A DNA stretch of 64,000 bases from a virus. Position 1 is the stretch's first letter; the number at the start of each line of letters is the position of its first letter. The notes under the pieces were generated by a model. That model worked only from the letters and a program-made list of their open reading frames with translations. It was not told the origin of the DNA and searched no databases. The translations under genes were made by a program, and so were the position numbers. The DNA lies in the IMG/VR virus record IMGVR_UViG_3300020177_001482, positions 24,898-88,897 of that record. One strand, given 5' to 3'. This document shows, one piece after another, positions 1 through 64,000 of the stretch.

Positions 1-2
1 AG

Positions 3-2639
3 AAGGACGAGGACAAGATATACGTCGTAGAACGTGATCCCAAGAAGGGCAGGATATTCACGGAGTATGATGCCAGGTACGTGTTCTACTATGAGGACGC
101 CAGGGGCAAACACAGATCAATGACCGGTGCACCATTACAGCGGGTGCAGTGTGCCACACACAAAGAATTCATAAAAGAACAGAGGATAAGATCCAACAAG
201 CAACTGTACGAGAATGATATCAATCCTGTGTTCAGGTGTTTGGAAGAGAACTACTTGGGCAAGGAGACGCCCAAACTAAACGTGATGTTTTTCGATATTG
301 AAGTTGACTTCGATCCCGATCGAGGTTATTCAACAACAGATGATCCGTTCATGCCCATAACTGCCATAAGTTGTTACATGAGCTGGACGGACCAACTGGT
401 CACATTCGCAGTACCTCCCAAAACTATCAGCATGGACGATGCCAAAGAACTCACAAAAAGATTTGACAACACAATGCTTTTTGAAAAAGAGAAAGATATG
501 TTGGACGCATTCCTAGAACTAGTGCAGGACGCAGACATACTGTCGGGTTGGAACAGTGAGGGATATGACATTCCATACACAGTGGGTAGGATACAGAAAG
601 TGTTGAGTTCAGACGACACAAGACGTCTTTGTTTTTGGGGTGAAAAGCCAAGAAAGAGAGTGTTCGAGAAGTATGGTAGGGAACAGTTGAGTTTTGACCT
701 AGTGGGACGTGTACACTTGGACTTGTTGGAACTATACAGGAAATACACATACGAGGAAAGACACAGTTTCAGACTAGACGCAATTGGTGAACACGAGTTG
801 GATGAGAGAAAAACTGTCTACGAGGGCTCGCTCGATAACTTGTACAAGAACGACTTTGGATTGTTCATAGAATACAACAGACAGGATACTGCACTGTTGG
901 CCAAACTGGAGAAGAAATTGAAGTTCATAGAACTGGCCAATGAGATAGCACACCAAAACACTGTACTACTACAGACAACGATGGGTGCGGTCGCGGTCAC
1001 AGAACAGGCAATCGTAAATGAAACACACAGACGTGGAATGCAGGTACCGGCCAGGAAGTACAAGAAAGACGGTGAAGAGAACCAACCGGCGGCAGGAGCA
1101 CACGTGGCCACCCCACAAAAGGGAATACACGACTGGATAGGATCTGTTGACATAAACAGTCTGTATCCAAGTGTTATTAGAGCATTGAACATGGGTCCTG
1201 AAACCATAGTTGGACAGATTAGGCCAGTGATTACTTCAGCAGAGATCAACAGGGCCAAACACGCCAAGAAATCATTCGCGGCGGCATGGGACAGCCAGTT
1301 TGGTAGTTGGGAATACCAAGCGGTCATGAACCAAGAGAAGGGCACAGAGATAATTGTTGATTGGGAAGACAAGACCAGTGTGCGTATGAGTGCGGCACAA
1401 CTGTACGAGATAATATTCGATGGCAATAACAAATGGATGCTAAGTGCTAATGGCACAATATTCACATACGAGCACGAAGCAATCATTCCAGGTCTGTTGA
1501 AGCGTTGGTACGCGGAGAGACAGGAAATGCAAAAAAAGATGCGTGAGTGTGGAGACAACGAGATCGAAAGAGAATATTGGGACAAGAGACAACTTGTAAA
1601 GAAAATTAATCTAAACAGTCTGTATGGTGCGATCCTAAATCCAGGCTGTAGATTCTTTGACATAAGAATTGGACAGAGTGTTACACTCACAGGCAGGTGT
1701 ATCACCAAACACATGGCCAGCAAAGTCAACGAGATCGTGGCGGGCAAGTATGACCACAAGGGCGAGAGTGTTGTGTATGGAGACACAGACTCCGTTTACT
1801 TCTCAGCATACAAGACATTACAGAAAGAGATCAATGAAGGTATCATACCGTGGACCAAAGACTCCGTCGTGGCACTGTACGACAGGATTGCAGACGAGGT
1901 CAACGGATCTTTCAAATCATTCATGACTAAAGGCTTCCATTGTCCTAGCACGAGGGGTGAAGTTATAGCGGCGGGCAGAGAACTTGTTGCATCAAAAGGT
2001 CTGTTCATCACAAAGAAAAGGTATGCCGTGCTTTACTATGACAAGGAAGGTAAACGTGCAGATGTTGACGGCAAGGATGGCAAGATGAAGGCCATGGGAC
2101 TGGATCTCAAACGTTCAGACACACCTGTTTTCGTGCAGGATTTCCTGAGTGATCTCCTATACATGGTACTGACAGGGAAAACAGAAGAGCAAGTGCTAGA
2201 AAAAATTAGTGAATTCAGAGCAGAGTTTAAATCTAGGCCAGGGTGGGAGAAAGGTTCTCCCAAGAGGGCAAACAACATGACCAAGTACACTGCGGCCGAG
2301 GAGAAGGCCGGTAGAGCAAACATGCCGGGACACGTGAGGGCCAGCATGAATTGGAACAGGTGCAGGGAAATGTATGGCGACAAGTACAGTATGCCAATCA
2401 CGGATGGTGCCAAAGTGATAGTGTGTAAACTCAAAAACAATCCGTTAGGCTACACGAGTATCGCATATCCGGTGGACGAGATGCGTATTCCTGAATGGTT
2501 CAAGGAACTGCCGTTCGACAGTGATGCCATGGAAGCAACGATACTTGATCAAAAGATAGACAACCTCATAGGAGTCTTGGGTTGGGACGTGCAATCAACT
2601 GAGACCACGAACACATTCAACAAACTGTTTGAATTCTAA
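3..2639 (+). CDS. 43: DNA polymerase, family B (T4 gp43-like), 5' partial
   Basis: Replicative DNA polymerase with 3'-5' proofreading. The frame is open to the left edge (first complete codon at 3), so the start lies outside; the GTG at 81 is not taken as the true start. Exonuclease motifs are visible in order: FFDIEV, SGWNSEGYDIPY and YNRQDTALL. Polymerase motifs follow: DINSLYPS (motif A), KINLNSLYGA (motif B) and YGDTDSVY (motif C with the catalytic Asp pair). The region with KKRYAVLYYD and a C-terminus ending NKLFEF are as expected for the T4 branch. Length to the edge (878 residues) fits a nearly complete gp43 (T4 about 900). A methyltransferase and the putative clamp follow on the same strand. 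Confidence 0.96.
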   Translation, partial: KDEDKIYVVERDPKKGRIFTEYDARYVFYYEDARGKHRSMTGAPLQRVQCATHKEFIKEQRIRSNKQLYENDINPVFRCLEENYLGKETPKLNVMFFDIEVDFDPDRGYSTTDDPFMPITAISCYMSWTDQLVTFAVPPKTISMDDAKELTKRFDNTMLFEKEKDMLDAFLELVQDADILSGWNSEGYDIPYTVGRIQKVLSSDDTRRLCFWGEKPRKRVFEKYGREQLSFDLVGRVHLDLLELYRKYTYEERHSFRLDAIGEHELDERKTVYEGSLDNLYKNDFGLFIEYNRQDTALLAKLEKKLKFIELANEIAHQNTVLLQTTMGAVAVTEQAIVNETHRRGMQVPARKYKKDGEENQPAAGAHVATPQKGIHDWIGSVDINSLYPSVIRALNMGPETIVGQIRPVITSAEINRAKHAKKSFAAAWDSQFGSWEYQAVMNQEKGTEIIVDWEDKTSVRMSAAQLYEIIFDGNNKWMLSANGTIFTYEHEAIIPGLLKRWYAERQEMQKKMRECGDNEIEREYWDKRQLVKKINLNSLYGAILNPGCRFFDIRIGQSVTLTGRCITKHMASKVNEIVAGKYDHKGESVVYGDTDSVYFSAYKTLQKEINEGIIPWTKDSVVALYDRIADEVNGSFKSFMTKGFHCPSTRGEVIAAGRELVASKGLFITKKRYAVLYYDKEGKRADVDGKDGKMKAMGLDLKRSDTPVFVQDFLSDLLYMVLTGKTEEQVLEKISEFRAEFKSRPGWEKGSPKRANNMTKYTAAEEKAGRANMPGHVRASMNWNRCREMYGDKYSMPITDGAKVIVCKLKNNPLGYTSIAYPVDEMRIPEWFKELPFDSDAMEATILDQKIDNLIGVLGWDVQSTETTNTFNKLFEF

Positions 2640-2642
2640 ATA
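2635..2642 (+). promoter_or_regulatory. late-promoter-like box TCTAAATA on the polymerase stop codon
   Basis: The TAA stop of the polymerase gene forms the first three bases of TAAATA, and 5 bases separate the box from the ATG at 2648. It resembles the T4 late promoter TATAAATA. The same arrangement recurs before several virion genes on the - strand. No Shine-Dalgarno sequence lies between box and ATG. Confidence 0.4.
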
Positions 2643-2647
2643 TCATT

Positions 2648-3445
2648 ATGTTAAGCATAGAAGAAATAAAATTACTGATAGAAAAACTTGAAAAAGTCAA
2701 AAAAGAGGATCTGCAGGAGTTGATAGATTCAAATCTAAAGATACTTAAGGACATTGAGTTGGCTGTTGATGCCAACAATAAGGACGTTATCAATAGACTA
2801 GACAAGACACCAGAATGGTTCCAACGTGATCTTGATGAGAAGCAAAAGATACCCATGACAGACCCTACGCTACAGAGATTCGTACAGAGCAAGATATTCC
2901 AGTTCGCGAGGACAAACATCTATAACAGCCTAGAGATAGGACCAGGCAATGGAATGTTCTCCATGGACTTCAGGACGTGGAAATTAAACTTTTTTTTAGA
3001 TATCACACACAGAATCGAGCCGCCTATACGGAAAATGTTTCCTCCTGCACACCAAAAATATCTAAAATTTTACAAGACTCGCAATACTGAATGTTCAAAT
3101 ATACCACAGGCGAGTTGTAACTTTGTCTTCAGTTGGGACACATTCGTTTTCTTCACACAACAGCACGTGCAACAGTACCTACATGACATCAAAAGGATAT
3201 TGATCCCAGGAGGTTACGTATTCATACAATACGCTGACTGCCATTATGATCAAGAACTAAATCTAGCCAAGCGGGGATATTGGAACTACAACACCAAGAC
3301 TGCCATGACACAGATGATCAAGGACGAAGGATATGAGGTAGTTGAGATGAACCAGTTCCGACCCGGTGCCAGTTATGCCATATTCAAGAAACCTGGTAAA
3401 CAAAATCCAGTTGTGTATAAAGTTTCTGAAATAACACTAGACTAA
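2648..3445 (+). CDS. SAM-dependent methyltransferase, class I-like
   Basis: A 265-residue protein. The N-terminal 60 residues are a charged, likely helical or coiled segment. The Rossmann-like core begins near residue 95 with the SAM-binding motif LEIGPGNG. Later segments SCNFVFSWDTFVFF and IPGGYVFIQYAD match the post-motif II and III strands of class I methyltransferases. The substrate is not evident; DNA, a nucleotide or a small molecule are all possible. The gene sits between the polymerase and clamp-like genes. A TAAATA box overlapping the upstream stop is the only start signal seen. Confidence 0.7.
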   Translation: MLSIEEIKLLIEKLEKVKKEDLQELIDSNLKILKDIELAVDANNKDVINRLDKTPEWFQRDLDEKQKIPMTDPTLQRFVQSKIFQFARTNIYNSLEIGPGNGMFSMDFRTWKLNFFLDITHRIEPPIRKMFPPAHQKYLKFYKTRNTECSNIPQASCNFVFSWDTFVFFTQQHVQQYLHDIKRILIPGGYVFIQYADCHYDQELNLAKRGYWNYNTKTAMTQMIKDEGYEVVEMNQFRPGASYAIFKKPGKQNPVVYKVSEITLD

Positions 3446-3466
3446 GACCTAAATATCCTATACAAT
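3438..3466 (+). promoter_or_regulatory. sigma70-like promoter before the clamp-like gene
   Basis: TAGACT (3438-3443), 17 bases, then TACAAT (3461-3466). The ATG at 3476 lies 9 bases past the -10 box, so any leader would be only a few bases. A TAAATA sequence at 3450-3455 lies inside the spacer. The string CTAAATATCCTATA is repeated before the cupin gene (14527-14540). Confidence 0.5.
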
Positions 3467-3475
3467 AAGAACATT

Positions 3476-4213
3476 ATGATAGACATCTTAAAAGACATCG
3501 TTAAACATACGCATGGACTGGGATTCTTGGATCTTGTTAAGATCACTGGAGACGATAAGGAAACTACAATCGACTCAATGGCCGAAGACAGATCTGTGAT
3601 CCTACAGGGGTCTTTCCACAAGCCACAGACGGAGATGACGGGTACGTTTGGTATGCCACAGATGGGCAAACTGGACATACACTTGAAGTGTCCGGAGTAC
3701 AAGGAGAAGGCGAACATAACTGTGTTGTCCGGTGAGAGAAACGGTGCGACCATTCCCACAGGAATCCATTTCGAGAACGAAAAGGGTGACTTCAAGAATG
3801 ACTACAGATTCATGAACGCTGAGATCATCAACGAGAAACTTAAGACCGTGAAGTTCAAGGGTGTTAAGTGGGACGTGGAGATCGAACCCTCCGTGGCTAG
3901 TGTGCAGAGATTCAACTTCCAGGCAACAGCAAACACCGAACACAACTCCTTTGTTGTGAGGACCGAGGATGGGAACTTGATTTTCACTTTCGGTGATCAG
4001 GCATCACATGGTGGTGAGTTTGTATTCGCAACTGACGTTAAGGGAACACTTAACAAAGGTTGGAGTTGGCCGGTAGGACAGGTGCTACAAATACTTAAAC
4101 TATCAGACTCGGCAAAGGTCACATTACACTTCTCTAACGAGGGTGCGATGCAGGTCTCTGTTGATTCGGGATTGGGCAAGTATCAATACATCATACCAGC
4201 ACAGGCGCAATAA
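3476..4213 (+). CDS. 45: Sliding clamp, gp45-like (putative)
   Basis: A 245-residue, strand-rich protein lying near gp43. The N-terminus begins with an amphipathic helix followed by LGFLDLVKIT. The C-terminal stretch SDSAKVTLHFSNEG followed by LGKYQYIIPAQ resembles the last strands and tail of PCNA/gp45-type clamps. Length is close to T4 gp45 (about 228). The clamp tethers the polymerase, and in T4 it also activates late transcription. Identification rests on overall pattern and position, since clamps carry no catalytic motif. It has its own near-leaderless promoter, and its TAA stop shares one base with the next ATG (TAATG). Confidence 0.72.
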   Translation: MIDILKDIVKHTHGLGFLDLVKITGDDKETTIDSMAEDRSVILQGSFHKPQTEMTGTFGMPQMGKLDIHLKCPEYKEKANITVLSGERNGATIPTGIHFENEKGDFKNDYRFMNAEIINEKLKTVKFKGVKWDVEIEPSVASVQRFNFQATANTEHNSFVVRTEDGNLIFTFGDQASHGGEFVFATDVKGTLNKGWSWPVGQVLQILKLSDSAKVTLHFSNEGAMQVSVDSGLGKYQYIIPAQAQ

Positions 4214-5661
4214 TGACGACAGATAATAGTAAGCAGGAACACCTAGGGGAGTTAAGCAGAGACTTCGCTGTGTTCTTGCCTGCTATATCTAACTTCTACA
4301 ACACGTTTATCAGCAAACAGAGAGTTTCAGAAGGCAAACACATCTCAGAAGACAGGATTCCAAAAGGCTTTGAGAATGGTGTTGAAGGACTAAACTTTAT
4401 CAATCCAAAAGAAGGAATGTTCACTTACCCCACAGCACTGTACTCGGCGGGACATGCCTGCTTGGACATGGAAAAGGTTGGCGACAGAGATCATATGTTC
4501 GTGAACAGAGATAGAGAATTTTCTACTATAGTAGGCGACTCAGGTGGATACCAGATAGGTAAAGGTGTAATAAAATTTGATTGGAAGGACTTCGAGGGTA
4601 ACAAGGCAAACAAAGTTAGATCTGACATACTAAACTGGCTAGAGCTCACAAGCGATTGGGCCATGACACTTGACGTACCAACCTGGGCGGCAGATGATTT
4701 AAACAGCCCAAAAACAGGATTGAACAGTTTCCAGGACACGCTGGACGGTACCATATACAACAACAAGTTCTTCCAGAAGAACAGGCTAGGACAAACAAAA
4801 CTATTGAACGTGTTACAGGGAGATGACTGGAACACAGCACAGATATGGTATGATGCTGTCAAAGATTTTGAATTCGAAGGATGGGCCATGGGTGGTATCA
4901 ACATGTGTGACATGGAAGTCATGCTCAAACGTCTAATCATAATGAGAGATGAGAAGAAACTGGACGGCAAAGATTGGATGCACGTACTAGGTACGTCACA
5001 GATGGATTGGGGTTGTTATCTTACACAGGTACAGAGACAGGTTAGGAAACACATAAACCCGAACTTCACAATAAGTTTTGACAGTGCATCAGCATTCTTA
5101 TCAACTGCTAATGGACTTGTATATACACACAACTCATTCACTCCAGACAGGTGGTCGTTCGTGATGGACAAGGCACCGGATGATAAAACACTGAAAGGAT
5201 CCGATATACAGTTTCCGTTTGACAGTGGCATTGGACGTAGATTGAAAATGAAAGATGTATGTTGGTATGGCGAGCAGGACGTTAACAAGAATGGTAAAAT
5301 TGGTGCTACAAGTTGGGACAGTTTCAGTTATGTATTAATGATGGCCCATAACGTGTACAATCAGATCAGGGCAATACAGATTGCAAACGACTTGAATGAC
5401 ATAGAATCAAGGAAATACAGACCAGAAGTAAAACACTGGAGAAAAACAAAAGCAAGTGACAAGACAGACGAACCAAGCATATACGTTCCGAGGAACATAC
5501 TGTACTTCAACACTTTAGTGGAAGAGGTGTTTACTAGTGAGAAACCTATGGAAGTAATTGCAAACGCATCAAGTTATCTAGCAGACATCAGGGGCAACAG
5601 ATGGGCCAGAGCAACAGGCGGTGGTAAAGGTACGAACAATTTCAGTTCTTTATTTGAATAG
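4213..5661 (+). CDS. tRNA-guanine transglycosylase-like (DpdA-type) base-exchange enzyme
   Basis: A 482-residue TIM-barrel-type protein with the ordered signatures of the TGT superfamily: VGDSGGYQIG (substrate-binding DSGG[FY]Q), MTLDVPTWA, LLNVLQGDDW (equivalent of the VQGG region), GWAMGGI, MHVLGTSQMDW (equivalent of HYLMGVG) and ISFDSASAF, where the Asp corresponds to the catalytic nucleophile. TGT exchanges guanine for preQ1 or preQ0 in tRNA; the related DpdA does so in DNA. The CxCxxC zinc motif of bacterial TGT is absent, which fits a divergent, phage-type DpdA. FolE, QueD-like, QueE and YhhQ-type genes in the same window support a DNA 7-deazaguanine role. The DNA target is inferred, not shown. 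Confidence 0.75.
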   Translation: MTTDNSKQEHLGELSRDFAVFLPAISNFYNTFISKQRVSEGKHISEDRIPKGFENGVEGLNFINPKEGMFTYPTALYSAGHACLDMEKVGDRDHMFVNRDREFSTIVGDSGGYQIGKGVIKFDWKDFEGNKANKVRSDILNWLELTSDWAMTLDVPTWAADDLNSPKTGLNSFQDTLDGTIYNNKFFQKNRLGQTKLLNVLQGDDWNTAQIWYDAVKDFEFEGWAMGGINMCDMEVMLKRLIIMRDEKKLDGKDWMHVLGTSQMDWGCYLTQVQRQVRKHINPNFTISFDSASAFLSTANGLVYTHNSFTPDRWSFVMDKAPDDKTLKGSDIQFPFDSGIGRRLKMKDVCWYGEQDVNKNGKIGATSWDSFSYVLMMAHNVYNQIRAIQIANDLNDIESRKYRPEVKHWRKTKASDKTDEPSIYVPRNILYFNTLVEEVFTSEKPMEVIANASSYLADIRGNRWARATGGGKGTNNFSSLFE

Positions 5662-5670
5662 GAGGACAAC

Positions 5671-5874
5671 ATGGTAACAAAAAGAAAAAAAAGCAAAAAA
5701 CTAAAGAAACTACAAGACGAGCACCAGTATCTCGATAAAAAAGTGGCACAACTTACCAAAGACAGACTCAAGGACAGGAGTACCGAAAGCAAGGAGGTGC
5801 TTACCAGATTGAAAAGGACCAAATTGATGATCAAGGATGCCATCGCAAGAGCAAAAGCGACATTGACAAACTAG
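5671..5874 (+). CDS. Small YdcH/DUF465-like coiled-coil protein
   Basis: A 67-residue, highly basic protein. The pattern of DEHQYLDKKVAQLTKD followed by RLKRTKLMIKDAIAR resembles the DUF465/YdcH family, which are small helical hairpins of unknown function. An AGGAGG ribosome binding site lies just before the ATG. The last codons contain TTGACA, the -35 box of the promoter for the next gene. Confidence 0.6.
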   Translation: MVTKRKKSKKLKKLQDEHQYLDKKVAQLTKDRLKDRSTESKEVLTRLKRTKLMIKDAIARAKATLTN

Positions 5875-5891
5875 TCATACAGTAATATAAT
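5863..5891 (+). promoter_or_regulatory. Consensus sigma70 promoter, predicted leaderless
   Basis: Perfect TTGACA (5863-5868), a 17-base spacer, and perfect TATAAT (5886-5891). Only 6 bases separate the -10 box from the ATG at 5898, so transcription should start at the A of the start codon. Confidence 0.85.
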
Positions 5892-5897
5892 AAGAAC

Positions 5898-6434
5898 ATG
5901 GACAGAGATTACAAAACAGGCAAGAGTGCGAGTGTAGGTGTGTTTTCAGGTCTGGAAGTGGAACACACCCCAGCATTTGGTAAACAGACATTGTTCCTGG
6001 CCAGGAACGATCTTTACTATGACCAGATAGAGGAGATGGCCAAGAAGGTTGGTGCTGAAGCAATTTACTTTGGGGCAAATAGGACATTCATGTACAATCA
6101 CGCAACGCAGATCAATCAGATAATCAGGTTGCTTAGGAAAGGCTACTACGTGACCATAGACTATCCACACTCAATACACAAAGAAGTCAAAGCGAGATTT
6201 GAAGGCATATGGACACACGAGAAGTTCATACCTTTCTGTTCAATCATATTCCCCAAATCCGAGGATGACGATAACCTGTGTATCAAGGTAGATGATGTTG
6301 ATTTCGACAGCACAAATCCAGGCGTTTGGACGATGACAATGAATCATTTCAAACAGAGTGCAGGATTCACGTCTTGGAAAGAATACAAACAGGACGAACC
6401 AATAGAGGAGAGTGATGCCAAAGAAGCAGTCTAA
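5898..6434 (+). CDS. Conserved phage-type protein of unknown function in the deazaguanine block
   Basis: A 178-residue soluble protein that I do not recognise. Visible features are a start rich in Gly, Val and Ser leading into GLEVEHTPAFG and TLFLARNDLYYDQ, a probable strand-helix segment AEAIYFGANRTFMYNH, and an acidic C-terminal tail. It has no radical SAM cysteine cluster, P-loop or SGGxDS motif. It lies between the TGT-like gene and the QueD-like gene and has a perfect consensus promoter, so it may belong to the modification pathway, but this is only a position-based guess. Confidence 0.6.
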   Translation: MDRDYKTGKSASVGVFSGLEVEHTPAFGKQTLFLARNDLYYDQIEEMAKKVGAEAIYFGANRTFMYNHATQINQIIRLLRKGYYVTIDYPHSIHKEVKARFEGIWTHEKFIPFCSIIFPKSEDDDNLCIKVDDVDFDSTNPGVWTMTMNHFKQSAGFTSWKEYKQDEPIEESDAKEAV

Positions 6435-6603
6435 GTACAGAGAAGGTCTAGCCAGTTACAATGCCTGGATCAAAGACAATAAGAAATTAGAAAAGATGGG
6501 TATGTATGGTGCCGATCATTTTGTTAAAAGAGTAGAAGAACTAGAAGCACAAGTTGAATTATTACAAGACATGTTAGAAAAGGAAAGGAAACGAAACAAA
6601 TGA
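6415..6603 (+). CDS. Small coiled-coil hypothetical protein
   Basis: A 62-residue charged protein. Its C-terminal half, from VKRVEELEAQVELLQDMLEK onward, is a clear heptad coiled coil. The ATG at 6415 is chosen over the GTG at 6412 because GAGGAG lies 4 bases upstream. It overlaps the end of the previous gene by 20 bases, and the next ATG overlaps its TGA. Confidence 0.65.
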   Translation: MPKKQSKYREGLASYNAWIKDNKKLEKMGMYGADHFVKRVEELEAQVELLQDMLEKERKRNK

Positions 6604-7025
6604 GCACTGAAGACATGAGAGATCAAGCTCTGAAAGAGCAGGCCAACAAGGGCACCAAGATGATATGGGTCACTTTCAGAAAGGAAGGCATCCACAAGTA
6701 TCCAGCGGCACTGGACGATCCCAAACTGGCGACAGGTGACGAGTATGATGTGAGTTTCCTGGGACATCCACACAGGCACATATTCCATTTCAAGGTCGCC
6801 ATAGAAGTGTTCCACGATGACAGAGACATAGAATTCATACAGTTCAAGAGATGGATGGAGAACATGTACGCGGACGGTACGATGAAATTAGACTACAAGA
6901 GTTGTGAGATGATATCAGATGATCTATACATAGCCATAACGAAAAGATATCCAGGTAGAAAGATTGAAATAGACGTGGCGGAGGACGGTGAGAATGGCTC
7001 ACACGCAGTATATGAAAGAGATTAA
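6600..7025 (+). CDS. queD: QueD / 6-pyruvoyl-tetrahydropterin synthase-like protein
   Basis: A 141-residue T-fold candidate. GHPHRHIFHFKVAIEV resembles the zinc-binding HGH strand of QueD. RDIEFIQFKRWM matches the helix after the DF-like turn, SCEMISDDL corresponds to the PTAENLA position, and IDVAEDGENG occupies the place of the conserved V.V.ET strand. QueD converts dihydroneopterin triphosphate to carboxy-tetrahydropterin, the second step to preQ0. The ligand spacing differs from bacterial QueD, so activity is uncertain. FolE (step 1) and QueE (step 3) are encoded within 10 kb. Confidence 0.55.
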   Translation: MSTEDMRDQALKEQANKGTKMIWVTFRKEGIHKYPAALDDPKLATGDEYDVSFLGHPHRHIFHFKVAIEVFHDDRDIEFIQFKRWMENMYADGTMKLDYKSCEMISDDLYIAITKRYPGRKIEIDVAEDGENGSHAVYERD

Positions 7026-7332
7026 ATTCAAAGAGAAAAGAGCAACATCAAGGATGGGATACCTACCCATAGAAGGTGGTGGCTTGAACGCTTCATACAC
7101 GACAGTGGACGCAGTGGCGAATATATGCACGACTGCGGGCAATCTGGGAATGAAGTATGGCAAGGATTTCATCTGGTCAGGCACAGACTGGGATGACAAT
7201 GACGACGACTGTATCACTCTGATGGTGAAGGAAGACAAGTACGAATCTTTCCTACATCTTGCCCTGCAGAATGACCACAGGATAAAACACACAGACAAGG
7301 GCGAAATCAAACTGATCAAGGAGAGAAAATAA
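6994..7332 (+). CDS. Hypothetical protein
   Basis: A 112-residue protein of unknown function. The centre has SYTTVDAVANICTTAGNLGM and an acidic run WDDNDDDC. The ATG at 6994 is preferred (GGAGG 9 bases upstream); a GTG at 6988 is also in frame. It overlaps the QueD-like gene by 32 bases and ends one base into the rubrerythrin ATG, so the genes are probably co-translated. Confidence 0.6.
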   Translation: MAHTQYMKEIKFKEKRATSRMGYLPIEGGGLNASYTTVDAVANICTTAGNLGMKYGKDFIWSGTDWDDNDDDCITLMVKEDKYESFLHLALQNDHRIKHTDKGEIKLIKERK

Positions 7333-7754
7333 TGGACTTAAAAGAAAGTAAAACAGCAGAGAACCTCAAAGACGCTTTCGCAGGTGAAAGCCAAGCAAAC
7401 AGAAGATACCTTTACTTCGCTCAGAAGGCGGACATCGAGGGAGCACCAGATGTGGCGGCGGTATTCAGATCGACTGCGGAAGGTGAAACGGGACACGCAC
7501 ACGGACACCTAGAGTACCTGGAAGAAGTTGGAGATCCAGCGACAGGTGAGAAGATGGGTGAAACAGAGGACAACCTCAAGAGTGCTATCGCAGGTGAGAC
7601 ACACGAGTACACAGACATGTACCCAGGCATGGCGAGAACAGCCAGGGACGAAGGATTCGATGAGATCGCTGACTGGTTCGAGACACTTGCAAAAGCAGAG
7701 AAATCACACGCAGGCAAGTTCCAGAGAACACTGGACGCATACAAGGGAGCATAA
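7332..7754 (+). CDS. Rubrerythrin-like diiron protein
   Basis: A 140-residue ferritin-like protein. The four-helix diiron site is complete: [10 protein letters not shown] supplies Glu19, GETGH supplies Glu52 and His55 (ExxH), AGETHEY supplies Glu89, and AEKSH supplies Glu123 and His126 (second ExxH). The C-terminal rubredoxin domain with two CxxC knuckles of classic rubrerythrin is missing, giving the short erythrin form. Such proteins reduce peroxide or store iron. AAGGAG precedes the ATG. The TAATG junction with the peroxiredoxin gene indicates coupled expression of two peroxide-removing enzymes. Confidence 0.88.
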
Positions 7755-8290
7755 TGAGAGTACCATACACTAACTTCAAGACAAGGATAGGTGACAACGA
7801 CGCAGTGGGTGGTTGCACTTTCATAGGCGGTGAATGGAAAGAAGTTGATACTGCGGAAATATTTGACGATAAAAAAGTTGTTGTGTTCGCCCTTCCGGGG
7901 GCGTTCACACCCACTTGCAGTTCCCAACAACTACCAGGATACGAAGAGAAGTATGATGAGCTGAAAGCACTTGGTGTTGACGAAGTTTATTGCTTGTCTG
8001 TAAATGACGCATTCGTAATGAATGCTTGGTTCAGAGACGAGAAGATAGAGAAGGTGAAACCGATCGGTGACGGAGAAGGTGTGTTCACACAGGGCATGGG
8101 CATGTTGATCAACAAACCAAAACAGGGTTTTGGAATGAGATCATGGAGATATTCAATGCTGGTAGACAACGGAGAGGTTGTGAAAACATTCGTCGAAGAA
8201 GGTAAGAACAACGCTAGTGAAGACAATGATCCTTTCGAAGTATCTGACGTTGACACAATGATCAAACACTTGAAGGAAAATGCCGGGTAG
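7754..8290 (+). CDS. Peroxiredoxin, Prx5 type
   Basis: A 178-residue thioredoxin-fold peroxidase. The active-site segment [16 protein letters not shown] carries the peroxidatic Cys55 with the conserved Pro and Thr. The continuation [19 protein letters not shown] is typical of the Prx5 subfamily, and length matches a full domain. It reduces hydroperoxides using host thiols. The start overlaps the rubrerythrin stop. In a phage this pair would protect the infected cell or the phage's oxygen-sensitive Fe-S enzymes; the latter link is inference. Confidence 0.92.
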
Positions 8291-8474
8291 TTGGGACGGC
8301 AAGTCAAGACCGTCAAACTCCAAATACAGGGAGAACTATAACGATATCTTTAAGAAGAAGGAAACTTGTCCTTGCGGCAGGTCACCAATTGGTAGATGTG
8401 TTGGATGGCATGGATTGACAGAAAGCGAATATCAAGTTAAACTAGCAGAATGGAAAGAAAAACATGCTGATTAG
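8280..8474 (+). CDS. Small Cys-containing hypothetical protein
   Basis: A 64-residue hydrophilic protein. A compact Cys/His cluster, TCPCGRSPIGRCVGWHG, could bind one metal ion. The family is not recognised. It overlaps the peroxiredoxin gene by 11 bases and the next gene by 11 bases. Confidence 0.6.
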   Translation: MPGSWDGKSRPSNSKYRENYNDIFKKKETCPCGRSPIGRCVGWHGLTESEYQVKLAEWKEKHAD

Positions 8475-8772
8475 AATGATATTTGAACCGGAAGCCAATG
8501 TGAACTGTAATCACGACAGGATGTTCGAATACTACAGTGAGAACTATCTGAGTGACTTTGACACCAACTGGGGTGGCACAATAGTCATGGACAACTTCTC
8601 GAAGAAACACTATAGGCAAGAACCTTGTTACCAGAGGTACATAGAAAATTCCAAAGGCGATCAAGAAACTCTAAATAAGATCATGGAATACGTCACACAG
8701 AATCCAATGGCAGGATACACAACACACATATACGCAAACCCACAAGGGGGAAATGAGGTCAAACAATTATGA
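8464..8772 (+). CDS. Hypothetical protein
   Basis: A 102-residue soluble protein with a near-central aromatic stretch (FEYYSENYLSDFDTNWGG). No known domain or membrane segment is visible. It ends 4 bases into the glycosyltransferase gene (ATGA overlap). Confidence 0.6.
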   Translation: MLIRMIFEPEANVNCNHDRMFEYYSENYLSDFDTNWGGTIVMDNFSKKHYRQEPCYQRYIENSKGDQETLNKIMEYVTQNPMAGYTTHIYANPQGGNEVKQL

Positions 8773-9938
8773 AGATATTTTACATGGGCCTAGAGCCCTA
8801 CGAAGGCAGATACACACTACAGTTACAGGACTGGACAGAGAGGGCATACAACAAAAGAGGAATTGATTACGTTGTGGTACCAGGCACAACCATAGATGAC
8901 ACAAAAGCGATCAGTGTGGGACAGGTGCTTGATGCACACGGCAGAAGTTACTTTGGCATGAGCCAGATGATGAATCTGGTACAGATGATGAGGAACGGTG
9001 AGGTGACGAACAAGGATGTGATATTCTTCGAGGACATGTTCCAACCAGGCATGGAATCACTGCCTTACATCTTACACCAAGTAGATGAGAAACACAGACC
9101 AACGATATATCTGAGATGCTTGGCACAGGCCATAGATCCCGACGACTTCGTACACGTGTGGGGCATGAGCAAGTGGATGAGCATGTACGAACAGATGTGT
9201 AATGAAATTCCCAACGTAAAAATACTAGCGACCAATGAAGAGATGGTGGCACACATGAGAATAGCAAACTGGTCGGCACCCATATACAACATATCAGGAT
9301 TGAGCTTTGGCAAGGAAGAGGTACAAGGCAGAGTACCAGACAGGAAACCTTTCATTGAAAGGAAACAGAGAGTGATTTTTGGAGCGAGATGGGATCAAGA
9401 GAAACAGCCACAGTTCTACATGACGCTGGCATTGAAATACAAAGAGAAACACCCAGACGTTGAATTCGCGATATGTCAAGGTGGTCCATTGAGATCGAAC
9501 AATCAATTCTTTGTGGACGAGGCCAAGTATCTTGCGAAACAAGGCACAATCACAATACACGAGAACTTGAAGAAGAACGAGTACTACGAACTACTCGCAG
9601 ACTCAAGGGTGATGTTCAACTGTGCTTTACAGGACTGGGTGTCAAACACAGTCAGTGAAGCAGACGCAATGGGTTGCAACACACTGTTTCCGGCATACAG
9701 GTCATTCCCGGAGACTTTCGCAAATGACCACACCAGAATGTATGTTCCATGGTCGATGGAAGACGCAATGAACAAACTAGATGTATTATTAAGCAAACCA
9801 TCCCCTAGTATAGGTAAATTATCTGATTGGACCAACGGTACCATAGACAGGATGATAGACATTATGACAGGCAAGGGTGAACAATGGAGAAGAGATGGAC
9901 AACACTACAGAAACGCAGTATCAGAATCCAAATATTAA
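8769..9938 (+). CDS. Glycosyltransferase, GT-B fold-like
   Basis: A 389-residue protein. The C-terminal half looks like the nucleotide-sugar-binding domain of GT-B enzymes: RVIFGARWDQEKQPQ opens the domain, a strand ends in FAICQGG, ITIHENLKKNEYYELLADS marks the usual helix, and NTVSEADAMGCNTLFPAYRSFPE corresponds to the EA[LM]xxG donor-binding motif. It may transfer a hexose to DNA, a virion protein or a surface glycan. GalE directly downstream, overlapping by 44 bases, suggests a galactose or glucose donor. The acceptor is unknown. Confidence 0.72.
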   Translation: MKIFYMGLEPYEGRYTLQLQDWTERAYNKRGIDYVVVPGTTIDDTKAISVGQVLDAHGRSYFGMSQMMNLVQMMRNGEVTNKDVIFFEDMFQPGMESLPYILHQVDEKHRPTIYLRCLAQAIDPDDFVHVWGMSKWMSMYEQMCNEIPNVKILATNEEMVAHMRIANWSAPIYNISGLSFGKEEVQGRVPDRKPFIERKQRVIFGARWDQEKQPQFYMTLALKYKEKHPDVEFAICQGGPLRSNNQFFVDEAKYLAKQGTITIHENLKKNEYYELLADSRVMFNCALQDWVSNTVSEADAMGCNTLFPAYRSFPETFANDHTRMYVPWSMEDAMNKLDVLLSKPSPSIGKLSDWTNGTIDRMIDIMTGKGEQWRRDGQHYRNAVSESKY

Positions 9939-10926
9939 AGGTTCCAGCAAGGCCGTACTGGTCACAGGCGGAGCAGGCTATGTGGGTTCACACACCTGCA
10001 AACTGTTGGTCAAGAACGGATACACACCAATCACAGTGGACAGACACTACAGAGAAGGGTTGAAATCATTTGGACCAAACTACAATTTAAATCTCCCACA
10101 GGAGATAGACAGGATTGACGAGATAATCAACAGGTACAACATAACCAGTTGTATACATTTCGCAGGTAGCACCAGTGTGCCTGAGAGCGTTGCCAATCCA
10201 TCTTTGTATTACAAAAATAATTTAATCACGACTATATCGTTGTTAGACAAACTTATCGAGTGTGATGTTAAGACATTCGTTTACAGTTCCAGTGCGGCCA
10301 CATACGGTGATCCCGGAATGCAGTTGGCCATGGAGACAGACGTCGCCAATCCGATCAGTGCATACGGTGGTAGCAAACTGATGATAGAGATGGTGTGTCG
10401 AGATTACTTGAGGGCATACGGTTTGAGCAGTGTAGGTCTGAGATACTTCAATGCCGCTGGTGCAGATCCAGAAGGTGAGATTGGAGAACTAAGGGAAAAA
10501 GAAACACACATCATACCACTGGCCATAGAGGCCGCCAAGCAAGGCAAGACGTTCAAGATATTTGGTGACAAGTATCCAACAGATGACGGAACATGTGTGA
10601 GGGATTATGTGCATGTGATGGACCTAGCGGACGCACACATAAAAGCATTGAATCACGCTTCAGAGAACCCAGTAGCAGATGTGTTCAACTTGGGTTCGGG
10701 AGAACCTGCTTCCAACAAGCAGTTGGTAGAGGCAGTGCAGAAACACGCAGGTGAAATGATAGTGGAGATGCATGACAACAGGCCTGGAGATCCCGCATAC
10801 CTAGTGGCGGACACCAGCAAGGTAAAGGAAATTTTAAAGTGGGAACCTACACAGAGCAGTCTTGACAATGTGGTGGCAACTGCTGTACAATGGTATAACA
10901 AGACACACAAGAAGGAAATACAATAA
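9895..10926 (+). CDS. galE: UDP-glucose 4-epimerase-like (GalE), extended SDR
   Basis: A 343-residue NAD-dependent epimerase. The Rossmann motif TGGAGYVGSH lies near residue 24. The Ser of YSSSAATYG and the YGGSK (YxxxK) catalytic pair are present, as are the family-typical GLRYFNAAGADP, RDYVHVMDLADAH and FNLGSG. It interconverts UDP-glucose and UDP-galactose or the N-acetyl forms. The ATG at 9895 is preferred because GGAGAAGAG lies just upstream; a GTG at 9877 would also be in frame. It shares one base with the FolE start. Confidence 0.92.
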   Translation: MDNTTETQYQNPNIKGSSKAVLVTGGAGYVGSHTCKLLVKNGYTPITVDRHYREGLKSFGPNYNLNLPQEIDRIDEIINRYNITSCIHFAGSTSVPESVANPSLYYKNNLITTISLLDKLIECDVKTFVYSSSAATYGDPGMQLAMETDVANPISAYGGSKLMIEMVCRDYLRAYGLSSVGLRYFNAAGADPEGEIGELREKETHIIPLAIEAAKQGKTFKIFGDKYPTDDGTCVRDYVHVMDLADAHIKALNHASENPVADVFNLGSGEPASNKQLVEAVQKHAGEMIVEMHDNRPGDPAYLVADTSKVKEILKWEPTQSSLDNVVATAVQWYNKTHKKEIQ

Positions 10927-11639
10927 TGAGTGAAGATATTTTAAAGGACAGTTGGATGCCTGAGACACCCGTAAGCAAAAAGATCAAGGAAAGAATCAAG
11001 AAGGCAGGCAAGAGATTCCACTCCAATGACAATATCGCTGAATTCATAGAAGACGGCGAGATGGAGTTATTACAGGAAGAAGTGCAAGAAAAATTACAAG
11101 GTGTGCTGGACAGTCTTGTTATTGACACAGAGAACGATCACAACACGAACGAGACTGCCAAACGTGTGGCCAAGATGTACATCAGAGAAACATTCGGTGG
11201 TAGATTCAAACCAGCACCGAGAGTGACGAGTTTCCCCAACATGGGTTACAAGAGCATGTACACTAGTGGTCCAATATCGATCAGATCAACGTGTGCCCAT
11301 CACTTCCAGAACATAGTTGGCAAGGCGTGGGTTGGCATCATCCCAAATGGTGAAGTTATTGGATTGAGCAAGTTCAATAGGATCGTACATCACATCGTGG
11401 AGAGACCGCAGATACAGGAAGAGATGACGACACAGATCGCAGATGAATTGAAAAAATATGCCAAGACCGAGAATCTTGCAGTGGTAGTCAAAGCAGAACA
11501 TCACTGCATGACGCACAGGGGTGTCAGGGAACACGAATCAGACATGACCACAGCGATCATGCTGGGAGCATTCAAAGATGATCCTGCAACAAGAGATGAG
11601 TTTTACAAAATCTGTATGAGCATGAAGGGCCATGGCTAA
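10926..11639 (+). CDS. folE: GTP cyclohydrolase I
   Basis: A 237-residue enzyme converting GTP to dihydroneopterin triphosphate, the entry step to 7-deazaguanines and folate. The zinc site is intact: Cys123 and His126 in STCAHHF, and Cys194 in EHHCMTHRG. LSKFNRIVHHIVERPQIQEE is the conserved tunnel helix. The first 55 residues are a charged extension. With QueD-like and QueE genes in the same strand block, the preQ0 route is a likelier role than folate. Confidence 0.95.
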   Translation: MSEDILKDSWMPETPVSKKIKERIKKAGKRFHSNDNIAEFIEDGEMELLQEEVQEKLQGVLDSLVIDTENDHNTNETAKRVAKMYIRETFGGRFKPAPRVTSFPNMGYKSMYTSGPISIRSTCAHHFQNIVGKAWVGIIPNGEVIGLSKFNRIVHHIVERPQIQEEMTTQIADELKKYAKTENLAVVVKAEHHCMTHRGVREHESDMTTAIMLGAFKDDPATRDEFYKICMSMKGHG

Positions 11640-11988
11640 GAAAAGCAAAGCACAAATCAAAAAAGAACAGGCCAACATGCAGTCAGACAACATAGAGATG
11701 GGTGCAATGAGTTCAGACGGAATACAGAACACTGGAGATTTCACATACTCCTTCGCAGACCTAGACGACGATCTAGGTATGACTACGAACACAGGTGGGG
11801 TTGTTAAGACAGCGACAGTCGATACTGTAGACTCAGGATTTTCATTCAATTACAACGACGTAGGACTTGACGTGTTTGACGAGATGGAACTGCAAGACAA
11901 GTACCCAGCTCTGAAACAGGCCCACGAACACTATAAAAGTGTTCTCGAAATTTGCAAGACAAAAGAAAAGGAAGAAAATGAGGATTGA
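11632..11988 (+). CDS. Hypothetical acidic phage protein
   Basis: A 118-residue protein with a basic N-terminus (KKSKAQIKKEQ) and an acidic middle (FADLDDDLGM). It is predicted soluble. I do not recognise the family. It overlaps FolE by 8 bases and the GMP reductase start by 11 bases. Confidence 0.6.
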   Translation: MAKKSKAQIKKEQANMQSDNIEMGAMSSDGIQNTGDFTYSFADLDDDLGMTTNTGGVVKTATVDTVDSGFSFNYNDVGLDVFDEMELQDKYPALKQAHEHYKSVLEICKTKEKEENED

Positions 11989-13027
11989 TAACGAACCAAA
12001 ATTGAACTTCGAGGATGTATTACTGAAACCAAAGCGTTCTACATTGAGTTCACGTAGAGATGTGGACATGACACGTAAGTTCACTTTCAGGAATTCAGGC
12101 AAGGTTATGGACTTCCTGCCAATATTCGCCAGCAACATGGACGGTGTCGGCACGTTCTCTATGGCAAAGCAAATGCAGAATCACAAGATGATGACCGTGA
12201 TCACTAAATCAACCACTCCAGAACAATGGAAAGAGGCCGCTGGCACAGGACTGAGAATGCAGTCAGTTTCGGTCTGTACAGGAACTAATGTCATGTGGGA
12301 TCCTGAAGCACAGGACTACAAGAACATGCAACAGGTATTAGAGATGTTTCCGGATGTCAAAATGATCACCATTGATGTTGCGAATGCTTATCACCAAAAC
12401 TTCGTAGATTTTATAAGGAGAGTCCGAGACGAATATCCAGACAAAGTAATAATAGCAGGAAATGTTGTGACGCCCGAGATGGTGGAGGAGTTGATAATAA
12501 ACGGTGCTGATGTAGTCAAGATAGGCATAGGACCGGGTTCGGTATGTACTACAAGGACCATGACCGGAGTTGGTGTGCCACAGTTCTCAGCCATAGTTGA
12601 ATGTTCAGACGCCGCAAACGGTGTTGGTGGACACATAATGGCGGATGGTGGTTGCGTTTATCCAGGCGATATTGCAAAAGCATTTGGTGGCGGAGCACAC
12701 ATGGTCATGATAGGTGGCATGCTGGCAGGACATGACGAATCAGAACAACCTGTGGTTGACGGCAGAGTAGAATTCTACGGAATGAGCTCAGACAGAGCGA
12801 GAGAAGTACACGGAAAACGCAAAGACGGATACAGAGGTAACGAGGGTAGACTCATATCCTTGCCACACAGAGGACCTGTTGGACCAACATTAGAAGACAT
12901 ACTGGGTGGAGTCAGGAGTGCCTGCACATACATAGGTGCAAGGAGATTGAAAGACATGGCCAAGTGTGCCAGTTTTGTAACAACCAACAACGTGATCAAC
13001 AGGGTTTATGAACAATACACCAAATAA
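11978..13027 (+). CDS. guaC: GMP reductase
   Basis: A 349-residue TIM-barrel enzyme that converts GMP to IMP with NADPH. The start LNFEDVLLKPKRSTL and the catalytic-loop Cys in KIGIGPGSVCTTRTMTG are typical, as are MADGGCVYPGDIAKAFGGG and LGGVRSACTYIGA. The absence of CBS domains favours GuaC over IMP dehydrogenase. The ATG at 11978 aligns with the usual N-terminus, and the upstream in-frame GTG at 11939 is rejected. Phage GuaC could shift host GMP towards adenine nucleotides. A phosphoribosyltransferase lies nearby. Confidence 0.93.
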   Translation: MRIDNEPKLNFEDVLLKPKRSTLSSRRDVDMTRKFTFRNSGKVMDFLPIFASNMDGVGTFSMAKQMQNHKMMTVITKSTTPEQWKEAAGTGLRMQSVSVCTGTNVMWDPEAQDYKNMQQVLEMFPDVKMITIDVANAYHQNFVDFIRRVRDEYPDKVIIAGNVVTPEMVEELIINGADVVKIGIGPGSVCTTRTMTGVGVPQFSAIVECSDAANGVGGHIMADGGCVYPGDIAKAFGGGAHMVMIGGMLAGHDESEQPVVDGRVEFYGMSSDRAREVHGKRKDGYRGNEGRLISLPHRGPVGPTLEDILGGVRSACTYIGARRLKDMAKCASFVTTNNVINRVYEQYTK

Positions 13028-13340
13028 CATAGAACCAATCAAAGAGAAACTGGACGACAAGATTAAGAAGTTGAATTCTTCTCGGGTCATAAAGAAAGTG
13101 ACACCCAAGGGAGATCTTTCTTGGTACGTGAAATGGGTCTCGGTGTTCTTTATATTGGTAGCGACGGCGGCCAGGAGTGTTGGCACCATCCCACACATAG
13201 ACATGTGGTTCGGATTAGTGGGCACCGTAGGATGGGCATGGGTTGGATACCTTTGGCATGACCGGGCACTGTTGTTCCTTAACGCAATACTAGTCACACT
13301 ATTGATAATAGGACTAATGAATTACTACTTTGGAATATGA
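13008..13340 (+). CDS. Small membrane protein (three predicted TM segments)
   Basis: A 110-residue protein. A charged N-terminus of about 38 residues precedes three hydrophobic segments, roughly residues 42-58, 66-84 and 87-108. The family is uncertain; the WYVKWVSVFF start of the membrane region is distinctive. It overlaps the GMP reductase by 20 bases and the phosphoribosyltransferase by 4 bases. Confidence 0.65.
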   Translation: MNNTPNNIEPIKEKLDDKIKKLNSSRVIKKVTPKGDLSWYVKWVSVFFILVATAARSVGTIPHIDMWFGLVGTVGWAWVGYLWHDRALLFLNAILVTLLIIGLMNYYFGI

Positions 13341-13801
13341 GCGAGGAAGTCAAAAAGAGTTACTTCACCACAGGACAGATGCGTAACGCACTGATCCAGA
13401 TCGAGGACAAGATGGTACACTCAAACTGGATGCCCAACATCATACTTGGGATCAACAGGGGTGGTTGCATACCAGGAGTATATCTCTCACACAGATTGAA
13501 AACTGCACACGAAGTTCTGGATATAAGATTGAGGGATCACACTACCAAACCTGACCTACGCACATTAGAAAAAGCATTCGCTTTCCAAAAGAAAATACTG
13601 ATCATAGACGACATTAACGATTCAGGGGCAACTTTCCAATACATACTAGACAACTTTGGCAAACGTGAGGACAGGATAAGATTCGCCGCACTGATCAACA
13701 ACAAGCCTAGCAAAGTCAAAGTAGATTACCACGGTTACGAGATCAACAAGGACGAAGTGCCCGCTTGGATCGTGTTCCCATGGGAAGACTGGGACAAGTA
13801 G
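13337..13801 (+). CDS. Purine-type phosphoribosyltransferase
   Basis: A 154-residue PRTase-fold protein. The PRPP-binding loop is KILIIDDINDSGATF near residue 95, with the two acidic residues and the Gly-Ala-Thr of the family. GINRGGCIPGVYLSHRL matches the PPi-loop region, and WIVFPWEDWDK is typical of xanthine/hypoxanthine-guanine PRTases. It salvages a purine base to its nucleotide. With GMP reductase and a YhhQ-type transporter adjacent, it may handle guanine released by base exchange, which is inference. The base specificity cannot be read from the sequence. Confidence 0.8.
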   Translation: MSEEVKKSYFTTGQMRNALIQIEDKMVHSNWMPNIILGINRGGCIPGVYLSHRLKTAHEVLDIRLRDHTTKPDLRTLEKAFAFQKKILIIDDINDSGATFQYILDNFGKREDRIRFAALINNKPSKVKVDYHGYEINKDEVPAWIVFPWEDWDK

Positions 13802-13814
13802 ACCAAAGGTTGTA

Positions 13815-13843
13815 TTGACCTTATTCCAATAAACTGCTACAAT
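13815..13843 (+). promoter_or_regulatory. sigma70-like promoter for the YhhQ gene
   Basis: TTGACC (13815-13820), a 17-base spacer, TACAAT (13838-13843). The leader is about 27 bases and contains AGGAG at 13867-13871, 5 bases before the ATG at 13877, so this transcript has a normal ribosome binding site. Confidence 0.75.
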
Positions 13844-13876
13844 TACGGACATTTAAATTAACCTATAGGAGATTAA

Positions 13877-14485
13877 ATGTTCAAAAACGTAGACAAATCA
13901 ATGCTGATGAAATTGGTGTTACTGCACGTTGTGGTGATCACTGTTTCAAATGCGTTAGTGGCTATCCCAGTAGAGATACTTGGAGTCAAACTGACGTGGG
14001 CGGCATTCACATTCCCATTGGTCGTTATAGCCACTGACTTGACTGTAAGACTATTGGGCAAACACATAGCCAGAGCCACAATCGCGGCGGCGTATCCATT
14101 AGCAATAATCGGATCCATCGCAGTAGTGTTGGCGGAAGGCGCACCACAATCGGTTGCTTTAAGGATTGGTTTCGCAAGTGCCACTGCTTATGCTATCGGT
14201 ACGTTACTTGACGTGTACGTATTCCAGTACATCAGGGAATCGAAGACATACGGCAAGAACTGGTGGATGGCACCAGCGGTATCAACTATCGCGGCCAACA
14301 TAATCGACACTTACACATTCTTCGCAGTTGCATTCAACAACAGCGCCGATGAATACATGGCGGCGAACTGGGTTGAGATCGCGGGATCGCAGGTGGTGTT
14401 GAAAATCATAGTGGGACTAGTTGTGTTCTTACCAGCATACGGATTATTGCTGAACAGACTACAGAAGACCTACAAACTCAAATAA
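13877..14485 (+). CDS. yhhQ: Queuosine precursor transporter, YhhQ/QPTR family
   Basis: A 202-residue integral membrane protein with about six TM helices. Typical YhhQ features are FPLVVIATDLTVRLLGK near the second helix and a C-terminal half with MAPAVSTIAANIIDTYTFF. The family imports preQ0 or preQ1 into the cell. In a phage it would supply deazaguanine from outside and bypass the missing QueC step. It has its own promoter and ribosome binding site and is followed by a GC-rich hairpin, so it may be a single-gene transcription unit. Confidence 0.88.
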   Translation: MFKNVDKSMLMKLVLLHVVVITVSNALVAIPVEILGVKLTWAAFTFPLVVIATDLTVRLLGKHIARATIAAAYPLAIIGSIAVVLAEGAPQSVALRIGFASATAYAIGTLLDVYVFQYIRESKTYGKNWWMAPAVSTIAANIIDTYTFFAVAFNNSADEYMAANWVEIAGSQVVLKIIVGLVVFLPAYGLLLNRLQKTYKLK

Positions 14486-14491
14486 TCAGTT

Positions 14492-14512
14492 GGGGGAGTT
14501 TTATGCTCCCCC
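14492..14512 (+). terminator. GC-rich hairpin after the YhhQ gene
   Basis: GGGGGAG (14492-14498) pairs with CTCCCCC (14506-14512) around a 7-base loop, 6 bases after the stop codon. There is no T-run afterwards, so it may act as an RNA-stabilising or attenuating hairpin instead of an intrinsic terminator. Confidence 0.45.
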
Positions 14513-14514
14513 CA

Positions 14515-14544
14515 TTGACTTCTCATCTAAATATCCTATATAAT
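14515..14544 (+). promoter_or_regulatory. sigma70-like promoter for the cupin-QueE unit
   Basis: TTGACT (14515-14520), an 18-base spacer, TATAAT (14539-14544). A TAAATA lies inside the spacer, as in the promoter at 3438. The leader carries AGGAAGG ahead of the ATG at 14569. Confidence 0.7.
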
Positions 14545-14568
14545 AAAGAATAGGAAGGTACAAAATTT

Positions 14569-14964
14569 ATGACAAACAAAGCAGGAAAAATCTGGGGCGA
14601 AACAGAACTCATATTAGCAAACAACTCATTGGAATTCCACAGGATCGATTACAAGAAGGGCGGGGTATGTAGCAAACACCTGCACGAATGGAAGTGGAAT
14701 GGATTCTATGTGATGAGCGGACAGATGAAGATCAGGGTGTGGCAGAAAGACTACGACCTCGTAGATGAGACAATATTGAATCCAGGAGACTTCACTGCTG
14801 TGAAGCCAGGACTGTATCACAGTTTTGAAGGTCTAGAAGACGGCGTGGCATTTGAACTGTACTGGGCCAATTTCTCGGTTCATGACATCCAGAGGGAATC
14901 TGTTGGACATCTCAAGGATGTTGACGGTAAAGTTGTCAGACTAGACAAGAACAAGAAGAAATAG
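14569..14964 (+). CDS. Cupin-fold protein
   Basis: A 131-residue single cupin. Motif 1 is GGVCSKHLHEWKWNGFYVMSG and includes the HxH metal ligands and Glu; motif 2 is PGDFTAVKPGLYHSFEGL with the last His. It resembles the mannose-6-phosphate isomerase-like or cupin_2 group. The reaction is unknown; a sugar or small-metabolite role is possible. The next small gene starts on the last base of its stop codon. Confidence 0.8.
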   Translation: MTNKAGKIWGETELILANNSLEFHRIDYKKGGVCSKHLHEWKWNGFYVMSGQMKIRVWQKDYDLVDETILNPGDFTAVKPGLYHSFEGLEDGVAFELYWANFSVHDIQRESVGHLKDVDGKVVRLDKNKKK

Positions 14965-15113
14965 TGGCTGGTAATATTTCTCCTGACAATAAATGGAAAA
15001 TAATAATAGAAGACAACAAGGTCGTCTGGATTGAGTTGACTGAAGACAAAGACCAGTATAAAATAGAAGAACTAGTTGAAGCAACAAAAAAGATATTACC
15101 AGAGATATGGTAG
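14964..15113 (+). CDS. Small hypothetical protein (49 aa)
   Basis: A short frame starting at GTG 14964, whose G is the last base of the cupin stop codon. It ends at TAG inside the QueE start region (a 7-base overlap). It reads as a small acidic two-strand plus helix protein containing WKIIIEDNKVVWIEL. The tight fit between two real genes and normal codon use support it. Confidence 0.6.
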   Translation: MAGNISPDNKWKIIIEDNKVVWIELTEDKDQYKIEELVEATKKILPEIW

Positions 15114-16006
15114 ACGAAAAGAAATATTACTATTCAGAGATATTCCATAGCATTCAAGGCGAGGGACACTACACAGGCGTTCCAACCGCTTGGATAAGAT
15201 TCTTCCTTTGCAACTTGCAGTGTAGTGGGTTTGGACAGGAGGATCCAACAGATCCAAGCACATATGAATTGCCATTCGAAGACTTTGATGTTGATAGTGT
15301 AAAAAAAGTTGAAGACTTACCCGTATGGGAAAAAGGCTGTGACAGTTCTTATACATGGGCAAAGAAGTTCAAGAAACTGATGGGCCACGAAACGCCTACG
15401 GTACTAGCAGATAAAATCGTGGACATATTAAAGACAGACACAAACCAAAATGGATTGTTCCTACATCCAAACTCTAGACAACATCAACACTTGTGTTTCA
15501 CAGGTGGAGAACCTTTAATGATCACAGGACAGGCGGCGAGCATGGGCATATACAGAGAACTTGAAAGACAGGCCAACCTGCCGAGTTCTATGACGTTCGA
15601 GACCAACGGCACACAGAAACTTACAGAGCCATTCAAACAATGGGTAAAGGACATTCCAGAAGAGATATTCTTCAGTGTGAGTCCCAAACTGTTCACTGTA
15701 TCAGGTGAGAAGACAGCAAAAGCGATCAAGCCTGAAAATGTAAAAGAGTATGCAGAGTGTAGCAACAGAGGACAACTTAAATTTGTCGTGGGTGCAAGTA
15801 GAAGAGAGTGGGAAGAACTCGAAAACACAGTAAAAAAATTCAGAGAAGCAGGCATAGATTGGCCAGTATGGATAATGCCCGTGGGAGCAAGGGAAGAGGA
15901 ACAGACAGCGGGTGCAGGCAAGGTGGCAGAAGAGGCATTCAAGAGAGGATACAATGTATCTGCGAGAGTACATGTGTATCTGTTTGGTAATGCAATTGGC
16001 ACATAA
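15107..16006 (+). CDS. queE: 7-carboxy-7-deazaguanine synthase (QueE), insertion-bearing
   Basis: A 299-residue radical SAM enzyme making CDG from carboxy-tetrahydropterin. The N-terminal SIQGEGHYTGVPTAWIRF is the QueE signature. Cys35 and Cys39 (CNLQC) are followed by the third cluster Cys only at 78 (GCDSSYTW), because about 38 residues are inserted where two are usual. CFTGGEPLM, FETNGTQ and FFSVSPKL are the later QueE motifs. It supplies the deazaguanine core for the TGT-like enzyme. QueC, which would make preQ0, is not found in the window. Confidence 0.92.
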   Translation: MVDEKKYYYSEIFHSIQGEGHYTGVPTAWIRFFLCNLQCSGFGQEDPTDPSTYELPFEDFDVDSVKKVEDLPVWEKGCDSSYTWAKKFKKLMGHETPTVLADKIVDILKTDTNQNGLFLHPNSRQHQHLCFTGGEPLMITGQAASMGIYRELERQANLPSSMTFETNGTQKLTEPFKQWVKDIPEEIFFSVSPKLFTVSGEKTAKAIKPENVKEYAECSNRGQLKFVVGASRREWEELENTVKKFREAGIDWPVWIMPVGAREEEQTAGAGKVAEEAFKRGYNVSARVHVYLFGNAIGT

Positions 16007-16009
16007 TAA

Positions 16010-16038
16010 TAGACGGAAAGGTAAAAATACTATATAAT
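16010..16038 (+). promoter_or_regulatory. sigma70-like promoter, predicted leaderless
   Basis: TAGACG (16010-16015), a 17-base spacer, TATAAT (16033-16038), then exactly 6 bases to the ATG at 16045. No Shine-Dalgarno sequence is present. Confidence 0.75.
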
Positions 16039-16044
16039 AATACT

Positions 16045-16377
16045 ATGAAGGTGAAAAAAACAGCAAAGACAACTATTAAGAAAAAAAACACAAAAGGTTC
16101 TAAGAAAACGAAGAGCGAAGAACCGATCGTTAAGGTGTTGAACTTGAATGTGAATCCCGAAAACCCAAGGAACGGTTTCTTCGAACTGGATTGGAACGAC
16201 GAGTTCGTGAACATGCTAAAACAATCTGGTTACGAGGGTGCAAGTGAAGAAGAGATTGTGGACAGGTGGTTCCAGACGTTGTGTAGGACCATAGGCAATG
16301 AACAGGGCATAGACGTCACTGGATCTGGCTACGTTCAGATCAACAGGAGAGACGATGGCAAGACCGAAGTCGGTTAA
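16045..16377 (+). CDS. Conserved phage hypothetical protein
   Basis: A 110-residue protein. The first 25 residues are Lys-rich (KKTAKTTIKKKNTKGSKK), likely disordered and nucleic-acid binding. The folded part contains NPRNGFFELDWNDEFVNML and EEIVDRWFQTLC. It is reminiscent of small conserved proteins of T4-like marine phages; no function is known to me. It is driven by a leaderless-type promoter. Confidence 0.65.
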   Translation: MKVKKTAKTTIKKKNTKGSKKTKSEEPIVKVLNLNVNPENPRNGFFELDWNDEFVNMLKQSGYEGASEEEIVDRWFQTLCRTIGNEQGIDVTGSGYVQINRRDDGKTEVG

Positions 16378-17038
16378 TTCAAAGATACTAATCAGTGGTT
16401 GTGGCATATCATACGGCAAGAGCGAGAGACCTACCTGGGTAAAAATTCTGAAGATTTGTGGACTTGATATTAAAGATCTGACAGGTCCTGGAATAACAAA
16501 TTCTCTTATCTTAAATTTGCTAATAAATGAATTGCACCAGAATACCTATAGCCATGTTATATGTCAACTCACGCAGTTGGGTAAATTAGATGTAGAATTG
16601 AATGATAAAAACAGACCATTGATGGAAAATGATAGTTTGAGAAATTACTCTTTTGGAAAATACTGGCCTAGTAGTTTTAGCACAGATCATGTTTCTAAAA
16701 AAATGTTTTATGATTACCTTTACAGTCCTGGCATTGAGGAACAAGATTTAATAATAAAGATTCTATTTCTGCAGGAATTGTGTCGTAAGAAGAAAACTAA
16801 GTTGTGTATATTTCAAGGAACGAGGATAACATGGAAAGACCCACTGCATAAAAAACTTTTACTGTGGAAAGATTTCATCATGAAGGAGGATTACGAGAAA
16901 CATGAAACTTACAAATTTCATGATAAGACCAGTAAAGTTATTACCCCAAATAAGTTCTATCAAATTTATTTCGCTAAAAAAATTAATCAATTTTTTATAA
17001 AAGAAAATATACAGACAAAATTGGAAAAATTTAAATGA
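16355..17038 (+). CDS. SGNH-hydrolase-like protein (AT-rich insert)
   Basis: A 227-residue protein. The start KILISGCGISYGKSERPTW resembles block I of SGNH/GDSL hydrolases, with Ser in GCGIS, and resembles the GCSFT starts of the proteins at 32152 and 38032. GPGITNSLILNLL corresponds to the Gly block. A clear C-terminal DxxH block is not seen. Base composition is markedly AT-rich against both sides (one 60-base line here is 33% GC, against about 53% in the exonuclease gene). It may act on surface glycans. Confidence 0.55.
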   Translation: MARPKSVNSKILISGCGISYGKSERPTWVKILKICGLDIKDLTGPGITNSLILNLLINELHQNTYSHVICQLTQLGKLDVELNDKNRPLMENDSLRNYSFGKYWPSSFSTDHVSKKMFYDYLYSPGIEEQDLIIKILFLQELCRKKKTKLCIFQGTRITWKDPLHKKLLLWKDFIMKEDYEKHETYKFHDKTSKVITPNKFYQIYFAKKINQFFIKENIQTKLEKFK

Positions 17039-17754
17039 AACCTGTTTATATACTTAATGTAAGCGGAGGGCACGGACATTTCCTACAATGGTTACTTGAT
17101 AAGTTTTGTACCGAAACTCCAAGTATAGAAAAAATACCATTCAATAATCTAGGAGCAAGTCATATAGGGTATAAAAAAAGTGGCAGGTTTATTTTCATAG
17201 ACGATCCTGAAACTGAAAGTTTCCTTAGAAATAACAAAAACAAAAATGCCATAATGATCACTATAGAAAACGAAATTCTTTACTGGGAACGCTCTTGTAT
17301 CTACAGAGCAGGTGATCAAGGAACAGATCTTTTTGATGAAAAATCTATAAAGAAATTCCTCACTATGTATGGTTCACAATTTCCTAAATTGTGTGAAGAT
17401 AAAAAAATATCAATCAAAGAAGGATACAAACTGGCCTTTCAAGATTTAGATAGATCAGGGGCAAGAGTCCACGATACAAAACGTAAAAACTTTATAGGAA
17501 TAGAAAAAAATGATGTGTATTTCCTTAAACTAGGTGCTTTCCTTGATTGTAACCTATTACGGAGTGCTTTGATTGACATAAGCAATCATTTTCAGTTTAA
17601 TATTAATTTGGATTCGTTTGAAAAAAATTATCAGATCTGGCACAACAAAAATACTATTTTACAATCCCAAAAAAACGTGTACGGATGTACAGAACAAGAA
17701 TACCTAAAATTAGACATATTACAACAAGCATATGTTGACGCACAAAAGAAGTAG
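17035..17754 (+). CDS. Hypothetical protein, P-loop-like N-terminus (AT-rich insert)
   Basis: A 239-residue protein. The start YILNVSGGHGHFLQWLLDKF places a Gly-rich loop between a strand and a helix, as in sulfotransferase-like and kinase-like folds, but the loop lacks the classic GK[ST]. No further motif is recognised. It overlaps the SGNH-like gene by 4 bases and shares its AT-rich composition, so the two probably arrived together. Confidence 0.5.
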   Translation: MKPVYILNVSGGHGHFLQWLLDKFCTETPSIEKIPFNNLGASHIGYKKSGRFIFIDDPETESFLRNNKNKNAIMITIENEILYWERSCIYRAGDQGTDLFDEKSIKKFLTMYGSQFPKLCEDKKISIKEGYKLAFQDLDRSGARVHDTKRKNFIGIEKNDVYFLKLGAFLDCNLLRSALIDISNHFQFNINLDSFEKNYQIWHNKNTILQSQKNVYGCTEQEYLKLDILQQAYVDAQKK

Positions 17755-17763
17755 TGCTATAAT
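17735..17763 (+). promoter_or_regulatory. sigma70-like promoter, predicted leaderless
   Basis: TTGACG (17735-17740), a 17-base spacer, TATAAT (17758-17763), then exactly 6 bases to the ATG at 17770. The -35 box lies inside the end of the preceding gene. Confidence 0.8.
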
Positions 17764-17769
17764 ATAACA

Positions 17770-18759
17770 ATGACACACATACTTGTAGACACAGCAAATA
17801 CGTTTTTCCGTGCTAGACACGTAATCAGAGGTGACACTAGCGAAAAAGTGGGCATGGCTATCCACATCATGATGAACTCCATTAAGAAAGCATGGCAGGA
17901 CTTCGGGGGTACACATGTTGTATTCTGTCTAGAAGGCAGATCGTTCCGTAAAGACATATACGCACCCTACAAAAGGAATCGCAAGGAAATGGCAGATGCC
18001 ATGACCGAGAAAGAGAAAGAAGAGAATGTAGTGTTCTGGGAAGTGTACGATGACTTCGTTGACTTCGTTAAAACGAAAACAAATGCCACAGTTCTAAGGA
18101 ACGGCAGAACAGAAGCAGATGATCTCATAGCAAGATGGATAGACAAACATCCTGACCAGCAACATGTTATCATAAGCACAGACAAGGATTTGAATCAGTT
18201 GATCACACCACGTGTGAAGCAGTACAATGGTGTAAACGAGACCACACTCACACACGAAGGTTGGTTTGACGCAAAGACGGGCAAGCCTGTGATAGACAAG
18301 AAATTGAAAGCACCCAAACCTGCACCAGACACGGAGTGGATAGTGTTCGAGAAGGCCATGAGGGGTGATCCCAGTGACAACATATTCAGTGCATACCCGG
18401 GTGTGCGTACAAAAGGCACCAAGAACAAGATTGGCCTGCAAGAAGCATACGCAGACCGTAACGAGAAAGGCTACACATGGAACAATCTCATGTTAAGCAA
18501 GTGGATAGACCATGACGGCAACGAACACAGGGTACTAGAAGACTACGAAAGGAACAGGGCACTAGTGGATCTACACGCACAGCCAGAGGCCATCGTGGAA
18601 GAACTTGATCAAACCATTGCACAGGCCAAGGCAGAGAACAAGAGCGTAGACCAAGTTGGAATCAGATTCATGAGGTTCTGTGGCAAGTACGATTTAAATA
18701 GGATTAGTGAGCAGGCACAACTGTATGTTGAGCCTTTTAATGCGAGGTTAGTATCATGA
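17770..18759 (+). CDS. 5'-3' exonuclease / RNase H, FEN family
   Basis: A 329-residue structure-specific nuclease. Metal-binding acidic clusters are visible: ILVDTANTFFRA at the N-terminus, VVFCLEGRSFRKD, TEADDLIARWI and ISTDKDLNQLI. GDPSDNI followed by a Gly-rich stretch (YPGVRTKGTKNKIG) is the helix-two-turn-helix DNA-binding part. The family includes T4 RNase H, which removes RNA primers from lagging strands. It is expressed from a predicted leaderless promoter and overlaps the next gene by 4 bases. Confidence 0.9.
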   Translation: MTHILVDTANTFFRARHVIRGDTSEKVGMAIHIMMNSIKKAWQDFGGTHVVFCLEGRSFRKDIYAPYKRNRKEMADAMTEKEKEENVVFWEVYDDFVDFVKTKTNATVLRNGRTEADDLIARWIDKHPDQQHVIISTDKDLNQLITPRVKQYNGVNETTLTHEGWFDAKTGKPVIDKKLKAPKPAPDTEWIVFEKAMRGDPSDNIFSAYPGVRTKGTKNKIGLQEAYADRNEKGYTWNNLMLSKWIDHDGNEHRVLEDYERNRALVDLHAQPEAIVEELDQTIAQAKAENKSVDQVGIRFMRFCGKYDLNRISEQAQLYVEPFNARLVS

Positions 18760-19259
18760 CAGTGAGAGCAAAGACCCTAGTCAAGGACAAATTTTGGATT
18801 GTCGAGCAAAACGGCCAAAAGTTAGGTACCCTTCAGAAACAAGAAGACAACGGTTGGATATTCCTCAGCAAACAGAAGGACAAGGAGGTGTTCCACACGC
18901 AGGAGAGCCTGTTCACAAAGTTTGGATTTGGAATGTTTGATGAATCAAATAATAAAAAACCAGAAGAAGAGGTGCAAATGGACAACTTTGATGTTCACGG
19001 TTACCCTTGTAGCCAACATCCTTACAATCCAATGTTCGATGTTCAGAAACAATTACCCGTTTACACAAAGACACCAAAATCAAAAAGCCAATTCTGTGCA
19101 GGTTACTACATAATCTGTTTTGAAAAGGGATGGAGGAAGGCATACTGTCCAAAAATGATAACACTTTCAAGGTACGAATACAAGGGTCCGATGACGACCA
19201 AACTAGAAATGCAACAGATACTAAATGACGCAGTCAAACAATTCCAAGATTCAAACTAG
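18756..19259 (+). CDS. Conserved phage hypothetical protein
   Basis: A 167-residue protein with a strand-rich N-terminal half (FWIVEQNGQKLGTLQKQ) and Cys/His positions in HGYPCSQHPYNPMFD. The C-terminal half ends in a helix. I know of similar-looking proteins in T4-like marine phages but no function. It is translationally coupled to the exonuclease (ATGA). Confidence 0.65.
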   Translation: MTVRAKTLVKDKFWIVEQNGQKLGTLQKQEDNGWIFLSKQKDKEVFHTQESLFTKFGFGMFDESNNKKPEEEVQMDNFDVHGYPCSQHPYNPMFDVQKQLPVYTKTPKSKSQFCAGYYIICFEKGWRKAYCPKMITLSRYEYKGPMTTKLEMQQILNDAVKQFQDSN

Positions 19260-19485
19260 ACCCATAGAAGATCTCATAGGCAGGATCAGGACCCTACGTC
19301 AAAAGGGCGAAAGACAGATCGTGATCCCGGCCAAAGAAGCAGGTCAACTGGCGGACAGCCTCACACAGGTAATGACACGTATGGTCACAATACAGGAAGA
19401 GATCATCGAAGCACTTAAAACAGCCAAGGAAGCACAGACCATTGACATAGAGATGGATGGCGGTGGTTTTGGGGATGAAAAATAA
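19225..19485 (+). CDS. Small helical hypothetical protein
   Basis: An 86-residue protein, mostly one long helix (PAKEAGQLADSLTQVMTRMV), with an acidic glycine tail. It overlaps the previous gene by 35 bases and the next by 11. There is no ribosome binding site, so the exact start is uncertain. Confidence 0.6.
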   Translation: MTQSNNSKIQTRPIEDLIGRIRTLRQKGERQIVIPAKEAGQLADSLTQVMTRMVTIQEEIIEALKTAKEAQTIDIEMDGGGFGDEK

Positions 19486-20260
19486 TACAATCAAAGTAAT
19501 TTTTGATAACGATATTGATATCGATTATCATCTGAATGATACTGAATTGTCAAGATTATGGGCAAGAAAGATCAAACACCTACAGAATATACCTATCGAT
19601 CCGGTTGAATCATACCTCGAAGACGTATCAGACTTCAAAAGAATATACCAGGAATTCTGTGAATTTGCAAATATTGAACCAATAGATATCGATAATCTCG
19701 ATCAGAACAAGTTAAATCAACTGCACAGAGTATATGAAGAACAACACCAGAGATTATCTCGCCTAAAAGACAACTCAATACTCTACAAACTACATCATTC
19801 TATACATTTCCATGAAGGACATACCACAGACGATCAAGGCATTTTCATAGGATGGGGCAAATATGAAGGACCGCTGACACATGAATACAAATGCCACAGC
19901 CTCTACGAAGACAGCATCATAAAAAATCACATTTACCTGCCATGGTCCGAGCTTGGCAAAAGACCACTAGCATACTGGAAGGACAAGGAACCCAATGATC
20001 AGTATAGATTCAATGCCCTAGCAAAACCGCACACAACGTTCAGGGCTAAATTCTTCATAGCAACCAAAGATATCGCCCCTAGACCGTTTAATTCAGACTT
20101 TGTAACCTGGTTTGATAGATACAAGCAGGGATGGCTCGAGCATAATAAAATAGATGGGTGGGAAAACATACACGAGGATTCCGCCCCGTTGTTGGCCATT
20201 ACTGATTACAAAGGCAATCTTGAGGGTTTAAAATTTAAAAAAATAATCATTAACAAATAA
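19475..20260 (+). CDS. Hypothetical protein
   Basis: A 261-residue soluble protein of unknown function. It contains HHSIHFHEGHTTDDQ, rich in His and a possible metal site, and WGKYEGPLTHEY. The ATG at 19475, after GGGG, is chosen over the ATG at 19457. The 94 bases after it (20261-20354) hold no gene; a TAAATA at 20328-20333 lies 21 bases before the next ATG. Confidence 0.6.
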   Translation: MKNNTIKVIFDNDIDIDYHLNDTELSRLWARKIKHLQNIPIDPVESYLEDVSDFKRIYQEFCEFANIEPIDIDNLDQNKLNQLHRVYEEQHQRLSRLKDNSILYKLHHSIHFHEGHTTDDQGIFIGWGKYEGPLTHEYKCHSLYEDSIIKNHIYLPWSELGKRPLAYWKDKEPNDQYRFNALAKPHTTFRAKFFIATKDIAPRPFNSDFVTWFDRYKQGWLEHNKIDGWENIHEDSAPLLAITDYKGNLEGLKFKKIIINK

Positions 20261-20354
20261 CCATATCAATAGGTTGCAACGATGACATCCACGCCCGTCC
20301 AATACTCACGCACGATCAGATTTTTGGTAAATATACATAGTAAAGAGTGATTCT

Positions 20355-20642
20355 ATGAGTAGACCAAAACCCACAGTGTTGTTACAACACAGCAATAAAG
20401 CCACATTCAAAATGGACGAGGTCCTGGCGGCCGAGGGAATCTGGGCGGTGTTCTACGATGGCAAACCCATCAACTTGAAAAGTTCAAGTTTGGTCGCCAA
20501 CTACCCGGGACCAAAGTACAAGAAAGTTTCATTCTCAAACCCAGGACACGCAGAGAACCTGGCCATGAAGTTGAACGCACAGCACAACACAGACAAGTTT
20601 GGTGTTTACCTTTTAAAATCCGGCGACAAATTCACTAGATAA
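20355..20642 (+). CDS. Conserved small phage protein
   Basis: A 95-residue basic protein with an alternating strand pattern (FKMDEVLAAEGIWAVFYDGK) and a later SNPGHAENLAMKLN helix. It resembles small conserved hypotheticals of T4-like marine phages. The function is not known to me. Confidence 0.6.
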   Translation: MSRPKPTVLLQHSNKATFKMDEVLAAEGIWAVFYDGKPINLKSSSLVANYPGPKYKKVSFSNPGHAENLAMKLNAQHNTDKFGVYLLKSGDKFTR

Positions 20643-20653
20643 TTAACTACACA

Positions 20654-21049
20654 ATGGATCGCAAGACAGCCTACACCCGGACCTTCCTCGAACTCTTGGA
20701 ACAACCCACTCACGACGAGAGCATAAAAACCAACTACTACACTTGGTGGCAGAACGTGAGGGAAAGTTATCAAGCACGATCGTTGAGATTGACCAAACCC
20801 GGACTTGAAATGATTGAAAAGTTGGACCTCAAAACCTATGACATCAAATTCCCTGCGAAAGTCATATTCACTCCACAGACCTATCTCTGGTTGGATGAAT
20901 TCGTTGACTGTCCATACTACGTTGACAAGAAGAAGATCATCGTGACCATGGAGAAAATGGCGCTACAACTGATGCTTTTCGCTGGAGATATCACAAAATA
21001 CGGGCTCGCACGTGCGATGAGCAAGATGGACGAACAAAAAGATCAATAA
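20654..21049 (+). CDS. Hypothetical protein
   Basis: A 131-residue helical protein containing YYTWWQNVRESYQ and FTPQTYLWLDEFVDCPYY. No recognised domain or membrane segment is present. It ends 92 bases before the MoxR start; that gap contains the MoxR promoter. Confidence 0.6.
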   Translation: MDRKTAYTRTFLELLEQPTHDESIKTNYYTWWQNVRESYQARSLRLTKPGLEMIEKLDLKTYDIKFPAKVIFTPQTYLWLDEFVDCPYYVDKKKIIVTMEKMALQLMLFAGDITKYGLARAMSKMDEQKDQ

Positions 21050-21079
21050 AACTGCGACTTTTTAGCCACATTTACCAGG

Positions 21080-21107
21080 TTGACGCCTAACACATTCCTG
21101 CTATAAT
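21080..21107 (+). promoter_or_regulatory. sigma70-like promoter for the MoxR operon
   Basis: TTGACG (21080-21085), a 16-base spacer, TATAAT (21102-21107). The leader carries CAGGAG at 21128-21133, 8 bases before the ATG at 21142. Confidence 0.75.
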
Positions 21108-21141
21108 CGTATTATAAACATTTTAAACAGGAGTGTACAAA

Positions 21142-22248
21142 ATGGCAAGAGCTAACAAAAACAAAGAGGCGGCAATAGGCAGTCAGAACAGAACAGTTTC
21201 ACCCAACGAGGCGAAATCAGCACTAACACATTGTATCAAATTACAGAGACCCATAATGATGTGGGGTGCACCAGGTATTGGTAAGTCAGACATCGTTAAA
21301 CAGATCGCAGACTCTGAGGGCAGAGAAGTGATCGACATCAGACTTCCACTATGGGAGCCAACAGACATCAAGGGTATTCCTTATTACAATTCAAAAGAGA
21401 ACAACATGGTCTGGGCGAGTCCGGCAGAATTGCCAACAGACCCCAAGAGTAAGGCGATAGTGTTCTTGGACGAGTTGAATTCGGCGGCACCGGCTGTACA
21501 GGCGGCGGCGTATCAATTGATTTTAAACAGAAGAGTAGGACAGTATCACCTACCAGAAGGCGTTTCAATCGTGGCGGCGGGTAACAGAGATTCGGACAAA
21601 GGTGTCACTTACAGGATGCCGGCTCCATTGGCAAACAGATTCGTTCACATAGAATTAAGAGTGGACTTCGAGGACTGGATGGAATGGGCGACCAACCAAC
21701 ACGTACACGCAGATGTTGTGGGTTACTGCACATTCGCCAAACAAGATTTATACGATTTTGATCCTAGAGGTAGTTCTAGATCATTCGCAACTCCTAGATC
21801 ATGGAGTTTCGTATCCCAACTTCTATCAGATGACCTGCCAGAAAGTACGCTCACTGACCTCGTAGCAGGTTGCGTAGGAGAAGGCCTGGCCGTTAAGTTT
21901 ATGAATCATCGTAAGATTAGCGGTCAGTTACCTAACCCATCTGATATATTGAGCGGCAAGGTCCGAGACCTTAAGACAAAAGAGATATCAGCGATGTACT
22001 CTCTTACAGTTTCTTTGTGCTATGAACTACAACAGGCACACGAGAAGAAAGACAAAACTTGGAATGAACAAGCGGACAGGTTCTTTAACTACATGATGGA
22101 CAACTTTGAGACAGAGTTGGTTGTTATGGGTGCGAAGATTGCCTTGACAAACTACAAACTTCCGTTCGATCCTAGCAAGTTGAAATCATTTGATAGGTTC
22201 CATAAGAAGTTTGGCAAGTACGTCATAACTGCTATGGAGTCTAAATAA
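21142..22248 (+). CDS. MoxR-type AAA+ ATPase
   Basis: A 368-residue ATPase. Walker A is MMWGAPGIGKSD near residue 42 and Walker B is AIVFLDELNSAAP near residue 98. A sensor-1-like VAAGNRDSDKGVTYRMP and ANRFVHIEL are typical of the MoxR branch. MoxR proteins remodel or activate partners that carry VWA domains, and such a partner follows with a one-base overlap. The start at 21142 is set by CAGGAG; a GTG at 21133 lies inside that site. Confidence 0.92.
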   Translation: MARANKNKEAAIGSQNRTVSPNEAKSALTHCIKLQRPIMMWGAPGIGKSDIVKQIADSEGREVIDIRLPLWEPTDIKGIPYYNSKENNMVWASPAELPTDPKSKAIVFLDELNSAAPAVQAAAYQLILNRRVGQYHLPEGVSIVAAGNRDSDKGVTYRMPAPLANRFVHIELRVDFEDWMEWATNQHVHADVVGYCTFAKQDLYDFDPRGSSRSFATPRSWSFVSQLLSDDLPESTLTDLVAGCVGEGLAVKFMNHRKISGQLPNPSDILSGKVRDLKTKEISAMYSLTVSLCYELQQAHEKKDKTWNEQADRFFNYMMDNFETELVVMGAKIALTNYKLPFDPSKLKSFDRFHKKFGKYVITAMESK

Positions 22249-23486
22249 TGGTTGATTATCACGATCAGAAAATAATAGACAAACTGGTTACCGCAAGGAT
22301 CGCCTTACTACTGAAGCATCCGTTCTTTGGTAACCTCGCAACTAGATTGAAACTAGTGAATGCAGATGACTGGTGTCCGACTGCTGGCACAGATGGCAGA
22401 CACTTCTTCTACAACACTAAATTCATAGATTCACTCACACCCAAAGAAGCAGAGTTCCTGTTTGGACATGAAGTACTACACAATGTATTCGAACACATGC
22501 TGGTGAGGATTGGAGACAGGGATCCACAACTTTGGAACATAGCGGCTGACTATGCCGTTAACCAGATATTGAAAGACAGCAACATCGGTGAGATGCCCAA
22601 AGGCAAGAAAGGTGAGAACAAAGGCTTCCAGGACGACAAGTACAAGGACTGGGCAAGTGAAAGAATATACGATGACCTTTACAAACAGGCCAAGAAGAAC
22701 GGCAAGAAGATGTTGGAGAAACTTGGCGAGCTGATGGACGATCACCAGGAGTGGGGTAAAAGCGATGGTCAAGGCAAGGACGGCAAAGATGGCAAGAAGG
22801 GTGGCAAAGGCAAGCCTGTGTACACCAAAGAAGAATTGAAGAAGATCAGAGATGAAGTTAAAGAAGCGATGGTGAGTGCGGCACAGAGCACAGGTGCAAG
22901 TAATTTGCCAGGTGCCCTACAGAGATTGGTAAAGGATCTCACAGAGCCTAAGATGGACTGGAGAGAAATACTGCAACAACAGATAATGAGCACATTGAAG
23001 TCTGACTACACTTGGATGAGACCCAGCAGAAAGTCATGGCACACATCTGCCATATTGCCAGGACAGAACAATGATGAGATGATTGACATATGCTTGGCAC
23101 TTGACGCCAGTGGTAGTATTAGCAACGAACAGTGTAAAGAGTTCCTTACAGAAGTTAAGAACATAATGGACCAATACAAAGACTTCAGAATACATTTATG
23201 GTCGTTTGATACTGCGGTGTTCAATCCAAAAGTGTTCACACCAGACAACGCAGACGAGTTGTTGGACTATGAATTAGGTTCAGGTGGTGGTACTGAGTTT
23301 GAATGTAATTGGGACTACATGAAGGAACAGGGCATAGAGCCTAAGAAGTTCGTGATGTTCACAGATGGCTGGCCTTTCGAGACGTGGGGTGACGAACACT
23401 ACTGTGACACAATATTCTTGATCAACAATCCATACGAGAGAGACATCGAGGCTCCCTTTGGACTAACGGTACAGTACAATGATTAG
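22248..23486 (+). CDS. VWA-like / HEXXH metallopeptidase-like partner of MoxR
   Basis: A 412-residue protein resembling the DUF2201 (VWA-like, putative metallopeptidase) family. LFGHEVLHNVFEHM near residue 72 supplies an HExxH plus a further His; a Lys/Gly/Asp-rich linker follows (about residues 165-190). The C-terminal VWA-like domain starts at CLALDASGSISN (MIDAS DxSxS) and continues with FDTAVFNPK and GSGGGTEF. With MoxR it forms a classic chaperone pair that may act on a host or virion protein. The target is unknown. Confidence 0.85.
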   Translation: MVDYHDQKIIDKLVTARIALLLKHPFFGNLATRLKLVNADDWCPTAGTDGRHFFYNTKFIDSLTPKEAEFLFGHEVLHNVFEHMLVRIGDRDPQLWNIAADYAVNQILKDSNIGEMPKGKKGENKGFQDDKYKDWASERIYDDLYKQAKKNGKKMLEKLGELMDDHQEWGKSDGQGKDGKDGKKGGKGKPVYTKEELKKIRDEVKEAMVSAAQSTGASNLPGALQRLVKDLTEPKMDWREILQQQIMSTLKSDYTWMRPSRKSWHTSAILPGQNNDEMIDICLALDASGSISNEQCKEFLTEVKNIMDQYKDFRIHLWSFDTAVFNPKVFTPDNADELLDYELGSGGGTEFECNWDYMKEQGIEPKKFVMFTDGWPFETWGDEHYCDTIFLINNPYERDIEAPFGLTVQYND

Positions 23487-23589
23487 GTTACTCTGGGAGA
23501 CTTTCAAAGACTGGTTCTTTAATGAAGTGTCCATATCCATAATGAGTTTTGGATTGCTATTGATAGCACTATGGAGTTACCTGTCATGA
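23479..23589 (+). CDS. Small single-span membrane protein (36 aa)
   Basis: A short frame whose ATG overlaps the previous stop region by 8 bases. It has an aromatic, charged N-terminus and one predicted TM helix, SISIMSFGLLLIALWSYL. It overlaps the next small gene by 4 bases (ATGA). Confidence 0.5.
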   Translation: MIRLLWETFKDWFFNEVSISIMSFGLLLIALWSYLS

Positions 23590-23657
23590 TCAGTGCGATA
23601 GTAAAAGCGTCATTGCTTATGGCTTTAATTTTAATAATTTTAAATTGGATGTTGTAA
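23586..23657 (+). CDS. Tiny membrane peptide (23 aa)
   Basis: A 23-residue, almost wholly hydrophobic peptide (MISAIVKASLLMALILIILN). It is bounded by an ATGA overlap upstream and a TAATG overlap downstream. Its short length keeps confidence low, but the two coupled junctions are unlikely by chance. Confidence 0.4.
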   Translation: MISAIVKASLLMALILIILNWML

Positions 23658-24013
23658 TGATGTTATTTCCAAACACGAATCCATACACAGGTAAACTTGA
23701 GAAGGCAAAGAACCTACGCAACTGGATGATAGATGCCGCAACAATTCTGTTTGACGATAGCAAGAATGATTTACGGGCATTGCCAAAGACCGTGAGACTT
23801 CAGATACTCGTGACTTTAAGTTTCCTATGGAGCACTGCATTCACGATCTATTTTTGGGGCATAAGAGCCGACATATGGTTGAGTTGGTTCCTAGGACACA
23901 TAGCAATAATATTCGTGGCCTACTACACTTTCAAACAATTCCATGGCAAGGCACACACAATGAAACCTTCGAAAGAGGAACCACCAATGTACGATGATGT
24001 TTGGGGTGCCTGA
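23657..24013 (+). CDS. Two-span membrane protein
   Basis: A 118-residue protein with two hydrophobic helices, about residues 49-67 and 73-90, and a charged C-terminal tail. The ATG at 23657 overlaps the TAA of the preceding peptide (TAATG), so the in-frame TTG at 23645 is rejected. The run of three small membrane genes after MoxR and VWA suggests a membrane-associated complex. Confidence 0.65.
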   Translation: MMLFPNTNPYTGKLEKAKNLRNWMIDAATILFDDSKNDLRALPKTVRLQILVTLSFLWSTAFTIYFWGIRADIWLSWFLGHIAIIFVAYYTFKQFHGKAHTMKPSKEEPPMYDDVWGA

Positions 24014-24279
24014 TGAAAGTGAATCCAAATAATTTCTTCAAGAGAGAACTAGACATATTACCACCACACTTCGTTAACACAGTGGTGAAAGCACACGAGT
24101 CCGACATAGAGAAGATGCGTAAATGGATCTACGAGAACTGCTCAGGAAGATATTCAATTACCAAAGATGTGATTTACCAAGGCGACACTTCAAGATCCAT
24201 CACTGTGCTTGGTTTCGAGAATCCCGGAGACCTGACCTTGTTCGCACTCAGTGGCAAGGCCCAAATAAATCAAAACTAA
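24013..24279 (+). CDS. Hypothetical protein
   Basis: An 88-residue soluble protein containing HFVNTVVKAHESDIEKMRKW and a strand-rich C-terminus. The ATG overlaps the preceding TGA (TGATG). The family is not recognised. The following 73 bases hold a promoter. Confidence 0.6.
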   Translation: MKVNPNNFFKRELDILPPHFVNTVVKAHESDIEKMRKWIYENCSGRYSITKDVIYQGDTSRSITVLGFENPGDLTLFALSGKAQINQN

Positions 24280-24282
24280 CCG

Positions 24283-24311
24283 TTGCACTCCATAACTAAT
24301 TTTAGTATAAT
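24283..24311 (+). promoter_or_regulatory. sigma70-like promoter
   Basis: TTGCAC (24283-24288), a 17-base spacer, TATAAT (24306-24311). The leader contains AGGAG before the ATG at 24353. Confidence 0.75.
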
Positions 24312-24352
24312 ATACGTACATTAATACCAATTGCAATTAGGAGAAAAAACAA

Positions 24353-24688
24353 ATGGCAACAAAAAAGAAAAACTTAAAGAAGTCTGCCAAGACTGCTACT
24401 GCACCTAAGGAAACAGCGACGGCTCAACCTCAGGCGGCACAAGCACAGGCACAAGCACAGGCTCCACAACCGGATCCGACTGCCTTAACAATCGCAGATC
24501 TTAAGAATCTTGCTACCATACTTGACGTGGCATCCACAAGGGGTGCGTTCAAAGCCAACGAGATGGCGGGTGTAGGATTCCTATACAACAAACTACAGGC
24601 GTTCCTGGCTAAGATGGCACCGGAACAGAAACCTGAAGACACAGCAGGAGCACCGGCAACAGCGCCAGGGACTGCGGAAGGAAAATAA
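24353..24688 (+). CDS. Ala/Gln-rich low-complexity protein
   Basis: A 111-residue protein. A Lys-rich start is followed by an AQAQAQAQ repeat (about residues 23-40), then a helical core with LKNLATILDVASTRGAFKAN, and a Pro/Ala tail. The core could be a small helical scaffold. The function is unknown. It shares one base with the next start and is probably co-transcribed with it. Confidence 0.65.
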   Translation: MATKKKNLKKSAKTATAPKETATAQPQAAQAQAQAQAPQPDPTALTIADLKNLATILDVASTRGAFKANEMAGVGFLYNKLQAFLAKMAPEQKPEDTAGAPATAPGTAEGK

Positions 24689-25230
24689 TGGCGAACTTAA
24701 TGAACGTTAATGACCAGGCCATGCCAATGGGTGCAGACTCAGGAGCAGGTGAAGGTCAGACAGGTCCAAAGAGACACTTCAAACACATTGGAGAGCTCGT
24801 GGATGGTGGAGCGAAGGTTGTAATCATGTACAGAACAGTGCCTGGTGAACCCAACAACTGTCTTGTTGTAGGAACCAAGTTCTTGCCTGATATGTACCAC
24901 AATGCATTGATGAAGGCCGTTGAATCAGAAGGCGGACAAGACGCAGACGAGTTCGCGGACTTCGCCAGCAGGCAGACTTTCCCAGATGGGACCAACATGT
25001 TGGCCATGATGCACAACGACAACTACATCAAGAAGTTCAAGACCAAAGAGATCATGGTCACTTTCGGTAACACCGCTGATGGCAGGATCTTGTTGAATAA
25101 ATTGAATGAGATGGTTGCCAAAGAAAAAGGCACGACCGTGGAAGCCATGGCCGTTGATCCTGATGCACCAGCACCAGCCAAGAAGACTACCAAGAAAGCG
25201 GATGCCAAAAAGACAACCGCCAAAGAATAA
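24688..25230 (+). CDS. Hypothetical protein with basic tail
   Basis: A 180-residue protein. The middle has alternating strands and helices (KVVIMYRTVPGEPNNCLVVG and LPDMYHNALMKAVESEGGQ). A C-terminal tail of about 30 residues repeats AKKTTKK-like basic units and resembles a nucleic-acid-binding tail. I do not recognise a family. Confidence 0.65.
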   Translation: MANLMNVNDQAMPMGADSGAGEGQTGPKRHFKHIGELVDGGAKVVIMYRTVPGEPNNCLVVGTKFLPDMYHNALMKAVESEGGQDADEFADFASRQTFPDGTNMLAMMHNDNYIKKFKTKEIMVTFGNTADGRILLNKLNEMVAKEKGTTVEAMAVDPDAPAPAKKTTKKADAKKTTAKE

Positions 25231-25243
25231 GACATGGGTACAG

Positions 25244-25546
25244 TTGACGCAAGATTTCGTCAAGGAATGGCCGGAGGTGTTAGAAGGACTACAGTTCCAA
25301 AACATGCCGGTCAAGTACCTGTTATACATAGACATTATCCTAAAAAATAACATCACCATACACTACGACATAGCCAAAGAGCTGAAGACCAAGAAACAGG
25401 AAACCATCGCAAGATTCTTGAGAAAAACAATCGAAGACAATTATTTGAAAATAAAGAGTGTAGACATGAAATTTGACATACCAGCCCTGAAGAGAGACAT
25501 GCAAAACAAGACCTCGCTTATCATGGCCAAGACTTTCAAAAGATGA
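25244..25546 (+). CDS. Small phage protein, TTG start proposed
   Basis: About 100 residues from a TTG at 25244. The frame is open further upstream, but the part before 25231 lies inside the previous gene with unusual composition and is treated as non-coding. The start DFVKEWPEVLEGLQF and the later DIPALKRDMQNKTS resemble a small conserved protein of T4-like marine phages; gp33-like late transcription factors are one possibility that I cannot confirm. It overlaps the deacetylase start by 4 bases. Confidence 0.55.
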   Translation: MTQDFVKEWPEVLEGLQFQNMPVKYLLYIDIILKNNITIHYDIAKELKTKKQETIARFLRKTIEDNYLKIKSVDMKFDIPALKRDMQNKTSLIMAKTFKR

Positions 25547-26181
25547 TATTAAAAAAAAACTTTTTTATTATAACAGCACATCCTGATGACATAGAAAGCG
25601 GTTGTGGAGGGCTAGTATCAAGGGTAATTGCTAGTGGAGGATCAGTGACCAATCTAATATTAGTGAAACCTTCTGCGGAACACAATGAAAAACGTGATCA
25701 ATTAATTGTTTCTGCGGAGTTAGAAAAAAGCAGTAAAATACTGAACTTCAAAACAATAATATATGACACACCGTTGCATGAAAATGGTAGGCCAAACTTG
25801 ATACTTTCGAATAACTTGATATCATACGTTGAATCACACATCAACAAACACGATATACTGATCTCGAATTGGAAGGAAGACCATCACCAAGACCACCGAG
25901 TGTGCTATGATGTCGCTAGGAGTGTTGCAAGAAAAGGTTTTGAACAATTCTGGTGCATAGACAGTCCGCTATACAACTTACACTACAAACAGTTCGATTG
26001 CAATCACTACGTGGACATCACAGATCATGTTCAACAAAAAAGAAAAGCCTTAGAATCATACGCCACATATTTCAGTGATACTTCTATTGACACTATAATT
26101 AACTATAACAAATTCAGAGGGAGTTTTTTAGGTGAAAATAAAGTTGCGGAAACATTTCATCTAATGTACAATAAAATATGA
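25543..26181 (+). CDS. LmbE/PIG-L-type deacetylase
   Basis: A 212-residue zinc hydrolase. The motif TAHPDDIESGCGG near residue 10 holds the metal-binding HPDD, and KEDHHQDHR near residue 113 supplies further His ligands. The family removes N-acetyl groups from GlcNAc-containing molecules. The gene is AT-rich compared with its upstream neighbours, which suggests recent acquisition. It overlaps the next epimerase gene by 4 bases, so the pair probably tailors an amino sugar. Confidence 0.9.
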   Translation: MILKKNFFIITAHPDDIESGCGGLVSRVIASGGSVTNLILVKPSAEHNEKRDQLIVSAELEKSSKILNFKTIIYDTPLHENGRPNLILSNNLISYVESHINKHDILISNWKEDHHQDHRVCYDVARSVARKGFEQFWCIDSPLYNLHYKQFDCNHYVDITDHVQQKRKALESYATYFSDTSIDTIINYNKFRGSFLGENKVAETFHLMYNKI

Positions 26182-27179
26182 GAATTTTAGTACTAGGAGG
26201 CTACGGATTCATAGGAAGTCATATTTGCCAGGAATTAAAAGCCGAGGGACACACTATAGGTATCGTGGATTGTTATCATCAATACCACACATTTCCTGAC
26301 TGGGAATACCATCCCGTTTTGAATCAGAGAAAATCTATAACACGCACCGACAAGGAATACATTGGACAAATAGAGAACCTACAGTTCATGGAACAAACGT
26401 TTGAGGATTTCAAACCGGACAGGGTTATCCACGTGGCCACGTATCCAAACGCAAGGATGGTCAAAAGGAATGTGCTTGACGCCACCAACAACATGGTGAC
26501 TGCCACCGCTTACATACTTGACCTATGTGTTAAACACAAAGTACAAAAAATTGTTTATGCATCAAGCAGTATGGTATATGGAGAGTTTGATAACAAGATC
26601 CCGGACGAATTCGTTGTGCCAAAACCAAACACACTCTATGGATCATACAAAAGGCAAGGCGAGATCATGTGCAAGATATGGCACAGGGAGTATGGACTGA
26701 ACTACATCATAATGAGACCTTCGGCATTATACGGAGAGAAAGACACAATCACTAGGGTCATAAGCCAATTGACCAAAGCCGCACTCACCACGGGCAAGAT
26801 GACTGTGCAGGGGCCAGACAATAAACTAGACTTCAGTAATGTTCTTGACGTGGCCAAGTATTTTGCCATGGCCACAACAAATGAAGTTATCAACGAAACT
26901 TTTAACTGCACCAGAGGAAATGGAAGGAAGATAGTGCATGCCGCGGAAATCATAAGAGACACATTAGGAGTTGGGGAGATCATTACAAAGCCACATGACT
27001 CATTCTATCCAAACAGAGACACTCTTAACAGTGACAAGGCCAAGTCGATGCTGAACTTCAACCCAACTATAGACATCGAAGAAGGCATACAAAATTACAT
27101 AAATTGGTTCATGAGACAGCCTTTTTATTTTGAGAATTTAGATATTAATAAAAAATTTCAGTTGGGTACAGCAATTTAA
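26178..27179 (+). CDS. NAD-dependent sugar epimerase/dehydratase, extended SDR
   Basis: A 333-residue protein. The Rossmann motif LGGYGFIGSH lies at the N-terminus, VYASSSMVYGE supplies the catalytic Ser, and LYGSYKRQGE contains the YxxxK pair. MRPSALYGE and LDFSNVLDVAKYF are typical of nucleotide-sugar epimerases. The substrate is unknown. It is the last + strand gene, and its end overlaps the end of the opposing - strand gene by 35 bases. Confidence 0.88.
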   Translation: MRILVLGGYGFIGSHICQELKAEGHTIGIVDCYHQYHTFPDWEYHPVLNQRKSITRTDKEYIGQIENLQFMEQTFEDFKPDRVIHVATYPNARMVKRNVLDATNNMVTATAYILDLCVKHKVQKIVYASSSMVYGEFDNKIPDEFVVPKPNTLYGSYKRQGEIMCKIWHREYGLNYIIMRPSALYGEKDTITRVISQLTKAALTTGKMTVQGPDNKLDFSNVLDVAKYFAMATTNEVINETFNCTRGNGRKIVHAAEIIRDTLGVGEIITKPHDSFYPNRDTLNSDKAKSMLNFNPTIDIEEGIQNYINWFMRQPFYFENLDINKKFQLGTAI

Positions 27180-28470
27180 ATTTGCTCCTGCAAAAATCCC
27201 ATGTGTATGTTTGAAGTATGATGTCTTCATTATAATCACTTTCCTCAGTAAATTTTTTGCCATCTAAGGCACCTTTGGCTAACCATTCGTTTTTGGTTCC
27301 TAACCATTTTTTCAATCTATACTGTCCCTCCACCGTGGGTTTTTTGTTCTGCCATAAAACTAACTTGCATACTTCTCTGAAAGCATTTTTCCATGCAGTG
27401 TAATTATCGGGTGCCAACACAGTTTCGTTTGAAATAATCGGTACGACTTCGTGCGGTTGGGATAAAGTAAAGTCTAAGATATTATCATCTGGCGTTTCCA
27501 TGCACAGTGTTTTATTGTACAAGTTGATGTTGAAGGTTCCGTACGCAATATTCAACTCCTGTAAATGTGCATAGAATATCCTGTGCCTTTTTGTTAATGC
27601 CCTGTCAACAGTGTAATCAAACATGAAAGTTTCCTTGACCTTGCTCTTTGCAAAAACGGCATAAAAATATTCTGTGCTTGATGTGGTGGACGCTTGTTTG
27701 TATGCCTGTGTCCTACCGTCTACGTTTCGTATCCAATGCAGTTTGTTTTTCAAGTTATTACGATATATGTGATTTTTCAGTAAGTCATAATTTTCTTGTT
27801 CAAATGGTTCTCCGTTAGAAATAAAGCAAATGTCAAAACAGTCTTTTTTGTCCGGAGTGCCAATGTCGTATATGAAGGGATAGTCATATATCTGTGTTTT
27901 TATATGTGACAGTGACTTGCCTGGCAAATAGAAAGTATTTCCTGACCTGTATATCTTCAAGTCTTCCCAGTAAGATGGATAGAACAAACCAACGTCTGAG
28001 GTCTCTGAATATTTCATGTATCTTGCCATGGGTATTTTGAATGTTAATATGTTTTCCATAACGTTGGACAAATCATAGTCTTGCTCTAGGTAATCAAAAT
28101 CATAATCAAAATTGTGTGTATGATAATTCACATCTTTGTAATCACGCAGGAACTTTATGTCTTGGTCGGCAAATTGTTTAGGGAATAAGAACGTATCACC
28201 TTCCTGCTGTTGTTCATTTGCCCAAACGTGAACCTGGGTGGCTTGATGCTGTTCTGGAATGTAATCAAAATCAAAATCACTGTAATCAACTTTACTGCTC
28301 AACATCCACTGGTATTCTGTGTGTGCCTCTAGTAACATTCTCTTCGCTATATGGAAATAACTGTCAACAAACGGTATGACCACCGCATGGGGAAACACAG
28401 ACTTTATCACTGCTATATTGTTCCTGCTTTTACTATTTCCAAAATCTACTGCTACGCAATCAAACACCAT
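27145..28470 (-). CDS. Glycosyltransferase-like protein with apparently degenerate DxD
   Basis: A 441-residue protein. The central segment FDICFISNGEPFEQEN and IRNVDGRTQAYKQAS aligns by eye with the GT-A-like protein at 40122-41021 (VYISYKEPNKEQN and KRVDGVVGFDNAHKAA). Where that protein has VDGD, this one has VFAK, so the metal-binding DxD appears lost. The N-terminal part repeats a related pattern (TEYQWMLSSKVDYSDFDFD), suggesting two tandem domains. It may bind glycan without transferring it. It overlaps the aminotransferase gene by 11 bases. Confidence 0.6.
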   Translation of the reverse strand: MVFDCVAVDFGNSKSRNNIAVIKSVFPHAVVIPFVDSYFHIAKRMLLEAHTEYQWMLSSKVDYSDFDFDYIPEQHQATQVHVWANEQQQEGDTFLFPKQFADQDIKFLRDYKDVNYHTHNFDYDFDYLEQDYDLSNVMENILTFKIPMARYMKYSETSDVGLFYPSYWEDLKIYRSGNTFYLPGKSLSHIKTQIYDYPFIYDIGTPDKKDCFDICFISNGEPFEQENYDLLKNHIYRNNLKNKLHWIRNVDGRTQAYKQASTTSSTEYFYAVFAKSKVKETFMFDYTVDRALTKRHRIFYAHLQELNIAYGTFNINLYNKTLCMETPDDNILDFTLSQPHEVVPIISNETVLAPDNYTAWKNAFREVCKLVLWQNKKPTVEGQYRLKKWLGTKNEWLAKGALDGKKFTEESDYNEDIILQTYTWDFCRSKFKLLYPTEIFY

Positions 28471-29542
28471 AGTACTCCTTGATGGAATCGCAAACGTATA
28501 AAACCTCGTTCTTCTTAAGGAAAGGATGTATGGGCAACGAGATCACGTCCTGACAGAACTTTTCTGCATTTGGCATTTCCTGTCCTGTGTAAAACATCTT
28601 CATCCTTGCCATGGATTGTGGATAATGTATTTGCGTCTGTATACCTTTGCCATCCAGGAACGCTTTGAGTCCGTCCCTGTCCTGTGCCCGAATAACAAGT
28701 TTGTGATTATTTGAAACAGTGTACAGACTCGATTCTATAGAACTGATTCCTGCGTCGTCTAATTTCCTAGTGTACCACTGCCTAACCTTTTTTGATCTAG
28801 ACAACAATGACTTATACTTGGAAAGTAAAAAATTCAAAATGTTGGCATGGTCGTTGCTCAGGCATGAGTTGTATCCGTATTCTAACTTGCCCGTGCCTTT
28901 GCCGTGATATCGTAGGCTACGGATAAACTTCGCTTCGTCAATGTCATCTGTAAGTACCATCCCCCCGTTGCCAAAACAAGGCAATGGTTTGCTTGGGGCA
29001 AAACTGAGACTGCTTATGTCACCTAATTTGCCACTTGGTATTTTTTTGTAAAAACTTCCGAGGCTCTGTGCGGCATCCTCTATGAGAGGTATTTTGTGTT
29101 TGTCACAGTACTGTCTTAGCCTATCATAATCTGCAAGATTGCCAAATAGGTTCACGTACACTAATGCATCGGGTAAGATTGTGGCAGGTAGATTTGCGAT
29201 CAATCCTTTCCTGTCAACATCAACGAAAGTTATTGTCGCTCCGGTCCTTTTAATCGCTTCCGCTGTGGCTAGATAACTGACCGCTGGACACAGCACATTT
29301 GATCCTGGTCCTATTCCTTTGGCCATTAAAGAAAAATAAAGTGCGTCGGTGCCACTACCTACCGCTACTCCATAGTTTCTCTTTGTGAATTTTGCTACAG
29401 ACTTTTCAAATTTGTCTAGCCAAGATCCTGCTGTATGGCTACTACTAACAACATCGCCTGATCTCCAAACTTCTTTTGCCCTACGTGTGATTCTCCAACT
29501 GTAGGCATCATAGATCCTATCCACTCCACCAAACTTAATCAT
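28460..29542 (-). CDS. DegT/DnrJ/EryC1-type sugar aminotransferase
   Basis: A 360-residue PLP enzyme. VAVGSGTDALYFSL binds the cofactor phosphate, LIEDAAQSLGSFY contains the PLP-ring Asp, and SFAPSKPLPCFGNGGM holds the Schiff-base Lys. The family makes amino sugars from keto sugars. Translation is coupled to the preceding lipoprotein-like gene (TGATG). Carbamoyltransferase and acetyltransferase genes upstream suggest a decorated amino sugar. Confidence 0.93.
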   Translation of the reverse strand: MIKFGGVDRIYDAYSWRITRRAKEVWRSGDVVSSSHTAGSWLDKFEKSVAKFTKRNYGVAVGSGTDALYFSLMAKGIGPGSNVLCPAVSYLATAEAIKRTGATITFVDVDRKGLIANLPATILPDALVYVNLFGNLADYDRLRQYCDKHKIPLIEDAAQSLGSFYKKIPSGKLGDISSLSFAPSKPLPCFGNGGMVLTDDIDEAKFIRSLRYHGKGTGKLEYGYNSCLSNDHANILNFLLSKYKSLLSRSKKVRQWYTRKLDDAGISSIESSLYTVSNNHKLVIRAQDRDGLKAFLDGKGIQTQIHYPQSMARMKMFYTGQEMPNAEKFCQDVISLPIHPFLKKNEVLYVCDSIKEYYGV

Positions 29543-29691
29543 CAGAATTCTTTCTTAACACCAACATGTGGATTCTCCACGCAACTGTTGGTTATTTCTT
29601 TTATTGTCTCTTTGTTTAAATCTACGTCACAACTGGCACTGGGTTTGATCCCACAACCCACACACAACAATAGTATTATTAGATATTTCAT
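29542..29691 (-). CDS. Small lipoprotein-like protein (49 aa)
   Basis: A 49-residue frame between two enzymes, overlapping each by 1 to 4 bases. The N-terminus KYLIILLLCVGCG is a short signal peptide ending in a lipobox-like LCVGC, so it may be a lipid-anchored envelope protein. Three later Cys could form a disulfide. Confidence 0.6.
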   Translation of the reverse strand: MKYLIILLLCVGCGIKPSASCDVDLNKETIKEITNSCVENPHVGVKKEF

Positions 29692-31160
29692 CCCAGTACT
29701 CTCACTCCGTATTTGTTGGTAAACGCTCTACCATCCGCCCTGTCATTCACAATTGGTTGTCCCTTTATATTCAAACTGGTGTTCAAAAGTATGGGGCAAC
29801 CCGTCTGTTTTTTCCATTCCGTCAACAACGCATGGAACCCTGGATTATCCGTCTTACGCACCGTTTGAACCCTACTTGTGTGATCATGATGTATTATGGC
29901 AGGGAAGTCTTTACCATGCGTACACGCCGCTGTAAATTGCATATAAGGGGTGTTTTGAACTGCTTTAGGTAGCTCAAAATACTCGTTTACATCCTCCTCT
30001 AATATGGCCGGAGCGAACGGTCTGAACTTCTGTCTTTTCTTGATGCTGTTTACCAGATCCTTGATGTCCTCACCCCTGGGATCGGCCAACAGCGATCTAT
30101 TACCAAGTGCCCTAGGACCAAACTCCGCCCTGCCGCTGGCCACTCCCACCATCTTGTTTTCCTTCAATTCTTTAATCAGGCTGTCCACCGGATACTCGCC
30201 ATCTATCTCGTGTCCCAGGAATGGGTGTTGCCAATCAAGATGCTTTTTCTCATGTGCGGCTATACAGCCTAGGCTTGATCCTGCGTCACCTGGGTTTGGA
30301 ACAATCCATATGTTGTCAAACAATCCCATGTTGGCCAACACCCTGTTGGCGGCACAGTTCAATGCTACACCGCCTGCATACACAAGATTACGTGATCCAT
30401 ACTTGCTGGCCCTGTGCCATAATTCTGCAAGGCATTCTTCTGTGACTGCCTGTATGCTGGCGGCTATGTCCATCACATCTGCATTTGGCTCCCAGTCGCT
30501 CAATCCCCTGTGTAGATTCTTTTTCAGTTTGAAAGGTGTCTGATACACGAAATCATCATAGATCTTTTGTTTGTATTTTGGTGTTCCGTACGCGGCCATG
30601 CCCATCAGGATGTATTCCTCTTCCGCTGGCTTGAGTCCACATCGATGTGTGAAAGCACTGTACAGTATTCCTATGCTGTGCGGATAGTTTAGTGTTTCTT
30701 TTCTTTCAACCAAGGTCTTGTCTGCCGTTGATATCGATACAGTCTCCCATTCTCCTATTGCATCCACTGTCAGTATTGTTGCTCCTGTGTCCTTGAAAGG
30801 TGACGTGAAGTATCCTGCCGCGGCGTGTGAGTCGTGGTGTTTCACGTACTCATCTATCTTGATTCCAAAGTGATCCAAGTGCCATTGTGGCATCTCGGTG
30901 TAACTCATGGCCAATCCGTACTGTCCCGCGTAGAACTGTCTGGTCTTCTTCAACAGTGGTAGTTCGTAATACACTACCTTATCAAATGGCCCAAAAGTTT
31001 TGGCCTCGTCCACTATCTTTTGGTTAAGGTAGTGATCGTTCTTGACCTTACTATAACGTTCCGCATGTGCGGCCCACAATATCTCACCCGTGCCAGAACT
31101 GTAATCCACCACAGCCATGGCGGCATCGTGATTCATGCAGTTGATTCCTAATATCTTCAT
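29688..31160 (-). CDS. NodU/CmcH-type carbamoyltransferase
   Basis: A 490-residue enzyme of the carbamoyltransferase family, with an ASKHA-like N-terminal domain (GINCMNHDAAMAVV, VKHHDSHAAAGYF, ILTVDAIGEWET) and a YrdC-like C-terminal part (FGPRALGNRSLLADPR, RPFAPAILEED, NTSLNIKGQPIV). The family carbamoylates hydroxyls of sugars or antibiotics using carbamoyl phosphate. In a phage the acceptor may be a surface sugar or a modified base. Its start overlaps the upstream gene by 4 bases. Confidence 0.93.
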   Translation of the reverse strand: MKILGINCMNHDAAMAVVDYSSGTGEILWAAHAERYSKVKNDHYLNQKIVDEAKTFGPFDKVVYYELPLLKKTRQFYAGQYGLAMSYTEMPQWHLDHFGIKIDEYVKHHDSHAAAGYFTSPFKDTGATILTVDAIGEWETVSISTADKTLVERKETLNYPHSIGILYSAFTHRCGLKPAEEEYILMGMAAYGTPKYKQKIYDDFVYQTPFKLKKNLHRGLSDWEPNADVMDIAASIQAVTEECLAELWHRASKYGSRNLVYAGGVALNCAANRVLANMGLFDNIWIVPNPGDAGSSLGCIAAHEKKHLDWQHPFLGHEIDGEYPVDSLIKELKENKMVGVASGRAEFGPRALGNRSLLADPRGEDIKDLVNSIKKRQKFRPFAPAILEEDVNEYFELPKAVQNTPYMQFTAACTHGKDFPAIIHHDHTSRVQTVRKTDNPGFHALLTEWKKQTGCPILLNTSLNIKGQPIVNDRADGRAFTNKYGVRVLG

Positions 31161-31492
31161 CTACCTATTTCCCATCCTAACACCACACCATAGTTCTCTT
31201 CGCCGTTGTGCTTTTCATATGCTGGAGAGATGAAAAGTCCTCCTGCCTTGTATCTGATCATTGGCAGTACGTCCTCTAATTCATATCCCGTCACCAACCC
31301 TATTTCTAGAGTCCAGTATTCATCCAGCTCAAATTCTCTGCCAACGTATGTGCTGATCCTGTCCTCGGAGTTGTAATACACACCTGCTATATTGTCGTCC
31401 ACTGTGCACCTTGCGTGTGGATGAATGTTGTTGTAATCCGCTTCCAGACCAACATGCATTGACAGTGCCAAGAACAATCCTAAACAGTTCAT
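31157..31492 (-). CDS. Small exported beta-strand protein
   Basis: A 111-residue protein. The N-terminus CLGLFLALSMHVGLEA is a likely signal peptide. The rest alternates strands (RISTYVGREFELDEYWTLEI, GLVTGYELEDVLPMIRY) and ends in GVVLGWEIG, as in small outer-membrane barrels. The ATG at 31492 overlaps the upstream TGA (ATGA), so the longer in-frame start is rejected. It may alter the host envelope. Confidence 0.6.
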   Translation of the reverse strand: MNCLGLFLALSMHVGLEADYNNIHPHARCTVDDNIAGVYYNSEDRISTYVGREFELDEYWTLEIGLVTGYELEDVLPMIRYKAGGLFISPAYEKHNGEENYGVVLGWEIGR

Positions 31493-32046
31493 TTGATGTT
31501 GAACCATCCTTTCGCCCTGTCCCTGAACTTCTCCCATTCATTCAACTCTACGTCATACTCGAAATTCTGTGTTGTGAGGTTGACCTGCACTTCCTTGGCT
31601 CCGTTCTTGAGATGGAACTTACGTGCCATGTCCGTGAGAGGACTCAACGTGATCAACCTGTTGAGATGGTTTGATTGTTTGATCATCTTGTACACTTCAT
31701 TGACCATGTGCTTTCCGCCACCTTTCTTCTTGGCCCACACCGTGTAGGCTATCGCTATAGAACCCTGTTGTCCTGCCCTGTGTATCGCCTGCATGGCGGC
31801 GTCTTTACTCATTGTGTCCATCTCCTCCACGCTCTTAGGTATGCCATGTGTGAATGCGAAACACATTACAGCCGCTATGTCTCCCTCCTCGTCCTTGATT
31901 CCGTATATCTTCCTGCCGTATGCCTGTCTGAACTCCAGACTAAGTTCAGGTCGCACAGGATCTTCCGTGACATCTATGTACGGCAGTTCGATCAGTTCGA
32001 ACCGGGGCGTCTTTTCCAACGCTTTCTTAATTTTTTTGAGCACCAT
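31489..32046 (-). CDS. GNAT-like N-acetyltransferase
   Basis: A 185-residue protein. SIAIAYTVWAKKKGGGKHMV matches the GNAT core, where a strand is followed by a Gly-rich pyrophosphate loop (KKKGGGKHM), and LTDMARKFHLKNGAKE is the usual late helix and strand. The substrate is unknown; an amino sugar from the DegT step is a reasonable guess. A 34-residue gene lies just upstream. Confidence 0.65.
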   Translation of the reverse strand: MVLKKIKKALEKTPRFELIELPYIDVTEDPVRPELSLEFRQAYGRKIYGIKDEEGDIAAVMCFAFTHGIPKSVEEMDTMSKDAAMQAIHRAGQQGSIAIAYTVWAKKKGGGKHMVNEVYKMIKQSNHLNRLITLSPLTDMARKFHLKNGAKEVQVNLTTQNFEYDVELNEWEKFRDRAKGWFNIK

Positions 32047-32047
32047 C

Positions 32048-32152
32048 CTATTTGTATATGAATGGATCTTTCTTCTTTAACTCTTTGAGTCTCTTCCTGT
32101 ATTTGATCTCTTGCCGGATCTTGTTGATCAGATTCTTTATCCAAGTGAACAT
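32048..32152 (-). CDS. Tiny basic protein (34 aa)
   Basis: A 34-residue, Lys/Arg-rich helix (WIKNLINKIRQEIKYRKR). The ATG overlaps the upstream TAA (TAATG), and it stops just before the acetyltransferase start. It is probably translated by coupling. The function is unknown. Confidence 0.5.
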   Translation of the reverse strand: MFTWIKNLINKIRQEIKYRKRLKELKKKDPFIYK

Positions 32153-32946
32153 TATCTGTCTCCTATCAGTTTGTTAAAAGTTGGTAACATTAATTTTACA
32201 GCATCTTGGTGTGCCTCGTCAAGTGGATGTGTGGTGCCACGTGGATAGTCATTCAAAAGTGCCCATTGATTGAAACCCATCATCCTCTCTCCAAAACTAT
32301 ACCATTTGGTAAAATCAATCTCACCATGCAATGCCTTCATTAAAGGATCCTGGTCTTTGTGTTGTTTCAATTCGTCATAAAACAAGGTATTGTCTGCCAG
32401 TGTGAACATGTATGGTATTTGTTTCTTCTCCAGAATATTCTGCAACCAGATTATGCTCTTCCAACTGAGGTAGGTCTCATGGTACGGGTTGGCCGCATAT
32501 TTGTATATGGCCTCGGCAAAAGGTTTTACCCCAGATTCTAGCATGTTGTTTTGTCTGGTTTTCCATTGCTCCTGCTGTGTCTCTGATCCCTGTATAGTCC
32601 TGAATGCTTCCTCGTTTCCCCTTGTCGTGTCCCATGGTGAGATACTTGTCCACCTTGTGTCCTCTAACATTCCATTCATGGGCATGGCCCAATCATAACG
32701 TGAGAGAAAACTCCACATGACCAGCACACAATCAACGTCTCTGTTCTGTGACACCGCCTTGAATGTCCTACGAGCTATAGCACTGTTGCCTGCTCCACCA
32801 GACGCAGTGCATATGTAGTCATCGTGTGTTGCTTCTGTGAGCCTGTAGGCCCATGCCTTCTTGGATGGTGTCTTGCCGCCCACATCATCCGAGAGTTCAT
32901 TCCCTAGCGTGAAACTGCAACCTCCTATAATTACTTTCTTACTCAT
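32152..32946 (-). CDS. SGNH-hydrolase-like protein
   Basis: A 264-residue protein. IIGGCSFTLGNEL is an SGNH block I with the nucleophile Ser, and CTASGGAGNSAIARR holds the Gly and Asn blocks. DCVLVMWSFLSRYDW begins the third block, and a late THPLDEAHQDA supplies a candidate His. SGNH enzymes are esterases or O-acetyl-processing enzymes. It directly precedes (in transcription it follows) a radical SAM gene, with an 8-base overlap. Confidence 0.7.
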   Translation of the reverse strand: MSKKVIIGGCSFTLGNELSDDVGGKTPSKKAWAYRLTEATHDDYICTASGGAGNSAIARRTFKAVSQNRDVDCVLVMWSFLSRYDWAMPMNGMLEDTRWTSISPWDTTRGNEEAFRTIQGSETQQEQWKTRQNNMLESGVKPFAEAIYKYAANPYHETYLSWKSIIWLQNILEKKQIPYMFTLADNTLFYDELKQHKDQDPLMKALHGEIDFTKWYSFGERMMGFNQWALLNDYPRGTTHPLDEAHQDAVKLMLPTFNKLIGDR

Positions 32947-34120
32947 ATATCCTCAGTATGTTATTTAAAAGTGGAAACATGTCTCCAAAATTTTCCTTCC
33001 GGTACTTGTCTGTCTGTAATATCCTCGCTTTACGTTGTTCTCTGATCTCTGGTGTGTCCCTATCAGCGGCGTTCATGAAACGTATGCTGGGCTGATAATC
33101 AGTCAGCATGTGATACCTGTCTGTAACTATGTCCTTGACCTGTCGTGGCAGTGTTTGAATATTAAACACATCTGGATCAAAGCAAGTGTTTACGTAAAAA
33201 AAATTGGGTTGAAACTGTGCCACCCATAACGCTATCTTGGCCCAGTTAAACACATTGAATATTGATACTGTTGAACATATCTGGAAGTCCATGTTAGGTG
33301 TTTTCATTTCTTTGAACTTGACAAGATTTCCATTTACCTCCCTCCAATTGGCAGGATGCCTCTGGTATTCGAAAGGTTCTCCAACGTCATCGATGCTGAA
33401 CGCTACTTCTACGTGTTTAAAATAACTCCAAAGATCGAAAATATCTTGCGGTGGCAACTGTGTACCGTTAGTGTTATAATGAATGTCAATGTTCCTTGCA
33501 TATCCCTTTTCAACACAATGCATCAGGATCTTAAAGTGATCCTTAATCATGAACGGTTCTCCGCCCGTGAATTCGAAGTACTCAACATGCTTGAGATCAT
33601 CCTGCAACTCCTCGAAGAACTGTGGATTGCGTTTTGGCCATCCACCTTCCTTGAGTTGCATCCTTGCTAGTGGGTTATCTCCACCCTTGGCCGTCTCATA
33701 ATCTATTTCCTCCTGTGCCCACTTGCTGGAACTCCAGGAACCGCATATCCTACACTTTAAATTACACACGTTGCCTAACTTAAAATCAATAAATTTCAGC
33801 GTTGGCTCGTTATTAGGTGTCCAGTCTGTAAGACTAGTCTTCATCTTGTACAGTGAATTTTGTCTTTTACTTGTCTTTCCTGCATTTTCTTCTTGCCAAC
33901 AACTTTGACACCCTTTAGGACGTTCACCGTTACGGAACTGCTCACGTAAATTTTCCATATATGCATTGTCTTGAATTGACTTAAGACTCTGTTCGAACAC
34001 TTTGACATCAGGTACACTTCCTTTGTATAGACAGCATGGAGATGCTCCACCGTTAACATCAACCTCAAGATGTGTCCAAGGTAGCGGACACACATTTGAT
34101 TTTATATACTTGTCCACCAT
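32939..34120 (-). CDS. Radical SAM protein A with N-terminal SPASM-like region
   Basis: A 393-residue protein. The N-terminal region has the SPASM-like order Cys11 (VCPLPWTH), Cys29-Cys30 (GGASPCCLY) and Cys71/Cys74 (GCQSCW). It is followed by the radical SAM CxxxCxxC at Cys119, Cys123 and Cys126 (GNVCNLKCRICG). FEFTGGEPFM is the SAM-binding GGEP motif. SPASM normally follows the core; here it comes first. The C-terminus carries YRKENFGDMFP, a motif shared with the other four paralogues. The substrate is unknown. It overlaps paralogue B by 19 bases. Confidence 0.85.
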   Translation of the reverse strand: MVDKYIKSNVCPLPWTHLEVDVNGGASPCCLYKGSVPDVKVFEQSLKSIQDNAYMENLREQFRNGERPKGCQSCWQEENAGKTSKRQNSLYKMKTSLTDWTPNNEPTLKFIDFKLGNVCNLKCRICGSWSSSKWAQEEIDYETAKGGDNPLARMQLKEGGWPKRNPQFFEELQDDLKHVEYFEFTGGEPFMIKDHFKILMHCVEKGYARNIDIHYNTNGTQLPPQDIFDLWSYFKHVEVAFSIDDVGEPFEYQRHPANWREVNGNLVKFKEMKTPNMDFQICSTVSIFNVFNWAKIALWVAQFQPNFFYVNTCFDPDVFNIQTLPRQVKDIVTDRYHMLTDYQPSIRFMNAADRDTPEIREQRKARILQTDKYRKENFGDMFPLLNNILRIYE

Positions 34121-35442
34121 TCGAATGCTCTCTTGTTATTTTGTAAGATTTTAGTTATGTCTGTTCCCCTTATCCTGTCTAACCTTTCGATTTCTGCTTT
34201 GCCTTTTTTTTGTCCTTCTATGTATTTCTCTTTATCGTACACATATTCGTTGTTTCTCTTCTGCTTTTGCATTTCGTCCAACTGTGAAAAAAAATTCCTT
34301 AAATTTTTATTTTTATACTTGATAGTTTTTTCTCTCACATCATCAATAATCTCAGACATTATGTCATATGGCATGAACAATGGTGCTATGGCATTATCAT
34401 GTGAGAAATTGAATACTTGTTTTGTCAATAATTCTATCCCTAGGTCGTTGCTTAGGTGAACCATGTTTTCAAGGTCAAAAAGTCCAGGCAGTGTTATAGT
34501 GAGGTCCAACTGCATACGTTTGTAATCGTGGTTATTGTCACAAAACTGTAGACCGTATTTGATGTTGTCCAACCATTCATTATACTTGAGACCTGTTCTA
34601 ATATATTCTCCAATCTCACCTGTGCCGTCTATAGATGCACATATCTGGAATTTTGGGAAATACTTTAGTAAGTCATCAAAAAGATTCTTGCCATAAAAAT
34701 TTATCCTACTCATGTTAGAATTGTATCTCGCTAACACCTTGTCTGCATATCCTAGTTCCTTAATTCTTTCCATTGCTGTCCAATGTATTTTCCACATCAG
34801 AGGTTCGCCTCCACACCAGTACAATTCAGTAATTCTTTTTTGTTCTACTGCTTCTACAAATTCTTTAACAATCTGTTGATCATGAAACTTTTGCAACTTC
34901 TCTTTGATATCTTTTCTACCCCATATCCTATAGTGTTCATAATCGCCTTTTCCGTGTTTTTTATTCTCGGTCTCCCATGTGCTTGATAACATGTCTCCAC
35001 ACATTCTACAACTGAAGTTGCAAAGGTTAGAGAACCTATAATCAAAACTTTCAACTTTCATCGTTGTTACACCTGTGGCGTCTGTGCTGTCAAATGCTTC
35101 GTTGATTTTGTTTTTATACAACCAATTGAAATGTTGTCTGTATACTTGTTCATTCAACAATTTGTAATTGCACACAGCACATTGAGGTATCTCCTCACCT
35201 GCTAACAGTTTAAGCCTTACACTTTTCATGTAGTCCGAGTTCCAATGTTGTTCCAAAGTCGTAAGATTCAATTTATCGTTATGACCTTTTGGATCAATAG
35301 TATCAATATACTGCTTGAAGTTTTCACTAGATTCACGTGAACTACAACACAACCTACGCTCCATTTGTGGCGACAAGTATGTGTGTGTCCATGGAGCCAT
35401 GCAAAAAGTCTTGTTTCCTTCGTTTGGTTTAATCCTTTTCAT
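34102..35442 (-). CDS. Radical SAM protein B with N-terminal SPASM-like region
   Basis: A 446-residue paralogue of A. TFCMAPWTHTYLSP, RRLCCSSRE and PQCAVCN form the N-terminal Cys region. Radical SAM Cys141, Cys145 and Cys148 lie in FSNLCNFSCRMCG, followed by YWCGGEPLM. The ATG at 35442 is chosen because GGAG lies 5 bases upstream; the longer frame starts at 35484. The gene is more AT-rich than its relatives E and D, hinting at a separate origin. It ends in a variant of the shared C-terminal motif (LDRIRGTDI). Confidence 0.85.
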   Translation of the reverse strand: MKRIKPNEGNKTFCMAPWTHTYLSPQMERRLCCSSRESSENFKQYIDTIDPKGHNDKLNLTTLEQHWNSDYMKSVRLKLLAGEEIPQCAVCNYKLLNEQVYRQHFNWLYKNKINEAFDSTDATGVTTMKVESFDYRFSNLCNFSCRMCGDMLSSTWETENKKHGKGDYEHYRIWGRKDIKEKLQKFHDQQIVKEFVEAVEQKRITELYWCGGEPLMWKIHWTAMERIKELGYADKVLARYNSNMSRINFYGKNLFDDLLKYFPKFQICASIDGTGEIGEYIRTGLKYNEWLDNIKYGLQFCDNNHDYKRMQLDLTITLPGLFDLENMVHLSNDLGIELLTKQVFNFSHDNAIAPLFMPYDIMSEIIDDVREKTIKYKNKNLRNFFSQLDEMQKQKRNNEYVYDKEKYIEGQKKGKAEIERLDRIRGTDITKILQNNKRAFEWWTSI

Positions 35443-36712
35443 ATAACTCCGTGAGTTCTGGGAATACATCGAGAATATTTTCATCCCTGATCACATCCAA
35501 TTTATTCATTGCTTGTCTGAACTGTGGCAGGTCTTTACTGTTGTCCCTTCTCATCATGTAATCTATGCCTGATTCAAATCCTTTGGTTGCCCTAGTGAGA
35601 CTATCTAGAGGACGTAACCATTCAATATGTTTTTGATACTTTTCTTTCACCTTGTCTTTGAACGTTTCAGGCAACAGGTCAATTCTTTGTGCATAAGGAA
35701 ACTGTAACAAATTGAAGTTAAAATCCTGTGGTTTTAGCAATCCTTGATCTACCCAATTTCTATGGAAGTCAGGAATGTGTAGGGCATTTATAAGTCCAAC
35801 TGTAGAACTGATATAAAAGTCAACCTGTGGGCACACCTCTAACATCCTCTTTCTGTTAGCAACAATATCATTCCACACAGTTCCTTTACGCATGAACTCT
35901 CCACGTTTGCCTTCTGCATCTAGGCTGGCACCTATTGACACGGAATCAAACTTATTCCAAAGTTCAAGTACATCTATGTCCTTAAATTTTGTTTTAGTAA
36001 AATTCGTGTTGTAAATTAATCTTACGTGGTACATTTTACGCTTGTCTAATTCTTTCAATATCCTATAGTGCTCTTCCATTATTATTGGTTCACCACCAGC
36101 AAAATAAAATTGTTCTACATGCTCAAACTGATCTAACATCTGTTCCCATATGTCGTCACTGCTCCGTCCCACTTTCATTATCTTTGCATGGTTAGGAGGA
36201 GAACCTGTGAGTTTCTTGTGGTCTTCATACCAGTTACTACTGAACCATGTTCCGCAACTCCTACAGGCCAGGTTACATAGGTTACTAAATCTTATATCCC
36301 AATACTTGATAACAAAATCTGCTGTGCCGTCTGCCTGTGTGTTTTCAACCATTCCAATATTGTGTCCGAAGTGTTTGTTAGAGCTCAGTCGCAGGCTAAA
36401 AAATCCTGACTTCTCTTGGTCGTAACATTTAGAACAGTGTTTGCTGGCCTTGTTTGCCAGCATGTTCTTTCTGATGCCTTTCATCTCCTCGTTGTTGAAT
36501 ACTTCTGCCATGGAATTCTTGTTGAGATCACCTACTGGATATTTGTCCAATGCAAAACAACAAGGATACGCTCTACCGTCAGGGAAAGCATGTATGTGCA
36601 ACCATGGCATCATACAGAACGTGTCACTGTCTATCAACAACCCCTTTTCTTTGGACGTCATGTCTTTGATCTTTAGTTTCTCGGGCTCTTTGGCCCCATA
36701 ATCATAGGCCAC
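35429..36712 (-). CDS. Radical SAM protein C with N-terminal SPASM-like region
   Basis: A 427-residue paralogue. Cys33 lies in TFCMMPWLHIHAFPDG, Cys51-Cys52 in AYPCCFA, and Cys93/Cys96 in HCSKC, all before the core. The core has Cys146, Cys150 and Cys153 in FSNLCNLACRSCG, then FYFAGGEPIIM. This is the clearest SPASM-like spacing of the five (CxxxPW...DG..YPCC...CxxC). The C-terminus ends ENILDVFPELTELY. It overlaps D by 11 bases and B by 14 bases. Confidence 0.87.
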   Translation of the reverse strand: MAYDYGAKEPEKLKIKDMTSKEKGLLIDSDTFCMMPWLHIHAFPDGRAYPCCFALDKYPVGDLNKNSMAEVFNNEEMKGIRKNMLANKASKHCSKCYDQEKSGFFSLRLSSNKHFGHNIGMVENTQADGTADFVIKYWDIRFSNLCNLACRSCGTWFSSNWYEDHKKLTGSPPNHAKIMKVGRSSDDIWEQMLDQFEHVEQFYFAGGEPIIMEEHYRILKELDKRKMYHVRLIYNTNFTKTKFKDIDVLELWNKFDSVSIGASLDAEGKRGEFMRKGTVWNDIVANRKRMLEVCPQVDFYISSTVGLINALHIPDFHRNWVDQGLLKPQDFNFNLLQFPYAQRIDLLPETFKDKVKEKYQKHIEWLRPLDSLTRATKGFESGIDYMMRRDNSKDLPQFRQAMNKLDVIRDENILDVFPELTELYEKD

Positions 36713-38045
36713 GGTACCACTCTCCTATAATTGGGAAAGTCTTTTCAAAGTCCTTGCCTGATCGTTTGTCGTACTGACTGTAGAATTCCTTGAAGTCTTT
36801 CTGTAGTTTGCTCTGTTCGGCCGCATCCGCATGCGGTGTTTTCACAACATCAAGGTAGTCGATTAATCTCTGTGTTTGATCTATTTCCATGCTCTCCAAC
36901 CATCTGTTATTATTAGTTAAGAACTTTACCAAACCACCCTTAAATTTATTTCTAAGTTCATCTGGCAGTACAAGGGGTGACTGAAAACTAGGGAACCGCA
37001 ATATATTGAGTGTGAAATTGATTGTTGGTCCGTATACTTTGCTCGCACTCTTGAACCAAACCATCTTCTCTAAAAACTCAGGCAGTGTTTCTAAACACAA
37101 AGCATTTATGGTTGCCATGTTGTGTATTTCAGAAGGTACTTTGTCCACCATCATGTGTAAAAGGTTAGAATGCCATGTTCCAAAGTCCAATCCATCTCTG
37201 ATGTATTCTGCCTGTTGAAACGTTGCTTCGCAACTTGTGTACAAATGAAAGTTCTTGAACCCTTTCAGTTTCGTTTTGAATCTATCTATAATGCTTTGTT
37301 TCGCTCCTAGATTAGAGTTGATAGCAATACGCATGTCTGGGTTTATTTTGTCCCCCTGTGTTTCTATCCAATCCAACAACCTCCATAAGTTAGGAGACAT
37401 CATTGGCTCTCCACCCGTGATCCTTAATTCATCCAAACTCTTGTGCAGATCCGATTCCCACCACTTGTAGAATGCCTCGATGTATGGATTTGTCTCGTCC
37501 TTTTTATATGGTTCCGCTGAATCGTGTGCATGGGTGAAATGGTTACGTCCGTCTGACTTCAATCCTGTGTATGGCCCTTGTCTTTTGATGTTGTTTGCCC
37601 ACGTAGAACTGAATTGAGGATTACAATACGTACAGGCAAAATTACATGTCCTGTCAAATGCAATCTCAAGTGTTTTCAAATTAACATTATCCTTATAAGG
37701 TGATTCATATGCATTTTGTAGATCATCATTGGTGAATATCTTAGATTTATATACCCTGTCGCTTATGTTGTCTCTGCCAACATCTTCTATCTTCCAGCAG
37801 TACTCACATCCTGCAGGCCTCTCACCACACTGCATCTGTCTTCGTTGTTCTTTCTTTTGTCTTGTGTTGTGTATCGCACTTGGGTTTGTTTTTATCTCTT
37901 CGAGGTCAATCTTGTGTGGTAGTGGATGATGACAACTTGTGGTCATTCCACTGCCTAACCATATTGTAGCATTATACCACTTGGCTCCACAGAAACTTGC
38001 ACTCTTTGGATCTAGTATTTGTTTTTTATATTCAAGATCGTCCAT
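36702..38045 (-). CDS. Radical SAM protein D, variant N-terminal Cys region
   Basis: A 447-residue paralogue. The N-terminal region is a variant: SFCGAKWYNATIWL, TSCHHPLPHKI and GCEYCW replace the CxxPW and CC forms, pairing it with E. Radical SAM Cys134, Cys138 and Cys141 lie in RTCNFACTYCN, and LRITGGEPMM follows. The C-terminus has YDKRSGKDFEKTFP. It overlaps the SGNH-like gene upstream by 14 bases. Confidence 0.87.
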   Translation of the reverse strand: MDDLEYKKQILDPKSASFCGAKWYNATIWLGSGMTTSCHHPLPHKIDLEEIKTNPSAIHNTRQKKEQRRQMQCGERPAGCEYCWKIEDVGRDNISDRVYKSKIFTNDDLQNAYESPYKDNVNLKTLEIAFDRTCNFACTYCNPQFSSTWANNIKRQGPYTGLKSDGRNHFTHAHDSAEPYKKDETNPYIEAFYKWWESDLHKSLDELRITGGEPMMSPNLWRLLDWIETQGDKINPDMRIAINSNLGAKQSIIDRFKTKLKGFKNFHLYTSCEATFQQAEYIRDGLDFGTWHSNLLHMMVDKVPSEIHNMATINALCLETLPEFLEKMVWFKSASKVYGPTINFTLNILRFPSFQSPLVLPDELRNKFKGGLVKFLTNNNRWLESMEIDQTQRLIDYLDVVKTPHADAAEQSKLQKDFKEFYSQYDKRSGKDFEKTFPIIGEWYRGL

Positions 38046-38772
38046 CTTTTCCTTTGAAGTAGTCTTTTAACTTGTTGTATTCGTCTGTAGGACAAAGTAT
38101 TTCACTCCTAAACATAATGTCCTTGACCCAGTGGTAGTGTGCTATTGGCGGAGGGTGTGATTCGCCTGGCATGTAGTATTCTTTATAATTATCTTGCCCA
38201 AATTCCCACAATCCTTTTTTGTCTTCATAAAAAATAAACTTTGTCCAGTCTATGTGATTGTACAAAGTTTGTTCACTATTACTGTGGAAATTATGATTTA
38301 TGACATTCTTGTTGAACACCATCATTGTGTATGGTATTCTTTTCTTATCAAGGAATAGTTGTGTCCTTAAAATATGTTCAAGTGTTCTATAACTTTGATG
38401 CTGTTCATTCCAAAAATGTCGTCTAAAATAATCATGCTTGTCGGCAAGTCTATGTCCTCCGAACCAAGTGCTCCATTTGAAATCATCATCCCAGACACGA
38501 TAGGTTATACGTCCATCTAAATTATCGACGCCTTCGTCGAGAGTTATCACCTCATACCTGTCGGCTCCGGACCACATAATGTACATGTGTGCGATTTCCC
38601 TGTGTTTCATTGCACTGTTGATCACTGCCCTTGATATTGTTTCGTTCCCGCTGGCCGATCTGCCCTTGTTGAGCATGTGTGACCCACCGTCGAACCATGG
38701 GATAAATTTAGGCCAGCAATCCCATTTGAATCTTGTGAAACTGCAACCGTGTGCAACTGTAATATCAGGCAT
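38032..38772 (-). CDS. SGNH-hydrolase-like protein
   Basis: A 246-residue relative of the protein at 32152. The start VAHGCSFTRFKWD contains the GCSFT block I, RSASGNETISRAV supplies the Gly/Asn block, and a late ESHPPPIAHYHW gives candidate catalytic His residues. It lies between radical SAM genes D and E, with overlaps of 14 and 8 bases, so the two enzyme types probably act in one pathway. Confidence 0.68.
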   Translation of the reverse strand: MPDITVAHGCSFTRFKWDCWPKFIPWFDGGSHMLNKGRSASGNETISRAVINSAMKHREIAHMYIMWSGADRYEVITLDEGVDNLDGRITYRVWDDDFKWSTWFGGHRLADKHDYFRRHFWNEQHQSYRTLEHILRTQLFLDKKRIPYTMMVFNKNVINHNFHSNSEQTLYNHIDWTKFIFYEDKKGLWEFGQDNYKEYYMPGESHPPPIAHYHWVKDIMFRSEILCPTDEYNKLKDYFKGKDGRS

Positions 38773-40135
38773 TCATACACTCCTTCCAAAATTCTTCCAT
38801 TTCAGGGAACGTGTTCAAGAACCTAGTAGAACGCCTGCGATCGTGTTCGTTAAAAAAAGCGTAAAAGTTTTTTTTATTTTGCGTACTTTCGTCCGCGTTT
38901 TCGCGCCAGTATGCGAGATTCCTCTGCATCTTTTGTATCTCGAAGTCCTTGAATATGTGTAACCCGTTCGACTCGCCGGAATTTAACTGCATGTACTTTA
39001 TATTATCTTCATGTATTGCCTGATACGACTCTGGTAGCAGTGTGATCTGTTGCCATGCGGGTTGACGTAGCAGTGGCACATCGAACCACACCCTCTGGTA
39101 TGTCTTCGAGTACTTGGTACGTAGTTCCAATATCTTCTCCAGCAGTTTGTCCATGCTTGTTATACTGAGGTTGTTGTAAGTGCATATGAACGTTATTGAA
39201 TTTCGACCTGGTATCCTGTCCAAGAACTCCTCCACATTGTCCATCATGCGGTCAAATTCCAGACCGTCACGTATGTACTCAGCACGTTCGCCGAATGCGT
39301 CAACACTCACGAACTGCATCATGTGTTCCACCTTCTCCTGCATACATATTTCATGTGCCATGTTGAAGTACTTCTCCTTCAACTTCTTGTCCGGAGGACA
39401 CATATTGCTAGTGACGTTTAGATGCAGGTCTTTTTTAGGGTGGTCCATTATGTATTGGAACACTTTGTAAGTGTTCTTGTCCATCATGGGTTCTCCACCG
39501 GTCATACGGAAGTGCTTTAGATTCTTGTACAGTGTTGGCCACCATCTCCAGAAAGCGGTCACGTAGGGGTTGTCCTCCCTGTTGGGTATGGGCCTACGCC
39601 TGCCCTGGAAGTGTTCTGGTGCGTTGTGGGGAGGGGTGGTAGGATATTCGCCGTATCTGTCCACCTCCTTGGCCCACGTTGTCGAGAACTGTGGTGAACA
39701 ATAACTGCACTTGAAGTTACAAGCGTTGTTGAAGTTCACCTCAACATATCTCGGCGTCCAACGTTCGTCTATTGGATTCTTTCTGATGTCATCAAAGTCC
39801 TGCATTGCCCATGGCTCTCCGGACCTGTAGTGCCTGTCACTCATCTCCCCGGTCTTCTCAATGTTCCAGCAGTATGAACAACCGTCCGGTTGCTGTCCTT
39901 GGAGCATCTGTTGTCGCTGTTGCAGTTTTTCCTGTGTGTTGTGCAATGCCGCGGGATTTGAATTCAATTGGTCGGCGTCTATCTCGTGCAGTGGCGGATG
40001 GTAGCACGAGTTCGTAAGTCCCGTGGGTAGGTGCAGTGACGTCTGGTTCCACTTTGCCAGACACATGGTCGGGGAAACTTCTTGCAGTCTATCCTTGACT
40101 TTCAAGGCGTCTGCTTTGTAATCACTGGTACTCAC
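38765..40135 (-). CDS. Radical SAM protein E, variant N-terminal Cys region
   Basis: A 456-residue paralogue closest to D by pattern: TMCLAKWNQTSLHL, NSCYHPPLHEI and GCSYCW precede the core. Radical SAM Cys139, Cys143 and Cys146 are in NNACNFKCSYCS, and FRMTGGEPMMD follows. The C-terminus has NEHDRRRSTRFLNTFPEM. D and E form one subgroup; A, B and C form another. Confidence 0.87.
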   Translation of the reverse strand: MSTSDYKADALKVKDRLQEVSPTMCLAKWNQTSLHLPTGLTNSCYHPPLHEIDADQLNSNPAALHNTQEKLQQRQQMLQGQQPDGCSYCWNIEKTGEMSDRHYRSGEPWAMQDFDDIRKNPIDERWTPRYVEVNFNNACNFKCSYCSPQFSTTWAKEVDRYGEYPTTPPHNAPEHFQGRRRPIPNREDNPYVTAFWRWWPTLYKNLKHFRMTGGEPMMDKNTYKVFQYIMDHPKKDLHLNVTSNMCPPDKKLKEKYFNMAHEICMQEKVEHMMQFVSVDAFGERAEYIRDGLEFDRMMDNVEEFLDRIPGRNSITFICTYNNLSITSMDKLLEKILELRTKYSKTYQRVWFDVPLLRQPAWQQITLLPESYQAIHEDNIKYMQLNSGESNGLHIFKDFEIQKMQRNLAYWRENADESTQNKKNFYAFFNEHDRRRSTRFLNTFPEMEEFWKECMNA

Positions 40136-41021
40136 GATCTTGCACTCCCTTGTTAATGTGTTGTGGCATTATAAATCTGTAGAACTTGCTGTCATCCTCG
40201 CAATACTCTGCTATAGGTATGTCCAGTTGTTGTCTTAGGCTGTTACCAAACAAATGTAACTGGTCATCTATGTTTTCTATATCCACTTGATTGAAATAAT
40301 TTTGCATCTCATCAAGATCCCTTATCTTGAAAAATTCATTATTGGGTTCAAGCACAGTGTAGAAACAACCCATCCTCGCACCCAGCATAGCATATTTGCC
40401 ATTGTCTATGTCCGCCCCTATTGTACACCAAGTGCTTAACATTTTTAAATTTTGTCTCCAAATGGACTTAGAATAGTTTTTGGCTGTAATAGGTTTTCCC
40501 TTGTCAGTACTCATCTTGACACCTTCCCTGTAGCCTGCCACAAACGCCTGTTGTGGTGTTGCATTTATGACTGTCGTGGAATAGCAGTTGTGCAGATTCT
40601 CGTGTGGCACTCCCCAGCAGAAATCTATCTGGTTTTCTTCGGTGTCAGCGTTTTCGTGTGTTCGCATGTTTAGGCAAGTGTCTTTAGACCAACCAACCAA
40701 TCCTCCATTGCCGTACACCAACCCATTTATGTTGTTCCTTGCTCTCCACCTGTGTACTGCTTTCTTGTTTGTCTTGTTCCAATCCAGTGTCTCCAAAAGG
40801 AATCTTTCATCTATGATGTTGTCACCGTCGACGCTTATGAAGAAATCGGTCTCCGCCACGTCTGCCGCGGCCTTGTGTGCGTTGTCAAAACCCACCACGC
40901 CGTCAACACGCTTGACCCAGGGCACCTTGTTCTTGAGGTCCGCCCAGTTCTGTTCTTTGTTGGGCTCCTTGTAACTGATGTACACGAAATCGAGGTCGCT
41001 TATTCTCGTTCTATCTGCCAT
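40122..41021 (-). CDS. GT-A-like glycosyltransferase
   Basis: A 299-residue protein. LDFVYISYKEPNKEQNW begins a GT-A fold, and TDFFISVDGDNIID contains the DxD-type metal site. GLVYGNGGLVGWSK resembles the acceptor loop. The substrate is not evident. It is homologous by pattern to the protein at 27145-28470, which has lost the DxD. It overlaps the small gene upstream by 22 bases and radical SAM gene E by 14 bases. Confidence 0.72.
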   Translation of the reverse strand: MADRTRISDLDFVYISYKEPNKEQNWADLKNKVPWVKRVDGVVGFDNAHKAAADVAETDFFISVDGDNIIDERFLLETLDWNKTNKKAVHRWRARNNINGLVYGNGGLVGWSKDTCLNMRTHENADTEENQIDFCWGVPHENLHNCYSTTVINATPQQAFVAGYREGVKMSTDKGKPITAKNYSKSIWRQNLKMLSTWCTIGADIDNGKYAMLGARMGCFYTVLEPNNEFFKIRDLDEMQNYFNQVDIENIDDQLHLFGNSLRQQLDIPIAEYCEDDSKFYRFIMPQHINKGVQDREYQ

Positions 41022-41302
41022 GTGACTCCCCCTTCCCCTATGTTGTTAGGCCAGTGTATGTCGCCGTCCTGGAAGAAATAACCTTTGCTTGACTTTTTCA
41101 ATGTCCTATACTGTGTCTTTGGATTTAGCGTGGGTTTGACCACAATCTCACCATCCCGCAACATGAGGTTCTGCTCGCCGTACTGTCGTGCCCACAATTT
41201 CTTGGCATGGGTAACCTCATGCTGTTGGCCTTCGACTGTCACAAAAAACTTCTTTGGTGCACGTTTTGGCATTTTTTTCAGTGCATCAAATAATCCTGGC
41301 AT
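41000..41302 (-). CDS. Small hypothetical protein
   Basis: A 100-residue basic protein containing KRAPKKFFVTVEGQQHEVTH and ending in a beta-rich DGDIHWPNNIGEGGV. The ATG at 41302 is set by AAGGAG 5 bases upstream; longer in-frame starts at 41317 and 41341 are rejected. The function is unknown. Confidence 0.6.
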   Translation of the reverse strand: MPGLFDALKKMPKRAPKKFFVTVEGQQHEVTHAKKLWARQYGEQNLMLRDGEIVVKPTLNPKTQYRTLKKSSKGYFFQDGDIHWPNNIGEGGVTWQIERE

Positions 41303-42080
41303 GTAACTCCTTGTCATGATAGTGCCACAGCCTGCTGACACGTGTCTCTCCGATGTACACGGAATCTCCCGTGCGGTTTGGGTACAGGTATTCGTTCTGA
41401 TCCTTGGTTCTCATGGTGCCGTTTACCCCAGGCTTGTGGTGTATGAATTTGAACCAATCATAATCAATCAACTCTTTAGCAGTGGGATCCATAATTCTGT
41501 GTGCCAAGGCAAAAACAACGTCTGTGCTGGGATATCTGTCATGGCAAGAGATCAACATTTCAGTTTTGACCTTTTCCCAATTCTTGACTATATGTTCTGC
41601 TATCTCATAGAACCTCTGTGCTTTCGCACTCTTACGGAAGTACATCAGACCATTGTAGATGTTGGGCAAGTGATTCCTTGTGAACAATTTCCTATATGGT
41701 GTCTGTTTCACCACATTGCCTCTATAGTCAAAACAGTTGACACTGAACACTAAATCGTGTTGCCACAAGTGATACCACCACCAATCCGTGTTGATCGTCC
41801 ATAACATGTCTGCTTCTAATTTTATCGTATGGGTAAAAGGTGTGATACGAAACGCCTTGTACTCGTTGGCCCACTTGATTTCATGCGAAGCACTGTCGTC
41901 TTGTCTCATCATTTTTACGACATCCACGTGTTGATTTTCGAATTTGCTTTTCTCGTCCGTGACCACACATATCTGATTGTCTCTGTTCCAACGCTTGATG
42001 CTCTTGGCCAAGGTTATAGACAGTTCAACGTAGTCAGTCTTGTCGTTGTTCTGTGCGAACCAAAGGAATCCCCTAGACAT
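41286..42080 (-). CDS. Glycosyltransferase, GT-A-like
   Basis: A 264-residue protein. WFAQNNDKTDYVELSITLAK and NQICVVTDEKSKF resemble the N-terminal strands of GT8/GT-A-type enzymes. TIKLEADMLW supplies an E-x-D metal-site candidate. LPNIYNGLMYFRKSAKA is the usual asparagine-bearing acceptor strand. The donor sugar is unknown. It overlaps the gene upstream by 8 bases. Confidence 0.62.
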   Translation of the reverse strand: MSRGFLWFAQNNDKTDYVELSITLAKSIKRWNRDNQICVVTDEKSKFENQHVDVVKMMRQDDSASHEIKWANEYKAFRITPFTHTIKLEADMLWTINTDWWWYHLWQHDLVFSVNCFDYRGNVVKQTPYRKLFTRNHLPNIYNGLMYFRKSAKAQRFYEIAEHIVKNWEKVKTEMLISCHDRYPSTDVVFALAHRIMDPTAKELIDYDWFKFIHHKPGVNGTMRTKDQNEYLYPNRTGDSVYIGETRVSRLWHYHDKELHARII

Positions 42081-42825
42081 TGGCTATCTCCTTGTTTAAT
42101 ACATGCACATCTTGGTCTTTGACAAATGAAATCTGATCTTTGTACCGCCAGGCCAGGCCGTTGTCGGTCATTTCGATGATTTCACAATCACGTGGCAGTG
42201 TTGGCAGTGCGAATGGCATCTTCTCATATCCCATGAATCCGTTGACCTGTTGCAGTGCCATCGCAAACAGGTAATCATTACGCAGGTTCCTAGCGTATAT
42301 CCTGTACATCTCCCTGAAGTAACTGTAGTTCTCCTTGATGTATTTCACGGTGTCAAATATCTTCCTGACCTTTTCGTTCTTCTTGAACAGTAGCAAAGTG
42401 GCCCACACCATGGGTATCATACTCCACCTTCTCTGATCAAAACTGTCTCTGCCTGTCAAGTCGTGTGCCGTGCCTGGTACCAGGAAATCATATTCAGTGT
42501 CAAACAAGTTTTTCAAATTATCAGAGAAACAGAAGTAGTCAATGTCCATGACCAATGTTGTGTCGTATGGGGACAATTCATAGGACATGTGCCTGTCCAC
42601 ATTGTTCCAGGGTTCACCATTCAATTTGTTGCCCAATTCTGGCTCTATGAACTTGTACTCTATGAAACCTAGGGGACTCATCCTGCTGAAGGTTTCAAAG
42701 TTGGTGACCACCGTTATGTTTTTCGAGATGTTTTTCTTGACCAATCGGACACAACGTTCCAGGATCTTGTGATACCTTGTGTGTTCCGTGTCAAAACAGA
42801 ATAGCAATACTCCTTGCGTCATCAT
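42073..42825 (-). CDS. Glycosyltransferase, GT-A-like
   Basis: A 250-residue relative of the previous protein. KNITVVTNFETFSR is the first strand region, and TTLVMDIDYFCFSD holds a DxD metal site (DID). WATLLLFKKNEKVRKIF matches the later helix. Three transferases of this group in 3 kb indicate a multi-step glycan. Confidence 0.65.
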   Translation of the reverse strand: MMTQGVLLFCFDTEHTRYHKILERCVRLVKKNISKNITVVTNFETFSRMSPLGFIEYKFIEPELGNKLNGEPWNNVDRHMSYELSPYDTTLVMDIDYFCFSDNLKNLFDTEYDFLVPGTAHDLTGRDSFDQRRWSMIPMVWATLLLFKKNEKVRKIFDTVKYIKENYSYFREMYRIYARNLRNDYLFAMALQQVNGFMGYEKMPFALPTLPRDCEIIEMTDNGLAWRYKDQISFVKDQDVHVLNKEIANV

Positions 42826-43139
42826 TCACCTTTTCTTGTAAAAGTTTCGTACATCTGGTGATATGCGTTCAAGGCCTCCTGGTTCCGTTCAATCAGTGTT
42901 TTCAAAAAATCATCAGCGTCCTTGATCTCTACTGGATTGTTGTTTGTGTCCAGTATGAAAAATTTACCGTTATTTTCCTTCAGTGTCCTAACTATGCATA
43001 TGGTCTGGGCGTCCGCACGGAACAGATTGCCGTTGTACGCCAACACCTGTCGTGCGTGTGCCTTCTCCAGAGCGTTGCGTTTGGCGACCGCTATATCATA
43101 AGATAGGTCTGATTGTTTTTTGAGTTCGCGAATATCCAT
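42822..43139 (-). CDS. Hypothetical protein from a leaderless promoter
   Basis: A 105-residue protein. The first half is helical and charged (DIRELKKQSDLSYDIAVAKR), and the second half has FFILDTNNNPVEIKDADDFL. The ATG at 43139 is the base where transcription is predicted to begin. The in-frame TTG at 43154 lies in the spacer before the -10 box and is rejected. It overlaps the glycosyltransferase start by 4 bases. Confidence 0.6.
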   Translation of the reverse strand: MDIRELKKQSDLSYDIAVAKRNALEKAHARQVLAYNGNLFRADAQTICIVRTLKENNGKFFILDTNNNPVEIKDADDFLKTLIERNQEALNAYHQMYETFTRKGE

Positions 43140-43145
43140 ACCACA

Positions 43146-43174
43146 ATTATACAATAATTATGGTGGTATAGCAA
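43146..43174 (-). promoter_or_regulatory. sigma70-like promoter, predicted leaderless (- strand)
   Basis: On the - strand: TTGCTA (43174-43169), a 17-base spacer, TATAAT (43151-43146), then exactly 6 bases to the ATG at 43139. It is the only strong promoter seen ahead of the island from 43.1 to 27.1 kb. Confidence 0.75.
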
Positions 43175-43184
43175 CCTGGTAAAA

Positions 43185-44108
43185 TTATATTGCTGACCTT
43201 ATTCCGTATGCAAGTAGCACACCACGTGGAACGGTACCAGTGTAGACAAGACTGTGAACAAACCTACGATTGTTAATGAATATGGGTTTGCTGACATCTA
43301 GCAGTCCAACGTTTTTAAACTTGAACTTGATGTCTTTGCTGTCCCCGGAAAGCACACAATACAATTGGGTTGGTCCATCGATGATCGCTTTACCATCCTC
43401 GTAGGTGAAATCGTCCATGTGTATGGGCAAGACTGAATTTGGTTGTAACTCTACGTACTGCATCTGTAATATATCAGTGAATCCAAAACTTCCCATGGCG
43501 TTTCTAAGTTTTTTGTTTTTGATCTGTGTTAGTTTTATTGTTGGCAATACTGGTTGAGGTTTGAGAGATCTGCATTGGCCCTGTCCATAGAATTTTGTGT
43601 CCTTGAACTGTAGGTCCTCTGATAGGTCTAGGTCCATGTGTGTTTCCATATCACCATTATGTTCTATGTACGGCAAGTTGTGGAAATCGTCTTTGTGATA
43701 CCAGTGTGGACCTTCTCCTGTGGCAAAAAATTGCTTGACACTGGCGGGCAAGAAGTCGTGATCCAACTCCACATTCCAGCTCTCCGTGATCAGGTATTTG
43801 TGTTCCAAGTTCTTGAATCTCAACAGGTCTTCCTGTGCTATGCACTTGGCTATCCTTGAGAAATACTGGGCCGGGTCACCGTGCAACCATATCTCATAAC
43901 CTGCGGGGGTGTCTATGCCCGAATTGGTGCAATGCCTGATCGACTCATCGCCTATCTTGATGTCAGTGATGTCTCGCCTGTGTACGTTGATGTAACACTT
44001 GTGCCAACTGTTTGGCATCATGATGGTGTCAGAATGTGAGATCGTGTTCCCGTCAAGTGCTATGCACTTAAAACTTGCACTGACCTTGGTGAATATCCGT
44101 ACCTGCAT
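43185..44108 (-). CDS. 2OG-Fe(II) oxygenase-like / cupin-fold protein (putative)
   Basis: A 307-residue protein. The C-terminal half has a double-stranded-helix pattern: QYVELQPNSVLPIHMDDFTY gives an HxD candidate, GPTQLYCVLSG a core strand, NRRFVHSLVYTG the distal His, and GVLLAYGIR the Arg-bearing last strand. This order (HxD...H...R) fits 2-oxoglutarate dioxygenases of the aspartyl-hydroxylase type. The N-terminal half is unrecognised. The ATG at 44108 is preferred to the TTG at 44114. The substrate could be a fibre protein or glycan. Confidence 0.5.
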   Translation of the reverse strand: MQVRIFTKVSASFKCIALDGNTISHSDTIMMPNSWHKCYINVHRRDITDIKIGDESIRHCTNSGIDTPAGYEIWLHGDPAQYFSRIAKCIAQEDLLRFKNLEHKYLITESWNVELDHDFLPASVKQFFATGEGPHWYHKDDFHNLPYIEHNGDMETHMDLDLSEDLQFKDTKFYGQGQCRSLKPQPVLPTIKLTQIKNKKLRNAMGSFGFTDILQMQYVELQPNSVLPIHMDDFTYEDGKAIIDGPTQLYCVLSGDSKDIKFKFKNVGLLDVSKPIFINNRRFVHSLVYTGTVPRGVLLAYGIRSAI

Positions 44109-44114
44109 TGGCAA

Positions 44115-44122
44115 TATTTAAT
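44115..44122 (-). promoter_or_regulatory. late-promoter-like box ATTAAATA
   Basis: On the - strand, TAAATA ends 6 bases before the ATG at 44108. It resembles the T4 late consensus TATAAATA. No Shine-Dalgarno sequence is present. Confidence 0.4.
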
Positions 44123-44149
44123 TGCACAAACAGTTGGCTACAAAAATTA

Positions 44150-45103
44150 TTACGGCGAGTTAGAAACCGGATCGTTTGAACTTATCCTGATATCCGCAGC
44201 CAGACCCTCAGAGTCATTTGGATAGTTCTCGAGGATGTTGAGTACCATGGCCGGACATAAATTGGGGTTGGTCGGTACACCGGAAAGGTTGCCTGAGTCA
44301 TAAGTCTCGTCACCCGCTGGGTCTGAAGATACCATCTTGATGGTCATCACTGTGGCCGAGGCCGGAGCCGCGTTCAACTTGGCGAAGATCTCAACGTAGT
44401 TTGAGTTGTAGTCTGCGCCGTTGTCTGAAAACAATTTAATCATAGAAGTGTAACCAGTGCTCAGATCATGGAAACCAGTGCCTGAAGCCAAACTGTCCTG
44501 CGTCTCACCTGAGCCGGTCCTCACTGTTGAGTGTGCCTTGATGTTTAGGTTTCCCACAGCCGCCGTAAGTTGTTGGAAAACTGTGTCCTTGTCACCGTCC
44601 GTTGATCCTGATGTTGCTGGGTCCACCCCAATGTATCCGCCTGCGTTGAAGAAAGCCCTCATCGTGGCGTTGTTGGCGAACGTCACAGATCTCTCAATGG
44701 TCGATGTTGAATTCCATGTGCTTGTATTTGTGGTTGTGCCTGCCGCAACACCAGTGGTGATTGCAGTCGCACCTGTTGAACCACCTGCCACAGCCGCCGC
44801 CAAGTTGGCTAGGTCTGATATCAGTGCCGCTCTTATCTCGATGGTGTTTCCCGCTGAAACCGATGATGCTGTTATACTAGTGTTGGTGTGGTTGGCGATG
44901 TTGTCCATGCCGGTGAATAATGCGTTCCAACTTGAAGCCGCGATCGTTTCGCCTGCTGAAACTGTTGAGATCGTTGACTGGTTCAATCCGTACTCGGCCG
45001 ATCCCGGGCCAGCGAAATGGTTGTATCCGTATGGACTTGAACTGTTGTTTACGAATGCGTTGTATTCGTCATCTAAAATTGTATCACCTGCTGAATATGC
45101 CAT
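44150..45103 (-). CDS. Virion structural protein (putative)
   Basis: A 317-residue protein rich in Ser, Thr, Ala and Gly. The first 100 residues contain two similar pieces, YSAGDTILDDEYNAF and VSAGETIAASSWNAL, with a third SAGNTIEIRAAL, which look like three internal repeats. The remaining part is strand-rich. No catalytic motif is present. Its place after the fibre genes, and its composition, suggest a structural or tail-decoration protein. Confidence 0.6.
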   Translation of the reverse strand: MAYSAGDTILDDEYNAFVNNSSSPYGYNHFAGPGSAEYGLNQSTISTVSAGETIAASSWNALFTGMDNIANHTNTSITASSVSAGNTIEIRAALISDLANLAAAVAGGSTGATAITTGVAAGTTTNTSTWNSTSTIERSVTFANNATMRAFFNAGGYIGVDPATSGSTDGDKDTVFQQLTAAVGNLNIKAHSTVRTGSGETQDSLASGTGFHDLSTGYTSMIKLFSDNGADYNSNYVEIFAKLNAAPASATVMTIKMVSSDPAGDETYDSGNLSGVPTNPNLCPAMVLNILENYPNDSEGLAADIRISSNDPVSNSP

Positions 45104-45107
45104 CTTG

Positions 45108-46736
45108 TTATTTAACTCCTATCACGCACTCTGTCAGTGCTGTTTCTTTATCATATTTATGCTTAATTAGTCTACCTAGCACGTTAAAATGGGTACATTC
45201 CTCCAGATCGGCCACCCTTGCCTCACCATTGCCTGCTGATACCACACGATCTCCCGCCCGGCCCGTGCCCTGTAATTTCACCATCACACGTCCTTTCAGT
45301 GCAACCATGGGGTGTGAATCGTTGTTGCCGGCCTGTGCGTTCATAAGGAACGCGGGTGATTCTGATATCACACCAAAGACGGCGTCTGATAGTGCATCCT
45401 TGCACTTGGTTATCTCCGCATCTCCGCCCAAGATCACCACATCTCCCACTTCAGTGTCGCAATCCGCTTCATATCTTTCGGCCAAGTCAGCGTACATGGC
45501 GCTGGTTGTGGTCGCGTGTACCACGTTTGCCCTGATGTCTACCAGTGTTGGTGCTTCTAGTTCAGAATCTGTCTGTGCAGACTTGAACGCTGTCCAGGCA
45601 CCACCTGCGTTTCCATATGTTGTTGATCCGTCGTCTGCGAATGTTTCGTCCCATACCCAGTACAGGTTCTGCTCTGTGGCACTTGAGGTTTCTCCCCTGT
45701 TGACTTTAAGTCCAGTATAGTTTGGCATTCCTGCGTTGTTGGATATGTTCCTGTTCAATTCTATGATGTTGTCCTCAATACTCAATGTGCTTGTGTTGAT
45801 TATCGTGTTGGTTCCGTCGACTGTGAGATCACCGACCCTGAGATGTTCTATCCTACCTGTTGATCCTGTTATCCTCAGTGCCTCTTTCGTGGTCCCTCCA
45901 TCGTTGACCGTGAATATTATGTCCTTGTCTTGTGTCGTCTGGGCAACCGTGAAATCGTCACTTGATAGACTCATCGTGATGTCATTGCCCGATCCTATCC
46001 TTATACCATCGTCGGCCTGTACCGTTAATCTCCCTGTGGTAGTATCTGCCCCGTCTGATCTCAGGTAGTTTGCCGCGGCCACGCCTCCTAGTAGATCTGA
46101 ATCTGTTGCAGTGCCTCTGAATTTAGCAGATGCTACTGTGCTGGAAAGTTGAATCCCTTGTGCTACCGTGGAAAAACCAGACGCTATCAATGCCGCACCG
46201 TTTGTCTCTGTTGAACTGGGTGTGAATGCTATGTTTGAAACTATACCAACCACAGTATCATTGGCAATCATTTTCAATATTGATCTACTGACACCCGTGT
46301 TGTCTTCTAAAATTTCACTAGTGAACTGTGTAACACCCGAACCCGCCACCGTAGTTGGACCAATCAAGGTCCAGGCAGAACCTGTGTAGACGTAAAGTTG
46401 TGTGTTTGTGGTGTCGAACCACATGTCACCCTGCACTGAGTTTGAAGGTGCTGTAGCAGAGTTGGTCGTTGATCCCACCGGTTTCCATTTTGATCCGGTG
46501 TATACATTGATCTGATTGTTGGTCTTGTCGTACCACATCTGTCCCTGTATCTTGTTAGAAGGTGCAGATGTGTTGTTGAAGTTCTCTAATAATTTTACAA
46601 GGTTCTCGTTCAACTTCTCACCGAAACCTGCATAACCTTTACCTATAAGTGTAAGGTCTGTAGTGGCGACATCGATAGTGCCATCCGGCAGTGTGACCAG
46701 CAAGGTTCCAAATGTGTTGTTAATCTTGTATGCCAT
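45108..46736 (-). CDS. Tail fibre-like protein 1
   Basis: A 542-residue fibre candidate. The N-terminus (MAYKINNTFGT, GKGYAGFGEKLNENLVKLLE) is shared with the two paralogues at 48703 and 50129, as are two IQGQMWYD-type modules. The middle is beta-rich (TQDKDIIFTVNDGG). The C-terminal domain (YADLAERYEADCDTEVGDVV and PAFLMN) also closes paralogue 50129. The family occurs in T4-like marine phages. It starts on the stop of the small gene upstream (TAATG). Confidence 0.8.
   Translation of the reverse strand: MAYKINNTFGTLLVTLPDGTIDVATTDLTLIGKGYAGFGEKLNENLVKLLENFNNTSAPSNKIQGQMWYDKTNNQINVYTGSKWKPVGSTTNSATAPSNSVQGDMWFDTTNTQLYVYTGSAWTLIGPTTVAGSGVTQFTSEILEDNTGVSRSILKMIANDTVVGIVSNIAFTPSSTETNGAALIASGFSTVAQGIQLSSTVASAKFRGTATDSDLLGGVAAANYLRSDGADTTTGRLTVQADDGIRIGSGNDITMSLSSDDFTVAQTTQDKDIIFTVNDGGTTKEALRITGSTGRIEHLRVGDLTVDGTNTIINTSTLSIEDNIIELNRNISNNAGMPNYTGLKVNRGETSSATEQNLYWVWDETFADDGSTTYGNAGGAWTAFKSAQTDSELEAPTLVDIRANVVHATTTSAMYADLAERYEADCDTEVGDVVILGGDAEITKCKDALSDAVFGVISESPAFLMNAQAGNNDSHPMVALKGRVMVKLQGTGRAGDRVVSAGNGEARVADLEECTHFNVLGRLIKHKYDKETALTECVIGVK
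45109..45116 (-). promoter_or_regulatory. late-promoter-like box GTTAAATA
   Basis: On the - strand, TAAATA overlaps the end of the upstream fibre gene and ends 5 bases before the ATG at 45103. Confidence 0.4.
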
Positions 46737-46921
46737 TATGAGTCATCCCTAATTGTTGTCAATATACTTACATCGCCTAACATATCAATCAATGTGTTAT
46801 TCAAAATATCTCTCGCCGGATGATTCTTTATTGAATCTTCCAATGTTTTAATTTCTGTTGCTGTCAAAACATTGTCTATGTTAGCATTTATGTAATCAGC
46901 ACACTCTTGTTTTGTTATCAT
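46736..46921 (-). CDS. Small hypothetical protein (virion block)
   Basis: A 61-residue helical protein (KQECADYINANIDNVLTATE). Both ends overlap neighbours (TAATG and ATGA). The function is unknown. Confidence 0.6.
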   Translation of the reverse strand: MITKQECADYINANIDNVLTATEIKTLEDSIKNHPARDILNNTLIDMLGDVSILTTIRDDS

Positions 46922-47148
46922 GTATTGTTGCTCCTGTTTTGTGCCAGTCTAGCGACCAAATGTGTGTCACCTATTAGTTTTTGTAGTATAACCGCAATCT
47001 CCGGTGTCATCCAATTTTGTATAATAGACAATCTATTGCCTTGCATCACACCTTCGACGTCGTCAGTCCAATAAGCGTCAAGCGAACTGTCTTCACCAGT
47101 TTCCCACTGTTCATTTAAAAATTCTGTTACTTCTGCCTTCGTTGCCAT
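46918..47148 (-). CDS. Small hypothetical protein (virion block)
   Basis: A 76-residue acidic helical protein containing DVEGVMQGNRLSIIQNWM. The TAAATA box at 47154-47159 lies 5 bases before its ATG. The function is unknown. Confidence 0.6.
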   Translation of the reverse strand: MATKAEVTEFLNEQWETGEDSSLDAYWTDDVEGVMQGNRLSIIQNWMTPEIAVILQKLIGDTHLVARLAQNRSNNT

Positions 47149-47153
47149 GCTTG

Positions 47154-47161
47154 TATTTAAT
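47154..47161 (-). promoter_or_regulatory. late-promoter-like box ATTAAATA
   Basis: On the - strand, TAAATA starts on the TAA stop of the glycine-rich fibre gene and ends 5 bases before the ATG at 47148. Confidence 0.4.
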
Positions 47162-48698
47162 ACTCCTTCAACATTGAGTCGTACTTGCCTTTAACGAACG
47201 GTTTTGCCATAAAACCCAACACGCCACACAGTGATTCTCCCACCAATCTCACGCATTTTCCAAATAAACTTCCTTTGTTCCTAGCACCAACTTTGTATGA
47301 TATCTCGTGTGCCCTTGCTCGAGCAAAACTCAAAGTAGTGGATATTGCAAACCTGTGCCATAGTTTTGTTGAATCTTCGTGCTTCTCCATCCATCTCACC
47401 AACGGAATCGCCCACAGCCAGTAACCAATCTTGACATTGTCACTGATGTTCTGTCTGGTCCACTCGTAGTCGCTCTGTAAATCTGTGAGATCGATCATGC
47501 CCCTGTGATGAAAGTAGGTGCAGATCACACGTATATTTCCATCATTTTCATTGGATTTGCATTGATAGCCTTTGGGGGAATTTGTGGTAATCGGACCCCA
47601 GTACATTGTTTGTTTAGCAACAATAGGGGTGATCCTGCCACCGCCTGGATCACTATCTATATAAGTGGGATCTGGTTGTCCGGCCGAGCCCGCTGTTCCA
47701 GATGTTAGGTTTCCTGTGGCGTTCCCAAACGCCGCATAGTTTATAGTGAACAGTATGTCAGTGGCGTAGATGGCCTTCCATACACCAGACACCTTGTAGT
47801 AGCCCGCTGTCACTTCTTTCCATGCACCTGAAACTTTGTTGAAAATTTGGTTTAATTTTTTCCATTCTCCGCCAACTTTGTAGTTTGCTTTGGATGGAAT
47901 CGTGAATATCAATACCGCTTTCCCATCACCACCGTTCTGTTGTGAGGTACCGCCCGTCGCAATGCCTGTGCTGTAGTGACCTGATCCAGATCCCGCTGGT
48001 GTTATTCCAGATCCTTTGTCTGCTGATCCACCTGCAGGCACAGTGTCTGATCCGGCCTTGCCTCCGAATCCGCCAACATCACCTTGGTCTCCAGATCCTC
48101 CAGTGCCGCCCGCGGCTCCACCGCCGCCTGCTCCACCACCACCACCGTTGGCAGAGTGTCCTGCTCCGTTCTCTCCCAATGTTGCTGGTGATCTCGCTGT
48201 GGCTGAGTTCGTGTTAGCACCTGTACCACCTGAGGTGTATGAACCACCTCCACCACCACCGGCTCCGCCGCCAGCAAGTGCTAGTACAGTTTGATTTATT
48301 GCGGCACCGTCATCGAACAGGGTGACCACAGTGGCTCCTCCGCCACCTCCGCCTGAACCTGATGGTCCGTCAGCACCTGATGAGCCTCCCTTGCCGCCTG
48401 AATAATTTGTTAAACTTTTTCCATTTGTTCCGCCACTTGCTCCGGCACCTGATGTTCCCGACTCACCACCGCCACCAACACTCACTGATATGTTCTTAAC
48501 TCCAGCGTATGAAGTCATGTCTATGTCAGTGGCTGTCACATACGTTCCGGCAGAACCACTTCCGCCAACTGCGACATCGTTTCCGCCTCCGCCTCCGGCT
48601 CCACCCCATAGATGTATTGTCAGAAGTGTTGTCCCTGGTGGGACATCAGCAATTCTAACGCCGCCTTCATATGTGAAAGTCTTAGTGACTGTGGACAT
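47157..48698 (-). CDS. Glycine-rich fibre protein
   Basis: A 513-residue protein. The first 270 residues form a glycine-rich, beta-type region (GGAGGGGG and GSGGGGGGATVV), a composition seen in receptor-binding tips of some T-even-like and marine phage fibres. Near residue 270 it has repeats of the form KVSGAWKEV / KVSGVWKAI. The C-terminal part (about residues 330-513) is unrelated to the paralogues and includes Cys in ICTYFHHRG and a basic end. GGGAGG-type sequence precedes the ATG. The DNA here is repetitive, so assembly should be checked. Confidence 0.72.
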   Translation of the reverse strand: MSTVTKTFTYEGGVRIADVPPGTTLLTIHLWGGAGGGGGNDVAVGGSGSAGTYVTATDIDMTSYAGVKNISVSVGGGGESGTSGAGASGGTNGKSLTNYSGGKGGSSGADGPSGSGGGGGGATVVTLFDDGAAINQTVLALAGGGAGGGGGGSYTSGGTGANTNSATARSPATLGENGAGHSANGGGGGAGGGGAAGGTGGSGDQGDVGGFGGKAGSDTVPAGGSADKGSGITPAGSGSGHYSTGIATGGTSQQNGGDGKAVLIFTIPSKANYKVGGEWKKLNQIFNKVSGAWKEVTAGYYKVSGVWKAIYATDILFTINYAAFGNATGNLTSGTAGSAGQPDPTYIDSDPGGGRITPIVAKQTMYWGPITTNSPKGYQCKSNENDGNIRVICTYFHHRGMIDLTDLQSDYEWTRQNISDNVKIGYWLWAIPLVRWMEKHEDSTKLWHRFAISTTLSFARARAHEISYKVGARNKGSLFGKCVRLVGESLCGVLGFMAKPFVKGKYDSMLKEY

Positions 48699-48702
48699 GG
48701 GA

Positions 48703-50118
48703 TTAAGCCTCCCTTACGAACCAGAAGTCCCCGTCGCTTCCGTCACTGCCCGTTGGGTTGGAAGTTGAAACTGTTTTTTGAGATCCACCCCATTGATTGC
48801 TTAGAGTGGCCACCGCGCCTATCGTTGGTACATTGGTGTTTGATGTGTCAGTGTATGTAATAGATCCAACAGCACCCAACGTCATTGAAGTTGCTTTGAC
48901 ATTTCCGCCCGCTGTGGTTTTCAAAACTTTGCCCTTGTTGGCATCACCGTCCTCGACTGCGTCCGCCAATCTTATCACCTGTGAGTAACTTTGATTTTCA
49001 CCCGCTGACCAGTAGTTCTCAGACACATCATAGAACATCCTTGCATCATCCGTATCAGATGTGTCAACTATGAGTCCTGCGTCTACTTCTGAGTTGCCAG
49101 AGTTGACCTTGATGAATGCGTCATCATAGGTCGATACGTTAGAAGTCGAACTGTTGTACTCTCCTGATATGTTCAGATTACCTGTGATTGTTACATCACC
49201 AGTCAGTGCGATGTTTCCTGATGCACCCGTGAATGCCAGAGGAGTCTTTGTTACACCCCCATCATTGATCGTGAAACTCAAATCCTTGTCTTGAGATGTC
49301 TGTGCTATAGTGACATCATTGCTTGAAACTGATATTGTTAATTCCTGTGCGTCACCTATGATGACACCTGTGTCATTGTCCACTGTCAGTGCACCTGTTG
49401 TGGTGTCTGACGCATCTGCCCTTAGGAAATTTCCACCTGCGATGACTGTTGCTGAAGTGTTAGACGTGCTAGACACATCAATTGATGATGCTTCTGTCGT
49501 TGATCCTTCGAACACCGCACCCAAAGTTGAATTTAGTGTAAGTCCTGCTTTAACTGTTGCAAACCCTGCCTGAGATGCCGATGGGGTAAATGTTTCTTTT
49601 GAGAGTATCGCTACCCTTGTGCCACCTGCGTACATAGAAGAGACAACTTTGTTTCCCCCTGCACTGGCCAATGTCTCTATCTTCCAACCTGATTCCGTCT
49701 GTCCTGCTGTGAATGCCGGGCCTACCAATTCCCATTTGTCATTGACCTGGTGTGATCTCGAATCTCCTGTGTAAACGAACACTTGATCATTCGTTGCATC
49801 CAACCAGAGGTCACCCGCTGATGGTGACGTTGGCAGTGTAGTGCTTGATTTTGCACCACCTGTGGGTTTGAAACTTGTGCCGTCGTACACTTTAATTTGG
49901 CTTGTTGTGGTGTCAAACCATAATTCACCCTTCAAAGGTGCTGTGGGTGCCGCGGTTGAGGCCGCGTTCTCCAGCAACTTGACTAGGTTTTCGTTTAATG
50001 CTTCACCAAAACCTGAATATGATTTACCAAACAACTGCAACGAAGTGGTGTTGTCCACCGTTCCGTCTGTGATCGTTGTTACTACTGTTCCGTCTGTTTT
50101 GTTAATTGTGTACGCCAT
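48703..50118 (-). CDS. Tail fibre-like protein 2
   Basis: A 471-residue paralogue of 45108 and 50129. It shares the N-terminal MAYTINKTDGT, GEALNENLVKLLENA and the module KGELWFDTTTSQIKVYDGT. It lacks the YADLAE C-terminal domain, ending instead in GSDGSDGDFWFVREA. It is preceded by a TAAATA box 7 bases before the ATG. A virion location is inferred from family and neighbours. Confidence 0.78.
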   Translation of the reverse strand: MAYTINKTDGTVVTTITDGTVDNTTSLQLFGKSYSGFGEALNENLVKLLENAASTAAPTAPLKGELWFDTTTSQIKVYDGTSFKPTGGAKSSTTLPTSPSAGDLWLDATNDQVFVYTGDSRSHQVNDKWELVGPAFTAGQTESGWKIETLASAGGNKVVSSMYAGGTRVAILSKETFTPSASQAGFATVKAGLTLNSTLGAVFEGSTTEASSIDVSSTSNTSATVIAGGNFLRADASDTTTGALTVDNDTGVIIGDAQELTISVSSNDVTIAQTSQDKDLSFTINDGGVTKTPLAFTGASGNIALTGDVTITGNLNISGEYNSSTSNVSTYDDAFIKVNSGNSEVDAGLIVDTSDTDDARMFYDVSENYWSAGENQSYSQVIRLADAVEDGDANKGKVLKTTAGGNVKATSMTLGAVGSITYTDTSNTNVPTIGAVATLSNQWGGSQKTVSTSNPTGSDGSDGDFWFVREA

Positions 50119-50125
50119 TTGTGTA

Positions 50126-50133
50126 TATTTAGC
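50126..50133 (-). promoter_or_regulatory. late-promoter-like box GCTAAATA
   Basis: On the - strand, TAAATA starts on the TAA stop of the upstream fibre gene and ends 7 bases before the ATG at 50118. Confidence 0.4.
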
Positions 50134-51625
50134 ACCTTCCCACTACTATATTAATCGTGCCTATTTGCTCTGAATCGTAGTCCTCTAATGCTTTTCCTAT
50201 TACTTCTCCAACCTGTGGCTCGTGTGTCTTCTTTGCTACTCCATGGTTGTTTGGATCGGTAGACAGCATGTCTCCTTTGACAATGTGTCCTACTACCTTG
50301 CAAGGCACTTTACCCATTAGTGCAACAGGTTGTCCTTCTGATTCCGAATTCATCAAGTAAGCAGGTTTGCCACTGATGACGCCCGCAACTCTTGGATCAT
50401 TGCCTTCTGTTGAAATTGTTACTTCTTTTTCTCCGCCAAACACGACCACTGTGCCAACTTCGTACTCCGCATCAGTGTCGTAGATCTCCGCCAAGTCAGC
50501 GTACTGCGCCGATGTTGCTTTAGCATATACAGTGTTGTATTTCTTACTGCTCGAACCTATGTCGTAACTTAATGTTGTATCTGGTAATATCGCTTTCGAT
50601 GTTAGATTGCCTCCCATTGTGAGGGTTGTCATTGAATTGGCACCAGTGCTGGTGATGTTACCCGTTACATTTCCTGTAAGCGGTCCTGCAAACGCAGTAG
50701 ATGTTGTTGTGCCTGCAATGTCTAATTTTGTAGTTGGTGTGGTTGTACCTATACCAATCTTGGATTCAGAACCATCTATGGTCATAACTGTAGTTGTTGT
50801 TCCGCCGTCGTTGACCTTGAATGTTATGTCTGTGTCCTGTGCAGTGTTAGAAATTATTCCTCCGGAAGCGTCCACCGTCAAAGTTAAATCTGAATCGACA
50901 CCAACGATTAATCCCCCGTCATTGGCGATGCTGATTGTACCTGATGTTGTGTCGTTTGCGTTGGCCCTCAGATAGTTCGCCGCCGCTACCCCGCCCAGTG
51001 CGTCTGCATCAGTGGCCGACCCTGCAAATTTCAAATCCGCTATGTCTGTTGATAAAGTTATTCCTTTTGTTATCGATGAGAAACCTGCTATCGCTGATTT
51101 TGGAGTGAAAGTGTCTTCTGATATTATCGCTATGAGGTTCCCATCATTGAACAATTTTGTTATGTTCTGTGATGAATCTCCCGAATCCAATATAGTGTCG
51201 TATGTGAATCCATTTGTTGTACCTGTGGAACTAGGTGGTCCCACCAACACCGATGCCGTGCCGTTGTAAAAATAAAGTTGTCCTGTGTCTGAATCTATCC
51301 AAAGGTCACCCGCGGACAGACCAGAAGGTGCACTCTGTTGATATGGTGCACTACCTCCTGCTGTCTGGAATGCTGTTCCGTTGTACACCTGCAATTTGGC
51401 ATTTGTCGAATCCCACCATAACTGTCCTTCGATGGGTTTGGTAGGTGCCGAAGTGTTTGAGAAATTTTCAAGTAGATGTAGAAAATTTTCCGCTATGACT
51501 TCACCATAACCTGCATAACCTTTTCCTATGAAACTTAGATCAGTCTGAGTGTTGATCACACCATCCTGTACAGTGTACTGGTTAGGCGAACTAGAACTAT
51601 TTGTCTTGTTTACAGTGTATGCCAT
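50129..51625 (-). CDS. Tail fibre-like protein 3
   Basis: A 498-residue paralogue. The N-terminus (MAYTVNKTNS, IGKGYAGYGEVIAENFLHLL) and the module EGQLWWDSTNAKLQVYNGT match its relatives. The C-terminal domain starts QYADLAEIYDTDAEYEVGTV and continues GVISGKPAYLMNSES, closely matching fibre 1. This C-terminal domain may be a chaperone or autoprotease-like unit; I see no obvious catalytic motif. It overlaps the upstream gene by one base. Confidence 0.8.
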   Translation of the reverse strand: MAYTVNKTNSSSSPNQYTVQDGVINTQTDLSFIGKGYAGYGEVIAENFLHLLENFSNTSAPTKPIEGQLWWDSTNAKLQVYNGTAFQTAGGSAPYQQSAPSGLSAGDLWIDSDTGQLYFYNGTASVLVGPPSSTGTTNGFTYDTILDSGDSSQNITKLFNDGNLIAIISEDTFTPKSAIAGFSSITKGITLSTDIADLKFAGSATDADALGGVAAANYLRANANDTTSGTISIANDGGLIVGVDSDLTLTVDASGGIISNTAQDTDITFKVNDGGTTTTVMTIDGSESKIGIGTTTPTTKLDIAGTTTSTAFAGPLTGNVTGNITSTGANSMTTLTMGGNLTSKAILPDTTLSYDIGSSSKKYNTVYAKATSAQYADLAEIYDTDAEYEVGTVVVFGGEKEVTISTEGNDPRVAGVISGKPAYLMNSESEGQPVALMGKVPCKVVGHIVKGDMLSTDPNNHGVAKKTHEPQVGEVIGKALEDYDSEQIGTINIVVGRC

Positions 51626-52350
51626 TAGTATCCTGTGTTACCACCTGACGTTGTTCCACTCACTGTGTTTGAAGTTGACAGTGCCGTTGAACTTGTTTCA
51701 GTGAAGGTTGTTAAACTCTGTATCCTCAATGTGTAATCTATCTGTATAAGTCTGTTCAATGACTTCTGTACCGGGTGGAATATCACGTGTGTCAACAACT
51801 TGTTGGTTGAACCGTTCTCTGTTCCTTCCCAACTCTTGAGGCCCAGTTCATCGAAAACGTAGTCACCGTTGAAATCTGTCGTGTTGTCGAATGCCGCCTG
51901 TCCTGTTGGCTCACCGTAGTCCAATGTGCAGGTGACAACGATGTCTGTGTACTTGTTACCGGCAGTGTGTCTCACCTCCATCTTGTTCCTTGTGGTGTCC
52001 TTGTTTGTTGCACTGTTGTCATCTACCACTTTGTAATAAGTCTGGTTGTACAATGTTGCGTTTGTGCCTGTTGAGTTTGGTGTGAGATAAGTGATTACAC
52101 CCGTTGGGTCAACGCTGGTACCACCATTGCCCAATGCGATCTCATGCACGAATCCTGTTGATTTGTTCGCCAATGAATTGGCCAACGCCTGAGACATGTT
52201 CTCGTAGTGTATCGCATTTCTCTTGTCTACGATAACCTCACCTGTCTCTGGATCTGAAATCTTTATGTGCCCCGTCATCATAACACCCGTGTTATCCTGA
52301 GGTTTACTGTTCTCTTCTTTTGATTCTGTGGGTTTGTTGTCCTGTGTCAT
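51625..52350 (-). CDS. Virion structural protein (putative)
   Basis: A 241-residue protein. A hydrophilic 20-residue start leads into GHIKISDPETGEVIVDKRNA and then a strand-rich body with VHEIALGNGGTSVDPTG. It ends in a Ser/Thr-rich tail (SSTALSTSNTVSGTTSGG). The pattern resembles structural proteins of T4-like marine phages. It lies between the fibre array and the giant protein, with a TAAATA box 6 bases before the ATG. Confidence 0.62.
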   Translation of the reverse strand: MTQDNKPTESKEENSKPQDNTGVMMTGHIKISDPETGEVIVDKRNAIHYENMSQALANSLANKSTGFVHEIALGNGGTSVDPTGVITYLTPNSTGTNATLYNQTYYKVVDDNSATNKDTTRNKMEVRHTAGNKYTDIVVTCTLDYGEPTGQAAFDNTTDFNGDYVFDELGLKSWEGTENGSTNKLLTHVIFHPVQKSLNRLIQIDYTLRIQSLTTFTETSSTALSTSNTVSGTTSGGNTGY

Positions 52351-52356
52351 CTAGTG

Positions 52357-52364
52357 TATTTATT
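52357..52364 (-). promoter_or_regulatory. late-promoter-like box AATAAATA
   Basis: On the - strand, TAAATA starts on the TAA stop of the giant gene and ends 6 bases before the ATG at 52350. It matches the T4 late box TATAAATA at seven of eight positions. Confidence 0.45.
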
Positions 52365-55300
52365 CAGGTGCGTTTGTGGGTTCATTAGCAATGAATTTAG
52401 CCTGTTGAGTGCTTGATGCTTGTAATCCTTTACCATCCGCTGGATTACCATCTAGTGCCGTGTACCAAACCTGTCCTTTCTTGTGTAAAATTTTAATCTG
52501 TGTGCCTGAAGCAGGTGCTGTGCTCAATGTTACAGCAGTCGTGCTTCCGTCCACAGAGTAGTTGATAGTTGATCCATCCTCGCTAGTGAGCAACAATCGT
52601 TGGCCACCAATGAATATGTCTAACTCACTAGCGGATGATGGTGCTTGTGATAGTGCGAATGTTGCCGTGCTACCATCACCTGTGAAGGTGTTGGTGTACA
52701 CAGTGTCCGCATAAGGGATGGTTTGAGTACCAGACGCATCTACCACTTCAGTGCCTGATCCATGCTCCTTAATTCCTGTACCAAGTGTTCCACGTCTTAG
52801 TTGTCCCAACGTGTTACCTGATTTCGTAAAGTATTCTATTCTCTCTTTGTCTATGAATATGACACCAGGGAGGTTCGCAGATGCGTTTGGTGTTGGTAGC
52901 ACACTTGCATCTTCCACTGTTATGGTCTGTGTTCCTGCAGTCATATCTACTGTTAATTTTGTTGTTCCTGTTTTACTGATACGTTTGTAGAACGTCCTAT
53001 TCATCATGTCCTTGAATATTCTGAATCCTGTGGCACCCGTCGCTGATTCTATAGCAAAGTACATCACATCCAGTCTATCGCTTGAAGTAATCGTCTTGCC
53101 GTAGACTGTGATAGTGTTGCCACTTACCAGGTAATCTGATCCTTGTACCAATTGCTCTCCATTCAACCACACGTATGTGTATCCTGCGTTCAGGGTGTCG
53201 AACCTCAACTTGAACACGCCACTTGGTCTTCCTTCGAGAACTTCTCTTCTTTGTTTCATTCCCAATGCATTATTAAATGTAGTCACTGACAATACATCAC
53301 TTGCAGTCAAACTGTAAGGAGATGTTATCGCACTAGGAACTAAAATTATGTCCGTGCCTTCGTTGTAATACTGATTATCTACCAATGTTGATATGCAGAT
53401 CACATCTGTCGAAGTAGGCACTGATGCAGTCACAAATTCGATGTTTTGATTCCCAATGTCCACAGTGTAGTCGGTGTTTAGATCTTTTTTCGTTCCGTTA
53501 ACAAACACCTGTACCTGGCTTGCCGTTGTGATTGTTTTTGCTGGATCAACGGTTGAATCATCTTCCAGTCCTGACACTACACCGTATGTGTATGTGCTTC
53601 CATCACCCACGTAGTAGGTGTTGTCCGGTCCTCGTAGCACCCTTCCGTTTACTTCTACAGTTGTGAGTCCTGAGAATGGTCCTATGGCACCGGGTGGATA
53701 TGTCAGCGTGTGTCTGTTTGTTGAACCATCGTAAGTTATGGTTTGATTTCTAACACTTGCATAACTTCTTGTAGATGTTGCGGATTTGTTGAATCCAGCA
53801 ATCTGTATGTAAGAACTTGCCGCTGGTGCTGAATCGAATATCACTGTGATCGTGTTGGCCGCAGTCGTTGTCGTGTATGCAGTGGTTGGCACTCCGTCTA
53901 TTGTAACGTACATGTCAGAGGACGTTGAATCTAGATTGAATTCTCCCCTTGTTGAAGTTAAGAAAGTTGTTGTGCTACCGTCACCTGTGAACGTGTTTAG
54001 CACTCTGTAATTCTCTCCCGATATTGCAAACACCCTTGTTGATATGACACTGTTGTTTGCAGGTGCAGATGTAAATGTAATTGTTTTGTTTGCAACATTG
54101 ACGCTGTAGTCTGTTGTTGATTTTTTCACAGATCCATTTACACTCACTGTGACAGAACCTAGCGTTCCTGGATAGTCTCCAATACTGAATGTTGTTGTAC
54201 TTCCGTTACCTCTGTGATTCATCTCGCTTATAAAAGGCACACCCGACTCTGGCGATGTGTAAACCTTGATGTCTAACGTGTCAAATAGTTGTCCTGGAAT
54301 AACCTCTTCTGGAGCGTAACTTGTGTCCGGAGAAACGAAATCATCTCCTTCCAATACTATATCACTAGGTGCATGTCCCAATGCTGATGTGAAGAGACCT
54401 CCTTTGATAATAGAATCTAACGTCCTGTCATCGGTCGGAGTAAGAACGCCGTCGTCATCGAAAGGTATGAACTCAACCAATGCGTTTGCTTCTGGTGTTT
54501 CGCTGATAGTGAACGTTGCGGTTGATCCATCACCCCTGATGACATCTGAAAGTTTCTTCCTTGTGCTGTCATCCTGTGTCAGGTAAACTTGATAAACATC
54601 AGTTGATGCTGGTGCAGTGTCAAACGTGTATGCCGTTGTCGATCCGTCTGCTCTGAACGCCTTGACCCTGGAACCTCCATAATTGTCCCATGGGAAGTCA
54701 TACCAACCCGATTTGTCCCAGCCCGCTTCTTGTGAAAATATTAGACCTGTGACCATTGTGCCACCGTAGTCGACACCTGTCATCACTTGGTCCAGTTCAT
54801 TGCCTGGCATTCCGGACCCTGGTGTGTAGAATCCTTTGGTCCTGTCCGCCGCTGTCAATCCTGTCTCATTTCCATAAACCTTATATACACTCCCTATGTT
54901 GTCATCGAAATCTGTGCTTGATGTGAATGCGTTTGTGACTTTGTAAAGCTCATTGTTATATCTGATGAGATCGTTGTAGGCATAACTTGTGCTTGCCACC
55001 CAATCTACTACCCTTGACGTGCTAGACACCCTGTCAAATTTTATAGTTGTGTCAAAATCCCTAACGAGATCATTGTTCAAGTTTGCGTAGGCCTTGGCTG
55101 TGTCTGTTGGTGTTGTTCCGTCTATCTTACCACCTGATATAATAACTGTTGGAGTTGCTGTGTAGTTTGCACCTATACCTGTTACATTTATTTTTGTCAC
55201 TGCACCACCTTGTATAATAGCAGTGGCAGTTGCCGCTGTTGTGGCAGGCGTCACGTACATCTTGAAAGTGCCTGACTTGTCGCTCTCTGACTCCCTGACC

Positions 55301-58300
55301 GATGCTGTTGGTCCATAGAACGTGTCTGTGTAACCATCAAATGTGTAAGTCTTGGTCGTGCCCGAACCTGAATTCTGTGTGTCATATATTTCCGCCTGCT
55401 TCTCGCTAGTGAACAACGGATAGTAGTAACCAAATTGTCCGCTTGTCGCACCTGAACTACTGGTAGCCTGTATCTGGAACGGTCCCGTTGATCCTGTCGT
55501 CCCACCAACTATGGTTACTGTTGGGGCAACCTCGTATCCTGAGCCACCTGCTGTGACGGTTATTGACTGAACGTACTTCTTGTGGTAGTCATACCACATC
55601 TGGTATGGATACTCTGTCAATTTCGCCGTGTCTGAATCAACGTTCAAACTCCTGATCTTGCCTGTCGTGGCATCATAGAAAGTGGGGTTGTCAAAGTCCG
55701 AGAATATACCGTCCTGTGTTTCCGTCTTGTCATAACCCAGTTTGTATTCCCTTAATTTTGTGTGGAATGGTTTGACTTCGTTGATGTAACTTTCTATCCA
55801 ACTGTCTGTGCCCGTTGTGTATGTCTTCCTTTGGTCCAGTTGTCTGACAGAGTTTTTAGCATTTATGAATGAGGTTTTGAACATCCAGTCCACATACGTC
55901 TGTTCAGAAAGTACTTTTCGTAAACCGGTGAAGAACAATGTGTTGTATTCGCCTGCTAGGTCATTTATGAATAGGTCATCCCTCAATGCAGTCAACACTT
56001 TCCTGGTCTCCGTGCTTGGTTCTTGGTCAAAGAAGTTGTCATCGAAGTTGTCCTGTCCTGCAAAGCCGGATGCATCTTGGCTGTAGTCGTAAAGTCGAGT
56101 GCTCAACCTGATGGTTCCGTTTTCTGTTCCCACGTTTTCCCATCCGTCCGCCGTTCTCATGAACAGTTTCCATCCACCGGTGTCCGCACTTGTGACGTTG
56201 ACATGTTTACCTATAGCAAGGTCCAGTGTGTCCAGTTCGTATTGGTACGTTACCTGTTTGTCTATCTTGGTGTTCTCATCATGCACCATATCTCCGTCTG
56301 TCTTGTACCAATCCGTGTACCTCCAGTATGCAGAAGTGTTGTAGGTTTGTATCTTGGTCCTTGACCATTCCGTGCCATCCCAGGTGTATATCGCCCAGTA
56401 GTTGTTGGCTGTCTCATCTGCCTTGACCAAGTAGTTCGTGGTGCCTGATATGTCTGTTGTGTTCACATATGTCAATTCCGCGTATGTGTCCACCGAAGCG
56501 TCCCATTCGCCGCTCTGTGCTGTGGGTTCCGGATCTTGGGAATCCAGGTTTGTTAGATTGACCTGTCCCACCAGTTGATTTTTCTTCAATACACTGTTTG
56601 CGTAGTCTATGATCTCTTTCAGTGCATCATACCTGTCCACGTACCAGCTCTGTCTCGGTCTGATGTTGTTGCCGTATCTCTCGTTCAGCGGAAGATTTAA
56701 ATCTGGTACAATGTCACCTGCAGAATTTTTACCTATCAACGAGTCCCACCAACGAGTCTCTATCTGCTGTCCTGGCCTGTAGTCGGCATCGCCTTCCCTG
56801 ACCAATTTCCAAACACTGTGTGAATCACCCTCAAATGTGTTTGTCCTTATATCCACATTCAGCACTACATCGTCATTGGTTAAATTTGATATGTTGTTCA
56901 ATAGTAATTTGTTGGTGTCAGTGATAGAATAATACTTGTAATCAAATGCCCTAGGATTTGCAATCAGGTTGGCAACAAACGCCACTGTGTTCTTCCTGTG
57001 TTGGTGTATGTGTTTATCTCCGTCTAATCTGTTTGCGGGCAGTGTTGTTTTACCTTTAACCCAGTAGTAGTAGAAGTTTACGAAACTATCTAGTCTTGAA
57101 TCATACTTCTGCACCACAGTGTAATTGGAATCATCACCGTACAGTGCAGTTCCTGATATTGTTGATCCTATGCCCTCAGCCCTGGTGTTCCATTCACTCG
57201 GCAGGAGCCTTGACTCTACCCATTCATAAACATCTATGCTCGAACCTGGGAAAGTCTGTCCCCAGTGATTGTGCTTGTATTCCTGTGTGTCTTGTTCGTA
57301 CCACAACCATTTGACCGTTGACAGATCCCACCATACCTCTCCTATGTGTGTGTCCGCCCAAGGTGTCTTGATGTTTGCTTTGTCTCCCACGTTGTAGGTC
57401 GCTGGATCCCACGCAGTCTTGATGTTGATCTCCCTGTCTGCTATACCAAGGATCCTGCCTTTTATAGGATCATATAAATCATAATAGTCTCGTATTTGTT
57501 TTGTTTTTTTATTAAATTCAAAAACTTTGCCCAGTTTATCAGTATCCATCAACGGTGTTTCAGATACTAAGTTCTTCCATGCATATTGACCATTCACTGT
57601 AAGATCGTAACACGCTACAGTACCATCATTTACTACCTTGGTGCTTCCATCTGACGTTGTGTTGCCGTCGTCTTTTGGTGCACCAACAAAAACAGAATTG
57701 TCAATGACACAAACGCCTCTGCCAAAGTCATCGTCTGCTGTGACATTGTCCGCCATTAGTCTGTCATCCACGACGAATTTCGTGTTGTACATGGTTGCCG
57801 TGAATGCCCCTCCGGATCCTGTGTTGCTGTCCACTATGGTAGTGTCCTGTAGGTCAAATGTTGTCTCCCCTGCGTCAAATTTCATTTCCCTAGAGCTGGC
57901 GAAGTTTTCAGCACCTATGATCAATCTTGTACCAGCATTGTTAATGTCTAGGCTTGTCCCAAACTTCATGTTGGTGCTCGAACTTGGTGCACTTATGGTT
58001 TGTTGCAGTGTATATGTGTTGGTTGAATCGTCTGCGTTCCATTTGTAGTAGTATATGGCTCCTGCATCTGGATGTGCAGTGCCGTCGACACCCGGTGCAC
58101 CTATGATAAGTGTGGTACCATCCTTGCTCATTGCTATAGATTCGCCAAACGCTGTGTTGATACTTGAACCGTCTGAAGCCACACCCGTTATGGTCTGTGC
58201 AAGTGTGAATGAATTCTGTGTGCTACCATCATTGCTCTGTGATGTCTTAATGAATATCTCTACCTTGCCCGCGTTGCCTGGTGCGAGTGAACTTACAGCC

Positions 58301-61300
58301 AGGATGTCACCGTTGTCGTTAACCTGAATCCTGTGTCCGAATCTCTGTCCTGAACCACCTGCTGGTGATTCTATGGTGTAGTCCTGTGTCCAAGTGTCGT
58401 ATGTTGATCCGTCTGCACCCACTCCCCATGTGTACATGTACACCCGACCCCTGTCGTTGTCATGACCTGGTGCGGAAACGAAAAGATATTTGTCTGCTGT
58501 TGTCCTTGTTGAAGTGGTTCCTGGTTCTGAAATCTTGTGTGACCACCCAAAGTTGGCATCCTCATTCAATGTTGATCCATCGGTTGGTGCCCTCACTGTG
58601 TCAAGTATACCGTACTTGAATGTGCTTGGATCCCATATGTAAATTTTAATCAGTCCCGAGTCAATGAATCTAGTGCTTCCGTCGGCCCCAACCGCATTGG
58701 CATATGGTGCTCCTGCTACCACAAAGTTCTCATCTGTACTCATTGATAGAGACTCACCCAACCTGCTGGTGTTATCGTCGTTGTCGGTCATAGTGGCCGT
58801 TGACTGTGTCTGTAGAGTGGTTCCTGGTTCCGCTGAACTTCTGAACTGGAAGTGTACCTCGCCTTGCCCTTTGCCTGGTGCTGATACTACCACTGTCCTT
58901 CCATCGTTACGTGCAACAATCCTGTGTCCAAACTCCTGTTCCGCAGTGCTGGCATCTGGGGATAGGACTAATCCTGTGGTGTATGGATCCTGTTTCTCAT
59001 ACACACGCCACAGTCCCGAACTGTCCGCGTCAGCGAACACTTTGTCTCCTGGTTGTTCTATTGCGTCATTCTTATCAGTGTACTGATCGTATTCCAACAG
59101 GTCATTGACGTTATCCATTGACGCTAACCTAACAGATACAAACTTGTAGATGTTTCCATAACTGTCCGCTGTGGATCCATCTTCCAGTGCAGGTATAAAT
59201 CCAACATTGCCATCATAATCTATGATCACCGTCTTGTGGTCTGGTGTTGCACTGACCTGATACACACCGTTTAGTGTTGATTCCTCACTGTTTGATATGC
59301 CAAAGTAATCTGCCTGTGTTGTTGTGGTGCCCGCACTCAAATTGTGAGAATCGGTGAATGTTATCTCCAACTGTGTTGCATCGTTGATAAGATTTAATGT
59401 TGCTATTTTGATTCCTGCACTCGTAATCCTTAACACGTCCCAGTCTCGGTTGCTCTTGTTGGCAATCCATATTAGGTCATTTGTTGTTATGGCGTTTATG
59501 TCGAGATTCAGTATCTCGTCTATGTTGAACGCAGTGTGTTGTACCTGTTGCAGTTGAGGATATCCTGCAGTCTTGAAGACTTGTGCTGTGTCCCTACTGA
59601 CACCTTCCTTGGTGTAGTCCAATCTCTTGAATGTGGTTGATGCCGTGTACTCAACCGGCTTGTAGTAGAAATTGTCTTTGACTATGGCGTCTGATCTCGC
59701 ATATTCAACGGTGTCCGATGATATATCAAGTAATTCTATACTCTGCGGATCTGCTGTTATCTCATCATCTTTCAATGTGATCTGTATGTTCTCTATGGAA
59801 TCTGTGTTACCAAAGTTACCCGTACGTATCATCCATTCAGGATAAAGATCAAGTGTGATGTCCTCTCCCTCATACTTGGCCTTCAATATCTTGTCTATAG
59901 CGTTCTGTGTGCCTTTCTCCCTGATGTATCCTTGATAGAACTTGTACTGCGACACATCATTGACGAAAAGGTTCTCCAAGTAGTCCCTGCTCTGATATCC
60001 AGTCAGCCTCTGTGCCAATTGCTGTTGTGATTCATCGAAGTTGTTGGTTTCTAGTTCATAGAAATCATTGAACTGTGCTATCTTGTACTCGAAGTTGGGT
60101 ATCAACTGTGGTGCTGGTTTCTCATCTTTGAGTGTCCAGTTGGTTTTTTCGAAAGTGGCACCGGAGTTGTGATTGGTTTTTGCCACATAGAACTTGCCTT
60201 GGTATTCAACACTGTCACCTATCCTGTAGTCTGTGTTTGCAAGCCAATATGTGACCTGTGCGGCGTCAAACACGAAGCCTGGTGCGTAGTAGTCTCCATT
60301 CCATCCTGCTGTTTTCCAACCCACTAGTTTCAGTCTCTGTTGTCTAAATCCTGTGAATGTGTCATAGATAATGTCTGAGAACACTGTGCTATTGTCCAAC
60401 AATAATACGTGTTCCTTCTGTACGGTGTTCAGTGCTATGTTGTAAAGACCCACTGTGTCTGATTTAATCCCCAGTTCAAAAGTCTTGCCAATTCGCTTGG
60501 TAGATATCCCACTGATGTCAATCTTTCTACCGCCCGAGTCTAGCAGTGAATAGTCACCTGCCAGGTTCCTCAGTTTTCCCACAATGCTGTTGTTGGTGTC
60601 TAGTTCGAATCCATCCGCGGCTGGAGAAACGGTTATCGCTGATCCTGGTGACCATTCCTGTGTGGTCCAGAATAAAAATTCACGTACAGCGTTTGACCAG
60701 TTCAGTGTTTCTTTCAGTTCGTTCGAGAACTTGTTGAATCGGAATCCTTGTGATTCAAGCCATTGTCCATAGCCAAACAAGAAGTCTGCAACGTCCTGAA
60801 TGGTGTCAAACACGTGACCATATGGTATGGTCTGTGTTGTTTCTTGATATGCAGTGTACTGCTCTACCACCATTGATCCCTCAACGGACACTGCTGTCGC
60901 TGTGGTGGTCTTGACCGGATAGTTGAAATTGAAGTAAGGTTTAGTAGTACTGTATCCTAACACTTTGTATCCGCCCAGTATTGTAGAACCATCCTGGCTG
61001 ATATCTGTGTTCTTCTCTATCAGCACACCGGAATATTGGAAACTCTCTACAGGGTTTGAAGTCCTGAAAAGTATCTTGTAGTTCTCGTCTGGTATGAATT
61101 TTGAACCAGACTTTGAACCTGGTGAAACACTATCAGTAAGAATTTTTATATTGTCCTTGTCCGTGAAGCCACCCAACTTGTATGCCAACTGCACAGACAG
61201 GTTCTTCATCTTGTCGTAGTAGAATGTCTTGGTGTCTAGGTTCCTCGATATCAGGTAGTTGACCACGAAAGGTTGGTATCCCGCCGTTTGGTATCTGGTT

Positions 61301-63999
61301 GTCACTCCCGTTGCTAGATTTGTTTCTGTCTCCAAGTGATATCTTGCTGTTGCCAGTGTTTTCCTTAAACCCGTTTCTGTGTAGATTTGATTTCCAGCGA
61401 CGTTGGTTGTCAGCCTCGATGGATCAAAGAGGTTAGAGAAGAATTTTGCCGGTTTAGTCAACGCCAGAGTTTTCATCACCGTAAACGGGTAAGCACTCGA
61501 CCTCCTCCATGACGTCTCCGCTGGTGCTTGATCTCCAAACTTCCAGGCGTTCTGTCTTCCCGGTATGTCAAAGTCGTCAACAAGTCCCGCCGCCAATGGA
61601 TCCAGTAGGTTACCCGATGCGTCAACAGGTAGGTAGTCCCTGATCGAAGGCTTGCCGTATCTGCCAGGTTCCGTTGCTATCGCATTCCAAAGCACATCGT
61701 TGCCAGATGTGTATGGTGCGGTGCCGTAAGTGTCATCCCACTCTGTGGGCTTCTCCGAATGGCCCAGCATCTCCCATGGTCTCACATGTGGAGCGTCCGT
61801 GTCATAGAAATATTTGTAAATGCCCCTCCAGTGTCCTGGCAGGTTCTCGCCTATCAATCTACCTTTCGATTTAGCATAGTTGTACGTGAAAGGTGATCCT
61901 TCTGAGAACGACGTGTTGTTGATGTACTGGACGTTGTTACGACCCGCCCACTGATAGAAATCCGGTCCCATCACGCTATCCACTTCTTGTAAGTTGTATT
62001 CTGTTGACGTGAAAGCACTTGGTGACACATCATGTATATCAATCAAAGACGCATCATAGTCGACTTTTATGTTGTTGTATATCCTTTTCTCAAGTTCCAG
62101 TATTAATTCATCTCGCTCGTCACCGTATGCCTTGATTATCGATCCATCGTGCTTCCTTATCACTGCGGTATCAGTCAAATAGGTTGTGTCTGTGAACGCC
62201 TCAGGAATGAACTTGGGATACATTCCCAGTTTGGTGGGTGACGGTGGCATGTAACTGCCTGTGGTGTCAGCGTAGTCCTTGATCTCGATCTTGTCGCCCT
62301 CTGCTAGAGTTTTAGTAATGTTGACGCTGTCGTCTGTGGTGCTGAAAGTGTAATCTATGCCCAACAATAACTGCACACCATTAAGGTACACGTAGACCGC
62401 CCTGTTGCTCAAAGAGGTAATGTCGTGTTGTGAGTCCAATGCATAGTCTGTCTGTGATGAACCCATCACTGTGTATGATCTAGTCGATACGTTTTCTCCC
62501 CAACCCACCATGTCCTCGTAGAAGAACGGGAAGGTGTTGTTCCTGCCTGGTGTGATGGCTGTGATTATCTCATCAACCCTGTCCGCGGCCACTCCCTCGT
62601 ATGCTGTGCCTGTTGCGTGTGTGAGAAATGCATTGTACCATTTCTCATACTCCTGGTTCACATAATCTGTTGCTGTGAAGAAGTTGCTTTCCTGGTCTAT
62701 GGCGCCAAAAATAGCAGGAAGCAATGGTGCCTCGTGCTGGTGTATGCTACCACCTTTCAACCTCGCATCTGGTTTGTCCCTCAGGTTTGACACACCAGGT
62801 ATAGCACCAGTGACATCCTGATTCTTTTCAAAGATGTCTTTGACATGGTTCAAGATCTGGCCAAACGTGAATGTGCCCAACTGCTGGTTGAGACTGTTTG
62901 TCGCAAGGTTTTCTGGTATCTCGTAGATGCCTTTGTCAGCCACCTTGTCGGCACTGCTGTATGCGGCTATCCTGATCTGATCATTTACTTCCAGTGATTT
63001 GTTGAATTTTACGTATTTGTTTTTTGTTCCTGTCTCTATTGTGTAATCTGTTGTAAGTGTCTTCCTTGAACCGTTGACAGACACTGATACTTCAAGATCA
63101 GTTAGGTCCGCCGAATCCTTGTAGAAGTCGATCGGGAACAACTGCTTCTCGGTTGCGTCGACTATGAATGTACGTATCACACGTTGTTTACTTTCCGCGG
63201 TCCTTTTTATCCAAGCACTACGTGAATTGTGTGTTGACCTACCTGTGGTGTAGTGTAGGTGTCCCTCGGCCAAGTTCTTCGTTATCGTCGAAGTTCCACT
63301 CTTGTAAGTGAACGTACCTGATGTGTGGTCCGAATCAAACACTATATCTCCCACGTTGTTGATGGTGTTGTACTTGACTTTGATTCCCAGTACAGTATCA
63401 GTGGTCGCTGTGTCTGACGTGGCAAAGGCAAAAACCTTTGCTCCCGCGAAAGTCGAGTTTGGATATGTTGTGGCATCGTCGAAAGGTGTGTGATCGTTGT
63501 CAAACATTGAGAACAACGGTTGTTGGTTCACTCCTGTCTTCTCCTGTGCTTGTATGAATGACTCTGTGGTGCTGTCATAACGGAAAGTCTTTCCTTGGTT
63601 CGTTGTCCCGAACTCTATGAATATCGAATCATTGTCAGTTGGTGTGGCATCCGATGCCTCTGTCAAGTTTATGACCTGTGTTGAGTCTCCCGCTGTTACA
63701 AAGTTAACATCATAGATCTTGTTCTTTACCAAAGGATCAGTGTCTGCCGCAAACACCACCCTCATTCCGTCCGCTAATGCAAGTCCATCCACAATGTAAC
63801 CAGTCTGTTTGACCACTGAGCTGAATGCGTCCGTTGTCACTGTGTCATAGAGCGTCACAGATTTTTTGGCCACTGTGCCGTGGTTGTAAAGTGCCAATCC
63901 AGAATCAAATTCTATTATGGGCCTCTTGGCCCTGTCGTCTTCGTTCAGTGTTGGTGTGAAACCACCGATCCTCGCTGTCTCCTCTATTATGGATCTATG
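52360..63999 (-). CDS. Giant virion protein with FG-GAP-like propeller, 5' partial
   Basis: The frame is open through the right edge; the apparent TTG start at 63897 is internal, because 34 further codons upstream are in frame without a stop. At least 3,879 residues are encoded. About 58960-57600 encodes an FG-GAP-like beta-propeller with repeating blades (FGHRI...VVVSAPG, FGESIAMSKDG...LIIGAPG, FGRGVCVIDNS...VFVGAPK). WLANTDYRIGDSVEYQGKFY (near 60240) and WVASTSYAYNDLIRYNNELY (near 54990) resemble carbohydrate-binding modules. The C-terminal third repeats DGSTTTF-like, VNG-containing adhesin modules. It is likely a long tail-fibre or baseplate protein. The DGST repeats are a useful landmark. 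Confidence 0.8.
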   Translation of the reverse strand, partial: HRSIIEETARIGGFTPTLNEDDRAKRPIIEFDSGLALYNHGTVAKKSVTLYDTVTTDAFSSVVKQTGYIVDGLALADGMRVVFAADTDPLVKNKIYDVNFVTAGDSTQVINLTEASDATPTDNDSIFIEFGTTNQGKTFRYDSTTESFIQAQEKTGVNQQPLFSMFDNDHTPFDDATTYPNSTFAGAKVFAFATSDTATTDTVLGIKVKYNTINNVGDIVFDSDHTSGTFTYKSGTSTITKNLAEGHLHYTTGRSTHNSRSAWIKRTAESKQRVIRTFIVDATEKQLFPIDFYKDSADLTDLEVSVSVNGSRKTLTTDYTIETGTKNKYVKFNKSLEVNDQIRIAAYSSADKVADKGIYEIPENLATNSLNQQLGTFTFGQILNHVKDIFEKNQDVTGAIPGVSNLRDKPDARLKGGSIHQHEAPLLPAIFGAIDQESNFFTATDYVNQEYEKWYNAFLTHATGTAYEGVAADRVDEIITAITPGRNNTFPFFYEDMVGWGENVSTRSYTVMGSSQTDYALDSQHDITSLSNRAVYVYLNGVQLLLGIDYTFSTTDDSVNITKTLAEGDKIEIKDYADTTGSYMPPSPTKLGMYPKFIPEAFTDTTYLTDTAVIRKHDGSIIKAYGDERDELILELEKRIYNNIKVDYDASLIDIHDVSPSAFTSTEYNLQEVDSVMGPDFYQWAGRNNVQYINNTSFSEGSPFTYNYAKSKGRLIGENLPGHWRGIYKYFYDTDAPHVRPWEMLGHSEKPTEWDDTYGTAPYTSGNDVLWNAIATEPGRYGKPSIRDYLPVDASGNLLDPLAAGLVDDFDIPGRQNAWKFGDQAPAETSWRRSSAYPFTVMKTLALTKPAKFFSNLFDPSRLTTNVAGNQIYTETGLRKTLATARYHLETETNLATGVTTRYQTAGYQPFVVNYLISRNLDTKTFYYDKMKNLSVQLAYKLGGFTDKDNIKILTDSVSPGSKSGSKFIPDENYKILFRTSNPVESFQYSGVLIEKNTDISQDGSTILGGYKVLGYSTTKPYFNFNYPVKTTTATAVSVEGSMVVEQYTAYQETTQTIPYGHVFDTIQDVADFLFGYGQWLESQGFRFNKFSNELKETLNWSNAVREFLFWTTQEWSPGSAITVSPAADGFELDTNNSIVGKLRNLAGDYSLLDSGGRKIDISGISTKRIGKTFELGIKSDTVGLYNIALNTVQKEHVLLLDNSTVFSDIIYDTFTGFRQQRLKLVGWKTAGWNGDYYAPGFVFDAAQVTYWLANTDYRIGDSVEYQGKFYVAKTNHNSGATFEKTNWTLKDEKPAPQLIPNFEYKIAQFNDFYELETNNFDESQQQLAQRLTGYQSRDYLENLFVNDVSQYKFYQGYIREKGTQNAIDKILKAKYEGEDITLDLYPEWMIRTGNFGNTDSIENIQITLKDDEITADPQSIELLDISSDTVEYARSDAIVKDNFYYKPVEYTASTTFKRLDYTKEGVSRDTAQVFKTAGYPQLQQVQHTAFNIDEILNLDINAITTNDLIWIANKSNRDWDVLRITSAGIKIATLNLINDATQLEITFTDSHNLSAGTTTTQADYFGISNSEESTLNGVYQVSATPDHKTVIIDYDGNVGFIPALEDGSTADSYGNIYKFVSVRLASMDNVNDLLEYDQYTDKNDAIEQPGDKVFADADSSGLWRVYEKQDPYTTGLVLSPDASTAEQEFGHRIVARNDGRTVVVSAPGKGQGEVHFQFRSSAEPGTTLQTQSTATMTDNDDNTSRLGESLSMSTDENFVVAGAPYANAVGADGSTRFIDSGLIKIYIWDPSTFKYGILDTVRAPTDGSTLNEDANFGWSHKISEPGTTSTRTTADKYLFVSAPGHDNDRGRVYMYTWGVGADGSTYDTWTQDYTIESPAGGSGQRFGHRIQVNDNGDILAVSSLAPGNAGKVEIFIKTSQSNDGSTQNSFTLAQTITGVASDGSSINTAFGESIAMSKDGTTLIIGAPGVDGTAHPDAGAIYYYKWNADDSTNTYTLQQTISAPSSSTNMKFGTSLDINNAGTRLIIGAENFASSREMKFDAGETTFDLQDTTIVDSNTGSGGAFTATMYNTKFVVDDRLMADNVTADDDFGRGVCVIDNSVFVGAPKDDGNTTSDGSTKVVNDGTVACYDLTVNGQYAWKNLVSETPLMDTDKLGKVFEFNKKTKQIRDYYDLYDPIKGRILGIADREINIKTAWDPATYNVGDKANIKTPWADTHIGEVWWDLSTVKWLWYEQDTQEYKHNHWGQTFPGSSIDVYEWVESRLLPSEWNTRAEGIGSTISGTALYGDDSNYTVVQKYDSRLDSFVNFYYYWVKGKTTLPANRLDGDKHIHQHRKNTVAFVANLIANPRAFDYKYYSITDTNKLLLNNISNLTNDDVVLNVDIRTNTFEGDSHSVWKLVREGDADYRPGQQIETRWWDSLIGKNSAGDIVPDLNLPLNERYGNNIRPRQSWYVDRYDALKEIIDYANSVLKKNQLVGQVNLTNLDSQDPEPTAQSGEWDASVDTYAELTYVNTTDISGTTNYLVKADETANNYWAIYTWDGTEWSRTKIQTYNTSAYWRYTDWYKTDGDMVHDENTKIDKQVTYQYELDTLDLAIGKHVNVTSADTGGWKLFMRTADGWENVGTENGTIRLSTRLYDYSQDASGFAGQDNFDDNFFDQEPSTETRKVLTALRDDLFINDLAGEYNTLFFTGLRKVLSEQTYVDWMFKTSFINAKNSVRQLDQRKTYTTGTDSWIESYINEVKPFHTKLREYKLGYDKTETQDGIFSDFDNPTFYDATTGKIRSLNVDSDTAKLTEYPYQMWYDYHKKYVQSITVTAGGSGYEVAPTVTIVGGTTGSTGPFQIQATSSSGATSGQFGYYYPLFTSEKQAEIYDTQNSGSGTTKTYTFDGYTDTFYGPTASVRESESDKSGTFKMYVTPATTAATATAIIQGGAVTKINVTGIGANYTATPTVIISGGKIDGTTPTDTAKAYANLNNDLVRDFDTTIKFDRVSSTSRVVDWVASTSYAYNDLIRYNNELYKVTNAFTSSTDFDDNIGSVYKVYGNETGLTAADRTKGFYTPGSGMPGNELDQVMTGVDYGGTMVTGLIFSQEAGWDKSGWYDFPWDNYGGSRVKAFRADGSTTAYTFDTAPASTDVYQVYLTQDDSTRKKLSDVIRGDGSTATFTISETPEANALVEFIPFDDDGVLTPTDDRTLDSIIKGGLFTSALGHAPSDIVLEGDDFVSPDTSYAPEEVIPGQLFDTLDIKVYTSPESGVPFISEMNHRGNGSTTTFSIGDYPGTLGSVTVSVNGSVKKSTTDYSVNVANKTITFTSAPANNSVISTRVFAISGENYRVLNTFTGDGSTTTFLTSTRGEFNLDSTSSDMYVTIDGVPTTAYTTTTAANTITVIFDSAPAASSYIQIAGFNKSATSTRSYASVRNQTITYDGSTNRHTLTYPPGAIGPFSGLTTVEVNGRVLRGPDNTYYVGDGSTYTYGVVSGLEDDSTVDPAKTITTASQVQVFVNGTKKDLNTDYTVDIGNQNIEFVTASVPTSTDVICISTLVDNQYYNEGTDIILVPSAITSPYSLTASDVLSVTTFNNALGMKQRREVLEGRPSGVFKLRFDTLNAGYTYVWLNGEQLVQGSDYLVSGNTITVYGKTITSSDRLDVMYFAIESATGATGFRIFKDMMNRTFYKRISKTGTTKLTVDMTAGTQTITVEDASVLPTPNASANLPGVIFIDKERIEYFTKSGNTLGQLRRGTLGTGIKEHGSGTEVVDASGTQTIPYADTVYTNTFTGDGSTATFALSQAPSSASELDIFIGGQRLLLTSEDGSTINYSVDGSTTAVTLSTAPASGTQIKILHKKGQVWYTALDGNPADGKGLQASSTQQAKFIANEPTNAPE

Positions 64000-64000
64000 G

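Follow-up and report, generated by a model that had tools for sequence, protein, structure and literature searches.

The DNA of phage T4 carries glucosyl-hmC, for which the modified base is placed in the DNA before the sugar is added, the hmC itself being incorporated by the polymerase. Among 7-deazaguanine systems, YhhQ is an importer of preQ0 and preQ1, the subfamilies DpdA3 and DpdA4 were reportedly named by Cui et al. in 2023, who are also said to have reported dCDG, dDG and the CDG decarboxylase DpdL, and phage CP220 is, we assume, a DpdA3 phage. According to Hutinet et al. (2019; PMC6884629), DpdA1 of Enterobacteria phage 9g inserts 7-deazaguanine into phage DNA, which is the function proposed here for the enzyme under study, the DNA of phage nt-1 contains dPreQ0, and 48 phages have preQ0-pathway genes and no DpdA.

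Here, the locus of a TGT-like gene was examined in a window of 64,000 nucleotides (the whole stretch of viral DNA analysed, part of an 88,897-base record of a marine T4-like phage), and the features considered are collected in Table 1. Taken as a whole, the locus is best explained by a new DpdA-like DNA-guanine transglycosylase (hereafter DGT) that would be tethered to the replication clamp and whose inserted base would then be glycosylated, an explanation to which a probability of about 0.6 is attached. Homology and genomic context lend good support to the prediction that DGT represents a new DpdA-like family whose substrate is DNA.

Table 1. Features of the locus, with their positions in the window and the evidence or remarks for each.
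Feature	Position	Strand	Evidence or remark
Family B DNA polymerase (gp43-like)	1..2639	+	PHROG 262, Pfam DNA_pol_B; 5' end just before the window
245-aa gene upstream of DGT	3476..4213	+	Present in 152/153 phage loci; stop overlaps the DGT ATG start as TAATG
TGT-fold enzyme (DGT), predicted DNA-guanine transglycosylase	4213..5661	+	ORF, alignment, hhalign, AlphaFold2 model
DSGGYQ, residues 109-114	4537..4554	+	D109, S110, G111, G112 and Q114 invariant, 47 rows
FDSAS, residues 289-293	5077..5091	+	D290 in 47/47; paired by hhalign with E. coli FDCV
C-terminal tail (last residues NNFSSLFE), predicted to bind the sliding clamp	5605..5658	+	pLDDT, tail motif counts
Small QueD/PTPS-like (T-fold) protein	6600..7025	+	hhalign to QueD E 5.2e-6, reversed 0.55
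GT4-type glycosyltransferase, partner gene	8769..9938	+	Model, conserved residues, linkage
Nucleotide-sugar epimerase	9895..10926	+	Pfam Epimerase 7e-51; overlaps glycosyltransferase 3' end
FolE, GTP cyclohydrolase I	10926..11639	+	ATG overlaps epimerase stop as TAATG
GMP reductase	11939..13027	+	NCBIfam NF003470 454 bits, above cut-off
Purine phosphoribosyltransferase	13337..13801	+	Family matches
YhhQ/QPTR-family 7-deazaguanine transporter	13877..14485	+	TIGR00697 109 bits, above cut-off
Cupin-like protein	14569..14964	+	
QueE, 7-carboxy-7-deazaguanine synthase	15107..16006	+	phrog_2076 7.6e-55

The transglycosylase-like enzyme and its family

The DGT reading frame is intact and encodes 482 aa. 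The initial annotation had described DSGGYQ, LQG, GGI and FDSA signatures ordered as in TGT, and the complete series, in that same order, was seen to comprise DSGGYQ, LDVP (153-156), LQG (201-203), GWAMGGIN (223-230), HVLG (257-260), FDSAS and HN (379-380). Besides the motif residues given in Table 1, D154, N183, G223 and H257 are invariant in a 47-sequence family alignment (A2), and Q202 is kept in 46 of its rows. D109 aligns with the acid/base Asp of TGT and D290 with the Asp that we take to be the TGT nucleophile; by analogy with TGT, DSGGYQ would provide the general acid/base Asp together with a base-binding motif.

Conventional searches were uninformative as to family. No family was named for the protein by Pfam, PHROGs, NCBIfam or PADLOC, and DGT scored below the curated cut-off of the TGT family PF01702, which had no match at E 10 in the phage's own 88,897-base record (14 of 14 control genomes being positive) and none in four phage records. 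Searches of PDB sequences with the DGT protein or with alignment A1 returned no TGT, BLASTP detected no similarity between DGT and DpdA2, and PHROG 10773 gave no match to the window DGT at 0.01 and an E of 0.13 for the homologue in Vibrio phage 2.275.O. Comparison of profiles with hhalign gave E values of 4.6e-11 for the DGT family against TGT (15 bacterial and archaeal sequences) and 4.7e-11 against DpdA2 (six sequences), the decoys scoring 0.14 (reversed TGT), 0.32 (reversed DpdA2) and 0.35 (an unrelated TIM-barrel protein); since 4.6e-11 stands against decoy values of 0.14 and 0.35, the likeness to TGT is beyond chance. When the A2 profile was run against 11 whole phage records, DpdA2 was the sole match in five of six whole genomes of DpdA2 phages (E 3.6e-7 to 6.7e-11); the DpdA2 of the sixth, BUCT-ZZ01, was not found, and the genomes of 9g and CP220 gave no match.

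Structure prediction, which had been suggested as a check on the enzyme, returned a TGT fold. The AlphaFold2 model, built from the 47 family rows, has a mean pLDDT of 90.8 and a pTM of 0.90; all 50 of the PDB matches listed by Foldseek are TGTs (best E 2.8e-8), and the model aligns with Thermotoga maritima TGT (VIA) with a Z of 19.7 over 308 residues at an rmsd of 4.6. Within a viral library of structures, nt-1 DpdA2 ranked eighth.

The reported absence of the CxCxxC zinc cluster was borne out, both for the window DGT and for 194 of 197 family loci, the three that keep it (L199, L201 and L202) being distant Bacteroidota or archaeal relatives. The His of the HN motif, presumably a TGT zinc ligand, is retained in 46 of 47 rows, with hhalign placing H379 on the TIHNL of E. 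coli TGT, and a Cys is present at position 350 in 26 of 47. The archaeal L202 and L201 score 48.2 and 22.5 bits with PF01702, and because these two bridge to TGT and keep CxCxxC, the cluster has probably been lost. As a mark of a new subtype, loss of the cluster had to be abandoned, since DpdA2 is without it too (0/6); it was present in 12 of the 15 TGT sequences, some of which are fragments.

Relatives were sought in named phages, viral contigs and genome contigs. Thirteen of 50,697 named phage records hold one: the PA5oct group accounts for 11 of them (41% identity), and Sinorhizobium phage Phosso (30%) and Vibrio phage 2.275.O (27%) for one each, with PA5oct, Phosso and 2.275.O all being jumbo phages. 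Searches of viral contigs returned 108 relatives with the single protein and at least 593 with alignment A1, from which the best 80 of each were kept, some being in both, so that the loci retained are the closest ones and diversity is under-sampled. A further 41 relatives came from a single scan of genome contigs, most of them belonging to Alpha- and Betaproteobacteria, two to archaea and one to Bacteroidota. A tree of 57 rows, for which some rows had been thinned out beforehand and about which the program warns of long branches, separates the DGT family (38 rows), TGT (10) and DpdA2 (7) with support of 100/100, 100/95 and 100/100, respectively. On this phylogeny the DGT family is a clade of its own, distinct from DpdA2 and lying outside the cluster of tRNA-type TGTs. 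The suggestion in the initial annotation of a new DpdA subtype in T4-like phages thus holds as regards the T4-like phages, the separate clade and the 7-deazaguanine-making neighbours, but was too narrow in scope, in that jumbo phages and proteobacterial loci carry the enzyme too; the label "DpdA subtype" itself is one that we infer. It could be argued that DGT is simply DpdA3 or DpdA4 under another guise. The family profile, however, finds nothing in CP220, the one presumed DpdA3 phage searched, and all 13 relatives in named phages are annotated as hypothetical proteins, which makes identity with a published subfamily improbable.

The C-terminal tail and the upstream gene

The C-terminus had been described as unlike that of TGT. 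It does differ, but is informative rather than simply divergent, being a tail peptide resembling that of the polymerase. The last 18 residues of DGT (465-482) have pLDDT values below 50 and are predicted to be disordered, and the terminal NNFSSLFE mirrors the NTFNKLFEF tail of the same phage's polymerase (FxxLFE). Across the 112 predicted ORFs of the 88.9-kb record, which was scanned as three overlapping stretches such that the polymerase was seen twice, the strict motif F..[LIM]F[ED] occurs within the last 12 residues of the polymerase and DGT only. At the same position it was found in 67 of 141 complete phage DGT homologues (67 of 72 in the clade of the window) and in 118 of 155 polymerases, versus 3 of 2339 other ORFs serving as controls. 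Within the last 100 residues, it is also present in PA5oct, in L158, in L163, in one of the four members of the L126 clade and in 24 of 60 members of the L116 clade, with 9 of 1,455 among controls. None of 37 bacterial or archaeal members has the strict motif, nor does Phosso; the Vibrio 2.275.O homologue, which is also without the strict form, ends by eye in NNNDLFGW and the polymerase of that phage in NNTDLFDW. A relaxed version of the motif was discarded, having matched 480 of 1610 control ORFs. In T4, the sliding clamp is bound by the similar C-termini of gp43, gp55 and gp33, which can be exchanged for one another (PMC2988020, PMC3012046). By analogy, we infer that the DGT tail is a clamp-binding peptide, and its likeness to the polymerase tail would point to DNA rather than tRNA as the substrate.

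The same evidence bears on the possibility that DGT is a tRNA-guanine transglycosylase that places 7-deazaguanine in host or phage tRNA. Such an enzyme would have the fold and catalytic residues that are observed, and it is suggested in PMC6884629 that Q in host tRNA may be raised by certain phages that have preQ0 genes and no DpdA. The idea nevertheless appears quite improbable: besides the polymerase-type tail, the gene lies beside that of the polymerase, the TGT zinc cluster has gone, the family profile is as close to DpdA2 of nt-1, a phage with modified DNA, as it is to TGT, and a canonical TGT is additionally present in all 14 relative-bearing genomes searched with PF01702, including 12 of 12 from Proteobacteria.

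The 245-aa product of the gene immediately upstream is suspected from its position to be the sliding clamp. A likeness to gp45/PCNA clamps perceived by eye was not borne out, since neither Pfam nor hhalign nor a profile search of the PDB returned a clamp match for this product. Phosso has a 240-aa gene in the same place (18% identity in alignment A5), which is outside the 152 counted in Table 1.

Neighbouring genes and the probable base

Genes for 7-deazaguanine synthesis and transport were located near DGT: those for FolE, YhhQ and QueE, together with those for GMP reductase and purine phosphoribosyltransferase, all lie downstream of it on one strand. Like the tail, the presence of FolE, QueE and YhhQ would favour DNA over tRNA as the substrate. 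Salvage of the released guanine is a possible role for the phosphoribosyltransferase. The epimerase gene has two candidate starts, GTG 9877 (the first in frame) and ATG 9895. Among the 67 phage loci that extend 9.5 kb or further downstream, FolE is encoded in 56, QueE in 36, YhhQ in 26 and the small T-fold protein in 64. The T-fold protein was also found in 26 named phage records, and occurs in phages that have no glycosyltransferase. The homologue in Vibrio 2.275.O, a phage in which no other TGT relatives were found, is near QueF, YhhQ, a QueC gene and FolE.

The partner gene product has weak Pfam scores, below cut-off. Its model (pLDDT 83.9) shows a full-length GT-B/GT4 fold, with Z values of up to 26.0 to solved structures, and all 30 sequences compared share R207, K212 and E297, residues that we take to be those of the GT4 donor site; the product accordingly has both the GT4 fold and the donor-site Arg, Lys and Glu. 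The predicted fold would say little about the acceptor. A gene for this glycosyltransferase is near DGT in 65 of the 67 phage loci, the exceptions being Vibrio 2.275.O and Phosso, in which it sits in a FolE/QueE cluster about 170 kb from the DGT homologue. All 16 named phage records with the glycosyltransferase encode either a DGT family member (11 Pseudomonas phages and one Sinorhizobium phage) or DpdA2 (BUCT-ZZ01, ACP17 twice and X1), in a comparison that covered the best 60 of 70 DpdA2 records and in which the second ACP17 record rests on organism count. The gene directly adjoins that of the transglycosylase in PA5oct, ACP17 and X1. A scan of viral contigs gave 248 glycosyltransferase relatives, the best 80 of which were examined: in 74, DGT is encoded between 1.5 and 6 kb upstream, in one its place is taken by DpdA2, and in the remaining five the contig ends before the upstream region. 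The phages in these linkage counts are related, hence the counts are not independent. In bacteria and archaea, 6 of 39 DGT loci have the glycosyltransferase, and these six are also the ones with a YhhQ-like gene, the other 33 having neither; some bacterial loci sit beside integrases.

These linkages allow another reading, in which DGT is a DNA transglycosylase as proposed but the glycosyltransferase acts elsewhere, on a pterin made through FolE and the T-fold protein or on another DNA base, and is linked to DGT by operon sharing. A pterin acceptor would accord with the tetrahydrobiopterin glucosyltransferases found among the solved structural relatives of the glycosyltransferase, and with the occurrence of FolE and a PTPS-like protein in the same run of genes. 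The bacterial loci, however, join DGT, glycosyltransferase and YhhQ with no FolE or QueE in the stretch examined, and in ACP17 and X1 it is DpdA2 that the glycosyltransferase adjoins, so that action elsewhere is regarded as unlikely.

The complement of pathway genes bears on the identity of the base. QueC (PF06508) was found in none of 12 viral records (the phage's own and 11 relatives, with the glycosyltransferase checked in only some of them), and canonical QueD (PF01242) in six of the 12, the phage's own record having none. Twelve named phages, hand-picked from 173 QueE-encoding phage records, were then tested for QueC: none of the five with the glycosyltransferase (BUCT-ZZ01, ACP17, PA5oct, Phosso and X1) has QueC over cut-off, X1 having one weak match of 16.2 bits, whereas all seven lacking the glycosyltransferase (Vibrio 2.275.O, pf16, Moby, KVP40, nt-1, CP220 and 9g) have it, giving a Fisher value of 0.0013 for mutual exclusion in this chosen set with kinship ignored. 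Since QueC was not found, the phage's own pathway would stop short of preQ0, and since the phages with the glycosyltransferase are those without QueC, the inserted base is probably 7-carboxy-7-deazaguanine or a derivative of it. The missing QueC could be supplied by the host. Import of preQ0 or preQ1 by YhhQ sits uneasily with a CDG route that lacks QueC. It may be guessed that the small T-fold protein is a decarboxylase of the DpdL type, in which case the sugar would need another acceptor. Neither the link to the glycosyltransferase nor the absence of QueC had featured in the initial annotation.

Proposed route and comparison with known systems

The preferred reading, of a clamp-tethered DNA transglycosylase acting ahead of a glycosyltransferase, can be set out as a series of predicted steps. 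7-Carboxy-7-deazaguanine would be made by the phage's FolE and QueE together with QueD, the last of which is found in relatives. The C-terminal peptide would tether DGT to the replication clamp, where guanine would be removed from newly made DNA, D290 serving as the nucleophile and D109 as the acid/base, and DGT would insert either 7-carboxy-7-deazaguanine or a base made by the small T-fold protein. Glycosylation of the inserted base by the GT4-type enzyme, with a sugar provided through the neighbouring epimerase, would then probably follow, and the glycosylated DNA would be hidden from host nucleases. The fuller form of this scheme, in which a tethered exchanger and GT4 enzyme install a glycosylated 7-deazaguanine of the QueC-less branch across T4-like and jumbo phages, with a reduced bacterial version made up of the enzyme, the glycosyltransferase and a YhhQ-like transporter, is put forward tentatively, and the balance is against its being right in every part. 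We know of no such DNA hypermodification on record. Among the matches listed, literature searches gave nothing on glycosylated 7-deazaguanine in phage DNA, and nothing on point for PA5oct with deazaguanine, for a transglycosylase with a glycosyltransferase and QueE, or for DpdL and related names.

Set against described systems, DGT has in common with the bacterial, eukaryotic and archaeal TGTs (PF01702) the fold, the Asp pair, the DSGG(F/Y)Q, QG, GG and FD motifs and the zinc-site HN, and differs in the loss of CxCxxC, in being missed by PF01702 and in its separate clade. Common to DGT and DpdA2 (phrog_10773; nt-1 YP_008125322) are a TGT-type core with no CxCxxC, neighbourhoods of 7-deazaguanine genes and a relationship detectable by profile, and DpdA2 adjoins the same glycosyltransferase in ACP17 and X1 and is near it in BUCT-ZZ01; the DGT family is set apart by the lack of BLASTP similarity, its 100/100 clade and the polymerase-like tail of many phage members. 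DpdA1, represented by the single 9g sequence, has no detectable profile match to the family. With the DpdA-less phages in mind, the DGT family is a candidate for the missing inserter of Vibrio 2.275.O and the PA5oct group. The partner enzyme has the full-length GT-B fold in common with the GT4 enzymes MshA, PimA, BshA and SenB, its sub-threshold Pfam scores marking it off from them. The polymerase-like tail, for its part, suggests a way of aiming a DNA-exchange enzyme at newly made DNA. Finally, the model resembles the T4 glucosyl-hmC system in its order of base and then sugar, the base in the model being an exchanged-in 7-deazaguanine, and if the glycosyltransferase does act on the inserted base, phages would have evolved a way of coating a purine with sugar that parallels the glucosylated cytosine of T4.

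Surroundings of bacterial and archaeal relatives

Bacterial homologues of the TGT-like enzyme are often adjoined by small tyrosine integrases, a family present in 14 of 37 family clusters, and often lie beside one of two large unknown families (13 and 8 of these clusters, respectively). The integrase and large-family neighbours together suggest that the homologues reside in small mobile islands. An archaeal relative (L202, a Candidatus Nitrosotalea contig), in which the CxCxxC motif is kept, lies close to QueE, FolE and a polymerase homologue, and is possibly part of a provirus.

Neighbouring genes in other phages

In Vibrio phage 2.275.O the enzyme is followed by a gene, with QueF alongside, whose amidoligase score (21.9 bits) falls just below the cut-off of 22 bits; this amidoligase-like gene perhaps provides another decoration of the base. 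The QueD-like small protein was found also in phages without the glycosyltransferase, namely phiST, Ahp1, RHph_I1_18 and D479.

Coordinates of the features described
Feature	Sequence	Position	Strand
Surroundings of bacterial homologues	L167	5691-7376	
	L169	6365-7924	
	L173	5250-7937	
Archaeal relative	L202	7872-9176	
Gene following enzyme, 2.275.O	L084	13705-14817	
QueD-like small protein, phages without glycosyltransferase	L325	9016-9363	
	L323	8995-9387	
	L324	8971-9348	
	L326	8989-9363	
Rubrerythrin-like gene, then peroxiredoxin	window	7332-8290	
QueE	window	15107-16006	
Radical SAM-like run	window	32939-40135	minus
3,845-aa ORF	window	52360-63897	minus

Other genes of the window

The rubrerythrin-like gene, recognised by eye, and the peroxiredoxin that follows it are a phage-borne redox pair. 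The 3,845-aa ORF probably encodes a giant structural protein. Three proteins in a run of several radical SAM-like proteins matched the QueE profile weakly. When the window QueE was read by eye, CxxxCxGFG was found to replace the usual radical SAM CxxxCxxC, with a long insert preceding the next Cys, features in which some QueE proteins of related phages resemble it.

Follow-up and report, generated by a model that had tools for sequence, protein, structure and literature searches.

What a virus might make with a long array of glycosyltransferases and radical-SAM enzymes, and on which molecule such enzymes would act, is the question raised by a 64,000-nucleotide stretch of viral DNA (hereafter the window), taken from IMG/VR record IMGVR_UViG_3300020177_001482. 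Positions are those of the window, and features lie on the minus strand unless stated otherwise. Between 43154 and 27145 this strand carries 17 ORFs, most of whose junctions overlap (by -4 to -56 nt), with intergenic gaps of 105 nt between the GNAT-like and SGNH1 genes and 145 nt between the DegT and carbamoyltransferase genes. The first-pass annotation had described one co-expressed unit with overlapping starts and stops, beginning at a promoter at 43146–43174. The overlaps hold for most junctions although not at the two gaps, and the start has to be moved, as the gene st317 (44150–45103) and a late-promoter motif (45154–45161) sit upstream. The full unit is thus larger than first described, running from approximately 45160 to 27145 with st317 (from 45103) as its first gene. 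Two convergent plus-strand genes lie just outside it, encoding an NAD-dependent sugar epimerase/dehydratase (26178–27179; PF01370, E 5e-38) and a PIG-L family sugar de-N-acetylase (25543–26181; PF02585, E 3e-13).

The motif at 45154–45161, CATAAATA, is of the T4/cyanophage late type in the form given in PMC2984593, and lies upstream of st317 within the 3' end of fib542, a tail-fibre-like gene directly upstream of the unit (45108–46736; PHROG tail fibre and virion structural matches). ATAAATA occurs 55–61 nt upstream of st317 in 39/51 relatives, while the T4 consensus TATAAATA has 0 occurrences in 1.1 Mb of close loci. That the late motif is a by-product of an encoded (H/D)KY peptide is ruled out, since [NDHY]KY tripeptides at the fib542 C-terminus use the motif codons in 38/38 cases compared to 0/174 elsewhere; in antisense orientation the motif is absent, against 177 occurrences expected. 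The promoter-like site at 43146–43174 is also present, sigma-70-like and conserved in relatives (exact TATAAT in 35/40), its -10 box ending 6 nt ahead of the likely ATG of sm110 at 43139 and overlapping an imperfect inverted repeat. We take the unit to be a late/middle operon, with the late motif before st317 and the sigma-70-like site before sm110 as putative promoters.

Homologues of these genes are not scattered singly among related phages. The set co-occurs in 58 close contigs with the conserved order fib542–st317–sm110–GT–GT–GT299–rSAM, and glycosyltransferases accompany the neighbouring fibre gene in 67/67 contigs that have fib542, counting relatives whose contig leaves room for downstream genes. 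A core of st317, sm110, two GT8-fold enzymes and GT299 stays together, near-constant, in 68 more distant contigs (~40–48% identity). Radical-SAM genes lie downstream of this core in 51 of the 68 and none was seen within the available stretch of the other 17, which suggests that radical-SAM chemistry may be dispensable for the core. Variable slots carry sugar-type enzymes (Gfo/Idh, cupin, cytidylyltransferase-like, FkbM and other methyltransferases), and dN/dS across the compared genes is 0.02–0.27, indicating purifying selection. A simple hydropathy scan with a threshold found no transmembrane-like segment in any product; lacking a membrane component, the chemistry is probably cytosolic, at the site of fibre synthesis. 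The small exported proteins of the first-pass annotation are accordingly left largely without support, as only sm126 (31157–31537; 7/58 loci) has a hydrophobic N-terminus. Other small products are the conserved sm110 (42822–43154; 53/58 close loci, 62/68 distant contigs) and the fast-evolving sm113 (41000–41341; 50/58 loci, 29–72% identity).

All four proteins originally described as glycosyltransferase-like retain that assignment. GT299 (40122–41021; AlphaFold pLDDT 90.5), the hallmark of the system, and GT264 (41286–42080; pLDDT 91) model as GT-A folds, while the larger GT441 (27145–28470) is related to GT299 (profile match, E 2e-27) and the GT8-like GT250 (42073–42825) is a homologue of GT264 whose fold is assigned by homology only. 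The GT299 model matches numerous GT-A structures (Z up to 10.2, residues 3–175), and GT299 is predicted to be a GT-A (GT2-like) glycosyltransferase. GT264, of predicted GT8 fold, is nearest in its model to glycogenin, LARGE1 and GlyE (Z 14.7–16.2; glycogenin 16.2 over 200 residues), which are enzymes that glycosylate proteins or glycoproteins. At the DxD position GT250 has DID and GT264 has EAD, with one Asp invariant. A Pfam search of the GT250/GT264 rows gave nothing above noise, and profiles of GT299, GT264 and the SGNH proteins retrieved no meaningful match among PDB sequences.

The five radical-SAM enzymes are likewise confirmed, all matching NF033640 (N_Twi_rSAM) at about 297–420 bits against a curated cut-off of 170 bits: rS1 (32939–34120, 360 bits), rS2 (34102–35484, 306 bits), rS3 (35429–36712, 420 bits), rS4 (36702–38045, ~298 bits, in the same clade as rS5) and rS5 (38765–40135, 328 bits). 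Seven cluster cysteines (CX3CX2C plus an N-terminal auxiliary set) are invariant throughout, in 51–57 relatives or 52–57 aligned rows per paralogue, and the N-terminal part aligns to the twitch region of BtrN (E 0.004). In a quick tree, with rS2 on a long branch, rS1–rS5 separate into lineages of old origin, with Bdellovibrionota copies interspersed among them; a recent origin by tandem duplication from a single gene is rejected, the paralogues falling in separate clades with bacterial copies. N_Twi radical-SAM genes occur also in bacteria without these glycosyltransferases, where the search for a conserved partner that might hint at function gave only other radical-SAM genes and occasional carbamoyltransferases, and we came across no described substrate for any of them. 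Related contigs encode up to 12 radical-SAM genes, and an A-type carrier gene is present in 4/9 records. Two fusions, a 934-aa CarbT–SPASM–rSAM protein in Bacteriovoracaceae and SGNH2–rS4 in record L051, link the carbamoyl, SGNH and radical-SAM activities; the C-terminal part of the radical-SAM fusion of L095 has no Pfam match.

Among the remaining enzymes, the DegT/DnrJ/EryC1/StrS sugar aminotransferase (28460–29542; PF01041, E 1e-73) retains its PLP lysine in 33/33 rows, its best NCBIfam models being LegC/PseC, below cut-off. The NodU/CmcH-type O-carbamoyltransferase CarbT (29688–31160) has both Carbam_trans_N and Carbam_trans_C domains (E 2e-43 and 1e-54) and HHxSHA in 46/46 rows, so that both of these earlier assignments stand. 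This is true also of the two SGNH-like proteins, with S11, N54, H240 and H246 invariant in all 21 aligned rows, although Pfam and NCBIfam return only DUF6071, below cut-off. SGNH1 (32152–32946; invariant Ser, Asn and His) is present in 51/58 loci and SGNH2 (38032–38772) in 16/58, in an optional slot between rS5 and rS4 that holds a different GDSF protein in 15/58. The GNAT-like transferase (31489–32046; 34/58 loci) is less secure, having been assigned by eye and finding no GNAT match in Pfam.

The glycan acceptor that we propose is st317, a Ser/Thr-rich (24% S+T), fibre-like structural candidate. Its dN/dS (~0.21–0.27) is the highest among the compared genes. It has no PHROG match and its homologues are known only within this system, hence its place in the virion is presumed. 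In partial Mantel tests st317 co-evolves with sm110, GT250, GT264 and sm113 (r 0.47–0.59, p 0.002), but not with its other neighbour, the adjacent fib542 (r 0.01, p 0.43); this could alternatively reflect linkage inside one exchange block. The gene between st317 and sm110, OX309 (43185–44114), is sporadic (2/58 relatives) and has no match in Pfam or PHROG; it is a possible 2OG-Fe(II) oxygenase by the look of its sequence only.

We put at roughly 0.5 the probability that the operon builds an amino- and carbamoyl-bearing, radical-SAM-modified sugar and attaches it to a fibre, with acceptor and chemistry both putative. The DegT aminotransferase, epimerase and PIG-L protein, together with variable partners, would supply an amino/deoxy sugar, from which the cytosolic GT-A enzymes GT250, GT264, GT299 and GT441 would assemble a short glycan on a freshly synthesised fibre protein, st317 being the likeliest candidate and fib542 a possible second one. 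Carbamoyl and acyl groups may be put on or removed by CarbT together with the GNAT-like and SGNH-like proteins, the N_Twi enzymes may carry out C–H chemistry on the same sugars, and the benefit would be altered adsorption or protection of the fibres. What is observed in this model is which genes are present and in what order, the promoter motifs, the purifying selection, the module structure and two predicted glycosyltransferase folds. Fibre decoration had been among the functions first suggested, and three observations favour it: the unit starts at st317 behind a late-promoter motif, this gene co-evolves with the glycosyltransferases, and membrane components are absent. The acceptor is still a candidate. 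More tentatively, and at less than even odds, several radical-SAM and GT8-like enzymes may act jointly on a virion fibre, so that the receptor-binding surface would bear a glycan or amino acid modified by radical chemistry and specific to the virus, fibre and enzymes being exchanged between phages as a block.

The enzymes might instead remodel the host envelope, altering a lipid-linked O-antigen or other surface glycan during infection, for example to block other phages. This is how pelagimyophage glycosyltransferases (PMC7029224) and cyanophage clusters (PMC7824862) have been interpreted; nucleotide-sugar genes are typical of such remodelling, a gene annotated as PagP is located close to a divergent radical-SAM cluster in Vibrio phage K566, and a DUF481 protein is found among the radical-SAM genes of L098. 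However, the hydropathy scan and gene content give no flippase, polymerase, ligase or membrane protein of the sort that a Gtr-type O-antigen or export cluster would carry, and the late motif, the invariable linkage to a fibre gene and the covariation of the glycosyltransferase block with st317 all argue against it, such that we regard it as a serious but unlikely alternative. Less likely again is that the fibre polypeptide itself is the substrate of the radical-SAM enzymes, with or without glycosylation, its residues being for instance cross-linked, epimerised or methylated. Peptides or proteins are frequent substrates of SPASM/twitch enzymes, five old distinct lineages would be expected if each served one site, and the top Foldseek match of GT299, at a low TM-score, is the peptide S-glycosyltransferase SunS. 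Yet the closest solved relatives of the radical-SAM enzymes include, besides a peptide maturase, viperin-like enzymes, cytosylglucuronate decarboxylase and BtrN, which use small molecules, and the CarbT–rSAM fusion suggests that the substrate is a small molecule or a sugar.

That infection yields a diffusible natural product, of RiPP or aminocyclitol-like type, seems to us very improbable. The enzyme mix resembles secondary metabolism, sm113 is fast-evolving, and a cyanophage carbamoyltransferase cluster was so interpreted (PMC7824862); but neither a precursor peptide nor a match to a recognition element (Pfam, with systematic coverage of peptides from 50 aa upward) nor an exporter was seen in the operon, and the linkage to fibres is fixed.

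The gene set is real, but the view that it goes beyond ordinary phage cargo needs tempering, as islands of glycosyltransferase and fibre genes, and several radical-SAM genes, have already been described in T4-like marine phages (PMC7029224, PMC5332604). The closest known kind is the pelagimyophage host recognition cluster, which similarly unites tail fibres, glycosyltransferases and radical-SAM cassettes in one island of T4-like aquatic phages (PMC7029224). That cluster is non-syntenic and hypervariable, lying between VrlC and gp14 (PMC7029224), whereas the present unit keeps a fixed order in 58 contigs with only some slots variable, and has five distinct N_Twi radical-SAM genes. The T4-like genomes of PMC5332604 also have many radical-SAM genes (12 in the environmental genome TARA_ERS488813_N000010) and sometimes Fe–S carriers, but the available part of that paper deals with Fe–S metabolism and describes no fibre-linked operon or promoter. 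Tandem NF033640 arrays of Bdellovibrionota place several subfamilies side by side, in several cases with a NodU-type carbamoyltransferase in the same locus, but contain no fibre gene and no GT250/GT264 pair. Cyanophage S-SSM6a clusters share a NodU/Nol-type enzyme in T4-like marine phages (~28–31% identity between CarbT and the cyanophage carbamoyltransferase) but have a halogenase and oxygenases, and the accessible portion of PMC7824862 describes no tandem array of radical-SAM genes. Glycosyltransferases of PBCV-1 (capsid) and XacN1 (glycoproteins) have virion proteins as their proposed or demonstrated targets, and the PBCV-1 enzyme has a GT-A fold in common with GT299; they belong to different families, and radical-SAM enzymes are not mentioned in the part of PMC5852040 available.

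GT299 and its neighbours are common in environmental viral contigs, which encode at least 596 relatives of GT299, yet GT299 matches 0 of 50,697 phage records, so that laboratory work may have been blind to a trait of major importance among T4-like viruses of aquatic habitats. If fibres are decorated, phage host recognition would be tied to radical-SAM chemistry, the N_Twi_rSAM family would gain a function, and an old guess about marine-myophage glycosyltransferases would become directly testable. The carriers form a large group of T4-like viruses, uncultured so far, that infect aquatic bacteria. Their nearest cultured DNA polymerases, ~46–51% identical, are those of jumbo phages of Sinorhizobium and Agrobacterium.

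The window spans positions 24898–88897 of a virus record 88.9 kb long; its T4-family DNA polymerase has its closest cultured relatives in jumbo phages (~46–51% identity), and the window also encodes tail-fibre-like genes and a 3845-aa virion protein. On the minus strand, from 43154 to 27145, genes whose ends mostly overlap run in the order sm110-GT250-GT264-sm113-GT299-rS5-SGNH2-rS4-rS3-rS2-rS1-SGNH1-GNAT-like-sm126-carbamoyltransferase-DegT aminotransferase-GT441 (sm, small proteins; GT, glycosyltransferases, with GT250 and GT264 a homologous GT8-like pair; rS, N_Twi radical-SAM paralogues; SGNH, SGNH-like proteins), the radical-SAM, carbamoyltransferase and DegT names being backed by Pfam and NCBIfam. 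The CX3CX2C motif and four N-terminal cluster cysteines show no variation in 51–57 relatives per radical-SAM paralogue, relatives likewise keep the DegT lysine and the carbamoyltransferase HHxSHA motif without exception, and dN/dS against close relatives is 0.02–0.27, the maximum being in the Ser/Thr-rich fibre-like candidate st317 (44150..45103, minus strand); judged by sequence, the enzymes of the operon look intact. The GT264 model (pLDDT 91.3) resembles glycogenin, LARGE1 and GlyE (Z 14.7–16.2, ~190–215 residues) and the GT299 model (pLDDT 90.5) resembles GT-A enzymes in general (Z up to 10.2, residues 3–175); both are predicted glycosyltransferases by fold, activity and acceptor lying beyond what fold proves.

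The first-pass annotation had proposed one tailoring unit and suggested comparison with related phages, in which the set indeed moves together. Scanning with rS3 recovered 58 viral contigs with identical gene order save for optional genes and contig ends, while scanning with the tail-fibre-like neighbour fib542 (45108..46736, minus strand) found glycosyltransferases in 67/67 contigs that extend 3.5 kb or more beyond it in the downstream direction and rS5 in all 55 with enough room. GT299 has at least 596 confirmed relatives; among the matches listed, 68 divergent contigs include the fibre gene in 51, st317 in 60, sm110 in 62, a GT264-type gene in 66, GT299 in 68 and N_Twi-type radical-SAM genes in 51, and where the latter are missing a second GT299-like gene is often next. 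Several longer related records hold 6–12 radical-SAM genes. Among 50,697 phage records there were no matches for GT299 (three diverse queries), GT264, sm110 or st317, and rS3 matched two Vibrio phages only (23% identity). The operon also occurs on contigs that the genome collection assigns to bacterial MAGs (L068–L072, L098, L120, L128) and that look like phage DNA binned with bacteria.

The T4/cyanophage late promoter, NATAAATA, has the core 7-mer ATAAATA (PMC2984593), and a motif with this core lies upstream of st317 at 45154–45161. Across 1.1 Mb from 58 close loci (L009–L066) ATAAATA is scarce in sense orientation (72 vs 230 expected) and absent in antisense (0 vs 177 expected), and 39 of the 72 sense sites fall 55–61 nt upstream of st317. 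Because the site encodes (H/D)KY, codon choice was examined: ATAAATA spells 38/38 of these tripeptides at the fib542 C-terminus compared to 0/174 elsewhere. TATAAATA has no occurrence on either strand of these loci. The avoidance of TATAAATA on both strands and of antisense ATAAATA is a strong signal, which could be used for mapping late promoters. A promoter previously placed at 43146–43174 stands as a promoter-like site before sm110 but not as the start of the unit, since the late motif precedes st317. This second promoter is sigma-70-like, with an exact TATAAT in 35 of 40 relatives; in the window this box lies 6 nt ahead of the ATG, and a transcript initiated there would be nearly leaderless. 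Within 43139–43174 an imperfect inverted repeat, whose arm sequences vary among relatives, overlaps the -10 box and may be either an operator or a hairpin.

Two modules are visible in pairwise protein distances (partial Mantel, corrected for rS5 distance, 499 permutations). St317, sm110, GT250, GT264 and sm113 covary (0.47–0.64, p 0.002, as low as this number of permutations allows), whereas st317 does not covary with adjoining fib542 (0.01, p 0.43); sm113 covaries weakly with adjoining GT299 (0.18). The fibre-like protein therefore appears to be inherited with its glycosyltransferases rather than with fib542, or, alternatively, the covariation is caused by linkage inside one recombination block.

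Fibre decoration fits best, because the pathway is probably cytosolic and, by its promoter motifs, late/middle-expressed and its transferases are fixed beside the fibre gene; variable slots of the operon hold sugar-nucleotide enzymes, which together with the fixed transferases would produce decorated fibres. It is possible that the enzymes instead modify the host envelope, the published default for pelagimyophage glycosyltransferases (PMC7029224); however, no membrane components were found among the operon products. As the putative substrate of the radical-SAM enzymes, sugar is our first choice and peptide our second. Fibre and glycosyltransferase islands with radical-SAM cassettes are already published (PMC7029224), as are T4-like genomes with many radical-SAM genes (PMC5332604). 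In the literature, covered partially and without proof of priority, we found no earlier description of the operon with its fixed order and promoters, of the block that co-evolves, of the set of old paralogues or of the near absence of the system among cultured phages.

A quick maximum-likelihood tree places the rS paralogues in separate clades interspersed with Bdellovibrionota sequences, rS4 and rS5 forming one clade. In Bdellovibrionota, such genes stand in arrays that can reach about ten members, at some loci close to a NodU-type carbamoyltransferase, and a single Bacteriovoracaceae chain combines carbamoyltransferase, SPASM and radical-SAM parts. One viral locus (L051:7966-10011) has an SGNH2-rS4 gene fusion without the SGNH Ser and His blocks, and a bacterial radical-SAM protein (L074:376-1485) has a Gly/Cys-rich repeat as its N-terminus (MGGCGGGCGSGCGSGCGDG...). 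Elsewhere in the window, a QueE-like radical-SAM gene (15107-16006, phrog_2076) is possibly part of 7-deazaguanine DNA modification. The record also includes a gene that, by eye, looks like a Cu/Zn superoxide dismutase (L008:1199-1753). Its left part (L007:8816-12307) encodes a protein of 1163 aa whose N-terminus is lipoprotein-like and which has, by eye, subtilisin-like Asp/His/Ser motifs; it would be unusual phage cargo.

Follow-up and report, generated by a model that had tools for sequence, protein, structure and literature searches.

A fixed block of five N-terminal-twitch radical SAM genes beside glycosyltransferase and tail genes in a jumbo-phage relative

The window analysed here is a stretch of 64,000 nucleotides of viral DNA (IMG/VR record IMGVR_UViG_3300020177_001482, positions 24,898 to 88,897). 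Its phage origin, assumed in the preliminary description, was upheld. By its DNA polymerase, which is nearest to those of jumbo phages, this marine phage is a relative of that group. A pelagimyophage identity, suggested by the literature on host recognition clusters, found no support in the polymerase. The window carries five radical SAM (rSAM) genes, A to E, all intact and all on the minus strand (Table 1). All five reading frames given in the preliminary description exist, its "starts" being the 3' ends, and from overlap reasoning B probably begins at 35442 rather than 35484. The genes from S1 through h2 overlap. No transmembrane-like stretch was seen in the cassette proteins (maximum 1.5 vs 2.3–2.4 in two controls), and the cassette contains no flippase, polymerase, lipid-carrier or other membrane-protein gene. 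On the other strand, QueE, FolE, QueD and DpdA-like deazaguanine genes were read from the sequence at 4.2–16 kb.

Table 1 Genes of the cassette and its surroundings, with the number of full-length related viral loci (of 52) that carry each.
Gene	Description	Position	Strand	Loci	Remarks
X		27145..28470	-	47	homolog fused to G1-like domain
AT	DegT/DnrJ/EryC1 sugar aminotransferase	28460..29542	-	36	Pfam DegT 1e-73
CT	NodU/Nol-like O-carbamoyltransferase	29688..31160	-	51	Pfam Carbam_trans_N and _C, phrog_1601
N	small, faintly acetyltransferase-like	31489..32046	-	27	phrog_1758 only, E 0.09
S1	SGNH-hydrolase-like (GGCSFT ... HPLDxAH)	32152..32946	-	46	SGNH by motif only
A	rSAM paralog, N-terminal twitch + radical SAM core	32939..34120	-	52	NF033640 359.7 bits; Pfam SPASM 11-75, Radical_SAM
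B	rSAM paralog	34102..35484	-	52	NF033640 306 bits
C	rSAM paralog	35429..36712	-	52	NF033640 420.1 bits; Pfam SPASM 33-97
D	rSAM paralog, CxxKW + CHHP form	36702..38045	-	52	NF033640 297.5 bits
S2	second SGNH-like, between D and E, optional	38032..38772	-	13	weak DUF6071
E	rSAM paralog, CxxKW + CYHP form	38765..40135	-	52	NF033640 328 bits
G1	GT-A-like glycosyltransferase, constant rSAM partner	40122..41021	-	52
h1	small protein between G1 and G2	41000..41341	-	37	no family match
G2	glycogenin-like GT8 glycosyltransferase	41286..42080	-	52
G3	relative of G2	42073..42825	-	52
h2	small conserved protein	42822..43154	-	50	homolog in bacterial cluster L197
T1	Ser/Thr-rich (24%), adjoins tail genes, candidate acceptor	44150..45103	-	50
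T2	tail-fibre-like	45108..46736	-		PHROG tail fibre/virion matches; Pfam Peptidase_G2 IMC

The cysteine motifs previously noted were read directly in all five proteins. From A to E, the CxxPW/CxxKW motif is CPLPW, CMAPW, CMMPW, CGAKW and CLAKW, followed by CC in A–C, CHHP in D and CYHP in E, and then by the CxxC motif (CQSC, CAVC, CSKC, CEYC and CSYC, with a trailing W only in A, D and E). CxxxCxxC and GGEP are present in 5/5 paralogs. The D..R...F..FP ending claimed for four of the five occurs in A, C, D and E, with a variant in B.

For family assignment, we found that A–E match the NCBIfam model NF033640 (N_Twi_rSAM) over its full length with 297.5–420.1 bits against a curated cut-off of 170 bits, and their similarity to this family is, at the level of sequence, far beyond chance. 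Pfam Radical_SAM (PF04055) also matches each of them, with only A above the gathering score; their description as paralogous radical SAM proteins was right. The Pfam SPASM profile matched only A and C. In an alignment of 87 paralogs and orthologs, the four N-terminal cysteines are kept in 86, 86, 86 and 84 sequences with the spacing C-x18-C-x(26-58)-C-x2-C, and the core cysteines and GGEP in 87/87. The conservation on which the preliminary description depended thus holds, and an extra position, C51, is Cys in 57 of the 87 and Ser in 26.

The four cluster cysteines of the C-terminal twitch of BtrN all align with the N-terminal cysteines of A–E, which also show the arrangement of a twitch: one Cys before a beta-hairpin, one after it, and CxxC after a helix. 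A SPASM domain is defined by seven cysteines for two clusters (PMC6231123), and the four conserved ones found here rule out that identity. Given the BtrN alignment and the NF033640 scores, we read the N-terminal domain as a four-Cys twitch, predicted to hold one auxiliary cluster, that precedes the core in 5/5 proteins instead of taking its usual C-terminal place. The SPASM-like region reported ahead of the core is therefore an auxiliary-cluster domain in that position, of the BtrN-like twitch kind and not SPASM, and its best match is the C-terminal twitch of BtrN. This order is no novelty, since NCBI already names it N_Twi_rSAM, and the assignment of A–E to this enzyme class is nearly certain. 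We found no paper on an N-terminal SPASM or twitch in the open-licence literature searched.

The AlphaFold2 model of C (pLDDT 93.8, pTM 0.91) shows one confidently predicted fold in which the twitch comes first, and this pTM suggests that the twitch may pack near the core. Whole-chain Foldseek searches against the PDB matched mainly the core (TM ≤0.36) and were uninformative on a permutation because the aligner is sequential. The closest folds and core sequences include the peptide-modifying enzymes CteB, anSME and SkfB.

The same cluster was found elsewhere, and the five behave as one unit: in 52/52 full-length related viral loci, A–E are grouped on a single strand, with the order EDCBA in 39 and EDCAB in 13. 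G1, G2 and G3 are their most constant partners, followed by CT, T1, h2 and S1 (Table 1). The C sequences from 85 loci form 46 clusters at 90% identity; the loci are not independent tests, since they were collected through C or the alignment of A–E and share descent. Five such enzymes in one phage had seemed unusual, but carrying five or more is usual in this lineage, nine related contigs having 6–12 matches each. A paper of 2017 described 12 radical SAM genes in a T4-like marine genome (PMC5332604). In a search of isolated phages, the only matches of C and A were two Vibrio phages, to which A added a weak match with one single-cell marine contig; E, T1 and G1 had no match. In the isolate Vibrio phage K566, two GT8 genes and one GT4-like gene are interspersed among five N_Twi_rSAM-like genes, apparently an independent mixture of this family with GT8 genes. 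Moraphages were considered as a possible match for this phage lineage, but the paper on them (PMC12619734) does not mention radical SAM.

The paralogs are old. The others share 20–28% identity with C, and the trees resolve five deep clades, from which A–E are read as five ancient lineages. A chromosome of Bacteriovoracaceae (L149) carries a counterpart of each of A–E in one tandem block: A has its own clade with L149:11208-12422, B with 7401-8756 (100/100), D with 6040-7404 and 14346-15716, and E with 12859-14337. Since each has its own bacterial counterpart, the duplication was not local, and the trees rule out a recent local one; of the duplication and the A–C/D–E subgroups proposed earlier, the paralogy stands with ancient duplications, and D and E do form one clade. 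G1 was not found in the L149 genome, so the rSAM set does not require it. In a second genome of Bacteriovoracia (L197), the phage order T1-h2-G3-G2-small ORF-G1-rSAM-rSAM recurs beside pheS/pheT, with an aligned T1 homolog at L197:13389-14315. N_Twi_rSAM occurs in 64/129 Bacteriovoracia genomes searched and in 9/9 of those bearing G1 (P = 0.0013), mostly within 5 kb; cellular relatives are under-sampled here because only the C-ortholog alignment served for the contig scans.

For the G1 model (AlphaFold2, pLDDT 92.1), the best PDB folds are with few exceptions GT-A glycosyltransferases, though the match is weak (TM about 0.3). The DGDN of G1, a candidate DxD motif, is invariant, and a bacterial homolog is fused to Pfam Glycos_transf_2 (GT2); the PDB profile search with G1 gave chance matches only. 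The G2 profile found glycogenin-1 in the PDB (E 3e-5), which establishes GT8 homology, while a single-sequence Pfam scan gave no GT8 match. G3 found nothing in the PDB profile search, and the L197 homologs of G2 and G3 each match both profiles. S1 had no Pfam or PDB profile match, and the SGNH reading of S1 and S2 lacks family support. An 815-aa homolog of X (L209:6378-8825) matches both the X and G1 profiles. From its position and composition, T1 is a candidate virion protein.

The five-gene block, set between genes for sugar transfer and genes for the tail, seems to be a pathway that has not been described before, and its role is probably to decorate the virus particle. We tentatively favour, with somewhat less than even confidence, a soluble pathway encoded in the tail operon, in which a virion protein would be glycosylated and its sugar or glycopeptide oxidatively remodelled, each rSAM enzyme taking a different step; the glycan substrate, the virion as target, the cluster chemistry and the order of steps are what we infer. 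G2/G3 and G1 would assemble a glycan on one of the phage's proteins, for which T1 or a tail fibre is the likeliest candidate. As members of the N_Twi_rSAM family, A–E would be radical SAM oxidoreductases that do not duplicate one another and that act sequentially or as a complex in a pathway continuous with the tail genes. In each, the core cluster (C146/C150/C153 in C) would generate a 5'-deoxyadenosyl radical for hydrogen abstraction, and the electron would pass to a fully Cys-ligated auxiliary [4Fe-4S] cluster in the N-terminal twitch (C33, C52, C93 and C96 in C), giving a net oxidation by analogy with BtrN. This role of electron acceptor has its precedent in the fully ligated auxiliary clusters of BtrN and anSME (PMC6231123, PMC9012708). 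The enzymes may thereby oxidise, desaturate, epimerise or cross-link the sugars or glycopeptide, and the carbamoyltransferase, aminotransferase and SGNH esterase may finish the product.

The glycan could instead belong to the host, its O-antigen or capsule being remodelled during infection to block superinfection or receptor re-binding, a possible reading in which we have clearly less confidence. Glycosyltransferases, a DegT aminotransferase, an SDR and a carbamoyltransferase are typical of O-antigen loci, some cellular homologs adjoin glycosyltransferases or a flippase-like gene, and PMC7029224 proposes such a role for a pelagimyophage GT8, with radical SAM cassettes in the same host recognition cluster. 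However, the present cassette lacks any membrane-protein gene and is continuous with tail genes, not replication genes. It is unlikely that the rSAM enzymes modify a polypeptide, T1 or a fibre, by epimerisation, thioether or C–C cross-links, with the glycosyltransferases making a separate decoration: the neighbours of their core, by profile and by fold, modify peptides and T1 accompanies the set into L197, but Pfam and NCBIfam scans found in A–E none of the RRE/PqqD families that mark sactipeptide/RiPP maturases, T1 contains a single Cys, no precursor-like short ORF or peptide was seen in the gene block, and single-copy cellular homologs adjoin glycan or polyketide-like genes.

DNA can be a substrate of phage glycosyltransferases, and together with the deazaguanine genes the set might make a hypermodified nucleotide for phage DNA. 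This is very improbable, as the set sits with tail genes away from those genes, and in bacterial chromosomes it is accompanied by GT and T1 genes, with no deazaguanine cluster in the stretches read. Hardly credible is a reading of A–E as five interchangeable, recently amplified copies without division of labour. They do belong to one family, and extra copies are scattered elsewhere in related phage genomes, but the deep clades refute recency, no full locus lacks any of the five, each paralog pairs with its own bacterial counterpart, and pN/pS between related phages is 0.07–0.12 for each of the five, so all are under purifying selection.

Compared with known systems, A–E share domain order and cysteines with N_Twi_rSAM, the name of which gives no substrate and the definition of which does not include a block of five, G1–G3 or T1. 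BtrN (2-deoxy-scyllo-inosamine dehydrogenase, PDB 4M7S/4M7T) has the same kind of twitch, and by analogy a fully ligated auxiliary cluster is expected in A–E too, but its twitch is C-terminal and it serves as a lone enzyme in the making of an aminocyclitol antibiotic. CteB, SkfB, anSME and SuiB combine a radical SAM core, the nearest solved folds, with an auxiliary cluster; in contrast to A–E, their auxiliary domain is C-terminal, the SPASM members have two clusters, and CteB, SkfB and SuiB carry an RRE. We know of no radical SAM enzymes in mycobacteriophage virion glycosylation. There, according to Freeman 2023 as cited in PMC12619734, phage glycosyltransferases decorate capsid and tail proteins, whereas here five rSAM enzymes are joined by carbamoyl- and aminotransferases. 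The pelagimyophage host recognition cluster is likewise a myophage island with GT8 and radical SAM cassettes among structural genes, but in other phages, and the available part of that report does not describe five paralogs or a fixed order (PMC7029224).

What is undescribed thus seems to be the cassette, the domain order being that of a named family; the best explanation is a known kind of enzyme in a new form of phage glycan-modification system. Radical SAM enzymes perform chemistry beyond the reach of ordinary enzymes, and to our knowledge no substrate is known for the N-terminal-twitch family, although many phages encode it and so do about half of the Bacteriovoracia genomes searched. This question gains a testable setting from the fixed block, in which the five enzymes stand with three glycosyltransferases and a single small candidate acceptor, T1. 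More speculatively, and with rather low confidence, A–E may be a portable multi-enzyme radical pathway for an unprecedented oxidised or cross-linked virion glycan, which marine jumbo phages and predatory Bacteriovoracia would have exchanged; in the bacteria it would decorate a T1-related surface protein. If the virion is the target, marine phages would devote about 7 kb of DNA, and for each enzyme two iron-sulfur clusters, to the decoration of their particles.

The five minus-strand radical SAM (rSAM) genes A to E, which adjoin or overlap one another, were all found as the preliminary description had them. In every product CxxP/KW comes first, followed by a second Cys motif (CC or CxHP), CxxC, CxxxCxxC and GGEP, so that Cys motifs stand ahead of the core. 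They are real genes, pN/pS between related phages being 0.07-0.12. In the NCBIfam scan, the already known family N_Twi_rSAM (NF033640, cut-off 170 bits) matched all five end to end at 297-420 bits, and Pfam placed Radical_SAM in all five and SPASM at the N-termini of A and C.

Radical SAM genes of the cassette
Gene	Coordinates	Strand	Description
A	32939-34120	minus	N_Twi_rSAM ORF
B	34102-35484	minus	N_Twi_rSAM ORF
C	35429-36712	minus	N_Twi_rSAM ORF
D	36702-38045	minus	N_Twi_rSAM ORF
E	38765-40135	minus	N_Twi_rSAM ORF

The N-terminal Cys proved to be conserved in homologues. An alignment of 87 paralogs and orthologs kept the four residues in 86, 86, 86 and 84 sequences; the spacing between the first two is invariably 18 residues and that between the last two invariably 2. 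When a profile of the N-terminal domain alone was run against every PDB chain, only BtrN rose above noise (E 0.002-0.003), and each of the four query Cys aligned to a Cys of the BtrN C-terminal domain; the full-length profile also matched BtrN, at residues 17-90. Because the BtrN twitch ligates its cluster through four Cys (PMC6231123), we identify the N-terminal region, on sequence grounds, as a twitch domain. The SPASM-like domain that had been proposed was thus correct in position but not in identity. AlphaFold2 modelling of C with the 87-sequence alignment gave pLDDT 93.8 and pTM 0.91, so that the prediction of how twitch and core sit relative to each other is a confident one; whole-chain fold matches (CteB, anSME, BlsE, viperin) covered mainly the core. 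As the twitch lies C-terminal to the core in BtrN and other characterised enzymes (PMC9012708), the suspected permutation is a genuine domain rearrangement relative to them, but it is not new, being already named by NCBI.

The suggested metagenome search for the same cluster detected 398 relatives in IMG/VR, of which the best 80 were retrieved. A to E were all present on a single strand within 6.4-11.5 kb in 52/52 loci of at least 20 kb, in the order E-D-C-B-A (39) or E-D-C-A-B (13). The glycosyltransferase-like genes G1, G2 and G3 each occurred in all 52; the other counts were the carbamoyltransferase CT (51), the Ser/Thr-rich T1 (50), the small protein h2 (50) and the SGNH-like S1 (46) and S2 (13); these loci share common descent, so the counts show conservation and not independent repetition. 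At 90% identity the C proteins of all 85 sequences used fell into 46 clusters, and at 70% into 9. The C gene also appeared at 73-91% identity in contigs labelled as Verrucomicrobia, Betaproteobacteria, Pelagibacter, Rickettsiales and Flavobacterium MAGs (L144-L148), probably mis-binned phage contigs. Nine larger contigs (118-354 kb) held 6-12 N_Twi_rSAM matches each, some below cut-off. Further copies stand outside the cassette, between core genes. In a related 138-kb contig, extra copies (L206 18421-19593; L207 1966-3120, 5280-6416, 9309-10487, 18291-19448) look as if mobile, standing as single insertions after a DpdA-like gene, a peroxiredoxin, an SDR and an IMPDH-like gene at junctions that lack them in the window.

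G2 is a glycogenin-like GT8, and bacterial G2 and G3 homologs were each matched by both profiles. A single-sequence scan found no family for G1; its model (pLDDT 92.1) had as nearest folds almost exclusively GT-A glycosyltransferases (SunS, TarP, TarS, RmlT), at TM of only ~0.3, and one bacterial homolog is fused to Glycos_transf_2. The cassette protein X (27145-28470) may itself be glycosyltransferase-like, as suggested by an 815-aa protein joining it to a G1-like domain (L209:6378-8825). CT is NodU/Nol-like, and AT is a DegT aminotransferase. No cassette protein had a transmembrane-like stretch (maximum KD19 1.5, against 2.3-2.4 in two membrane controls). Window genes from S1 through h2 overlap by 4-56 bases, and gaps of 4-35 bases lead from h2 through H3 and T1 to T2. 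H3 (43185-44114), present in very few loci, looks by eye like a 2-oxoglutarate hydroxylase (HxD ... H). T2 (45108-46736) matched tail-fibre and virion PHROGs, and near its C-terminus Peptidase_G2 (IMC self-cleaving chaperone).

Relatives were also found in bacteria. On a Bacteriovoracaceae MAG contig (L149), N_Twi_rSAM genes stand in tandem, with neighbours that read as obgE-, rsfS- and lgt-like. In a careful tree, A to E are five ancient lineages: A, B, D and E are each joined by an L149 gene (every such group forming one side of a branch supported at 100/99 or 100/100), and another L149 gene adjoins the phage C group together with a gene of a second bacterium. A wider quick tree supports these counterparts. 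Both L149 D copies branch from within phage D (92/89), a placement suggesting that genes have passed between the phages and this lineage. G1 was not found in the L149 genome, which means that the rSAM set is able to function in its absence. Across the class Bacteriovoracia, 63/129 genomes passed the NF033640 cut-off, with up to 13 copies; G1 occurred in nine, all carrying N_Twi_rSAM (P = 0.0013) and mostly within 5 kb of such a gene. Downstream of pheS/pheT in one genome (L197), T1, h2, G3, G2, a small ORF, G1 and two rSAM genes follow the phage order (T1 through G1, L197:13389-17800), with no further phage structural genes in the stretch read; this T1 homolog aligns along its whole length, including the FFNxGG and RTG motifs. 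Bacteriovoracia show another conserved rSAM neighbourhood as well (L190:8873-12640, L191, L192, L196), in which the C-like rSAM is flanked by two further radical SAM proteins outside NF033640 and often accompanied by a homolog of G1 or by a PP-loop ATPase (QueC/Asn-synthase-like). In Vibrio phage K566, two GT8 genes and one GT4-like gene, none of which matches the G1-G3 profiles, are interleaved among five N_Twi_rSAM relatives; this pairing appears to be independent. In Paenibacillus, a lone N_Twi_rSAM (L151:10004-11296) lies in a cluster whose other genes resemble those for ketosynthase, acyl carrier and phosphopantetheinyl transferase, a hint that some members of the family act on something other than a sugar.

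A 2017 paper already noted that marine myophages can carry multiple radical SAM genes (PMC5332604), and a 2020 paper places radical SAM cassettes within host-recognition clusters (PMC7029224). In the open-access papers that were searched, we found no account of a block of these five lineages, of its synteny with G1-G3 and T1, or of its presence in Bacteriovoracia. The window, from a record of 88,897 bases, is probably a jumbo-phage fragment, since its polymerase is nearest those of the jumbo phages Phosso and Atu_ph07 (46-51%); one syntenic related contig reaches 354 kb. The window also holds a putative giant tail-associated protein (52360-63897; 3845-aa ORF, TTG start) upstream of tail-fibre genes, and an apparent deazaguanine DNA-modification set (4213-5661, 6600-7332, 10926-11639, 13877-14485, 15107-16006) whose members read, from their sequences, as DpdA/TGT-like, QueD-like, FolE, a YhhQ-like transporter and QueE-like.

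What the cassette modifies can be weighed from its context. Modification of the host surface is rather unlikely, because the cassette runs on into tail genes and has no membrane glycan-export gene, and the same two features favour the virion as target. Direct modification of peptide by the rSAM set seems less probable still, and DNA as the target would be surprising. That A to E are redundant copies is the least credible reading, given their five ancient lineages.

We tentatively favour, at somewhat under even chances, an rSAM-modified glycan or glycopeptide on the virion. Each rSAM would cleave SAM and then abstract hydrogen, as established for radical SAM enzymes, and the electron may pass to the fully ligated auxiliary cluster, giving a net oxidation by analogy with BtrN. 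Gene context points to a glycan or glycopeptide as substrate, and the best candidate acceptor would be T1, the non-enzymatic partner that, with small h2, accompanies the set into a bacterial chromosome.
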